DNA of 45,783 nucleotides. Source: Deltaproteobacteria bacterium (GTDB lineage: Bacteria > Desulfobacterota > GWC2-55-46 > DRQE01). The stretch's first letter is position 1. Every line of letters begins with the position of its first letter. The position numbers and the translations under genes were made by a program. The notes under the pieces were generated by a model. That model was given only the letters and a program-made list of their open reading frames with translations. It was not told the origin of the DNA and made no database searches. Positions 1 to 45,783 of the stretch are shown in pieces. The stretch covers positions 1 through 45,783 of the forward strand of contig JAJRSM010000021.1 of assembly GCA_024278765.1 (NCBI GenBank), in the 5' to 3' direction.

Positions 1-186
1 ACCTACAGAGAAGAGGTACTCGATATGTACGTCTTTAGATACTTGAGTGAAGTACGCGAGATAACCGTAGATTGGATAACTGAATACAACGAAGAGAGGC
101 CTCACGAATCGCTTGGGAACTTGACTCCGGCAGAGTATCTGTCCAAACACTTAAAACAGGAAAACTCTAATTTAGACTGGCACTAA
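1..186 (+). CDS. IS3-family transposase OrfB (DDE integrase), C-terminal fragment cut by window start
   Basis: Frame 1 reads TYREEVLDMYVFRYLSEVREITVDWITEYNEERPHESLGNLTPAEYLSKHLKQENSNLDWH*; the WITEYNEERPHESLGNLTPAEY block is typical of IS3-family OrfB C-termini. Confidence 0.9.
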   Translation, partial: TYREEVLDMYVFRYLSEVREITVDWITEYNEERPHESLGNLTPAEYLSKHLKQENSNLDWH

Positions 187-203
187 ATAAGGGAGGTTTA
201 CAA
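1..203 (+). mobile_element. Right end of an IS3-family element; probable terminus ...gggaggtttaca at about 192-203
   Basis: OrfB C-terminus followed by a short tail ending in ...CA (TGTAAACCTCCC on the minus strand), where the beta-propeller-like frame from the minus strand stops making sense. Confidence 0.6.
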
Positions 204-1105
204 CTGGGCAGCAGCTCGTGAGTATTGATGTTTCTGCCATCCTCGTTAAATCTTCCAGTTAATTCACAACCTATTTTACGGTCTTTTATCTTGCAACGGA
301 AGAAGTTAAATTTACTCGTATCATAACTCTCTCCGCCCTCTATAACGGTGAAATAAAGTCTGTTGTTTTTATCTACTGCATCGAAATGGATGCTATGGTT
401 AGGTTTAGGGCCAAAGCCCAGTGCCTCAAAATCGTGTTCTTTAGACCAGCTATTTTCTTTATCAAATATTTCTATGCCCAGGCTGTGACCATTGCCCCAT
501 ATCATGGTTGCAATTCCTGATGAGTCGGCAAGCCAGCGAGTAGATCCGTAGACCCATTCGTTGGTTAGCCATACTTTTTCCCATTGTAGTTCTGGTATGT
601 GCAAGTCGGAGTCGTGCTTGTTTCCGAGCAGAACCATTGTTCCGTCCGGGGAGACGAGTTCTTTGCTATCGTCGCGAACAACCGCAAATTTTTCTTGTTT
701 ACCGGTTGCTATCTCTAACCGGTGTATGTCAAATATGTGGCCGTGCCACCCCGGGCCGTCTAGACCTATTAGTTTTTCTGGCGACTTGCCCCGTTTATCT
801 TTATAGACTCGTGAGCTGTCGTTTCCTTCGTAAATAACCCATTTTCCGTCAGGAGTACATCCTGTGGTATATTTAACTTTTTTTGTGGCAAGTTTTATAC
901 TATCTCCATTTAACCCAATTCACTCAATCCCGAATTTATCGCTCTCGATCAAAAGCCCCGTACTTTCGCACCAGCCTAAAATATGAAAAGGTGTTCCTTC
1001 TCCGGCATCCTTCACAACTAGTATCTCTTTTTGAGTTTTGGTCTTTGCTGGTTTGGCAGCTTCCTTTCCTATTGCAATGCTGGAAAGGGAGAAAATTGAC
1101 AACAT
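204..1105 (-). pseudogene. Secreted TolB/WD40-like beta-propeller protein, interrupted by an in-frame TGA (920-922) and truncated at its C-terminus by the IS end
   Basis: ORFs 920..1105 and 167..637 (minus) are in the same frame. The sequence between them reads through without other stops (IGLNGDSIKLATKKVKYTTGCTPDGKWVIYEGNDSSRVYKDKRGKSPEKLIGLDGPGWHGHIFDIHRLEIATGKQEKFAVVRDDSKELVSPDGT). Signal-peptide-like N-terminus. Confidence 0.6.
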
Positions 1106-1270
1106 AACTAATGAAAAGGTAGTGGCGAATTTTTTATAAAGGTTTTTTATTCTACCTCTAAATATGTATCATATTGTTTTTACTGAGAAAACTGCATGAA
1201 GTTATTCTACCATCTGGTTAAATATGGGGGGGTGTGAGTAGGAAAATTAAAGATGTGAATTAAACGGAGG

Positions 1271-2818
1271 TCAGACTTTGCACTTCTTTCTTGTCTTGTT
1301 CCCGTTTAGGTCATCATCCGGGTTACGCCACCGTCTGAGGTCGCGCTCCATCAGCATTTCGGCCTCAAGCGGGCCCCAGGTGCCGGGCTCGTAGTTGGGA
1401 AAGCTCTGGGGCGGGAAGCTCTCCCAGCCCTCCAGTATTCCGTTGATGATCTTCCAGGACTCTTCTATCTCTTGGGAATGCGGAAAGAGCGTTGCGTCGC
1501 CGAGCATCGCGTCATGGATGAGGCGTTCGTATGCCTCGGCCATCTTTACGTCATAGGCCTCTGCGTATGAGAAGTCCATCGTAACCATATCTATGCGGTT
1601 GGTGCTGCCCGGGTACTTTATGTTGAAGCTGAAGTTAATGCCCTCGTCCGGCTGGATCTTTAAGACCAGGACGTTACTGTTCGGGCAGCCCGTAATTGAT
1701 TTGGTAAAGAGGCAATGAGGGACCTCTTTAAAGTGAATGGCTATTTCGGTTAATCGTTCGGGCAGGCATTTGCCGGTCCTTATATAGAAGGGCACGCCGG
1801 ACCAACGCCAGTTGTCGATAAAGAGTTTTAAGGCTGCAAAGGTCTCGATATCAGACTCGGGATCGACATGCATCTCGTCGCGGTAGCCCTTTATATCACC
1901 GGCCTCTTCTGTGACCTTTCCGTACTGGCCTCTGACTGCAAAACGCTGGACCGTCTCCGGGGCTATCGGGCGAAGGGATTTAAGGAGTTCTATCTTTTTA
2001 GTGCGGATGACCTCGGCGTCCATACTGGAGGGCGGCTCCATTGCGACAAGTGTCAAGAGCTGCATGATGTGGTTCTGTACCATGTCTCTGAGAGTTCCCG
2101 AGCCTTCAAAGTACTTACCCCGGTCGCCAACCCCGACGCTCTCGGCAACTGTTATCTGAACGTGGTCCACGTAACGCCTGTTCCATGTGGGCTCGTATAT
2201 TCCGTTGGCAAAGCGGAAAAATAAGATGTTCTGGACTGTTTCCTTTCCCAGGTAGTGATCTATCCGGTATACCTGATCTTCATCAAAACGCTCAAGAGTT
2301 AGTTTATTCAGGTCTCTGGCACTCTTTAGGTCGCGCCCAAAGGGTTTTTCTATTATTATCTTGGGTTTGTTTGGTTCGTCGCCCTTATGCGATAGTCCGG
2401 CGTTGTCTAGCATCTCTATTATTTTAGGGAAGAAGCGTGGGGGAGTGGCAAAGTAGTAAAGGCGCGAGCAAGGTGTGCCGCACTACTGGTCCAGTTCATT
2501 TAGCTGTGGCTTTAGACGCTCGAAGCCGTCTTTGTCTTCAAAAGAGGCCGATACAAAGCGGGAGACGCTAAAGAGTTGAGCGCAGGTCTTGTCGTTGACC
2601 GGTTTATACTGCGAATGCTCGTGGACGGCGGCCTCGGCGAATCCTTTGAACTCATGGTCGTCTATCTGGCGCGTGGCAAAACCTACGATATTGAAGTGTT
2701 TAGGCAGCATCTTGAGTTCAAGGAGTCTGTAGAGGGCGGGTAAGAGTTTTTTCTGGGATAGATCTCCGGTAGCTCCGAAGATAACCATGGTTGTTGCCCC
2801 GGGTTTTATTGTATCCAT
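1271..2818 (-). pseudogene. zwf: Glucose-6-phosphate dehydrogenase, split by one in-frame amber TAG (2483-2485, minus)
   Basis: N-part MDTIKPGATTMVIFGATGDLSQKKLLPALYRL; C-part with [16 protein letters not shown]...[21 protein letters not shown]. Both ORFs share one frame and the gap reads [30 protein letters not shown], continuous with the G6PD fold. Confidence 0.85.
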
Positions 2819-3149
2819 TCGTTTTTCCTCATACTTATTAAAGTGTTAAGATAAACTCTAGCATACGCAGGGAATTTGTCAATCTTAGCCGTCCTTACGT
2901 CTTGTTCGCAACTTTGTTACTCTGAATATGACCATGTAGGTTTTTTTGTGTTTTCAAGGTTCATTTACGGACTGTTGTCGTAGTGGTAGAGAATAAAAAT
3001 AGTTGCAATAGCAAGTGTTTATATGGTAGATTTGATAAAATTTGCACAAAAAAGGCACTGAATTATCATTAGGTAGTTTGTCTCTTTGTATGGTCTCGGT
3101 ATGACTTCCTTGAGTTCTTGGTATCAACCTTTAAAGAGGGTAACCTGAA

Positions 3150-4583
3150 ATGAAGATAATAAGGTCGATATTCTTAGTGTCTCTCGTCTTTTTGGCCTCC
3201 TGTGTTACACCGGCGGTGCAGGACTTGCAGACTCGGTTTTCTTCGCCTCCTTCTTCCTCCTTCGCCAGGGTCTTGGTGTACCTGCATCTCACAGCCTCGT
3301 CTACTGACCTTGAATTCAGTATAACCCAGGCCTCATTGATCGATGGTGAGGGGGGCAGTCACGACCTGTTGCATGCACCGGTAAATGTAAGCTCTGTGGA
3401 TGTTGGAAAAAGTCAGGTACTGCTTGTCGAGGGTTTTGTTGCTCCAGGCGATTATATTGGTTTACGCCTTGCTTTTAGCCGCGCATCTATCGGTCGCGGC
3501 GGTAAGAGGGCCAATCTTATTTTGCCGGAGAAGGGCGGCGAGTTTGAGGCTTCTTTAAATCTTGAACTGGACGGCGGGCAGAGCACCGTGCTCAGCCTTG
3601 AGTGGAACCCTTCGGCATCTGTAGAGAAGAGAGTTGTATTTACTCCTGCCATAACAGTAGAGACTCAAAGGCCATCGGCCAGAGGCCTGCTGCTTTATAT
3701 CTCCAATAGTGGATCAAATTACGTAACTGTCATTGATAGGAGTCTTGAGCGGGTCATCGGAGCGGTAACGGTTGGGGACGGCCCAAGGGCAATGGCCCTT
3801 AATAAGCGCAATGACATGCTTTACGTGCTTAATTCGCGTTCGCATTCAATATCGGTCATCGATGCCTTGTATCTGGAGCTGCGCGATACCATTGATCTGA
3901 CCGCAGGGATTAACCCAACGGATATGACCTTTATGCCTGACGAGTTTGATGCTACCGATGGTAAGCTTTATATAGTAAACAGATCCAGCAACGATGTGGT
4001 TTTGGTTGATACCGCATCAAGCCGTGTAATGAAGGCAGTCCCTGTCGGGCACAGACCGTCGTTTGTTTTGGGTGATAAAGATCGTCGCGAGATTTATGTA
4101 ACCAATGAACTTTCCAATACACTTAGCATAATAAGTACGATTGACGACCTGGTTGTTGCTACTATAAGGGTTGATGGTAGTCCGGTAGGTTTGGCCCTTG
4201 GTGATGACAAGGTATATGTTTTTAATCAGGGGTCAAACTCAATATCAGTGGTCTCGCCTTCGGACAGAGTAATCGTTGATACTTTGATCTTATCTGATCC
4301 TCCAAGCAGGGGGATCAAGGCCTTTAACAAGCGTTTCTTTATCTTGAATACTTTAACTGACAAGATAACTTTCTTTAATAGACAAGACGTGCTTACTGCG
4401 ATAAGAAAGGTAGGTGACTCTCCTATAGGGCTAGCAGCTGATGAGGACCGCAATCGGCTCTACGTCTCTAATTTTGGTTCGAATACGGTCTCTATCATAG
4501 ACCCGAAAGGAGAGAGGGTCGTAGGCGAGCTTGATGTTGGTAGTAAGCCGTACGGCGTGCTTCTTCTGGATAATCAACAATGA
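3150..4583 (+). CDS. YVTN-type beta-propeller lipoprotein
   Basis: Lipobox FLASC; repeated YVTVIDRS..VIGAVTVGDGPRAMAL / YVTNELSNTLSIIS / YVSNFGSNTVSIIDP blades. Confidence 0.85.
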   Translation: MKIIRSIFLVSLVFLASCVTPAVQDLQTRFSSPPSSSFARVLVYLHLTASSTDLEFSITQASLIDGEGGSHDLLHAPVNVSSVDVGKSQVLLVEGFVAPGDYIGLRLAFSRASIGRGGKRANLILPEKGGEFEASLNLELDGGQSTVLSLEWNPSASVEKRVVFTPAITVETQRPSARGLLLYISNSGSNYVTVIDRSLERVIGAVTVGDGPRAMALNKRNDMLYVLNSRSHSISVIDALYLELRDTIDLTAGINPTDMTFMPDEFDATDGKLYIVNRSSNDVVLVDTASSRVMKAVPVGHRPSFVLGDKDRREIYVTNELSNTLSIISTIDDLVVATIRVDGSPVGLALGDDKVYVFNQGSNSISVVSPSDRVIVDTLILSDPPSRGIKAFNKRFFILNTLTDKITFFNRQDVLTAIRKVGDSPIGLAADEDRNRLYVSNFGSNTVSIIDPKGERVVGELDVGSKPYGVLLLDNQQ

Positions 4584-6700
4584 CAATAAAACCTGTTTTA
4601 TTGATTACAGTTATTGCGACATTTGTGTTTTTTGCTGGTTCTCATGTCGCACTGGCTTCCATAGGTGTCAGGGCCAGTTTTTCTGAAAACGAGATTGTTA
4701 CAGAGACAGCTGGAGTAGTTAAAAACTCAACAACGACAACAAAGAACTATAGTCTGAACTTTCAAAAGCAATTGACAAATACTCTATCTTTAAATGGTGA
4801 TATTCGGTGGACAGATTCGCTAGTTAATATTGATGGGGTAGAGACCAAGACAAAAAATGTATTTCCAATCTTTACATTAAACTACAGCCCTCCCGCGCAG
4901 TATAATTTGAGGCTTGGCTATAACAGGACAGAGAGTGCCCCGTCACAGGACGACCGTATAACAACGGCAAATATGAATGCCGGCTTTGCTTTACCAGCTG
5001 GCAGGCTTCCGTCTTTTGATTTAAGCTTTAATAAGACTACGACCGAGGACCACGCTAAGGTGCAGCAGATAAATGGCGAGACTGCTACGCTAAGGGCGTC
5101 ATCGTCATACAAGTTTGAGTACAGAGAGGTGGATGCGAGCATTAATTATAGCTTCAGTCAGACCTCGTCAGAAGACTTTATCGTAGATACTACCACAGAA
5201 ACACCTACACATTTTTTTTCGACCGATGCTAGTAGGGAGTTTATGGACGGTAAGTTGAAGGCATCAATGAATTATGGTTTTAACTTAAGTGAGACGACTA
5301 CGGAAAGTCTTGGTACAGCAAGTAGGTTTGAACAAACAGTCGGGCCCTCTACCGGTCTTGAGTTCGGGTATCCGGTTGGCGGGCCGACACCGCTGGTTAT
5401 GACAGGTGAGCCGCAGCTTATAGATAACGATAGAAATACCGCAGTTGTGCCTTCCTCGGTTGGAGACCCTACGATAGACCTTAGTGTCTCTAATTGGAAT
5501 ATGGGGCTTGGTTTTACCAGCACTCAGGGCATACATGAGCTTAATCTTTATATTACATCTGCGCTTTCGTCGGTTGTTATATCCGGTTATAATTTTGGCT
5601 GGCAGGTCTACACCAGCACAAATAATGTCTCTTGGACTGTGTTAGGCTCAAGTGTTAATTATAACTCCGTTTTTCGTCGTTTCGAGTTTGCTTTTTCGGA
5701 GACAAATGCGCGGTACTTTAAGATCGTCAATACCCTTAGCCCTCCGACTCTGGGCACTATTGAGGTGACCGAGATTACGGCATTAGGGTTTGCGATAAGT
5801 ACGCCCAGGAACAGCTTTACCTCTAGTGTTACCCGGGGTTTCAGCGGTCTGACATTGGTTTATTCGCCAACAGACAGGCTTAATCTTGGAATGAATATTA
5901 CTATTGATACTACATCCGACGAGAGAGATGGTTCAGCCGATATCGAGATAAAAAACAGCCGTTATGGTTTGAACGGAAGGTATGTTGTTATACCTGAGTA
6001 TATGCAATTTGCCTCTACTTATGCATCAACCATTTCGACACCGTCAAATGGTGATGAGAGTGAGACAAATAGTTACACTGCGGCATTCTCCGTGACGCCA
6101 CTTGATACGGTAAATGGCAGTGTGTCATATCTTTACTCAGAGAACCTGCTGGCCGGTGCAGTGCAAAGTGAGCAGAACTCTGCTAATATGAGTGTCTTTA
6201 TGGAGGTATATACAGGGATTGACCTGAATTTAGGTGCAACTATCTCATCTTCCGAGTCGCCGGCGAGTGGTTCTGAGACCGAGAGTAGTTCCTATATATG
6301 GGGACTTAAGCTTGAGCCCTGGAAGACGTTGACAATACTGCTCAATGGTAGTAGTTCTGGTGGTGAGAGTACTCAGGGAGGCGTTACTACGACAAGTACC
6401 TCGGAGACGCTGGATATGCGCATCTCCTATAACCCGAACAGGAAGCTCTATATGTCAGCTGATTTTGACTTTAAGCCAGAGGTCTCTGAGATCTATAGTT
6501 TGACATGGACACCCACACGGACTATTCAGTGCAGGTTTAAGTATAACTCTAATGATACAACTAGTGGTTTTTCTTCAGATTTGAGTTGGCGTCCGTTTAG
6601 GCCGATAAGTTTACACACAGGTTATTCAGTTATCTGGACCGACAACTTGACGGATGATCAGGTTGAGACGCTATATACTCGGGCATCGATACGTTTTTAA
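4580..6700 (+). CDS. Outer-membrane beta-barrel candidate with an internal discoidin (F5/8 type C)-like segment
   Basis: Signal peptide, alternating amphipathic strands throughout, C-terminal Phe (YTRASIRF*), internal SVVISGYNFGWQVYTSTNNVSWTVLGSS...RRFEFAFSETNARYFKIVN. Start overlaps the upstream stop (ATGA). Confidence 0.7.
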   Translation: MTIKPVLLITVIATFVFFAGSHVALASIGVRASFSENEIVTETAGVVKNSTTTTKNYSLNFQKQLTNTLSLNGDIRWTDSLVNIDGVETKTKNVFPIFTLNYSPPAQYNLRLGYNRTESAPSQDDRITTANMNAGFALPAGRLPSFDLSFNKTTTEDHAKVQQINGETATLRASSSYKFEYREVDASINYSFSQTSSEDFIVDTTTETPTHFFSTDASREFMDGKLKASMNYGFNLSETTTESLGTASRFEQTVGPSTGLEFGYPVGGPTPLVMTGEPQLIDNDRNTAVVPSSVGDPTIDLSVSNWNMGLGFTSTQGIHELNLYITSALSSVVISGYNFGWQVYTSTNNVSWTVLGSSVNYNSVFRRFEFAFSETNARYFKIVNTLSPPTLGTIEVTEITALGFAISTPRNSFTSSVTRGFSGLTLVYSPTDRLNLGMNITIDTTSDERDGSADIEIKNSRYGLNGRYVVIPEYMQFASTYASTISTPSNGDESETNSYTAAFSVTPLDTVNGSVSYLYSENLLAGAVQSEQNSANMSVFMEVYTGIDLNLGATISSSESPASGSETESSSYIWGLKLEPWKTLTILLNGSSSGGESTQGGVTTTSTSETLDMRISYNPNRKLYMSADFDFKPEVSEIYSLTWTPTRTIQCRFKYNSNDTTSGFSSDLSWRPFRPISLHTGYSVIWTDNLTDDQVETLYTRASIRF

Positions 6701-6763
6701 TTTTTATTTTTCTTTCATAAGCTTATGAATAATATAAAAAAACTTGTATAACGGAGTGCGTTA

Positions 6764-7375
6764 ATGTATAATATTAGTGCTATGTTGAATTGTCCAGTCC
6801 GTCTTAGACGAGATTGTGCTAAGTTTATTCTGATCGTGTTGCTGCTGACGGTGGCAGGGTGTAGTGGCAGAGTTGTCAGGTATATTAATCCCGAGGCAAA
6901 CTTTTCGTATATTCGTAAGGTTGCTGTCTTGCCTTTTAATAACCTGACAGGTGACCGTTATGCCGGTGAAAAGGTGCGTGCTGCGTTGACGGTTGAGCTC
7001 TTGTCGCGCATGACCTTTGATGTTATGGAGCAGGGAGAGGTAAGTAAGGTCTTGACCCTTGTGATGAGGGCAACAGGTGCTGATGAAGGCATGGTGCTTG
7101 AGTTGGACAAAGAGACTTTGAAGCTCCTGGGGGAGAGGCTCGGGGTTCAGGCCGTTATACTAGGCAGTGTTGATGACTACGAGTCCAGAAGGGATGGTGG
7201 TGTGGTCTCGGTCTCGATTAGGATGCTTGATACAAGCTCGGGGTTGATTCTGTGGCAGGCAAAGGGGGCGGTATCAGGCTCTAGCTTCACCAAGAAGATG
7301 CTCGGACTTGATAGTACAAATACCAGTGACCTTACTCGTAAGGTTGTAAGACGTGTCTTAAATACATTGCTTTAA
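6764..7375 (+). CDS. CsgG/LpoB-like lipoprotein
   Basis: Lipobox VAGC; VAVLPFNNLTGDRYAGEKVRAALTVELLSR...LLGERLGVQAVILGSVDDY...RMLDTSSGLILWQAKG. Confidence 0.7.
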   Translation: MYNISAMLNCPVRLRRDCAKFILIVLLLTVAGCSGRVVRYINPEANFSYIRKVAVLPFNNLTGDRYAGEKVRAALTVELLSRMTFDVMEQGEVSKVLTLVMRATGADEGMVLELDKETLKLLGERLGVQAVILGSVDDYESRRDGGVVSVSIRMLDTSSGLILWQAKGAVSGSSFTKKMLGLDSTNTSDLTRKVVRRVLNTLL

Positions 7376-7452
7376 GTTTTAGCCGGGCTTTGATTGCTTG
7401 TTTTATTTAAAAGACCGGAACCTGTTGAAAAACCGGGGCTTGTGAGTTTTTA

Positions 7453-9138
7453 ATGAGGATATTTATGCGATTACTTTTAAAAAAATATAAGGGTCTGTCT
7501 TCTGTTCCGGCTAAAGCGGTTTTAAATATTGGCCTCTGGAGCTCTCCGTTGTTGCTAAAGGGCTTTGCCGTGAGTATTGTCTTGGCCGTGGCTCTTTTGG
7601 TAACCGTCTCTGTGATGGCAGAAGATACCTCAAAACATACAAATACAAGTAGACTTTTAGAGAACGACACAAATGACACAAAACTTGCTCCTGTAAGAGT
7701 TGTTGCGCCAAGCGAGGTTGTATCACTGTCAAGCCTGGCGATCTTGCCACTAGAGAACCTCTCGGACAATCCTTTGGCCGCAACCATGATGACTGATTAC
7801 CTGAAAAACGAGTTCAGGGATAGGGGGCTTTACAATATCGCAAAGACAAAAGATGTTAACCGGTTCTTGGCTCGTCGCAGGATACGTTATACCGGTGCTA
7901 TTACCAGGATCGCCGTTAGAGAGATGGGAAAGGTTCTTGGTGTTGATGGAGTGTTTATCGGTACTATCAATTATTATTCTATAGTTGGCGATACTCTTAT
8001 TGTAGGTCTGAACTGTCGTATGTTAAGTGTCTCTGATGGTCGAATAGTATGGGCTGACAATATAACCTATACGAGCAAAGATTTTGAAGGGGTTTTAGGG
8101 TTAGGTTCAGTTAAGAGCATAGACGCGCTGGCCTCTATGGTTGTTAAAGATCTGATCGGATCTCTAAAAGACAGGTTCTTTGTCCGAGACAGCTATTACG
8201 GTCCTTTTGATATAGAGCGGGTTATAACTTATCCTGTGATGGGGCAGTCAGGCGGTACGAGAGATATAAATGTAAGATTTTTAAACCTTACAGACGAGCC
8301 TACGAGAGTAACGGCCTTTATGGGCACTACCGAGTATGAGCTTAAAAGGGTCTCTTTTGGTACGTACGAGGGGGCTGTCGATGCTCCTGAAGCCGAGGGC
8401 ATACACTTAATTGATGTGGTTGCAGTGGCCTCTGATAGTAAATCCTACGCCTTCAGTGCAGTGGGTAAGGTTGTTGTCGATGATACCCCGCCGGTTATAT
8501 CCATGTATGCCAGTCGAGATGTCTTCTCAACAAAGAAGAGAGGTTTTGTAGTCTTTGAGCCAAAGCTTATAAGCTTTGAGGAGATAGATGAGTGGGATGT
8601 GAGCATCACCGATAGCGAGGGAGTGGTGGTCAGGAGTGATAGGGGGTACGGTCGTATGCCGGTAAGGCTTGTGTGGAAGGGCACTAGCTCAACACGGTCA
8701 CTGGTGAAAGATGGCAGCTATACCTTTACCTTACAGGTAAAGGATCCTTCCGGCAATGTCGCAAAGGTTTCTAATGTCGTAATGGTTAAGAACTCGCCTC
8801 CGGCTATTGATGTTGATGTGGATATTGTAGAGGATACAGTACTCTTTAGTTTTAACTACAGCCCTGATGAACCGATTGAGAGTTGGAGTATAGCTATAGT
8901 TGATAGAGGAGGCAATATTATAAAAATGCTCTCCGGTGAAGGAAGGACCTTGCCCGAACGCTTTGAGTATCCAATAGGTAAGGACTACGATGTTAAGAAG
9001 TTGAGTTTTAAAGTAGAGGCAAAGGACGTTGCCGGCAACAAGTTTGAGATGATCAAGACCATACCTTCTCTCTTTGCCAATAAAACACCATTTGCAGGGC
9101 TCAAAGGTGTGCAGAATGTTATCTGGGACGATTTTTGA
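7453..9138 (+). CDS. Exported protein: CsgG/LpoB-like N-terminal domain plus Ig/FlgD-like repeats
   Basis: LAILPLENLSDNPLAATMMTDYLKNEFRDRG...LGVDGVFIGTINYY...CRMLSVSDGRIVWAD; later VKDGSYTFTLQVKDPSGNVAKVSN, typical of Ig/FlgD-like folds. Confidence 0.65.
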   Translation: MRIFMRLLLKKYKGLSSVPAKAVLNIGLWSSPLLLKGFAVSIVLAVALLVTVSVMAEDTSKHTNTSRLLENDTNDTKLAPVRVVAPSEVVSLSSLAILPLENLSDNPLAATMMTDYLKNEFRDRGLYNIAKTKDVNRFLARRRIRYTGAITRIAVREMGKVLGVDGVFIGTINYYSIVGDTLIVGLNCRMLSVSDGRIVWADNITYTSKDFEGVLGLGSVKSIDALASMVVKDLIGSLKDRFFVRDSYYGPFDIERVITYPVMGQSGGTRDINVRFLNLTDEPTRVTAFMGTTEYELKRVSFGTYEGAVDAPEAEGIHLIDVVAVASDSKSYAFSAVGKVVVDDTPPVISMYASRDVFSTKKRGFVVFEPKLISFEEIDEWDVSITDSEGVVVRSDRGYGRMPVRLVWKGTSSTRSLVKDGSYTFTLQVKDPSGNVAKVSNVVMVKNSPPAIDVDVDIVEDTVLFSFNYSPDEPIESWSIAIVDRGGNIIKMLSGEGRTLPERFEYPIGKDYDVKKLSFKVEAKDVAGNKFEMIKTIPSLFANKTPFAGLKGVQNVIWDDF

Positions 9139-9383
9139 GTTCAGGTCTCTGAACCCTATTCATTGAAGTTTGCAAGCAAATAAAATCCTCAATTTTTTCT
9201 TGATTAAATCACTTTATAAACATATACTTAGTACGTTGTCTTTTTAAGAGGCCTTTTGTGTTAATCTCAGCGAGTTTAATTGCAGTACAGTTCTGATAAG
9301 GTCTTTCTGGTTATGCTTGTTATCTATTTGCGTAGAGATGGATGTTCTGAAATTGGTGGATACCAACGGCTGGAGGGCTACTT

Positions 9384-9923
9384 TTGGTCAGAAGAAAAAA
9401 GATTAATTACTCTGTAAAAGGGCGTATGCAGAAAAGGCTCTTTGTCAGCGTAATGTTCGTGGTCCTTATTAGTGTGGGATTGATGGCCTTGTCATTTTAC
9501 TTTCTTGCAAATCAAGAGGCCGGTGAAAGCTATCGTCAGTTTCACGTAAATGTAAAGAATCTGCTGGATATGCTCTTGCCAGCTGTTATTATAGCTACTT
9601 TGGTAGGGCTTGTTACGGCTTTTATCGTGGCGATGTTTTTACCTCTTAAGTGGGTGGGCCCGGTTTATAGGATTGAACAGGAGCTTAAGACAGGACTCGA
9701 TAAGGGTAGTCTGAATATGAGCTTTAAACTTCGTGACGGCGATGAGTTTGGTGAATTGGCAACGTCCCTGGATCGTACTTTTTGTAAGGTTAGGGGTGAG
9801 ATCAGTGAGGTTAGGTCGGCATTGGCCGAGCTTAAGACAGCGCTAGATTCAGAGACGCATTCAGCGCAGACAGAGGCTGCATTTAAAAAAACAGAGGATG
9901 CACTTGGAGAGCTTAAGATATGA
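9384..9923 (+). CDS. Two-TM membrane protein with HAMP-like linker and coiled coil, no recognisable output domain
   Basis: Two hydrophobic helices, then PVYRIEQELKTGLDKGSLNMSFKLRDGDEFGELATSLDRT (HAMP-like). TTG start with nearby GGAGG. Confidence 0.6.
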   Translation: MVRRKKINYSVKGRMQKRLFVSVMFVVLISVGLMALSFYFLANQEAGESYRQFHVNVKNLLDMLLPAVIIATLVGLVTAFIVAMFLPLKWVGPVYRIEQELKTGLDKGSLNMSFKLRDGDEFGELATSLDRTFCKVRGEISEVRSALAELKTALDSETHSAQTEAAFKKTEDALGELKI

Positions 9924-10501
9924 GAGGTGGGCTTAAGGGTCTGGCTGTTTTTTTTATTGTGGCCATGGTGTTGGCCTCTTTTGCAACAGGTTGTTCCCGC
10001 GTTAAGACAAGACTCTCCGGTGAGCAATTGCGCGAGCGCGGCGAGCCGACCAAGAAGATAGCGGTCTTGCCTTTTTATAATATTAGTGACAGGCGAGATG
10101 CCGGCAAGATGGTGGCTAATAATTTTGTTACCGAAATATTTGTCAGTGGTCGGTACAGGGTGGAAGAGCCAGGTAATATTCTGCAGTTCATGCTTCAGGA
10201 AAATGTAAGCGTGATTGGCGAGATGGGGATAGACAGGATCAAGATACTCGGGCGTCGGCTCGGGGTAGACGGGGTTTTGGTGGGCATAGTAGAGGTCTTT
10301 GATGATGGCAGAAGAAATACCCCGAAGGTCTCTATAACGGCAAGGCTTGTAGATTCTGAGACCGGTACTGTAGTCTGGTCCAGGCACCTCAATAAGACCG
10401 GAGACGATTATGTGATAGCCTTTGGCGTGGGTAAAATCAGGAGTGCGAACGCACTTGCACAGAGGGCTATCAGAGAAATGCTAAAAACTATTAAGTGGTA
10501 A
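9920..10501 (+). CDS. CsgG/LpoB-like lipoprotein (third of three)
   Basis: Lipobox FATGC; KKIAVLPFYNISDRRDAGKMVANNFVTEIF...LGRRLGVDGVLVGIVEVF...RLVDSETGTVVWSRHLN. Confidence 0.7.
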   Translation: MRGGLKGLAVFFIVAMVLASFATGCSRVKTRLSGEQLRERGEPTKKIAVLPFYNISDRRDAGKMVANNFVTEIFVSGRYRVEEPGNILQFMLQENVSVIGEMGIDRIKILGRRLGVDGVLVGIVEVFDDGRRNTPKVSITARLVDSETGTVVWSRHLNKTGDDYVIAFGVGKIRSANALAQRAIREMLKTIKW

Positions 10502-12033
10502 TGGAGTTGTATTTGTTGAATATAATTGGTTTTACTGGGGTTTGTCGTCTTTTATTTAGGTTTACAGGCAGTTTGCGAAGCTCTGCGCGTGCTATAGTGC
10601 CGCTGCGTGTGGGCGGTGCTGCTTTGAGCGTTCTTGTGCTGGTCCTGCTACTAAGTTTTTCTACTCCGGCGCATGCGGCTTGGCCTTTTCAGAAAAAAAC
10701 AGATGAAAATTATATCGCCAAGGTTGGTAATGTTACTATAAAGCTTGCCGATTTTGAAAAGGCAGTTAGAAAACTTCATACAACAAAACGCGTGGGCCAG
10801 GCACTTTCCGTAGAGACTTCTTTTGAAAAACACAGCTTTGCGAAATATCTTGATGAGCTTATAGATAAAGAACTTATGGTAATTGAGTGTGAGCGTATGG
10901 GGCTTGATAAGGAGCCTGCATTTGTAAGGGAGGTCTATAACTATAAGCTTAACCTTTTTCTTGGTGAGCTCAAACGTGAAGAAATATTCGAGAAAGTAGA
11001 GGTTACTGAGGCCGATATTAAGGCTGAACTTGAAAAGCAAGGTATCTCAGCGGAGCAGGTGCCAGAAGATGGCGCAGAACAGGCGAAGAAGGCAGACCCG
11101 CATGCATCTACTTCTCAGCCTTGGCTGGTGGCCAAACGCAAACTTACAAAGATTAAAAACAAGGCTCGCGAAGACAAGTTTTTTATGGAGTTAAAGGCGC
11201 AGACCAGCATTGATGTCAAGACCAAGGCCTTAAAGGTTTTTTCATCAACAGATGAAAAACTTCATTCTCGCGTAGTGGCAATCGTAGGTGGCGAGAAGAT
11301 ATTGGCTATAGATCTGTTGCGTGAGTTAAGAGGGAAGAGTCAGCATGATATTAAACTTTTGAGAAAAACCCTGGATAACCTTATATTACATAAACTTCTG
11401 GATAAAGCGGCCTTCAGCCGTGGTTATGAGTCTTTACCCGGTATAAAGGCTTCTATTACCAAGTTTAAAAAGAAACGCCTGCTTGACGTCTTTAATAGAC
11501 GAGTTATATTGCCTCTTGTAAAGGTTGATGAAAAAGAAATAGTAGAGTATTATGAGTCTAATCCTGATGAATTTATGACCCCTGCAAGCTATAAGTTGAG
11601 AATGATTTTTGTGCCTGACGAGCTTGAAATCGAAACTATCACCAGTGAGCTTAAAAGAGGGGCAGACTTTGGCTATCTTGCTAGAGATCGTTCCATTGAT
11701 CCGACAAAAGACAAGGGAGGTGAGCTTGGCTGGGTCTCTGCAACCAGACTCTCTGATGATATTGCTGGGGCCGTGGCAAGCGCCAGAGATGGTGATATCG
11801 TAGGGCCTTTCAAGATGGAGTATGGGTTTTCGGTAATGGAGCGTTTAGGGGAGAGGCCGGGGGAGATCAAACCTTACGCTTCTGTACGGGTAGATATTGA
11901 CAGGCGGCTCGGACGTGATAAGTTCTTTGCTATACATAAGAAGTATATTAAACGTCTTAGAGAGACCGTCCCAATTAAGATTAATAAAAAAGCTTTGAAG
12001 AAAGTAATGATAGTAAAACCCAAGGAGGGGTAG
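10495..12033 (+). CDS. SurA/PpiC-type peptidyl-prolyl cis-trans isomerase
   Basis: C-terminal parvulin signature: ADFGYLARDRSIDPTKDKGGELGWVSATRLSDDIAGAVASARDGDIVGPFKMEYGFSVMERLGERPG; N-terminal SurA-N-like region. Confidence 0.85.
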   Translation: MVMELYLLNIIGFTGVCRLLFRFTGSLRSSARAIVPLRVGGAALSVLVLVLLLSFSTPAHAAWPFQKKTDENYIAKVGNVTIKLADFEKAVRKLHTTKRVGQALSVETSFEKHSFAKYLDELIDKELMVIECERMGLDKEPAFVREVYNYKLNLFLGELKREEIFEKVEVTEADIKAELEKQGISAEQVPEDGAEQAKKADPHASTSQPWLVAKRKLTKIKNKAREDKFFMELKAQTSIDVKTKALKVFSSTDEKLHSRVVAIVGGEKILAIDLLRELRGKSQHDIKLLRKTLDNLILHKLLDKAAFSRGYESLPGIKASITKFKKKRLLDVFNRRVILPLVKVDEKEIVEYYESNPDEFMTPASYKLRMIFVPDELEIETITSELKRGADFGYLARDRSIDPTKDKGGELGWVSATRLSDDIAGAVASARDGDIVGPFKMEYGFSVMERLGERPGEIKPYASVRVDIDRRLGRDKFFAIHKKYIKRLRETVPIKINKKALKKVMIVKPKEG

Positions 12034-12036
12034 CTC

Positions 12037-14010
12037 TTGAATAAGAAGCGTTTCTTGATGCTTGCTCTGGTTGTTGCGGCAGGTCTTTGGATTACAGGTT
12101 GTATCCCTCAGTCCCAGGGAAAGGTCATGCGTAAGGTCTGTGTGGATTGTCATACGCAGGATTTAGCACGGTACTCCAAGGGTAATACCCATGCCCCTGT
12201 TCTTGAGAAAAACTGCGAGAGCTGTCATGTGCCTCATGGCCTGATAGGTGCGCTATTACTTAAAGACAACACCTCTAGTCTTTGCTATCAGTGTCATGGC
12301 GAACAGAAGCCACAGATTGAAAAAGGTGTACTTCACGCGCCTGTTGCCGCAGGTGAATGCTTGAAATGCCATGATCCACATACCTCTTCTTTTAAAGGGC
12401 TTTCGCGGTCAGAGGGCAATGAGCTTTGCTACACTTGCCATGAGCGTAGCCTATTTGAGAAACAAAACACACATCAGGCCGTACTTAACGGCTGTTCAAG
12501 TTGTCATGACCCGCATTCCTCTGAGCACGGTGCAGGGTTGCTGGCAAAGGGCAATGAACTCTGCGTCAAATGTCATACTCCTGCAGAAGGGGCCTTAAAT
12601 ACTGCCCATAATGAGTATAATGTTGAGGGCACTGATTGTTTGTCTTGTCATACTCCGCATGCCAGCGATGGTGAAAACCTTGTACGTGACTTTAGTCACG
12701 CACCTTTTACAGAGCGTCAGTGCTCTGATTGTCATAATCCGCCGGACTCAGCAGAGCCGCTTGGCACAATTGAGCAAGGGCGTGCACTCTGCCAGAGGTG
12801 TCATTCACCCCAGATTGCGGAGTTTAATAAGACTGTACCGCATAAGCCTTCCGCAGATGGTGAATGCAGTACTTGTCATAACCCGCATGTCTCGGATAAT
12901 AAATTCGAACTGCGCACACCTGAAAAAACCTTATGCTATAGCTGCCATACCGATGCAAAGGCAGACCATGAAAAGAAGTATCAGCACAGTGCTATAGAGC
13001 AGTCTTCTTGCACCGGGTGTCATGACGCCCATGGCTCTGACCATAAGAGTGTACTAAAGTCTGTAGGGGCTGAGCTTTGTTATACCTGTCATGAGCAGGC
13101 CGCTTTTAAAGGGAAAAGCGTTGAGCACGACCCTGTAAAGAAGGAGAACTGCATAGTATGTCATGACCCGCATGCCTCCGAGCAGAAGGGGATGCTATCC
13201 GCCCCTGAAGGTGAGTTGTGTTATAGTTGTCACGTAGCACAGAAGAAGAACTATGATCTTGTAACAATACATCCGGTCGTTAAGGCAGGGGAGTGCTCCA
13301 AGTGCCATGCTCCGCACGGGGCGCAGGTAGTGAACCTTTTAAAGGAGCGTAGCGAGACACTTTGCTTTACCTGCCACGACTCAATGCAAAGGCTGACCAA
13401 GGGCGATGGTGCTCATCAGGTCTTTGTCGAGGGTAAATGCCTGGAATGCCATAACGCTCATGCAAGCAATAACCCAGTGCAGTTGCAAGGGTCAACCGAG
13501 CAGTTGTGTAATAAATGTCATGGCAGCGTCAAGAAAGAGGCACTAAAGAGCAAGGCTCCTCACGACCCTGTTGTAAAAGGCAAGTGCAATAGTTGTCATC
13601 GTCCTCACGGTAGTAAGATAGAAGGGATGCTTGCCAGACCGCTCGATAGTCTTTGCTATACCTGCCATGAGCAGCTCAAAGATGCTGTTGCTAAAGAAGG
13701 TGTTGTAGTGCATAAGGTTGTAAAACGCGGCAAGTGTCAGGAGTGTCACGACTCGCATTACTCGGATATTAAAGGGTTACTAACAACTGATGGTAAAAAT
13801 ATCTGTAATAAGTGTCATACTATGCAGGATGGGGCTGCGATGGTCCAGGCGCACAGTAATATATCTCCTAAGGGCTCGGATTGCCTTGGCTGCCATGAAC
13901 CACACGTTGCAGAAGACAAGAGGTTGTTGTACAAGAATATGCATAAGCCCTTTGCCGATGGAGCTTGCGCAAGTTGTCATCGTGGTGCAAAGAAAGGGAA
14001 TACAAAATAG
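12037..14010 (+). CDS. Multiheme c-type cytochrome lipoprotein, 26 CXXCH motifs
   Basis: Lipobox WITGC; 26 CXXCH motifs counted, arranged in repeated CxxCHxPH / LCYTCH doublet modules. TTG start. Confidence 0.93.
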   Translation: MNKKRFLMLALVVAAGLWITGCIPQSQGKVMRKVCVDCHTQDLARYSKGNTHAPVLEKNCESCHVPHGLIGALLLKDNTSSLCYQCHGEQKPQIEKGVLHAPVAAGECLKCHDPHTSSFKGLSRSEGNELCYTCHERSLFEKQNTHQAVLNGCSSCHDPHSSEHGAGLLAKGNELCVKCHTPAEGALNTAHNEYNVEGTDCLSCHTPHASDGENLVRDFSHAPFTERQCSDCHNPPDSAEPLGTIEQGRALCQRCHSPQIAEFNKTVPHKPSADGECSTCHNPHVSDNKFELRTPEKTLCYSCHTDAKADHEKKYQHSAIEQSSCTGCHDAHGSDHKSVLKSVGAELCYTCHEQAAFKGKSVEHDPVKKENCIVCHDPHASEQKGMLSAPEGELCYSCHVAQKKNYDLVTIHPVVKAGECSKCHAPHGAQVVNLLKERSETLCFTCHDSMQRLTKGDGAHQVFVEGKCLECHNAHASNNPVQLQGSTEQLCNKCHGSVKKEALKSKAPHDPVVKGKCNSCHRPHGSKIEGMLARPLDSLCYTCHEQLKDAVAKEGVVVHKVVKRGKCQECHDSHYSDIKGLLTTDGKNICNKCHTMQDGAAMVQAHSNISPKGSDCLGCHEPHVAEDKRLLYKNMHKPFADGACASCHRGAKKGNTK

Positions 14011-14048
14011 TCAACAGAAATTCATAGTGTAGAGGGTAGTGAGTAAAT

Positions 14049-15311
14049 ATGTTGATTAATATCTGCGGAAAATTTTCTAGGGTAGTTACCTTTAGGCGTT
14101 TGGTTTTTATCTTGCCTCTGGTTGTGTTCCTTTTTGCTTTATTGCTTTATCCCGGCGTGGGAGAGGCTGCACTGAAGAGCACAAAAAAGCTTTGCCTGAA
14201 TTGCCATAAGGGTGCTAACTCTATAATATCAAAGAAAAATGTACATAAACCTGTTGCCATGGGTCTTTGTACTTCATGCCATAATCCACATACCGCAAAG
14301 AACGAGAAGTTAATCGGGTCTGAACTGAAGGATCTGTGCTTCAAGTGTCATACAAAGGCCAAACTCCTGCCGGGCGAGGTCGTGCATAAGCCGGTCAAGG
14401 ATGGTCAGTGCCTGGCGTGCCATGACGCGCATTCAGCCGATAAAAAGGGGCTTGTCAAGGACGCCGGAGCCAAGGCCTGTTATTCGTGTCATCCTGAAAA
14501 AGATATAGCTGGTAAAAAGAATGTTCACCCTGAGGTCAAGAAGGGCAACTGCTCGACCTGTCATGCATCGCATTCATCCAATAGGCCGGGGCTGCTGGTG
14601 AAAAGCACTAAGGCCCTCTGTATGGGGTGTCATTCATCAAAGAGTACCAAGCTCTTAAAGGCGCACGGAGGTCTGAATGTCTCAAGTTCGGATTGCGCTA
14701 GTTGCCATAGCCCACATTCCTCGGATAACGCAGGTATATTAAAGAAGAATCTGCATAAGCCCTTTGAAACCGGCAAATGTAGTACCTGCCATTTGCAGGG
14801 ATCGAGCAAGGTCAAGACCAACAGTACGCAACTATGCTCAAAGTGTCACGCGCCGACCATGGATAGCTTTAATAAGAGGTACAGCCATCTTGGTGCCGGC
14901 GCTGCTGATAATCCATGTATAAATTGTCATAATCCGCATGCCTCCGATGGGGATGCACTTCTAAAGGGGCAGGAGTCCAGGGTCTGCTACACTTGCCATG
15001 GCGAGACAAAGAAGTTTGCAGAAATAAGCAATTTTACCCATAGTAAGCTTGAGCAGTGTTCATCTTGTCATAGCTCACATGGCTCTAACGAGCGTTATTT
15101 TATGAGGTCTGGTGTAGAGACGTGTTCTACCGAGCAGTGCCACACAACGCAGGGACGTTTTACCCATCCTGTTGGCAAGGATATTATCGACCCTCGCTCA
15201 GGCTCTGCACTTGACTGCTCGACATGCCATAACCCTATGGGCTCGCCAGAGGAGTTTATTCTGCGCGGTGGCAAGGACAGGGAACTCTGTGTAAAGTGTC
15301 ATCAGGTTTAG
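14049..15311 (+). CDS. Multiheme c-type cytochrome, 15 CXXCH plus one CX4CH (CSTEQCH)
   Basis: Motif count from translation; signal peptide or anchor at N-terminus; same doublet modules as the upstream gene. Confidence 0.92.
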   Translation: MLINICGKFSRVVTFRRLVFILPLVVFLFALLLYPGVGEAALKSTKKLCLNCHKGANSIISKKNVHKPVAMGLCTSCHNPHTAKNEKLIGSELKDLCFKCHTKAKLLPGEVVHKPVKDGQCLACHDAHSADKKGLVKDAGAKACYSCHPEKDIAGKKNVHPEVKKGNCSTCHASHSSNRPGLLVKSTKALCMGCHSSKSTKLLKAHGGLNVSSSDCASCHSPHSSDNAGILKKNLHKPFETGKCSTCHLQGSSKVKTNSTQLCSKCHAPTMDSFNKRYSHLGAGAADNPCINCHNPHASDGDALLKGQESRVCYTCHGETKKFAEISNFTHSKLEQCSSCHSSHGSNERYFMRSGVETCSTEQCHTTQGRFTHPVGKDIIDPRSGSALDCSTCHNPMGSPEEFILRGGKDRELCVKCHQV

Positions 15312-15330
15312 TCTTTAAGGAGAAGGTCTT

Positions 15331-16260
15331 ATGTTTGTTTTTCTAAAGTCATTTAAAATTATCTACCGCACGGCACTTGTTATGGCTGTTTTTGCAGCAA
15401 TAGCCGTGCTGTCTGTGATGCCGGCTAATGCCGCTAAGGCAGAGCTAATAACCATAGCTGTGATCGGTGGTGATGAGTTGACAGGAAATATGAGTGAGCC
15501 GGCGGCAGTCTTTGTCGATGAAGCTAAAAAAAGGCTTTATGTCGCCGACACCGTAAATGGCAGGCTGATATCCTTTGACAAGGACTTTATCTTTATTGCA
15601 GCACTTAACCACGATAACTTTAAACTTCCGATCTCGGTCGGTAAACTTAAAAGTGGTGAGTTCTTCATAACCGACGCGAGCGACAGTACCCTGAAGCTTA
15701 TTAATATAAAAGATAAGCTCATAACGGCCTTTAATATTAAAGGATTGAAAGCCGGAGTCGAGAAATTTATGCCAGGGCGATTTGCCATGGACGGCTCGGG
15801 CAATCTCTATATAGTCGATAAACTGAACAAACGTATCGTCGTTGCCGATAAGAGTGGTAATTATCTGCGCAGCATAAGGGCCAAAGGCAAGGGCGTCTAC
15901 GGCTTTAACGATGTCAGGGTCGATAAGAAAGGTTACGTCTATGCTGTGGATACAATTGGAGCAAGCATTTATATCTTTAATGAAAAGGGAGATCTTGTTT
16001 CTCGTTTTGGAGGTAAAGACGCAGGGCTTGTCTTTCCGGTAAGTGTGGCTATCAGTAGCAAGGGGCTGATCTACGTTGTAGAGAGGTATCTCAGCCAGAT
16101 AATGGTCTATGATCGTTTCGGTGCTCTGCAGTTTACGTTACTTTCAAAGGGTGTGACCTCTGGTTCTATCTATCATCCCTCCTATATTTATATAGATAAG
16201 TCTGACCTAATATATACTATCGATGGTGCGCGGGTTCAGGTCTTTAAAGAGAAAAGATGA
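15331..16260 (+). CDS. NHL-repeat beta-propeller protein, exported
   Basis: EPAAVFVDEAKKRLYVADTVNGRLISFD, FAMDGSGNLYIVDKLNKRIVVAD, VRVDKKGYVYAVDTIGASIYIFNEKGDLVSRFGG. Confidence 0.85.
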   Translation: MFVFLKSFKIIYRTALVMAVFAAIAVLSVMPANAAKAELITIAVIGGDELTGNMSEPAAVFVDEAKKRLYVADTVNGRLISFDKDFIFIAALNHDNFKLPISVGKLKSGEFFITDASDSTLKLINIKDKLITAFNIKGLKAGVEKFMPGRFAMDGSGNLYIVDKLNKRIVVADKSGNYLRSIRAKGKGVYGFNDVRVDKKGYVYAVDTIGASIYIFNEKGDLVSRFGGKDAGLVFPVSVAISSKGLIYVVERYLSQIMVYDRFGALQFTLLSKGVTSGSIYHPSYIYIDKSDLIYTIDGARVQVFKEKR

Positions 16261-17006
16261 AGCATCACCTCCGTCTTCCACTAGTCTTATCCGTACTACT
16301 CCTGCCTTTTTATATAGTAGGTTGCCTTGGCTTTGTAAAGGACGTGAACGAGCCGGAGATCTCTCAAGGACTTGAAGGCGTCCCTTATTATAGTAAGCAA
16401 AGCTACGCCTTTAACACTGAAGAGGCATATAAGCAGATGCGTGTAAAGTCACAGGCCGCAAAAACCCGGTTAAGTTTTTTAAAGAAGGAAGAAGACCGCA
16501 AAAAGGAAGAGATCTTTACTGAGGAGGTAAAGAAAAGAGTTCTGGGTGAAGATGTAAGGATTGCTATCCCTGATCCTTGGATAGCACCGGAGAAGCGTAG
16601 TATTGAAAGTATGCCGCTCTCGTTGCGGGCCTTTCCCAAGGACAGTTACGGGTACCCGCACTGGACAAGGGCTGTAGAAGAAGGGCTCTTGAATCCGCTT
16701 AGTTCGCTTAAGAGAAATCCACCGGAAGAGGAGATGCTGGAGACCGACATACTCTTTCAGATCAATGATCGGCTGATGGCCAATGTGGTCTTTCCCCATA
16801 AAATACATACATACTGGCTCTCTTGTAAAATCTGCCACCCAGGTATATTTAAGGCCAAAAAAGGTGGCAATAATTTTACCATGTATGATATATGGAATGG
16901 TAAGTTCTGTGGCAGGTGTCATGGTAAGGTCGCATTTCAGCCAAAGGGCTTTAGGAATTGTCAGCGTTGTCATAGTGCAGGAAAAAAGACAATGGGTATA
17001 AAGTGA
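16257..17006 (+). CDS. Triheme (c7-like) cytochrome lipoprotein
   Basis: Lipobox IVGC; C-terminal CKICHPG...CGRCHGK...CQRCHSAG, three CXXCH. Overlaps the upstream stop. Confidence 0.85.
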   Translation: MKHHLRLPLVLSVLLLPFYIVGCLGFVKDVNEPEISQGLEGVPYYSKQSYAFNTEEAYKQMRVKSQAAKTRLSFLKKEEDRKKEEIFTEEVKKRVLGEDVRIAIPDPWIAPEKRSIESMPLSLRAFPKDSYGYPHWTRAVEEGLLNPLSSLKRNPPEEEMLETDILFQINDRLMANVVFPHKIHTYWLSCKICHPGIFKAKKGGNNFTMYDIWNGKFCGRCHGKVAFQPKGFRNCQRCHSAGKKTMGIK

Positions 17007-17089
17007 GTTTTTATTGCATGTTTCTCCTGTAAATGAGAGAATAAAGGATAACTAATGCAACTTGTCTTTCTTCTTTAACCGGATTACTT

Positions 17090-18151
17090 GTGGTCCGGCA
17101 GGTATTAAATTTCGGTTTGAAAGGTGGGGCAGTGGCGTTAGACAATAAGGTAGTGAATAGGTCCACTTTGCTTGGTGATGCGGTTATTACCATCAAGGCT
17201 CGTATACTTGCTGTAGATGATAATATACAGAATGTAGAGTTGCTGGAGGGACTGTTGTCTAGCCGCGGCTATGAGGTGATTAAGGCATACAATGGCCTTG
17301 AGGCCTTGCAGAAGCTTGAAGAGAATGACATTGATGTGGTTCTGCTTGACGTACTTATGCCGAAGATGGACGGCTATGAGACGTGTCGTCGTATTAAGAG
17401 CAGGTCTGAGTCGCGTCTGCTGCCGGTGATAATGCTGACGGCTCTTGACAGTATAGAGGATAAGATAAAAGGCATAGAGGCTGGGGCAGATGATTTTATA
17501 ACCAAGCCTTTTCAAAAGCCCGAGTTGTTGGCTCGTGTAAAGTCCTTTGAACGTCTCAAAGGGCTTCTCGACGAGCTGGAAAATGCGCAGAATGTCCTAT
17601 ATAGTCTTGCCTCTGCTCTCGATTATAACGACCCTTATACGCACGGACATTCAAAGAGGGTCTCTGAATTTTCGGTAAGGCTCGCGACCCATATAGGTAT
17701 GGACACTGCTGGTGTCGAGGCTATTCGTAATGCTGGCGTTTTGCATGATATAGGAAAGATCGCAACGGATAAGGGGATACTTCACAAACCCGGTGCGTTA
17801 AATGCAATCGAATATAAGCATGTGAAGGATCATCCTGTTGTAGGCGAGCAGATATGTAAGCCACTTAAGTTTGCAAGGCCGCTGCTGCCTATAATTAGGC
17901 ATCATCATGAAAAGTATGACGGTACTGGTTACCCGGACGGTCTTGTCGGTGAGGATATACCGCTTGGGGCAAGGATAATGGCGATAGTTGATGTCTATGA
18001 TGCGCTTACCTCTGTAAGACCTTATAGAAGTGATATTCCGCCTGAGGTAGCTCTGGAGGTTATGAAGGCCGAGGCCATAAAGGGGTACTGGGATAAGGAT
18101 CTGCTCAATGCCTTTTGCGAGGTTCTTAGAAAAGACGGCTATACCATTTAG
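17090..18151 (+). CDS. Response regulator with HD-GYP domain (putative c-di-GMP phosphodiesterase)
   Basis: REC: ILAVDDNIQNVELLEGLLSSRGYEV...DVVLLDVLMPKMDGYE...KPF; HD-GYP: HDIGKIATDKGILHKPG, HHHEKYDGTGYPDGLVGEDIPLGARIMAIVDVYDAL. True start may lie downstream of 17090. Confidence 0.93.
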   Translation: MVRQVLNFGLKGGAVALDNKVVNRSTLLGDAVITIKARILAVDDNIQNVELLEGLLSSRGYEVIKAYNGLEALQKLEENDIDVVLLDVLMPKMDGYETCRRIKSRSESRLLPVIMLTALDSIEDKIKGIEAGADDFITKPFQKPELLARVKSFERLKGLLDELENAQNVLYSLASALDYNDPYTHGHSKRVSEFSVRLATHIGMDTAGVEAIRNAGVLHDIGKIATDKGILHKPGALNAIEYKHVKDHPVVGEQICKPLKFARPLLPIIRHHHEKYDGTGYPDGLVGEDIPLGARIMAIVDVYDALTSVRPYRSDIPPEVALEVMKAEAIKGYWDKDLLNAFCEVLRKDGYTI

Positions 18152-18263
18152 TAATCCCTGGCTATCCCCTTAAATCGTCAAGTAGTGTGTTGTAGGTAGC
18201 GTTATGCTTATGGGGCGAGTTGCCGTTGTTTTTTATTATTAGTCAGGAGTTGGATTTAAAGCT

Positions 18264-18647
18264 ATGAACTGTGAAAAATGTAACTGTGAGATGGCTTCGG
18301 GTGTAACAGATGCGCTGGCGCTCTGCAATGCTTGTAATGATAAAGCCATAGCTGATATGCAGGGGCAGGCAGGCAGGCAGTCTACTCCCTTTAAAAAGAT
18401 TATAGTTAAAAACCTTATTACCTCGGTTATTACAGGGTTGGTTATCACCTCCGGGGTAAATATCTATGGTTTTATCTTTAAGCAAGATGGTAGCTTTGCA
18501 GAGGCAGGTGGTTATCTTAGTGACACTTTGCTCTTGCAGACGCCAAAGAGCGGTATCTTCTATATTCTCTGGGCTGTTGTATTGCTTGTCTTCTTTTTTA
18601 GAGGGGTGCTCAGGGCATGTTATAAAGAGAGCCTAAGGGGCGTATAG
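18264..18647 (+). CDS. Small protein with N-terminal Zn-ribbon-like Cys motifs and two TM helices
   Basis: MNCEKCNCEMASGVTDALALCNACN then hydrophobic segments LITSVITGLVITSGVNIYGFIF and IFYILWAVVLLVFFF. Confidence 0.6.
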   Translation: MNCEKCNCEMASGVTDALALCNACNDKAIADMQGQAGRQSTPFKKIIVKNLITSVITGLVITSGVNIYGFIFKQDGSFAEAGGYLSDTLLLQTPKSGIFYILWAVVLLVFFFRGVLRACYKESLRGV

Positions 18648-18755
18648 AATTAGAAGCAGTCTTTTATTGGGGTTTGTGTTTTTATTTTTGTAATTTACTG
18701 TGTTTTTGTTTCTGTAATAAACCTTATTATTTTTAGAAAGAAAGTTAAAAATAGG

Positions 18756-18789
18756 TTGACACCTTCATTAATTTTTGTTAATCTATACT
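18756..18789 (+). promoter_or_regulatory. Possible sigma70 promoter for the OmcS-like gene (TTGACA; suboptimal -10 TAATCT at 17 bp or TATACT at 22 bp)
   Basis: Read directly: TTGACA 18756-18761, TATACT 18784-18789. Spacing or -10 quality is imperfect. Confidence 0.35.
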
Positions 18790-18795
18790 TAATGA

Positions 18796-18954
18796 ACGAA
18801 CTGATGCAGGTTCGTAATAGGGTTTAGGGGTGACGATTGCCTCATTCGGGAAGGATAAGTATGTTTGGCTGGTAGCTACACGTAGATTTAATATTTAATG
18901 ATGTGTAGTATCCATGATTAACTTTAAAGCCGAACGACTTCCAGGGTTGAGGCA
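18796..18954 (+). promoter_or_regulatory. Structured 5' leader RNA: one short hairpin plus a long nested multi-stem hairpin
   Basis: ACGAAC/GTTCGT (18796-18801/18810-18815). Nested stems TGCCTCA/TGAGGCA (18838-18844/18948-18954), GGAAG/CTTCC (18849-18853/18938-18942), GTTTGGCT/AGCCGAAC (18863-18870/18928-18935), GCTACACGT/ATGTGTAGT (18875-18883/18901-18909). Confidence 0.6.
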
Positions 18955-19040
18955 TAATTTTTGTCCTCTGTGTGAATTAGATGTAAGGTACTATCTTTAA
19001 CGCTCAAAATTTTGAAAACAAATTCAGGAGGTAATAGACA

Positions 19041-20333
19041 ATGAGAAAGCTAATCTTAGCCATATTCACTCTAGGCGTGGCAGGACTGCTGGTTATGATA
19101 GCCACCCCTTCGATGGCTGTTCATAAGAACTTCAATAATCAGCTCTATTGTGGTGGTTGTCATACCATGCATAATAGCCAGGGCGGAGTAACCTTGGAAG
19201 GAAATGCTGCCAACGGCGGTTCAATAGTACTCCTTAGGGGTGACGTAGCACTTAGAAAAGACGTACATAACCTTTGTCTGCAGTGCCATGGTTCAAACGG
19301 TTCTCAGGCAACAGGCGTATGGGATGGTCATACTGCACCTAAAGTCTATATTGATGGCGCAGAGGGTGACGGTAACGGCTTCAGTCTTCTAGATACCAAT
19401 CCTGCAAATGATGACTTTATCAATATCGGTGCTGGCGGAGACTTCTCAGCTGCGATGGAGGGAGATTCCTCAGGTTGGGCAGTACGTACTACGGCTTTGC
19501 CGACATTTGGTACGGTAGAGGGAACAACTCCAATAGGTAGAGGTCATAGTCTTGGACTGGCAACAGCAACACCTCCAGGCAATGCCGACGGAGATGTTAC
19601 TGACTTTACATGTACTTCGTGTCATGACCCTCATGGAGCGTATAACGTGCCCACTACTGAGGCCAATAGGTTCCGTAACCTTAAGAGGATTCCTAGGGAT
19701 AGTGGATCTACCAATGTCTTACTTAATGCTAATATCAGGAGCTATGTAGGTTACGGTGGTTGTGATGCCGATGCTAACTGGACCAATGGTAGTGGTTCGG
19801 GTGCTACCTTTATCTGGCCTGTATATACTACAGGGGCTGACTGGTCAACTGATACCAGTGATTGTTATACAGCTGGCGGTAGGGTTAACTCCTACGGTGT
19901 AAGCACTGGAAATGCAACAGATGGGATAGCTAACTGGTGTGCGACTTGTCATGACGACTGGCATGAGGATTTAGCTTCAGGTGGAAACGACCAGGGGCTT
20001 GATTGGCAGAGACATCCGGTTGATAACCTTCTTAATGACGGTACAACGACCTCGGGTGGTAATGTCACAATAGTCGATACCACAAACTACAATGTAGCAC
20101 GTGACGCAGGTAGAGGACTTCCTATCGCAACAACCGATTCAAGTCCTGTCTTCTATCTTCAGGATGCAACAACGGATAAGGTCTTCTGTCTCTCATGTCA
20201 CTTTGCCCATGGCGGACCTTACTATGATAATCTCAGGTGGGACTACCTGGAGACAGTACAGGTGGCGGATCCAAGGCAGACGGCCAATACAATATCAAGT
20301 GTCGTTGGTTGTCAGCTCTGTCATAACAGGTAA
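19041..20333 (+). CDS. Hexaheme c-type cytochrome, OmcS-like candidate filament subunit
   Basis: Signal peptide; CGGCHTMHNSQGG, CLQCH, CTSCHDPHGAY, NWCATCHDDWHED, QRHPV, CLSCHFAHGG, CQLCHNR. 430 aa. Order and context match Geobacter OmcS as remembered. Confidence 0.85.
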   Translation: MRKLILAIFTLGVAGLLVMIATPSMAVHKNFNNQLYCGGCHTMHNSQGGVTLEGNAANGGSIVLLRGDVALRKDVHNLCLQCHGSNGSQATGVWDGHTAPKVYIDGAEGDGNGFSLLDTNPANDDFINIGAGGDFSAAMEGDSSGWAVRTTALPTFGTVEGTTPIGRGHSLGLATATPPGNADGDVTDFTCTSCHDPHGAYNVPTTEANRFRNLKRIPRDSGSTNVLLNANIRSYVGYGGCDADANWTNGSGSGATFIWPVYTTGADWSTDTSDCYTAGGRVNSYGVSTGNATDGIANWCATCHDDWHEDLASGGNDQGLDWQRHPVDNLLNDGTTTSGGNVTIVDTTNYNVARDAGRGLPIATTDSSPVFYLQDATTDKVFCLSCHFAHGGPYYDNLRWDYLETVQVADPRQTANTISSVVGCQLCHNR

Positions 20334-20367
20334 TACAGAGTGGCAGTTAATATAGAAAAATAAGTAG

Positions 20368-20402
20368 AGAGGGGAAGGAGTAATCCTTCCCCTCTTTTTT
20401 TT
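20368..20402 (+). terminator. Strong intrinsic terminator after the OmcS-like gene
   Basis: Perfect 12-bp stem AGAGGGGAAGGA-GTAA-TCCTTCCCCTCT followed by a T-tract. Confidence 0.93.
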
Positions 20403-20455
20403 GTTTTTTCTCGATTAGTGTGGTTTTTGTTTATATATCTCAATTGATTTTATAA

Positions 20456-20484
20456 TTGACCGTTTAGATTATCCTGTTTATAAT
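20456..20484 (+). promoter_or_regulatory. Near-consensus sigma70 promoter TTGACC-17-TATAAT
   Basis: TTGACC 20456-20461, 17-nt spacer, TATAAT 20479-20484, directly upstream of ATG 20494. Confidence 0.75.
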
Positions 20485-20493
20485 GTTGAGGCC

Positions 20494-22290
20494 ATGACGC
20501 GATACCTTAGAAGACATTTAAAAGATTGTTTGCTGTTGTTATTGGTTGTTTTAATGACTGCTTTTGTTGTCACGCGATCTGAGGCAGTTGTAGTCTTGCC
20601 GCTACATGCAGAGCCCTTTATCTCAAACCCTAAAATAGTTCATTTTGAAGAAAAAGAACTCAAAGGTAAGGATCAAGTTATTACTAAAAGACCTGCTGTA
20701 ATCTTTGCGCAGAGACCAGTGGAGAGACCTATTGAAGAAGGCATTATTGAATCGCAGGATATAGCAGAGAATCCGCTGAGCGATCTTTTAGAAGTGCCAA
20801 TTGATATTAAATCTCTTAAGACGATTATTACCCCTGTCAAGACTCAGCAGGTTGAGCCTGCATCTGAAGCTGAGAAGGTAGACCCTAAAGCACTTATTAA
20901 AAAAGCTGCGGATAACAAGCCTGCTAAGGCTGAGCTTCAATCCCATGAAGAGACAAGACCTCCTGTCATTTTCAAGCCAAAGGGCAAACCAGAATTAACT
21001 GTGCCTGCAAGAGCAGAGCAGCTGGGTGACAGGCCCGCTAAGGCTTTGTCTTTGAAAAAACCCGCATTAGTGAAGCCTTCAGTCCCTAAGGGCGTGCCTG
21101 AACCAGTAAAGGTACAGAGAATCGCGCCGCAGATAAAACCTGTTTTAACTATGCCTGTGCCTCTTAAGACTGACCCGTTGGATAAGAAGGCAATCAAGGC
21201 ACCGGCGGTAGAGAAACCCGCAGTGCTAAAGGCTCGGCCTACGCCAGAGAAGGAGTCGCAGCCCCCTCTTGTTTCCGATCAAAAGCCATCGGTGAAGGCC
21301 GTTGTTGTAAAGCCGCTGCAGCACAAGAGTACTGAGAAGAAACCTACAGAGACGACCAAGGTTGACGAGGGCAAAGAACAGGCTGCGGATAAAGTAGCAG
21401 AAGATAAATTTTCTAAAGATAAGGCTGATCAATATACCGGTCCAATCGAAGTTAGAGTAAAGCGACTTTTTGGCTTTGATGCTCAACTCAGTGGTACTTT
21501 GCTGGGCTGGGTGGACCAGATATATATAGATGAGTTAAATGACGAGATCTATCTGCTGGATAAGAACAGTAAGAGGATAGTAGTAACCAATCTATTGGGG
21601 GGCTACCTTTTTCACTTTAATTATGTCCTCGCCGGTGTCAAGAACCCGATTGCCTTTACGGTTGATTCCTTAAGTGGTGAAATATACCTGAGTGATTCAA
21701 ATAGGATTGCTATCCTTAATTATAGAGGAGAATATCAAGGGGACTTTAACCTTTCGCAGATGCCTGGAAGTAAAAATATATTTATTCAGTCCTTGCGCCT
21801 TGTAAAGAGTGATGAAGGGGACCTGTTATATATTGGCGATAATAAGAATCGCAGAATTGTAGTCTTTACAACCGGGGGCAAGTACGTTCGTACTATTGGT
21901 GCGGACCGCTGGGTAGGCAATAATATAAAAGGACTCTATATAAACAAAGATACTATCTTCTGGCTCGATAGTACTGGTTTTTCCGTCAAGAGTGTAGATC
22001 TGGACGGAAAGAATCAAAGGTCCTTTGGCAGGCTTTCCAGTCTGCTTGGTGGTTTTAGTATGCCATCTAATATGGCCATAGATGACGTCAATAAGAGGAT
22101 AATAGTTGTAGACGCAAACCGCATGATGATTATCTTCTTTGACTTTGAGGGTAATACGCTCTTCGAGTTTGGTGGGCCACGTCTTTTTTCCTGGCCTAGA
22201 GCAATTGCCGTCGATAAAAACGGGTATGTTTTTGTTGCAGATAATAGCGGCGTTATCAGGGTTTTTAATATAGTGCCGCTTGATAAATAA
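20494..22290 (+). CDS. Membrane-anchored or exported protein with a long Pro/Lys-rich linker and a C-terminal NHL-type beta-propeller
   Basis: N-terminal hydrophobic segment; about 280 aa rich in P/K/V/A (e.g. KPALVKPSVPKGVPEPVKVQRIAPQIKPVL); C-terminal propeller blades (WVDQIYIDELNDEIYLLDKNSKRIVV, IAVDKNGYVFVADNSGVIRVFN). Confidence 0.8.
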   Translation: MTRYLRRHLKDCLLLLLVVLMTAFVVTRSEAVVVLPLHAEPFISNPKIVHFEEKELKGKDQVITKRPAVIFAQRPVERPIEEGIIESQDIAENPLSDLLEVPIDIKSLKTIITPVKTQQVEPASEAEKVDPKALIKKAADNKPAKAELQSHEETRPPVIFKPKGKPELTVPARAEQLGDRPAKALSLKKPALVKPSVPKGVPEPVKVQRIAPQIKPVLTMPVPLKTDPLDKKAIKAPAVEKPAVLKARPTPEKESQPPLVSDQKPSVKAVVVKPLQHKSTEKKPTETTKVDEGKEQAADKVAEDKFSKDKADQYTGPIEVRVKRLFGFDAQLSGTLLGWVDQIYIDELNDEIYLLDKNSKRIVVTNLLGGYLFHFNYVLAGVKNPIAFTVDSLSGEIYLSDSNRIAILNYRGEYQGDFNLSQMPGSKNIFIQSLRLVKSDEGDLLYIGDNKNRRIVVFTTGGKYVRTIGADRWVGNNIKGLYINKDTIFWLDSTGFSVKSVDLDGKNQRSFGRLSSLLGGFSMPSNMAIDDVNKRIIVVDANRMMIIFFDFEGNTLFEFGGPRLFSWPRAIAVDKNGYVFVADNSGVIRVFNIVPLDK

Positions 22291-22780
22291 AGGTTTGTCT
22301 TTCAGATGAATTGGAAGAGACCTTAAAGGTGCCTTCTTTAACCTGTATTATTTAGTGCCTAGGGTTTTATTCAGGTCTTTATCTGATTTAATTACAAATC
22401 TATTGAACCTTGATTAACGCCTATATTTCATCCTATCTTAGGGGGCAGCTCTTGACGTACCTGCTCTTGCGGTGGCTCTCAGGCTTGTAACAATGCGCGT
22501 GGCACGGCATTGACAGTCTGGCCGATCATCAAGTCTGTGCTTAACTTGAAAAAGCTCACAGAGAGCTTTAGAGAGGGTTTGGTGGGCCTGTCTTAGTTTT
22601 GATATCTTTCATGTTAACCTTGTTAATCTTGATGAAACTGTGAAGTGCAGGGTGAGTGAGCCTGCATTGGATTGATTTTTTATTATTTCCTTTGGTTTGT
22701 TATTAATGGGCCTATAATATTATAGAGTTCTCTAAGAGTCTTTCAATGACCTAAATGGCTAGCAAAGAGGTAGGTACGCT

Positions 22781-23545
22781 ATGTCCGGCTACAATGGGGT
22801 TAAAAGTTACGATCATGTTAAAATACGGCTAAATATAAAGCTCGCTGAGTTATGTATCGTAGTTGCGGTTATTCTTGCCTTGTCGCTGGCCTCTTATAGT
22901 CGTAATTTAACATGGTTTGATGGCTACCGTATGTGGACTGATGTCTTGGAAAAGTCTGAGTCCAAGTGGCGTCCTTATTATAGGATGGGAATTATTCTGT
23001 ATCAGGGAGGGCGTTATGATCTGGCCCTGGCACAGCTTACCCGTGCCTATGAGTTAAAGCCGGATGCCAGTGGACTTTTAAATAATATGGGGCTGGCTTA
23101 CCAGAGAATGGGGCGTTACGGCGAGGCCGCAGATAGCTACCTGCTTGCGATAGAGACCGGTGACAGCGTCTTTCAGGCGAATCTAAATCTAGGAACAATA
23201 TATCTGAACAAAGGCAATCACGGCCAAGCCCTGATCTATTTTAATAGGTCCATAGAGCTGGAGCCGCAAAATATCGTAGCCCTTGTAAATGCCGGTTTTA
23301 CATACGCGGACCTGGGTGATTTTGAAGAGGCTGTAAAGCTTCATACAAGGGCCGCTGCGCTGGACCCTTACTATGCTAATGCTCGTTATGGTCTGGCCAT
23401 TGCTCGAGAGGGTAGTGGAGACCTAGACGGGGCGATAAGAGAGTGGGAGCGATATTTAGTGCTTGCCCCGAAGGGTAGTCCGTGGCGGCAACGTGCTCTG
23501 GTAAAGATCAAAAGACTTAGATCTCTAAAAGCAAGAACTAGGTAG
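22781..23545 (+). CDS. TPR protein with N-terminal TM and a TMTC-like 'NLTWFDGYRMWTDVLEKSESKW' entry motif
   Basis: Several TPR repeats (LLNNMGLAYQRMGRYGEAADSYLLAIE, ANLNLGTIYLNKGNHGQALIYFNRSIELEP). Confidence 0.8.
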   Translation: MSGYNGVKSYDHVKIRLNIKLAELCIVVAVILALSLASYSRNLTWFDGYRMWTDVLEKSESKWRPYYRMGIILYQGGRYDLALAQLTRAYELKPDASGLLNNMGLAYQRMGRYGEAADSYLLAIETGDSVFQANLNLGTIYLNKGNHGQALIYFNRSIELEPQNIVALVNAGFTYADLGDFEEAVKLHTRAAALDPYYANARYGLAIAREGSGDLDGAIREWERYLVLAPKGSPWRQRALVKIKRLRSLKARTR

Positions 23546-23569
23546 GTACGTTTACGTGGAGGTGGTTTT

Positions 23570-24217
23570 TTGCATACATATAAAGTACAGAAAAATCTGC
23601 CGGTCCAGTTTTTAGTTTTTACGGCATTGATTCTGCTGTTGGCCGTTGTCTCCTACGAGAGGGCGCGAGTATGGTCAACGCCTGTTGCTCTGTGGAGCGA
23701 TGTCTCGGGGAAGTCACCGGCACTGGCCAGAGCTGCCAATAATGCCGGCGACGCCCTTATCGCCGGGCAGAGGTTCGCCGATGCGATCCCTTATCTCTTA
23801 AGGGCGGTAGAGGCAGATTCCCGTCAGATAGAACCTCATTACAACCTCGGTATAGCTTATCTTAAAACTCGTGACATGGTCTCTGCGCTGCCTCATTTTC
23901 AGGAGGTCCTTAAAATTAATGCTAGTCTGCAAGGCGGGCACTTTGGCTATGAGACTCGTTTTGATATTATAGTGGGCACAGAGGCAACCCTGGGTAATCT
24001 TTATAGTCTTCGTGGTCAGATGGATAAGGCCATTTACCACTACAAAGGAGCCCTTGCATTGTCTCCCGAGCTTTCATCTATACGTTTTAATCTAGCCCAA
24101 GCCTACCAGAGAAGCGGCAAGACAGAGCTAGCGGTAAGCGAGCTGGAGGAGATGCTCAGGTTAAATCCATCTGACCGGGGTGCTCGGCGTGCCATTTTAC
24201 AGTTAAAAAACCAATGA
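23570..24217 (+). CDS. TPR protein with N-terminal TM and 'ARVWSTPVALWSDVSGKSP' motif (paralogue of the upstream gene)
   Basis: TPR repeats IEPHYNLGIAYLKTRDMVSALPHFQEVLKIN, SSIRFNLAQAYQRSGKTELAVSELEEMLRLNP. Confidence 0.78.
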   Translation: MHTYKVQKNLPVQFLVFTALILLLAVVSYERARVWSTPVALWSDVSGKSPALARAANNAGDALIAGQRFADAIPYLLRAVEADSRQIEPHYNLGIAYLKTRDMVSALPHFQEVLKINASLQGGHFGYETRFDIIVGTEATLGNLYSLRGQMDKAIYHYKGALALSPELSSIRFNLAQAYQRSGKTELAVSELEEMLRLNPSDRGARRAILQLKNQ

Positions 24218-25164
24218 AAATATGTTATAATATTAGTCATATGGCACTATTTAAACGTTATAGGGTCGCAAGCTTTGTGGTTGCTTTTATGGCGATTATT
24301 GTCTTTTTCCCGGCTACTTCTATGGGCGGTGAAAGAGAGGAAAATCCTTCAACCTCACCAAGGCTCAAGTTTACGATAAAGGGTTTTTTCTCAGATAATT
24401 TTTTAAATCCGCTAGGGATCTTTATTGACAAGGAGCGTAACGAGGTTTATGTAGTTGACAATGAGCGCGATGAGATCTTTATCTTTGATCAGAAGGGCAC
24501 TCCTATCTTCAGGTTTGGACGTAAAGCGGGCAAAAGGCTTCTTTCCACACCAATAGATCTGGTGGTTAGAGGAGACCTGATATATGTAACTCAGGAAGGT
24601 AAGCCGTATGTTGAGGTCTTTGATCAGAGGGGAAACTCTGTTAAAAAGATAGAATTTCCTGGTAAATCATTTGCTCCCGGCAGGATAGATATAGACCATG
24701 ATGGCAATATTTATGTAGTTAACAAGAGGCTCGGAGAGTGTTATGTCTTGGGTACTCAGGACAAGGTTGTAAGGACGATAGGGCAGGGACTTACCTCTCT
24801 GTCGGGAGTGGCCGTAGGTAGTGACGTGATATATCTGATTACGCCATTTCCATCGCACACCAGGGTGATAAATGTCTACACGTTACGCGGTGAGATGATA
24901 GGTAGCTTTGAGCAGATAGATAGTCGAGGTGGTACACTCATTCTGCCAGTGGCCGGTAAGGTTGACTCTCAAGAGAACCTCTGGTTGGTCGATTCTTTAA
25001 AGGGGATACAGATTTATGATGCAAATTACAAAAAGTTCAGTTATTTCGGAAGATTAGAGACTCGCAAAGAAATGCTTCGCCATCCCGTTGATATTGACTT
25101 TTCTTTAAGCGGTATGATATATGTAGTGGATAAAGAGACCAAGAGTGTAAGTGTCTTTAAATAA
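24214..25164 (+). CDS. NHL-type beta-propeller protein, exported
   Basis: NPLGIFIDKERNEVYVVDNERDEIFIFDQKGTPIFRFG and further blades; start overlaps the upstream stop. Confidence 0.83.
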   Translation: MKICYNISHMALFKRYRVASFVVAFMAIIVFFPATSMGGEREENPSTSPRLKFTIKGFFSDNFLNPLGIFIDKERNEVYVVDNERDEIFIFDQKGTPIFRFGRKAGKRLLSTPIDLVVRGDLIYVTQEGKPYVEVFDQRGNSVKKIEFPGKSFAPGRIDIDHDGNIYVVNKRLGECYVLGTQDKVVRTIGQGLTSLSGVAVGSDVIYLITPFPSHTRVINVYTLRGEMIGSFEQIDSRGGTLILPVAGKVDSQENLWLVDSLKGIQIYDANYKKFSYFGRLETRKEMLRHPVDIDFSLSGMIYVVDKETKSVSVFK

Positions 25165-25204
25165 TGGTGTTTTATGCCTTTACTCATACCAGAGTGGACA
25201 AAGG

Positions 25205-26455
25205 ATGAAAAAACAGGCCAAACAGAAGTCTTTTGATATAGCCGTAGTTCTTCAGCCGTTGCGTCCTTTGGCAATGGTTGTTTTTGTATTTCTTTTTAGT
25301 ACTACGTTTTTCCTGACTATTTCTGCTACTCCGGCCTTCTCGGGTGAGTATCATGCTACCTCTGAGGAGACCACCACGGGCACCGAGACTCTGGCTTGTT
25401 CTCAGTGCCATACTATGCACGGCTCTCAAGGAGGGCAGTCGCTTCTTTATGAAGGCAGCACCTTGCAGCCAATGCTTATAAGGGCCTCATCCGTTACTAA
25501 TCTGTGTCTGTACTGCCATGGTTCAACCAGCCCGGGTGCGGTCGGGTGGGACGGCAGAACCCCGCCGCAGGTCGAGAACAATCAGCAGAGCTATACGCCA
25601 TCGGCAGGTGATTTTAAGCATAGCAACTATACAAACGAGGCGAACAGGCACAGCATAGGCATGGATGTCAGCTCCTTGTCGCCGCCGGGATACTCTGGTA
25701 TATGGAGTGATGTTACCGCACGGTTTGGCACGGAATTTAACTGTGAGTTCTGCCATGATCAGCATGGTAATACTAACTATAGGAATCTGCGCTTTAACCC
25801 GGGCGTTCCAGCCGACGATAATGCCTCGTCGCCTAACAGGGTTTTGGTTACTTATGCGTATGGTACTGGCTCAGACCCTAACGATAATACAAAAGACGTA
25901 AATTACTGGGGGGCAGGGGCCAATACTTCTTCGCCAAATAAATTTACTCGTTCGAGTGTCCGTTTCAGACGCGCCCCTCTTGACAGCGATAGCCCGGCAC
26001 GCGGCATATCGGCCTGGTGTGGTACGTGTCATGTTGATTTCTACGGTGCAAGTGGCGCATCCAATATGGGGGGAGTTTCAAGCGGCGGTGTCGTAGGTGC
26101 AGGTGATAATAACTCTTCGACAAATAGCCCGTGGCTCAGGCATCCGGTCGCTGATGTTGATATGGGTATAGCCAGCACTAATCTGCATGTTGATGTAGCC
26201 AACTGGAATTCGGTAAGCAGCAAGGCGCGTCATATAAATCCGGACGGAATCCCCGGCAATAGTGATGATCAGCCATTTTGCTTTACCTGTCATTACGCAC
26301 ACGGTGGTGGTAACCCCAACAGCGGCGGCTCACCGCAGCTTGACCATACAAATCTGGCCTTTGTAGACGGCAGTGGCAAGGTAAATATCGAGGCCGGTTA
26401 TAGCACTGCTACAGGCATGATTCGTAACCTTTGTCAGCAGTGTCATAATCAGTAA
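25205..26455 (+). CDS. Hexaheme c-type cytochrome, second OmcS-like paralogue
   Basis: Signal peptide from M19 of the ORF; CSQCHTMHGSQGG, CLYCH, CEFCHDQHGN, WCGTCHVDFYG, LRHPV, CFTCHYAHGG, CQQCHNQ. Confidence 0.85.
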   Translation: MKKQAKQKSFDIAVVLQPLRPLAMVVFVFLFSTTFFLTISATPAFSGEYHATSEETTTGTETLACSQCHTMHGSQGGQSLLYEGSTLQPMLIRASSVTNLCLYCHGSTSPGAVGWDGRTPPQVENNQQSYTPSAGDFKHSNYTNEANRHSIGMDVSSLSPPGYSGIWSDVTARFGTEFNCEFCHDQHGNTNYRNLRFNPGVPADDNASSPNRVLVTYAYGTGSDPNDNTKDVNYWGAGANTSSPNKFTRSSVRFRRAPLDSDSPARGISAWCGTCHVDFYGASGASNMGGVSSGGVVGAGDNNSSTNSPWLRHPVADVDMGIASTNLHVDVANWNSVSSKARHINPDGIPGNSDDQPFCFTCHYAHGGGNPNSGGSPQLDHTNLAFVDGSGKVNIEAGYSTATGMIRNLCQQCHNQ

Positions 26456-26492
26456 GTACTTGTTTTGTTATAGAGTATTCAACTAACTTGAG

Positions 26493-26523
26493 ACCCCGCG
26501 TCCGTCAAGGAGGCGGGGTTTAT
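26493..26523 (+). terminator. Probable intrinsic terminator after the second OmcS-like gene
   Basis: ACCCCGC/GCGGGGT stem (26493-26499/26513-26519) followed by a short T-rich tail. Confidence 0.6.
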
Positions 26524-26545
26524 ATTGTCCGGGAGGACTCTGTTA

Positions 26546-27325
26546 ATGAAGAAGGTCTTTTTATTTATACTTGTTCTTGCTTTTATCTCTTTACCTGTTA
26601 CGGTGGTAGCAGCCAAGGACGCAGGCAGCAGCAGTGCTCTGCCAAAGCCTCCTGCCTATAAGAGCAAGGCCGAGCTTACGGCAGAGATTACGAGGCTGGA
26701 GTCTATATCAGGGGGGCGTAGCTGGCAACAGGACTTTACTCTTGGCGTGGCCTATATGCATGCAGGCAAGGTTCGTTCCGCCTTGACCTTTTTAGAGCGG
26801 GTAATCGAGCGACGCCCTGATTTTTTAAAGGCCTATGAGCCAATCGGTATGGCGCGTTTTAAGGGCGGTGATATGGAAGGGGCTCTCAAGGCCTGGAGGC
26901 TGGCACTTAAGGCAGACCCAAAGTCTATTCATCTTAAAAAGATGATAGTCCTGGCTGGTGACCGGCTTGTACTCTCCAGACGAGTCGAGGGGCTGCTTAA
27001 AGGCCTCGATGCAGATAAAGAAAGTAGTTGGGAGAGCCAGCTGAAGTTGTCCAGGTTGTATCTTAAACTCAGAGAGCCGGAAAAGAGCCTTATTTATGTA
27101 AATAAGGCCATTGCTATAAAGGGCGAGGATGCAACATTGCTTGAGGCACAAGGCAGGGCCCATGCAGGTGGTGGCGAGTTTATGCTCGCAGCCGGTGCCT
27201 TTAAAAAGGCTTCGACCATGGTTCCGGAGCAAGGTCCATTCAAGCTCAGGTTGCTGAGGATGATTGCCGATATGGAGTCTCTTTTAAGACGTGAAAAAGG
27301 CAATAAAGAGACCGTTGTTAATTAG
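26546..27325 (+). CDS. Exported TPR protein
   Basis: GGAGG RBS and signal peptide from MKKVFLFILVLAF; TPR repeats FTLGVAYMHAGKVRSALTFLERVIERRPDF. Confidence 0.78.
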   Translation: MKKVFLFILVLAFISLPVTVVAAKDAGSSSALPKPPAYKSKAELTAEITRLESISGGRSWQQDFTLGVAYMHAGKVRSALTFLERVIERRPDFLKAYEPIGMARFKGGDMEGALKAWRLALKADPKSIHLKKMIVLAGDRLVLSRRVEGLLKGLDADKESSWESQLKLSRLYLKLREPEKSLIYVNKAIAIKGEDATLLEAQGRAHAGGGEFMLAAGAFKKASTMVPEQGPFKLRLLRMIADMESLLRREKGNKETVVN

Positions 27326-27332
27326 CAATAAA

Positions 27333-27356
27333 AGACATTCGTGTCTGGTTTTTTTT
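27333..27356 (+). terminator. Candidate terminator with UUCG tetraloop
   Basis: AGACA-TTCG-TGTCT followed by GGTTTTTTTT. Confidence 0.5.
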
Positions 27357-27560
27357 ACGAGTTTTTTTATCTCTTGATTTTCAGCAAAACCATAGACATG
27401 AAATTTTTGAGAGGGTAGTGTTTTTTAGCCTCAGAGTTTTTAAAAACATTAAAATGCATAGTAGCATGTGTTTTATTGGTCCTTTTTGCATTTTTAACTT
27501 GCAAGTTGTTTTTAGATGGGTTAAATGAAATGTACTAAACTACTTCAGGAGGAGTTTGCA

Positions 27561-27851
27561 ATGGCAAAACCTATGACTAAGTCAGAAGTGATTGAGCATC
27601 TTGCTAAGAAGACCGGACTAACAAAAAAGGACGTAAACACAGTCCTTGGCGAGTTTACGTTACTTGCCTACAAGCAGGCCAAAAATGATTTCACTATCCC
27701 GGGCATTGGTAAGCTTTCAGTTGTTAAAAGAAAGGCCAGAAAGGGAAGGAATCCTCAGACAGGCGAAGACATCAAGATTCCTGCAAAGAACGCAGTGAAG
27801 TTCAAGGTTGCAAAGGCATGCAAAGACGCGGTTGTAGGTTGTAAGAAGTAA
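27561..27851 (+). CDS. HU-family DNA-binding protein
   Basis: MTKSEVIEHLAKKTGLTKKDVNTVLGEFTLLAYKQ...GKLSVVKRKARKGRNPQTGEDIKIPAKNAVKFK; AGGAGG upstream of ATG 27561. Confidence 0.93.
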   Translation: MAKPMTKSEVIEHLAKKTGLTKKDVNTVLGEFTLLAYKQAKNDFTIPGIGKLSVVKRKARKGRNPQTGEDIKIPAKNAVKFKVAKACKDAVVGCKK

Positions 27852-27880
27852 AACGAATTAATAATAGATTATATGGTTTT

Positions 27881-27939
27881 AACGGGGTACTGATCGGATG
27901 ATTGCTAAGGCAAATTGTTCTGTTGTTACCCCGTTTTTT
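27881..27939 (+). terminator. Intrinsic terminator downstream of HU
   Basis: AACGGGGTA (27881-27889) / TACCCCGTT (27927-27935) followed by TTTTT. Confidence 0.65.
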
Positions 27940-28022
27940 CATTTCTTCTGTTGGTTTTATATTGTTTTTTTTCGTATTGATACTACTTGACCCGTCCTTG
28001 TTTATTGTGTTATTTTTTTCTA

Positions 28023-28997
28023 ATGAAGGTACTTGTAACAGGAGGGGCGGGTTTTATCGGATCACATCTGGTCGATACGCTCCTTTTGCGTGGCGATAGC
28101 GTCGTTGTCATTGACAACTTCAATGATTATTATGATCCGGCACTTAAGCGTGAGAACCTTGTGGCAGCTAGATCTAACTCTGCCTTTACTCTCCATGAAA
28201 TAGATATCAGGGACGCAGAGGCCGTTACGACGGTTATTGGTAGTGAACGGCCTGATGCAGTATGCCACTTGGCGGCACGCGCCGGGGTGCGCCCTTCAAT
28301 TGCAGATCCTATATTATACGAACAGACCAACTGCCTAGGTACAATGAATATCCTTGAGGCGGTTAAGGGTATCAAGTTAAAGAACTTTGTCTTTGCATCT
28401 TCTTCTTCGGTATACGGAGAAAATAGCAAGACGCCATTTTCTGAGGAAGACCCGGTAGAGCATCCGATATCACCGTACGCAGCGACCAAGCGTGCTGGCG
28501 AACTTATGCTCTATACATACGCCCACCTTTATGCCTTACCGGTTACCTGCCTGCGCTTTTTTACGGTATATGGTGAACGGGGCCGCCCTGATATGGCGGT
28601 AGCTATATTTACCAGGTTTATTGACGAAGGCAGTGCGCTACCTGTCTACGGCGACGGTACGGCAAGGCGCGACTTTACCTATATCGGTGATATAGTCAAA
28701 GGGGTAGTAGCTGCAATCGATCAGCCGCGTCGCTATGAGATAATAAATATCGGCGGCTCCGGGGTTATAACTGTTAATCGCCTTATCGAGGTTATAGAAG
28801 ACAAGCTTGGCAAAAAGGCAGTGGTTGATTACACAGCACCCTTTGCGGGGGACGTGCCGGTGACCTGTGCTGATACGCGCAGAGAGGAACGCCTACTGGG
28901 CTTTGTCCCAAATGTAGATATCGTCGAAGGGATAGGACGCTACGTTGCGTGGTATTTCAATTGTAAGGCCGGGCGTAAGGCAGGGCGGCAGGGTTAG
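28023..28997 (+). CDS. NAD-dependent epimerase (UDP-glucuronate 4-epimerase-like)
   Basis: MKVLVTGGAGFIGSHLVDTLLLRGDSVVVIDNFNDYYDPALKREN...SSSSVYGENSKTPFSEEDPVEHPISPYAATKRAGE. Confidence 0.9.
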   Translation: MKVLVTGGAGFIGSHLVDTLLLRGDSVVVIDNFNDYYDPALKRENLVAARSNSAFTLHEIDIRDAEAVTTVIGSERPDAVCHLAARAGVRPSIADPILYEQTNCLGTMNILEAVKGIKLKNFVFASSSSVYGENSKTPFSEEDPVEHPISPYAATKRAGELMLYTYAHLYALPVTCLRFFTVYGERGRPDMAVAIFTRFIDEGSALPVYGDGTARRDFTYIGDIVKGVVAAIDQPRRYEIINIGGSGVITVNRLIEVIEDKLGKKAVVDYTAPFAGDVPVTCADTRREERLLGFVPNVDIVEGIGRYVAWYFNCKAGRKAGRQG

Positions 28998-29040
28998 AAT
29001 CAAGGTTGGTTACGATTATTTGGAGGTTTGAGATAATATA

Positions 29041-30207
29041 ATGAAAAAACTTTTTATAAAAGACCTTAAAGAAAAGCAAAGGGTAGATACTACCTTGCTG
29101 GTAACGCGCAAAACGCTTAGCGTTAGCAAGGCAGGTAAACCGTATCTGGCATTGAAGCTTATGGACTCAACAGGAGAGCTCGACGCACGCGTCTGGGATA
29201 ACGCAGAGTCCATAGCAGAGGGCTTTAGTCTGGACGACGTTGTGCGTGTAAAGGGATCGGCCCTAGCTTATCAGGGAAAGATGCAGCTTAATTTAGGAAA
29301 CATCAAGGCCGTTAGTGACGGCGAATATACCTTGCGTGATTATCTGCCAGCATCAGAGCGAGACCCGCAGGAGATGATGGCAGAGCTTGACGCCTTAATA
29401 GCAGATATGAAAGATCCGTTTATTAAGGGGCTTTTAACTGATATGCTTGGCGATGGCAGTGAGTTGCGAGCAAGGTTTATGCAGGCCCCTGCTGCAAAGA
29501 TGATGCATCATCCGTATCTCGGAGGGTTGCTTGAGCATGTCTTGTCTCTGTGTGGTCTGGGGGTGGCCGTAAGCGGGCACTATAAAAACTTGAATAAAGA
29601 CCTTCTGGTTGCTGGTCTTATTCTGCATGATATCGGTAAGGTCTTTGAACTGACCTATGAGCGTTCATTTGGTTATTCCGATGAGGGGCGCTTGATCGGC
29701 CATATTACCATCGGCACAGAGCTTGTTGATTCGTATATGAAAAAAATACCTGGTTTTCCCGAAGAACTCCGCATGCAGCTTAAGCATCTTTTGCTGAGCC
29801 ATCACGGCACGCTTGAGTATGGTTCGCCAAAGAGACCGAAGACGCTGGAGGCACTGGTGCTTTCATATCTGGATGATCTGGATGCAAAGGTGAATGCCGC
29901 AGAGACGATTATGGCCGACCCCGCTGGGGAAGAACGCTGGAGTCCTTATCAGAGGATCTTCGAGAGATATATCTATAAAAAAAGATACCGTTACGAAGAC
30001 GGGGGCGGTGAGGCGGCATTGTCGGAATTACCGGAATCAAATGACGAGGCGGTATTTAATGGCAAGGCGGATGCCTCTCTTAAGGCGGATGCCTCTGGCA
30101 AGGCGGATGCCTCTCCTGAGCCTTCTGTAGAAAACGAAAGGATTAGTGGGAAAGATCAAGAGGGTAGTGCAAGCGGTCAGACACCTGAGTTTGATCTCTT
30201 TAAATAA
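29041..30207 (+). CDS. OB-fold + HD-domain 3'-5' exoribonuclease (YhaM-like)
   Basis: N-terminal OB fold (LLVTRKTLSVSKAGKPYLALKLMDSTGELDARVWDNA), HD domain (GGLLEHVLSLCGL...LILHDIGKVFEL). Confidence 0.85.
   Translation: MKKLFIKDLKEKQRVDTTLLVTRKTLSVSKAGKPYLALKLMDSTGELDARVWDNAESIAEGFSLDDVVRVKGSALAYQGKMQLNLGNIKAVSDGEYTLRDYLPASERDPQEMMAELDALIADMKDPFIKGLLTDMLGDGSELRARFMQAPAAKMMHHPYLGGLLEHVLSLCGLGVAVSGHYKNLNKDLLVAGLILHDIGKVFELTYERSFGYSDEGRLIGHITIGTELVDSYMKKIPGFPEELRMQLKHLLLSHHGTLEYGSPKRPKTLEALVLSYLDDLDAKVNAAETIMADPAGEERWSPYQRIFERYIYKKRYRYEDGGGEAALSELPESNDEAVFNGKADASLKADASGKADASPEPSVENERISGKDQEGSASGQTPEFDLFK
30061..30114 (+). repeat. Three tandem 18-bp repeats, (GGC/CTT)AAGGCGGATGCCTCT, encoding (G/L)KADAS
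   Basis: Read directly: ggcaaggcggatgcctct / cttaaggcggatgcctct / ggcaaggcggatgcctct. Confidence 0.9.
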
Positions 30208-30264
30208 TTATAGATATTGTAACCAGGTACTGTAAATCTTCTAATTTTTAAGCAGGGAGCACCC

Positions 30265-30597
30265 ATGGATACCTATTACGACCCGGAAGACCTTTTAAAG
30301 TTCGCTGAGATGGGTGAGGACGGCCCTGAACTATGGAAGAAGTTCAATGAGTGGTACGGTGAGGTCTTTAAGGCCGGAGCCCTTAGCGAGCGAGAGAAGG
30401 CCCTTATGGGGCTTGCCGTGGCCCACGGCGTGCAGTGTGCTTATTGTATAGATGCATTTACCAAGAGCTCTCTGGAAAATGGCGCAGACGCCGCACAGAT
30501 GACCGAGGCCGTCCATGTGGCAGCGGCTGTAAAGGGTGGCTCGGCTCTGGTCCATGGCGTACAGATGAAGAAGATTGCAAAGAAGATGGGTCTGTAA
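30265..30597 (+). CDS. AhpD/carboxymuconolactone decarboxylase-family protein (arsenosugar-biosynthesis-associated peroxidase-like)
   Basis: ALSEREKALMGLAVAHGVQCAYCIDAFTKSSLENGA; adjacent to ArsS-like radical SAM. Confidence 0.85.
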   Translation: MDTYYDPEDLLKFAEMGEDGPELWKKFNEWYGEVFKAGALSEREKALMGLAVAHGVQCAYCIDAFTKSSLENGADAAQMTEAVHVAAAVKGGSALVHGVQMKKIAKKMGL

Positions 30598-30599
30598 TA

Positions 30600-31619
30600 A
30601 TGGCCAAGCACGGACGCTACCTCTTGAGGGATTCTCGTTTTAAGCCATTCGAGGATACGTTAGAAGAGTACGGGCTTAGCCCGATAGTCGCCAGCAGTGT
30701 CAATACGCTTCAGATAAATATGGGTGCTGCCTGCAATATGAGCTGCGCTCATTGTCACGTAGAGGCCGACCCTGTCGGTCCTGATGGCCCTGATAAAGAC
30801 GAACAGATGGGGCGTGATGTCCTTGAGCAGTCTCTGCGTGTTATTGATACTTTCAAGATACGTACAGTTGATATAACCGGCGGTGCTCCTGAGATGAATC
30901 CCAATTACAGGTGGTTTCTAAAGGAGTGTAGTGCACAGGGGTTGTGCATTATAACGCGCACGAACCTTAGTGTTTTACTGGAGGACGGCTACGAGGATAT
31001 GGCCGCCTTTTTTGCGGCCCGTAAGGTTGAGGTCGTTGCATCTTTGCCTTATTATACCAGTACCGTGACTGATAGGGTAAGGGGGGCAGGGGCATTTGAT
31101 CGTTCTATCAAGGCCCTCAAACTTTTAAATGACCTTGGTTACGGCAAGCCCGGTACCGGGCTCTCACTGAGTCTTTTATATAACCCGGCCGGTGCTTACG
31201 TCTCGCCTTCGCAGGGGGCGATAGAGGCGGACTTCAGGAGAAGGCTGAAAGAAGACTATGATATATATTTTACTAATCTCTTTACCCTGATAAATATGCC
31301 CGTTGGTCGCTTCTTTACCTTTCTGGAGCGAAGCGGTAATCTGGAGCAGTATATTAATCGCTTAATTGATTCCTTTAACCCCGAGGCCGCAAGCAATGCT
31401 ATGTGCAAGGACCTTATCTCGGTCGGTTGGGACGGTACGTTATATGACTGTGACTTTAACCAGATGATGTTTTTAAAGTGTGCAGTAGAGTACCCGACGA
31501 TCTGGGACTTTGATCTGAAGGCTCTGGAGGGTAGGCGTATCGTAGTAGGCCTGCATTGTTACGCCTGTATGGCAGGGGCCGGGTCGAGTTGCGGCGGCGA
31601 GACTTCAAAGAAGAATTAG
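30600..31619 (+). CDS. arsS: Radical SAM protein, ArsS-like (arsenosugar biosynthesis)
   Basis: NMGAACNMSCAHCHVEADP (CxxxCxxC), DITGGAPEMNPNYRWFL, C-terminal MCKDLISVGWDGTLYDCDFNQM and HCYACMAGAGSSCGG. Start at ATG 30600. Confidence 0.85.
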   Translation: MAKHGRYLLRDSRFKPFEDTLEEYGLSPIVASSVNTLQINMGAACNMSCAHCHVEADPVGPDGPDKDEQMGRDVLEQSLRVIDTFKIRTVDITGGAPEMNPNYRWFLKECSAQGLCIITRTNLSVLLEDGYEDMAAFFAARKVEVVASLPYYTSTVTDRVRGAGAFDRSIKALKLLNDLGYGKPGTGLSLSLLYNPAGAYVSPSQGAIEADFRRRLKEDYDIYFTNLFTLINMPVGRFFTFLERSGNLEQYINRLIDSFNPEAASNAMCKDLISVGWDGTLYDCDFNQMMFLKCAVEYPTIWDFDLKALEGRRIVVGLHCYACMAGAGSSCGGETSKKN

Positions 31620-31679
31620 GTATTTGGTATTTACCTTTATAAAAAGATTGGCCAGATCGGCCAAATCGGTAAGGGCAGT

Positions 31680-32345
31680 ATGGATAAGATAGTAGTCTTT
31701 GGTGGGACATTCAACCCTATTCATTACGGGCACATGCGGTGCGCAATCGAGGTCAGTGAGGCACTCGGCATACCTCGCGTAGTCTTTATGCCAGCTGCGA
31801 CCTCACCGCACAAGAGCGGCGGCTCTGAGATCGGTGCCGAGATAGATGCCGAGATAAGGCTACATATGGCAAGGCTTGGCACCGGCGATAATCCGCTCTT
31901 TGAGGTGTCGGATATGGAGGTCAGGCGCGGTGCCGTATCTTATACCGTCGATACGGTCGGTGAGCTGATAGCCGCTGGCGGAGAGCCGACCCTGATCGTC
32001 GGGGCGGATCAGTTTAATCTCTTATCTTCCTGGGTAGATTACGAGCAGATATTGCGCATGGCTGATATCGCGGTAGTGCCCAGACCTGGCATTACTCTTA
32101 AAACACTGGAAGAGGCCTTGTCTGTTGAAGTTGCAGCCGGCTTTTGTTATGATAAAAATAGTGCTTCGTTTGTAAACAAAGCAGGGCACTGTATTAGTTT
32201 TGTCGATTCAACGCTTATGGGTATATCTTCTTCGGATATACGCAGGCGTGTTCAAGAGGGGCGCAGCATCAGTTATCTGGTAAGCCCCGTGGTTGAGAGC
32301 TATATCAAGGAGCATGGGCTGTACTCAACGCCAGAAGCGGTGTAA
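31680..32345 (+). CDS. nadD: Nicotinate-nucleotide adenylyltransferase
   Basis: VVFGGTFNPIHYGHMRCAIEV, GADQFNLLSSW, STLMGISSSDIRRRV. Confidence 0.95.
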   Translation: MDKIVVFGGTFNPIHYGHMRCAIEVSEALGIPRVVFMPAATSPHKSGGSEIGAEIDAEIRLHMARLGTGDNPLFEVSDMEVRRGAVSYTVDTVGELIAAGGEPTLIVGADQFNLLSSWVDYEQILRMADIAVVPRPGITLKTLEEALSVEVAAGFCYDKNSASFVNKAGHCISFVDSTLMGISSSDIRRRVQEGRSISYLVSPVVESYIKEHGLYSTPEAV

Positions 32346-32405
32346 GGGCTTACTGCTTTTCGGTAGCGGAACTTAAAATAATACTTACGAAGGAGTGTAG
32401 ATAAA

Positions 32406-32801
32406 CTGGACGCTATAACCACGGCACAGAAGGCCGTAAAATCAGCAAGAGAGAAGCACGCAACCGAGGTTGTGCTGCTGGATATTAAGGAATTATCGTC
32501 GATAGCCGATTATGTAGTTATATGTAGTGCCGATTCAGAGCGCCAAGTCCATGCCTTATCAAAGCAGATAGAGGACGATCTGCAGCTCTTAAAGGTAAAG
32601 CCTCTTAGCATTGAAGGGCTTGGTGAGGGCAAATGGGTACTTATGGACTATAACGATGTTATAGTCCATATATTTTTAGCACCCGTAAGGGCCTACTATG
32701 ATCTAGAAGGGCTCTGGGCCGATGCCGAGAGGATAGAGTCGGGCGACGATGATATAACTGACGATGCTGACTCGCCCCGGGCAAGTGGCTCTGCTGGTTA
32801 G
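32406..32801 (+). CDS. rsfS: Ribosomal silencing factor RsfS (Iojap), probable CTG start
   Basis: LDAITTAQKAVKSAREKHATEVVLLDIKELSSIADYVVICSADSERQVHALSKQIED...GLGEGKWVLMDYNDVIVHIF. No ATG/GTG/TTG at the expected N-terminus; AGGAG lies at 32391-32395. Confidence 0.85.
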   Translation: MDAITTAQKAVKSAREKHATEVVLLDIKELSSIADYVVICSADSERQVHALSKQIEDDLQLLKVKPLSIEGLGEGKWVLMDYNDVIVHIFLAPVRAYYDLEGLWADAERIESGDDDITDDADSPRASGSAG

Positions 32802-32851
32802 CTTGCTTAAGAAAGCGGCACAAAAAGCAGTCAGTCTTTTAAGAAAAAAGA

Positions 32852-33322
32852 ATGAAGATAATATTCTTATCAGTTGGTAAGCTGAAAAAGGGCTATGCAA
32901 GCGACGGTGTTCGAGAGTACCTCGGTAGAATCAAGCGGTATATGCCGGTTGAAGAGGTAATAGTCAGGGACGAATCCAGCGGCGGTAAGATCCCGAAGAA
33001 AGATGTCCTGCGGCGCGAGGGCCAGCGGATTCTCGGCAAGCTAAAGCAGGGGGATATCGTAGTAGCCCTTGACGAGCGAGGTCGTGGTTTTACATCTCAC
33101 GGGTTTGCGGCAGTGGTAGAACGCTTTATGGGCAGTGGCAAAAAACGCGTCTGTTTTATAGTAGGTGGCGCGTACGGACTGAGCCCGGAGCTTAAGCAAT
33201 CGGCAGATCTTCTCTTGCGGATCTCTGATATGGTAATGCCGCATGATCTTGCAAGGCTTGTCTTATCCGAGCAGGTCTACAGGGCCTTTACTATTTTGAG
33301 AGGCGAGCCGTATTCTCACTGA
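32852..33322 (+). CDS. rlmH: 23S rRNA pseudouridine-1915 N3-methyltransferase RlmH
   Basis: DEIVALDERGRGFTS-like core (DIVVALDERGRGFTSHGFAAVV), CFIVGGAYGLSPELKQSADLLLRISDMVMPHDLARLVLSEQVYRAFTILRGEPYSH. Confidence 0.96.
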   Translation: MKIIFLSVGKLKKGYASDGVREYLGRIKRYMPVEEVIVRDESSGGKIPKKDVLRREGQRILGKLKQGDIVVALDERGRGFTSHGFAAVVERFMGSGKKRVCFIVGGAYGLSPELKQSADLLLRISDMVMPHDLARLVLSEQVYRAFTILRGEPYSH

Positions 33323-33434
33323 GTTTTTTTGTCGGTCTGGTTGTAGCGCATCACGAGGCGATTTACTTGAGTAGCCGTAATCATAATTATACCTGTCTGC
33401 ATCTTAATATTTGCCAGCAGGGGAAAAACAGCCT

Positions 33435-34901
33435 ATGCATTCAAAGCTAATACTCTTTGTTATAATCTTACTGGTCAGCGGGTTCTTCTACCTGCATACC
33501 ATCAATCCATTTGAAATAACCATATCACTTTACGAGGGCTATAAATATACCTTCCCTGTTACGGTGATTATCTTCGCGGGCTTTATCATCGGTATAGTGC
33601 TGATGGTCTTTAATTCCTTTATAGTCGATCTGAAACGCGCGGTAATGGACTTTAAGAACCGTCGTAAGATAAAGGCGCGTGAGGGTTTTGAGGAGAAGTT
33701 CAGGAGGGGTTCTGTAGCTCTTGCCAAAGGGAACTCAAAGGATGCGGTAAAGATCTTTGAGGATGCTTACCGAAGCGACGTAGAGGTCCCTCAGCTTCGT
33801 AAAGAGCTTGTAATGAAACTTGCAGAGGCCTCTAGTGCGCAGGAGAACTTCGTACGCGCTACCGAAGTGCTAGAAAATATGATGCGCAAGATAGGCGATG
33901 ATATTGAGCTTTTATTTGTCCTTGTTAAGGTCTCTATAGCCTCAGGAGAGGTTGTCCGTCAGGAGCGATACTTAAGAGAGATAATACGCCTGGACGGCTC
34001 TAACGCAAGGGCTCTGCGCGGTCTTATCGGGATAATGATAATGGACCGTAACTTTAAAGAGGCCATAAACTTTCAGAGGACGATAATCTCTAATCTTCCG
34101 AAGGTCAAAAAAGGCGGTAAGCAGAGCGTAATCGACGACGAAAACAACAGGCTTGTCGGTCTCTTATTTGACGGTGCTACCGTTGCCTATGACTCAGGGG
34201 ATCAGTCTTTGGCCCTGTCTTATTCCGAGCAGGCACTTTCAATTGATAAGGGTTTTATCCCAGCCCATTTTATGATCGGCGATATTGATATTAAAAACGG
34301 CAAGCTCGACGAGGCCGTAAGGAGATGGGAAAAGGCCTATGCCTCGACAAAGTCGCCTTTCTTTTTGATGAGAATAGAGGATATACATCTGGGGCGGACG
34401 ATGCCTGACGAGGCCCTAGCCCTCTATACTTCGGCTCTGAAGGACTTGCCCGGTAGCGTTGAACTGCGGCTCTTGATGGCGAGGCTTCACCTGCGTCTTG
34501 ATATGATAGATGTAGCAATCGATGGTCTGGTGGCCCTTGCCCTTGATGGTCACGAGAGCTTCTACCGGCGTGTGCTCCTGAGTGAAGCGTACCAGAGACG
34601 TAACCAGCCGGATAAGGCAGCAGAGCTCTTGCAAAGCGCAATTGCACTGGACGGCGAGCTTACCCCGCCCTTTACCTGCTCTGAGTGTGGCTTTAGCAGG
34701 GGGCAGTGGTTTGGCAGGTGTCCTGATTGCGCCAGCTGGAACTCGTGTTCTGTCAGTAGTCTTTCCGCAGGTGGTAGCGGCCACGTCTCGCTTGGTAATG
34801 CTCTACCAGCCGGTAGCGGTATCGGTATCGGCGAAGGTGGTTTTGGCGCGCGCCGTGGGGTTTTAAGCGCAGGTGCTCCAGTAAAACGAGGTATCGCCTA
34901 G
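33435..34901 (+). CDS. LapB/YciM-like TPR protein with C-terminal rubredoxin-type metal site
   Basis: N-terminal TM pair, TPR repeats, C-terminal FTCSECGFSRGQWFGRCPDCASWNSC. Confidence 0.75.
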   Translation: MHSKLILFVIILLVSGFFYLHTINPFEITISLYEGYKYTFPVTVIIFAGFIIGIVLMVFNSFIVDLKRAVMDFKNRRKIKAREGFEEKFRRGSVALAKGNSKDAVKIFEDAYRSDVEVPQLRKELVMKLAEASSAQENFVRATEVLENMMRKIGDDIELLFVLVKVSIASGEVVRQERYLREIIRLDGSNARALRGLIGIMIMDRNFKEAINFQRTIISNLPKVKKGGKQSVIDDENNRLVGLLFDGATVAYDSGDQSLALSYSEQALSIDKGFIPAHFMIGDIDIKNGKLDEAVRRWEKAYASTKSPFFLMRIEDIHLGRTMPDEALALYTSALKDLPGSVELRLLMARLHLRLDMIDVAIDGLVALALDGHESFYRRVLLSEAYQRRNQPDKAAELLQSAIALDGELTPPFTCSECGFSRGQWFGRCPDCASWNSCSVSSLSAGGSGHVSLGNALPAGSGIGIGEGGFGARRGVLSAGAPVKRGIA

Positions 34902-36452
34902 ATGACTAAGTCAGTTGTTCTGATTGTCATGGACGGATGGGGGCTCTCCAGCAGAAGAGATGACAACCCGACGGCCACGGCGAACCTTCCTGTTATAAAT
35001 AAACTTATGGCGACTGCTCCGCTTACGACGCTCAGTACGTCTGGTTCTGACGTAGGGCTGCCCGACGGGCAGATGGGAAACTCCGAGGTCGGCCATCTAA
35101 CGATGGGGGCGGGCAGGGTAGTTTTTCAAGAGCTTACCCGGATAAACAATGCAATAGAAAGCTGTGAACTGGCGGCTAATCCGAAGCTGGTAGCTATGCT
35201 TACCGATATAAAGGACCGTGGCTCTGCCTTGCACTTAATGGGGCTTCTCTCCGACGGCGGCGTGCATAGCCATCAGGAGCATCTCTATGCGCTTTTGAGG
35301 ATCGCAAAGGACTTTGGAATCGGTAAGGTCTTTATACATGCAATCCTCGATGGCAGGGACACCCCGCCCAAAAGCGGTAAGGGCTATATGCAGGCCCTGC
35401 TCGGTAAGATCGATGAGATCGGGATCGGGCAGGTAGCAACGGTAAGCGGGCGGTTTTATGCGATGGACCGGGATAAACGCTACGAGCGCGTAGAGCTTGC
35501 CTACCGTGCGATTGCTGAGGCCAGTGGTGTAGAGGCCGGTGATGCATTAGCTGCCATAGAGGCCTCATACGCAGGTAAAGAGACCGATGAATTTATGCGT
35601 CCCGTGGTGATTACCGGTAGCGCAGGCCCGGCCGGAGCGACCGGAGCTGTCGGGGCCGTCGGTGACGGCGATGGCTTTATATTCTTCAACTACCGGGCCG
35701 ACCGTGCCAGAGAGATAACAGAGAGCTTTGTCTTGGACGGTTTTACTGGCTTTAAGAGAGAGAAGAGGCCGGACTTATCGGCCTTTCTTACCATGACCGA
35801 GTATGACGCGACCCTTCCCGTTAAAAACATCTTTTCGCCCGAGCCGCACGTAAATATTCTGGGCGAGGTTATCAGTAAAAATGGCATAGGTCAGTTCAGG
35901 GTGGCAGAGACCGAGAAGTACGCGCATGTGACATTTTTTTTCAACGGCGGGCGTGAAGAACCATATGTAGGCGAGGACAGGTTGCTCTTGCCCTCACTGC
36001 GTGACGTAGCTACCTATGATCTGGCCCCGCGTATGCGCGCCGCTGAGATAGCAGAGGCTACGGTTGCGAGAATGGACGAGATAAATGACGGTTTTATTTT
36101 AGTTAACTTCGCAAACTGCGATATGGTAGGTCATACAGGTAATATGGATGCGGCGGTGATTGCCTGTGAAGCAGTAGATGCCGGTGTTGGAAAGATTCTG
36201 GAGAAGGCACGGGAGAAAGGGGCGGCTGTTATTATCACGGCAGACCATGGCAATGTTGAGCAGATGATTGATTATGCCAGAAACTGTCCGTATACGGCGC
36301 ATACGACAAACCCCGTGCCCTTTATCTATGTTGATAAAGATGCCGTTGGTGTACGGCTTAAAGAGGGTGGGCTAGCTGACGTTGCACCGACCATCTTAAA
36401 GGTTATGGGGCTTGTTATTCCGGTAGAGATGACCGGTAAGCCGCTTTTTTAG
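34902..36452 (+). CDS. gpmI: 2,3-bisphosphoglycerate-independent phosphoglycerate mutase
   Basis: VLIVMDGWGLSSRRDDNPT...LPDGQMGNSEVGHLTMGAGRVVFQ...DGRDTPPKSG...ITADHGNVEQMID. Confidence 0.97.
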   Translation: MTKSVVLIVMDGWGLSSRRDDNPTATANLPVINKLMATAPLTTLSTSGSDVGLPDGQMGNSEVGHLTMGAGRVVFQELTRINNAIESCELAANPKLVAMLTDIKDRGSALHLMGLLSDGGVHSHQEHLYALLRIAKDFGIGKVFIHAILDGRDTPPKSGKGYMQALLGKIDEIGIGQVATVSGRFYAMDRDKRYERVELAYRAIAEASGVEAGDALAAIEASYAGKETDEFMRPVVITGSAGPAGATGAVGAVGDGDGFIFFNYRADRAREITESFVLDGFTGFKREKRPDLSAFLTMTEYDATLPVKNIFSPEPHVNILGEVISKNGIGQFRVAETEKYAHVTFFFNGGREEPYVGEDRLLLPSLRDVATYDLAPRMRAAEIAEATVARMDEINDGFILVNFANCDMVGHTGNMDAAVIACEAVDAGVGKILEKAREKGAAVIITADHGNVEQMIDYARNCPYTAHTTNPVPFIYVDKDAVGVRLKEGGLADVAPTILKVMGLVIPVEMTGKPLF

Positions 36453-36472
36453 AGTCGCTTGGTATTGGGTTA

Positions 36473-36580
36473 GGCCTTGCAGGCCGGCAAGGCTTTGCCG
36501 GCCTGTTAGGCTTTGCCGGCCTGTTAGGCTTTGCCGGCCTGTTAGGCTTTGCCGGCCTGCAAGGTCTTGCCGGCCTGCAA
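36473..36580. repeat. About six tandem 18-bp GC-rich units GGCTTTGCCGGCCTGTTA (variants at both ends), each containing GCCGGC
   Basis: Read directly: units at 36473, 36491, 36509, 36527, 36545 and 36563. Three are identical; the outer ones diverge. Confidence 0.95.
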
Positions 36581-36754
36581 GGCCCTTGACAAAGTTGTTG
36601 TTTAGGTCTTAACTTTAGAGAACTCTAGTGGCCTGGTTGTTAGGTGTGATACTATAAGATTAAGGCTTATATGTTAGTTTACCTGTCTGCTGTAGCGTCT
36701 CGGGCTGGTCTCCGGTCTGCTGCGCCAAAGACCGAAAGTGTGAGGTGAAGTCAA

Positions 36755-36922
36755 ATGTCTAAAACAGCCGGTACTTATCTGGATTGTCCGATGTGCGATT
36801 GTGAGATTCCTATCTCTGGTGAAGAAGATCCGAAAGACGAGATCTTCTGTCCTTACTGCGAGACGCCGCTTTTGCTTAAGAAAAACAGAGATGACGAGTT
36901 CTTCTTGCAGGAGAATTTTTAA
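36755..36922 (+). CDS. 55-aa zinc-ribbon small protein (not in the ORF track)
   Basis: MSKTAGTYLDCPMCDCEIPISGEEDPKDEIFCPYCETPLLLKKNRDDEFFLQENF*; two CxxC pairs and GAGGTGA upstream. Confidence 0.75.
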   Translation: MSKTAGTYLDCPMCDCEIPISGEEDPKDEIFCPYCETPLLLKKNRDDEFFLQENF

Positions 36923-37095
36923 CAGGCCGTCTGGGTTTATTGTGTGGCTTGATCTTAATCAATCGATTTAAATCAATGGGGTTTGCATTTGACCTTACCT
37001 AAGCGGAGTTACCTGTTTTTTAATTATAGACCGGCAGCCTTTACCGCGCGGGCTTTGTCTTGGCCTCTGCACATCGCATAGCGTATTTAGCAATG

Positions 37096-37124
37096 CCCTT
37101 TCTTTTGTGAGAAAGGGTTTTTTT
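37096..37124 (+). terminator. Intrinsic terminator
   Basis: CCCTTTCT/AGAAAGGG stem followed by TTTTTTT. Confidence 0.85.
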
Positions 37125-37170
37125 GTATCTTAACGTTACTATCAGAGTGTCTTTATGCCAGAGTGTTTTT

Positions 37171-38646
37171 ATGATCGATAAAATAAGAAAGGCTATTAAG
37201 GTCCATTCTCTTTTCAGGCGCGGCGATACCGTCTGTGTTGCCGTCTCCGGCGGGGTCGACTCTACCGTGCTGCTGCACCTGCTTTATGAGCTGCGCGATG
37301 AATTTTCGTTGAGCCTTATTGTCTGCCACCTAAACCATAACCTGCGCGGTAAGGAAGCTACGCGTGACAAGAACTTTGTTAGGCGGCTTGCCAGCGACTT
37401 TGATATACCCTTTGAGTGCGAGAAGCTCCTTAAAAAAGACATCAAGGCGCGTTCTGGCGAGTCTTTGCAGGAGTGGGCTAGAATGCGTAGGATTGAGTTT
37501 TTAAACAGATGCGCTGATAAACACGCGGCAACGCGCATAGCCCTTGGCCATAACACGGACGACCAGGCCGAGACTATCGTTATGAGGCTTGTTAAGGGGG
37601 CGTCTCTTAGGGGTCTGACCGGTATTGGCTGGAAGAGAAGACGTTTTGTCAGACCCGTTCTGGGACTCACCAGAGCCGAGATAGAGGCCTACGCAAGTGC
37701 GAATAATATAGATTTTGTAGAAGATTCAAGCAATAAAACAACAAAGTACCTGCGTAACGATATCAGGCATAATCTGATGCCCGTCCTTGCTGGCTATAAC
37801 CCACGGGTAAAAGAGGCAATAGCACGTAGTGCTGAGCTTTTAAAGGAAGACGAGGCTACCCTTGCGGGGCTTGCCGCCACGGCCTTTAAAAAGGCACGGT
37901 CTGGAGGGAGGGCGAGGGCTGGTAAAGACACTAATCACGAGGTCGTATTAGACAGAAAGGTCTTGCTTGCTCTTGATCCTGCTATATTTAGAAGGGTCTT
38001 TACTATGGCGGTCTATTCGCTCAGTACAGAGGCTGAGCCTACGGCTAGACCTACGCCCGAACCTACGCTCTATATGGCGCAGATAGATGCCTTTCGGGCA
38101 CTTGTAAAGGGGCGTGCGCCCAATACGGCTTTAAAGCTATGTGCCGGGCTCTTTGCCGGGCGTAGCTACGATAAGATTACTATATCCGGCAAGCCACTTG
38201 AGCTGGCGCAGAGCATGAATAAAGGGGCAAAAGCCCTGAATAAAAGGGCAGAAGGGCTAGCCGGTGAGGTTATCTTAGAGGTCCCCGGCAGTGCTGCCGT
38301 CCAGGGGGTAGACGCATTGATTACTGCAACGATTGTGCGTCGTATGCCAAAGAAGCTAGTTGCCGGCAAGGCGGTATATTTTGATATGGATAAATTGCCA
38401 GGTCCTTTGACGGTGCGTACCTTTAGGGCAGGCGACCGTATTCGCCAGATGGGAATGTCAGGGCATAAAAAACTCAAGGATATCTTTATTGACGATAAGA
38501 TCAGTCTGGATAAGCGGCGCAGTACTCTGCTGGTGCTCTTGGGCGGCACTATTATCTGGGTCTGCGGGTTGCGCCGCTCGGGCGTGGCTCCTGTTACAGA
38601 GGTTACCAGACGTCTCGTAAGGCTTAGCCTAAAGCAAGGCCCTTAA
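37171..38646 (+). CDS. tilS: tRNA(Ile)-lysidine synthetase
   Basis: VCVAVSGGVDSTVLLHLL, LNHNLRGKEATRD, LGHNTDDQAETIVMRL, C-terminal TilS domain. Confidence 0.95.
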   Translation: MIDKIRKAIKVHSLFRRGDTVCVAVSGGVDSTVLLHLLYELRDEFSLSLIVCHLNHNLRGKEATRDKNFVRRLASDFDIPFECEKLLKKDIKARSGESLQEWARMRRIEFLNRCADKHAATRIALGHNTDDQAETIVMRLVKGASLRGLTGIGWKRRRFVRPVLGLTRAEIEAYASANNIDFVEDSSNKTTKYLRNDIRHNLMPVLAGYNPRVKEAIARSAELLKEDEATLAGLAATAFKKARSGGRARAGKDTNHEVVLDRKVLLALDPAIFRRVFTMAVYSLSTEAEPTARPTPEPTLYMAQIDAFRALVKGRAPNTALKLCAGLFAGRSYDKITISGKPLELAQSMNKGAKALNKRAEGLAGEVILEVPGSAAVQGVDALITATIVRRMPKKLVAGKAVYFDMDKLPGPLTVRTFRAGDRIRQMGMSGHKKLKDIFIDDKISLDKRRSTLLVLLGGTIIWVCGLRRSGVAPVTEVTRRLVRLSLKQGP

Positions 38647-38766
38647 CCTTTAAATGTTTGCATAAATTGCCGTTTTCTGGTATTTTTTTAAGTTACAACA
38701 TAGTCACTGGCGAATTCGCGTTTAGCCGTTATTTGCGCATTCCTACCTGCTATTGCAGGTACCTGT

Positions 38767-39308
38767 ATGGAGGTTCTTTTATTGGGTAAAACTCTTGCGT
38801 ATAAGGGGATCTTTCCGACAATTGACAGCTCGGTCTATATGGTCGATAGCTCTATTGTTATCGGCGATAGCGTGATCGGTGCTGATTCGAGTCTCTGGTT
38901 TAACGTAGTGGTCCGGGGAGATGTAAATTATATACGGATAGGGGAGCGGACCAATGTGCAGGATAACTCCGTGCTGCATGTTACCAATAATACGCATCCG
39001 CTGGTTATAGGCAGTGATGTCACCATAGGCCATAGTGTTACGCTGCACGGCTGTACCATAAAAGATAGATGCCTTATTGGGATGGGTGCTGTAATTCTGG
39101 ACGGTGCTGTAATTGGCGAGGATTCGCTGGTAGGTGCAGGTGCTTTGATAACGGAAAATACCGTGATAGAGCCGGGAAGTCTGGTTCTGGGTATGCCGGC
39201 AAAGGCCGTAAGAAAATTAGATGACGCCGAGCGGGCTCGTATACTTAAGTCAGCTAAAAACTATATGGGGTACGTGAGCAATTACCGGGTAGAGGCGGGT
39301 GACGACTC

Positions 39309-39312
<4 letters not shown>
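38767..39312 (+). CDS. Gamma-carbonic anhydrase family left-handed beta-helix protein
   Basis: SSLWFNVVVRGDVNYIRIGERTNVQDNSVLHVTN...VTIGHSVTLHGCTIKDRCLIGMGAVILDGAVIGEDSLVGAGALI. Confidence 0.9.
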
Positions 39313-41754
<2,442 letters not shown>

Positions 41755-41943
41755 TGTTCACGACGATAATCTATGCGTATGCGAAGTTCTGGTGGCCCCA
41801 GGATATCACTGATATAGTTGTTAGTACTTTAAATTAATTAAGCACAGTGCTTTGTTTGCCAGTATCTGGCTACTGAGAGAGCGTCTCCTGCTAGGAGGAG
41901 TTTTCTGCTAAATAATAAAATTCAAGAGAGTAACGTTAAAAAT

Positions 41944-43515
41944 ATGGATATACATGCACAGAAGTTATTAATTCTTGATTTCGGTTCTCAGTTTACGCAG
42001 CTTATAGCAAGAAGGGTTCGTGAGTCAAAGGTCTATTGCGAAATTCACCCCTATAACACAGGTGAAAAGAGCAAAGGCGGCTTGATTAAATTTATAAAAG
42101 AATATAATCCTAAGGGGATAATCCTCTCTGGCGGGCCCAGCAGCGTCTTTGATAAAGGCGCACCGCGCGTGCCAAAGGGGGTCTATGGTCTGGGCATTCC
42201 TATCCTTGCTATCTGCTACGGTATGCAGCTGACGGCAAAGCTCTTCCAGGGCAAGGTTGAAAGATCAAAGCACCGTGAATACGGTCCGGCCGATATTATC
42301 ATTAAGGACTCTACCGGGCTTTTTCATGGGATTAAAAAAGATAAGATAAAGGTCTGGATGAGCCACGGCGACAAAGTAGCTACTGCGCCAAAGGGCTACA
42401 AGGTCACGGCCATCTCTGCTAACTCGGTCATCGCGGCAGTATCTAATACAGAGAAGGGCCTCTACGGAGTCCAGTTCCATCCCGAGGTCGTCCATACCGC
42501 ACATGGTAAGCATATTATAAAGAACTTTACCCACCGCATCTGTAAGGCGCGGTCTACCTGGACCATGAAATCTTTTATAGATACGACGGTCGAGAATATC
42601 CGTGCGCAGGTAGGTCCTGATGGCAGGGTTATCTGTGGCATCAGCGGAGGCGTTGATTCCAGTGTCGCCGCAGCCCTTGTGGCAAAGGCCATTGGCAAGA
42701 GGCTAACCTGCATTTTTGTCGATAACGGGGTCTTAAGAAAGAACGAGGGCGATGAGGTCTATAAGACTCTTACCAAAAACTTTGACGTAAAGATAAAAAA
42801 GGTAGATGCCAGCGATATATTTTTGAAAAAGTTGAAAGGAGTTGCCGACCCTGAGCGTAAACGTAAGATAATAGGCAATACCTTTATCCGTATCTTCGAG
42901 GCAGAGGCCGCGCTGGTTAAAGGTGCGCATTTTCTGGCTCAGGGCACTCTGTATCCAGACGTCATCGAGAGCGTATCTTTCAAAGGGCCATCGGCTACTA
43001 TCAAGAGCCACCACAATGTCGGCGGCTTGCTTAAGAGAATGAAGCTTGAGCTGGTTGAGCCCTTGCGTGAGCTCTTTAAGGACGAGGTTCGGGTGCTTGG
43101 CAAGGAACTCGGACTTGCCGACGAACTCATTGATCGCCATCCCTTTCCGGGCCCGGGCCTTGCTATCCGTATTATAGGAAGCGTCAGTGAAGAACGCTGC
43201 GAAGTACTGCGAGAAGCAGATGTCATCGTAATAGAAGAGATAAGGCGTGCCGGTTGGTACGATAAGATATGGCAGGCCTTTGCGGTATTGCTGCCGGTAA
43301 AGACAGTGGGTGTTATGGGGGACGAACGGACCTATGAAAATACATTAGCGGTGCGGATGGTCAACAGCGTAGATGGTATGACGGCTGATTGGGTAAGATT
43401 GCCTTACGAGGTGCTAGAGCGGATATCGTCAAGGATAATAAACGAGGTGCACGGGGTTAACAGAGTTGTTTATGACATTAGCTCTAAGCCACCAAGCACA
43501 ATTGAATGGGAGTGA
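41944..43515 (+). CDS. guaA: GMP synthase (glutamine-hydrolysing)
   Basis: [42 protein letters not shown]-terminal PPSTIEWE. Confidence 0.98.
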
Positions 43516-43521
43516 TAGTAA

Positions 43522-44208
43522 ATGCCGATTGATGATCTAAAGGGTAGAGAGACGTGGAGAATCTTCAGGATCTTAAGTGAGTTTGTCGAGGGCTTTGAAG
43601 AATTAGCCGATATAGGGCCGGCGGTCAGTATCTTTGGCTCGGCTCGTACCTCGCCGCGTAATAAATATTATAAGCAGACGGTAGAGCTCTCAAAGCTCTT
43701 AAGTGAGAATGGCTATTCCATAATAACCGGTGGAGGTCCAGGGATTATGGAGGCCGCTAACCGGGGGGCAGCGGATAACGGCGGGACTTCGGTAGGGCTG
43801 AATATTGAACTTCCAATGGAGCAGAAGCCCAATAAGTATCAGAACCTGGAACTTAACTTTCGTTACTTTTTTGCGAGAAAGGTAATGTTCGTAAAATACG
43901 CAATGGGCTACGTCTGTATGCCGGGCGGCTTTGGTACGCTCGATGAGTTCTTCGAGGCCCTGACCCTTATTCAGACCCATAAGATCTATCCATTTCCGCT
44001 TATTCTTTTTGGCGCAGAGTACTGGGCGCCGCTTCGGGACTTTATGGAGAATAGTATGCTTAAAAACAATACTGTCTCTGCCGAGGACCTTGAACTCATT
44101 CAGGTAACAGATGATCAGGAAGAGGTTCTTGAAATCATCAACAAGCACAGGGACTGGAAGAAAAAGCAGGTTAAGAATTCCAAGACCTATAAAGAGCTGG
44201 ATCTGTAA
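43522..44208 (+). CDS. LOG-family protein (TIGR00730-type)
   Basis: VSIFGSARTSPRNKYYKQT, ITGGGPGIMEAANRGA, MPGGFGTLDEFFEALTLIQTHKI. Confidence 0.93.
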   Translation: MPIDDLKGRETWRIFRILSEFVEGFEELADIGPAVSIFGSARTSPRNKYYKQTVELSKLLSENGYSIITGGGPGIMEAANRGAADNGGTSVGLNIELPMEQKPNKYQNLELNFRYFFARKVMFVKYAMGYVCMPGGFGTLDEFFEALTLIQTHKIYPFPLILFGAEYWAPLRDFMENSMLKNNTVSAEDLELIQVTDDQEEVLEIINKHRDWKKKQVKNSKTYKELDL

Positions 44209-44462
44209 AATCTAGGTTAGTTTTTTTGTGAGATTAGTGGGGATTTAAAAATAGAATAATTTATTACAGGTTTGTACTGCCCCGACTACCTGCGGTAGAG
44301 CAAATCACCTGCGGTGGGGCAAAGCGGCTTCGCCGCAGAGAGATTCGCAAGAGAAGCTTAAAATTGAATATTAGCTTTGCTGTGCGCAGCACTGGCGCAA
44401 AGACACTTTCTTCTGCACCTGCCCTCGTGGACATTAACAACCCTTATAAGCCGGAGGCTTCA

Positions 44463-44831
44463 ATGAAAAGCCTAAGCCTGATATTGTTAATATTAACAAT
44501 ATCGCTTATTGCCATCTCTTGCTCTCCTGACAGTCCTAAGTCACGCAAGGGTATTTTAGTCTGGCCAAGAACTATTGGTGAAGATAACTGGCCGCTTATC
44601 GCAAAATTCGCACGTATAGATTGCGAGAGGACTGGATACGGAGGGAAGATTGTATATTTAACTACCAGTATTGATGGTGAAACCATCTTTGAGTATGCTG
44701 TCAACGGTACCGCGCGTGGTTTTATGGATAGGTTGGGAATGAAAGATGCCATCGATATAATGAAAGAAGGGACGGTTCCTGGAGATCTATCTCCCTTGAT
44801 AAAAATAGGCCTAAAAGAGTGTGATAAATAA
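44463..44831 (+). CDS. Small lipoprotein of unknown function
   Basis: GGAGG RBS; MKSLSLILLILTISLIAISC lipobox. Start refined from 44364. Confidence 0.65.
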   Translation: MKSLSLILLILTISLIAISCSPDSPKSRKGILVWPRTIGEDNWPLIAKFARIDCERTGYGGKIVYLTTSIDGETIFEYAVNGTARGFMDRLGMKDAIDIMKEGTVPGDLSPLIKIGLKECDK

Positions 44832-44850
44832 TCGGCCAATTCGTGCAGTA

Positions 44851-45092
44851 ATGAAGCGTTGGGGCCTGAGTTTTACAGGTAGTATTCTTTTTCTCATCGT
44901 GCCCCTAACCGCCAGCGGTGCGCGGCTCCATTTTGAAAAGGTATACCAAAAAGTCTGGTGTGACAGGCAAGAAGGGATTACGGAATATCGGCTTAATAAA
45001 AGGACTGGAGATACTGGGAACGCCTTAACTCAGTCGCCGAAAAAACAGATATTACGGTCTGGACAATAACACCCGAACACTTAAAAAAGTAA
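44851..45092 (+). pseudogene. Exported hypothetical protein, apparently deleted internally and frameshifted
   Basis: Frame A MKRWGLSFTGSILFLIVPLTASGARLHFEKVYQKVWCDRQEGITEYRL; then another frame resumes ...KDWRYWERLNSVAEKTDITVWTITPEHLKK*. Confidence 0.5.
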
Positions 45093-45099
45093 ATAAACC

Positions 45100-45663
45100 A
45101 TGGCACACCCGATGAAAACAACAATCTGCCTTCTAATTCTAATCCTTTTACCTACGCCCCTCCTTGCCGGAGAGATCTATAAGTGGATCGACGACAAAGG
45201 CACAATTCACTTCACCGACAACCCGTCAAAAGTGCCTACCGAGTTTAAGGGTAAGACCGACATAACCACTACTGCCCTTACAATAGAAGAAGAGCTTGCT
45301 ATCACAGTGCAACGTTATGACAAAGCTCTTGAAAATAAAGACCTTTCACCTGCTGAAAGAGATAAAGCCTTTCAGGTTTTAGAAGAAAAACTAGAATTAC
45401 TTAAGAAAAAAGCTACTACTGAAAGCAATAAAAAACTAAAACACATCCAACTAAGAGGGGATGAAAGGATTAAAGTCCTTACCGAAAACTATGAAGATAC
45501 CGTTAAAGCAATTGATAGAAAAGCCAAGCGTAAAGCAAAAGCAGACGTACAAAGGGTTTGGAGTCTCTGGTCAGGCAAGGAATGGGGAAGGTTATGGAAG
45601 CAAGGTACCATGAAGAGCAAAAGCCTGTACTCTCGAAAAGCCTTTGCCCTTGCCCCTGTTTAG
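45100..45663 (+). CDS. DUF4124-containing exported protein
   Basis: Signal peptide then GEIYKWIDDKGTIHFTDNPSKVP (DUF4124 signature). Confidence 0.85.
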   Translation: MAHPMKTTICLLILILLPTPLLAGEIYKWIDDKGTIHFTDNPSKVPTEFKGKTDITTTALTIEEELAITVQRYDKALENKDLSPAERDKAFQVLEEKLELLKKKATTESNKKLKHIQLRGDERIKVLTENYEDTVKAIDRKAKRKAKADVQRVWSLWSGKEWGRLWKQGTMKSKSLYSRKAFALAPV

Positions 45664-45713
45664 TGGACACATCGAAAGGTTAGTGATAAAAAGCTACCAT
45701 AGGAGGTGTTCAG

Positions 45714-45783
45714 ATGGAAGAGAAACGAGGTCGTAAGAGTTTTGACCGTGAGTTCAAGCGCGAGGCAATAAGTTTTATTATGG
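45714..45783 (+). CDS. IS3-family transposase OrfA, N-terminal fragment cut by window end
   Basis: GGAGG then MEEKRGRKSFDREFKREAISFIM..., a typical OrfA HTH start. Confidence 0.8.
   Translation, partial: MEEKRGRKSFDREFKREAISFIM

Follow-up and report, generated by a model that had tools for sequence, protein, structure and literature searches.

The question raised by this locus is what a run of co-directional genes rich in multiheme cytochromes does, and how it is switched on. It spans ∼24 kb of the plus strand (3150-27325) in contig JAJRSM010000021.1 of an uncultivated deltaproteobacterium (assembly GCA_024278765.1; GTDB lineage Bacteria; Desulfobacterota; GWC2-55-46; DRQE01), of which the 45,783 nucleotides analyzed are referred to as the window. 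An initial annotation had described a filament-type cytochrome locus of about 18 genes with 56 CXXCH motifs. The gene types it named are present among 20 plus-strand ORFs, and a recount of the motifs returned the same total (26 in the gene at 12037, 15 at 14049, 3 at 16257, and 6 each at 19041 and 25151), with a single CX4CH additional to the 15 at 14049. The overlapping starts and stops reported earlier are real at six junctions (propA/barrel, HAMP/csgG3, csgG3/PPIase, propB/cyt3, TPR2/propD, and propD/hexB), and lipoboxes are found on the products of the genes at 3150, 6764, 9920, 12037, and 16257. Because the locus contains intergenic gaps of 393 and 490 nt and a strong intrinsic terminator after hexA (20366-20397, a 14-pair stem plus T-run), it comprises more than one operon.

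The core cluster begins with propA (3150-4583), a lipoprotein beta-propeller of the lactonase/YncE type (Pfam Lactonase, 1.2e-8; beta_rpt_yvtn, 1e-43; lipobox LASC) that is OscD-like by position and has homologues in Geobacter loci at 176-193 bits. The 706-aa putative outer-membrane beta-barrel that follows in the OetI/OscE position (4580-6700) is conserved in 12 class loci at 29-43%, with a Geobacter homologue at 95 bits. This protein had been annotated as a barrel, but it matches no family in Pfam or NCBIfam-type profile searches, and the call is based on the pattern of its repeats and a Phe at its C-terminus (...ASIRF); a possible F5/8-type-C-like insert is hinted at only at E=0.25. Three CsgG/LpoB-like proteins had also been proposed, and their genes are present: small lipoprotein 1 (6764-7375; lipobox VAGC), a large protein with a CsgG/LpoB-type N-domain and FlgD-Ig-like domains (7453-9138; FlgD_ig, 8e-6) that occurs in 21 of 63 class genomes, and small lipoprotein 2, csgG3 (9920-10501; Geobacter homologue at 153-157 bits). 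The CsgG matches of the two small lipoproteins (6e-4 and 4.7e-4), however, reach 19.6 and 20.0 bits, just under the Pfam gathering score of 20.8 bits, and a joint profile of the pair has PelC as its nearest solved relative (E=4.6e-9). Immediately before csgG3 lies a gene for a two-helix membrane protein with a HAMP-like segment (9384-9923; NCBIfam MCP-like segment, 1e-7), conserved in class loci.

Next come an OscH-like chaperone with SurA-N and parvulin PPIase domains (10495-12033; Rotamase_2, 1.5e-17; SurA_N_3, 1.6e-8), which has orthologues in 23 of the 63 class genomes, and an OscI-like 26-heme c-type cytochrome lipoprotein (12037-14010) with 46-53% identity within the class and a Geobacter homologue at 590-600 bits. 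An OscJ-like 15/16-heme c-type cytochrome (14049-15311), conserved beside the 26-heme protein, lacks a lipobox. The fourth gene of the published core, propB (15331-16260; NHL, 6e-10), encodes a six-bladed NHL-type beta-propeller and is followed by cyt3, a triheme cytochrome c7-like lipoprotein (16257-17006; Cytochrome_C7, 8e-14; lipobox IVGC), and a receiver-HD-GYP response regulator (17090-18151; HD_5, 3e-36; Response_reg, 6e-32), which is kept between the triheme and hexaheme genes with 60-78% identity in class loci.

Most of this arrangement has been described elsewhere. The order barrel, CsgG/PelC-fold lipoprotein, PPIase, 26-heme, 15/16-heme, and propeller is that of a SEEP-SRB1 operon reported in 2017 (PMC5539420); OetABI were named with OmcS-like cytochromes in 2023 (PMC10553843); and the Geobacter osc (omcS companion) cluster has OscH assigned to folding, OscEFG to secretion, and OscD to morphology (Shen et al. 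2025, as cited in PMC13194489). The contiguous PPIase, 26-heme, 15/16-heme, and six-bladed propeller genes (10495-16260) stand in the same order in Geobacter, and the barrel, small CsgG/PelC-type proteins, and propeller 5' of the PPIase have homologues in the two Geobacter loci compared, neither of them from G. sulfurreducens (L136 and L155, the barrel by score in L136 only). Between the window and the osc cluster, the order of propeller, barrel, two small CsgG/PelC-fold proteins, PPIase, 26-heme, 16-heme, and propeller is the same, and OmcS-like hexahemes lie nearby. Unlike that cluster, the window adds the CsgG-Ig protein, the HAMP protein, the triheme, the receiver-HD-GYP gene, and another type of hexaheme accompanied by TPR proteins; its attenuator leader was not found in the Geobacter loci searched. 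The Oet clusters described from ANME partners (PMC10553843), like the SEEP-SRB1 operon (PMC5539420), share with it the four-gene core of PPIase, 26-heme, 16-heme, and six-bladed propeller, as well as OmcS-like cytochromes in the cassette, whereas the window belongs to a different lineage, has no OmcX-type 11/12-heme cytochrome, and has a barrel that we interpret as a likely exporter.

Among 65 loci, the PPIase is present in 64, the 26-heme cytochrome in 63, the small lipoproteins and the 16-heme cytochrome in 58 each, propB in 53, and the barrel in 49, with a gene order common to Geobacter, Nitrospirota, and other loci. Within the class, the accessory genes co-occur strongly with the hexahemes (p 8e-8 to 9e-11, in a sample of 63 genomes that are related to each other and partly incomplete), an association on which the initial annotation had staked its reading. 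Gene content and order identify the locus as an osc/Oet-type nanowire cluster, a copy of a known gene set in an uncultivated deltaproteobacterial lineage. That it represents a largely undescribed biogenesis pathway, as had been claimed, is very unlikely: the additions listed above, together with the propellers beside the second hexaheme, are conserved extras outside the Geobacter-type core, but the core itself was published in 2017, 2023, and 2025 (the last as cited in PMC13194489).

Both hexahemes carry six CXXCH motifs colinear with those of OmcS. Against solved structures, the class profile of hexA (19041-20333), a candidate filament subunit, has OmcS (6EF8) as its top match at 5.8e-23, far above the rest, and a single-sequence phmmer search also matches it (1.3e-4). 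For the divergent hexB (25151-26455), OmcS is the sole match of the class profile (5.8e-8), and single-sequence phmmer found nothing. Besides the CXXCH His, seven distal His are invariant in hexA and eight in hexB, where at least six are expected for the OmcS type, and this set takes in the CxxCHTMH His, which would ligate the neighboring subunit's heme. OmcS heme ligation follows an 11+1 ligand scheme (PMC6584659). AlphaFold2 models of the two hexahemes, made from shallow alignments, reached pLDDT values of only 36 and 33 and were set aside. The annotated homology to OmcS is borne out by the class profiles, and the reading of both proteins as putative filament cytochromes is well supported at the sequence level.

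Downstream of hexA, propC (20494-22290; NHL, 1.4e-9), a beta-propeller with a long Pro/Lys-rich N-terminus, has its own promoter match (20456-20484, TTGACC-17-TATAAT). Two membrane-anchored TPR proteins (22781-23545, TPR, 1e-26; 23570-24217, TPR, 3e-21) and the NHL beta-propeller propD (24214-25164; NHL, 4e-6) precede hexB, and a third TPR protein (26525-27325; TPR, 2e-12), found 3' of hexB in relatives too, closes the locus. Pfam agrees with the earlier description of four beta-propellers (3150, 15331, 20494, and 24214), a PPIase (at 10495, where it finds a SurA-like N-domain with rotamase), three TPR proteins, and an HD-GYP regulator (17090).

Taken as a whole, the locus is quite probably an osc/Oet-type nanowire cluster with a hexaheme export and filament route, its hexA switched by ANTAR-type attenuation. 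The hexahemes would be matured in the periplasm, held by the PPIase chaperone, and passed out through the barrel and its lipoprotein rings in a PelBC-like manner; outside, they would polymerize by inter-subunit His ligation and pass electrons to and from the chain of 26- and 15/16-heme cytochromes. The likeness to the PelBC polysaccharide export channel lies in small lipoproteins of the PelC-fold family beside an outer-membrane barrel candidate, although the locus has no polysaccharide genes and its barrel is non-homologous by sequence. Since PelC belongs to the Pel polysaccharide exporter, the same match could mean that these parts export a polysaccharide or glycan matrix that binds cytochromes, instead of the cytochromes themselves; this is highly improbable for a locus that lacks a polysaccharide synthase and conserves instead a PPIase chaperone and two filament-type cytochromes. 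Possible, if doubtful, is a barrel that forms with the 26- and 15/16-heme cytochromes an outer-membrane electron conduit (OetI/OetA/OetB) and not an exporter, the hexahemes being surface electron acceptors or donors, polymeric or not. Murali 2023 (PMC10553843) reads the same genes in this way, and a lipobox on the 26-heme but not the 15/16-heme protein fits outside and periplasmic partners. Export by the barrel is favored over a conduit by the PelC/CsgG-fold lipoproteins and chaperone, parts of export type, directly 3' of it in most lineages, and by the assignment of OscEFG to secretion in Geobacter noted above.

The hexA leader RNA, missed by the initial annotation, lay outside its claims. 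Behind a promoter (18756-18790; TTGACA, 17 nt, TAATCT) that is conserved as TTGACA-N17-TAANNT in the leaders of most class hexahemes, the ∼200-nt leader has two tandem hairpins with GAYGRN loops, the second of which excludes an intrinsic terminator. A covariance-type model, R1, matches the window at 18796-18844 (44.3 bits, E=4e-10), covering hairpin P1 (18797-18814, CGAAC-UGAUGCAG-GUUCG) and the antiterminator hairpin P2 (18827-18843, GGGGU-GACGAUU-GCCUC). In the alternative fold (18838-18963), UGCCUCA (18838-18844) pairs 6/6 with UGAGGC, followed by AUAAUUUUUG with its T-run; of the 14 class leaders that have a P2, 11 show the same 6/6 pairing between the P2 3' strand and the terminator arm, as do 3 additional sites. 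All four P1 pairs covary across the class, with double changes in each and in two P2 pairs (covariation 0.43 versus 0.16 shuffled). Loop position 4 is G in all aligned P2 rows and in P1 wherever it aligns, and position 1 is G in P1 and mostly G in P2, with A in 6 of 24 distinct rows. A scan of all 4227 Rfam families gave the window no match above gathering threshold and only sub-threshold chance matches in the window and its relatives; one of these, to CsrC, was rejected as the hexA terminator. These results show computationally an attenuator fold and its conservation, and the leader is apparently an unreported RNA switch.

Most class genomes that carry osc have the leader 5' of hexA-type genes; two have it ahead of the osc operon (G055:C40 and, more weakly, G005:C12), and it also precedes an OmcE-like tetraheme gene in G053:C161 and in G155 of another class. 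It is absent from the Geobacter and Nitrospirota osc loci searched, where the Rfam scan returned one unrelated c-di-AMP switch only, and two strong motif matches precede non-cytochrome or unclear genes (G019 and G044). The window copy is the only one found in its own genome. Genes of one clade of receiver-ANTAR proteins, which are RNA-binding, adjoin both the motif and a cytochrome gene in three genomes (G060, G062, and G053), and the hexaheme in G001; the window's genome has its gene of this clade on another contig (C10). Because ANTAR genes occur in 63 of 63 class genomes, their presence or absence is useless as a test. The receiver-HD-GYP protein was dropped as a candidate reader since it has no known RNA-binding domain. 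Among the papers available for searching, none connects the ANTAR domain with extracellular electron transfer.

Like the ANTAR-target antiterminators of eut, nasF, and amiE (PMC3369931), the leader has two tandem hairpins, ∼6-nt loops, G at loop position 4, and a P2 over the 5' arm of an intrinsic terminator; in contrast to them, it has mostly G for the classical A at loop position 1, a conserved GAGGU/GCCUC P2 stem, and filament cytochromes as targets. From gene neighborhood and loop similarity we infer that an ANTAR protein is the ligand, and the leader would be an ANTAR-like antiterminator in its working, departing from the classical loop A1. Unbound, it would fold into the terminator; a receiver-ANTAR protein on the two GAYGRN hairpins would stabilize P2, prevent terminator formation, and allow hexA transcription. 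A small-molecule riboswitch, or another, non-ANTAR protein as ligand, is unlikely. Most leader loops do lack the ANTAR A1, and the tandem hairpins, whose loops contain A[CU]GR, recall guanidine-II riboswitches, but Rfam gave no match, and nine relatives searched to E=1 had no mini-ykkC match either. The mutual exclusion of P2 and terminator is the published ANTAR layout (PMC3369931), and the adjacent ANTAR genes in the genomes named above likewise favor an ANTAR protein.

The osc/Oet core was already known; the new part is the hexA leader switch. It seems fairly likely that one ANTAR-type attenuator acts class-wide as a dedicated on/off switch of extracellular cytochrome filaments, with copies ahead of OmcS-like hexahemes and OmcE-like tetrahemes and, in some cases, of the export operon, and that receiver-ANTAR proteins couple nanowire synthesis to a phosphorelay. 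Through their match to PelC, the secretion lipoproteins provide a specific structure on which the exit channel can be modeled. Little is known of how cells commit to building extracellular cytochrome wires, which are costly; a conserved attenuator before two types of filament gene provides a specific, testable control point, marks the cytochromes treated as one regulon, and could be used as a sequence tag for filament cytochromes in uncultivated bacteria.

The locus at 3150-27325 lies on a contig (C40) that makes up the whole window, from a draft assembly of 2.2 Mb in 123 contigs. It holds 20 genes, all on the plus strand, with 56 CXXCH motifs. The initial annotation had counted about 18 genes; its motif count, strand and named gene types stand, with Pfam matches to propellers, a PPIase, multiheme proteins, TPRs and a receiver-HD-GYP protein. 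The locus comprises more than one operon, since 393 non-coding nt precede the hexaheme gene hexA (19041-20333), a strong terminator follows it, the propeller gene downstream has a promoter match of its own, and the group containing the TPR genes and the second hexaheme gene, hexB (25151-26455), is preceded by a 490-nt gap. Another gap (9139-9383, 245 nt) has no CXXCH in any forward frame; here, between the CsgG-Ig and HAMP genes, most relatives of the same class carry a pentaheme cytochrome (~380 aa), of which the window genome has only distant paralogues elsewhere. At 1271-2818, a glucose-6-phosphate dehydrogenase is apparently split into minus-strand ORFs (2483-2818 and 1271-2413), which appears to reflect a frameshift, sequencing error or pseudogene.

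Among 63 genomes of the class, at the score cut-offs set, orthologues were found of the PPIase in 23, of the large CsgG-Ig protein in 21, and of hexA and hexB in 20 each. The proposed association of accessory genes with filament cytochromes was upheld by their pairwise co-occurrence (Fisher p 8e-8 to 1e-11, genome kinship ignored), and stretches from 13 class relatives share one gene order. Searching public genomes with the 26-heme protein returned 80 loci, and among the 65 long ones, those of Geobacter, Desulfobacterota, Nitrospirota and others share an order of propeller, barrel, small lipoproteins, PPIase, 26-heme, 16-heme and propeller. Two Acidobacteria loci (L116, L135) encode a relative of the 26-heme cytochrome with 42 CXXCH. 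The window cluster is the operon of Skennerton 2017 (PMC5539420) and the Oet cluster of Murali 2023 (PMC10553843). As far as the osc cluster of Shen 2025 is described in PMC13194489, the window cluster corresponds to it in order and composition, and from that description we infer gene-by-gene osc names. With its core published in 2017, 2023 and 2025, the pathway cannot be called largely undescribed, as first proposed.

Both hexahemes are probably OmcS-like, as initially suggested. Hexaheme A matched OmcS as a single sequence (E=1.3e-4) and as a class profile (5.8e-23); for hexaheme B, the class profile matched OmcS only, up to E=10 (5.8e-8), and the single sequence gave no match. Both keep a CxxCHTMH signature, and two more hexaheme-A paralogues lie elsewhere in the genome. 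In OmcS, six hemes have bis-His ligation, with one ligand supplied by the neighbouring subunit (PMC6584659); judged from sequence, the invariant extra histidines (seven in A, eight in B) would be enough for such ligation.

The small lipoproteins termed CsgG-like score slightly below the Pfam CsgG cut-off, and their profile lies nearest PelC (4.6e-9). PelC forms a lipoprotein ring beneath a polysaccharide-export barrel. This likeness, together with the adjoining putative barrel and the chaperone, favours an exit channel. In Murali 2023 (PMC10553843), this barrel is taken for an electron conduit, and both readings may be true. By eye, an insert in the barrel protein (~5480-5790) looks like a discoidin (F5/8 type C) domain, with a profile match of only E=0.25.

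Upstream of hexA, a plus-strand leader (18756-19041) carries a promoter, TTGACA-N17-TAATCT, then two tandem hairpins (P1 and P2) with GAYGRN loops, a layout that recurs before hexA-type genes in most osc-bearing class genomes. A covariance model built from 12 leaders scores the window site at 44 bits. Strong non-seed class matches precede further hexaheme genes (genome:contig G055:C189, G060:C65, G062:C38) and a tetraheme gene (G053:C161) whose product matches PDB 7TFS, which we take to be OmcE (3.6e-26). Another such match, in G055:C40, and a weaker one, in G005:C12, lie ahead of the osc operon's first gene; in one genome of another class (G155:C222) the leader precedes a second OmcE-like gene (8.8e-13). 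It was not found in Geobacter or the other distant osc loci searched, and under strict filters occurred in 1 of ~378 phylum genomes outside the class; it is therefore largely a class trait. In G019:C14 (L180), a genome without the osc cluster, the leader lies upstream of the gene for a protein that is heme-free, looks secreted and contains repeated units, and the regulon is therefore wider than cytochromes.

Changes on both sides are seen across 24 distinct sequences in all P1 pairs and in two pairs of P2, and 96% of cells pair, in an alignment fitted to, and so biased towards, the model; slid controls collapse. Covariation is also present in a MAFFT alignment of the 12 seed leaders. P2 and an intrinsic terminator are predicted to be mutually exclusive, because 11 of the 14 leaders with P2, and 3 further sites, have a downstream arm that forms 6/6 pairs with the P2 3' strand and precedes a T-run. 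In the window, the plus-strand terminator arms lie at 18838-18844 and ~18948-18953, the latter 93 nt upstream of the ATG; the long stretch between them makes this copy less compact than most. In G155:C222 (L257, ~1530-1602), pairing is possible between the P2 3' strand (GCCTCG) and CGAGG in the Shine-Dalgarno region of the OmcE-like gene, which suggests translational control rather than control via a terminator.

Published ANTAR targets have two hairpins, loops with A1 and G4, and a P2 overlapping the terminator (PMC3369931). The leader shares the hairpins, G4 and the overlap, but A1 is mostly not kept, and we would therefore not place it among the classical ANTAR RNAs. All 63 class genomes carry ANTAR genes, so that their position, not their presence, is informative. 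Members of a single receiver-ANTAR clade lie ~0.6-1.8 kb from the motif in G060:C69, G062:C45 and G053:C161, and ~0.4 kb upstream of hexA in G001:C72; taking ANTAR genes to number about two per genome of 2 Mb, we estimate by hand a chance of roughly 1e-4 for such adjacency. The window genome's clade member, on contig C10, adjoins a membrane protein that is presumably glycosyltransferase-like, and the other ANTAR gene of this genome adjoins two apparent ammonium transporters. By eye, clade members at L207 (G000:C10), L209 and L210 adjoin a GT2-like enzyme, a DUF2304-like protein and a TMTC-like membrane protein with TPRs, whose TPR modules the window's TPR1 and TPR2 proteins resemble; this hints at O-glycosylation of the filaments. 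Our literature search found no paper joining ANTAR domains with extracellular electron transfer, itself weak evidence of absence. The locus is real and of a well-described kind, an already known gene cluster in a lineage new for it, and the new part appears to be the conserved attenuator upstream of the filament genes.
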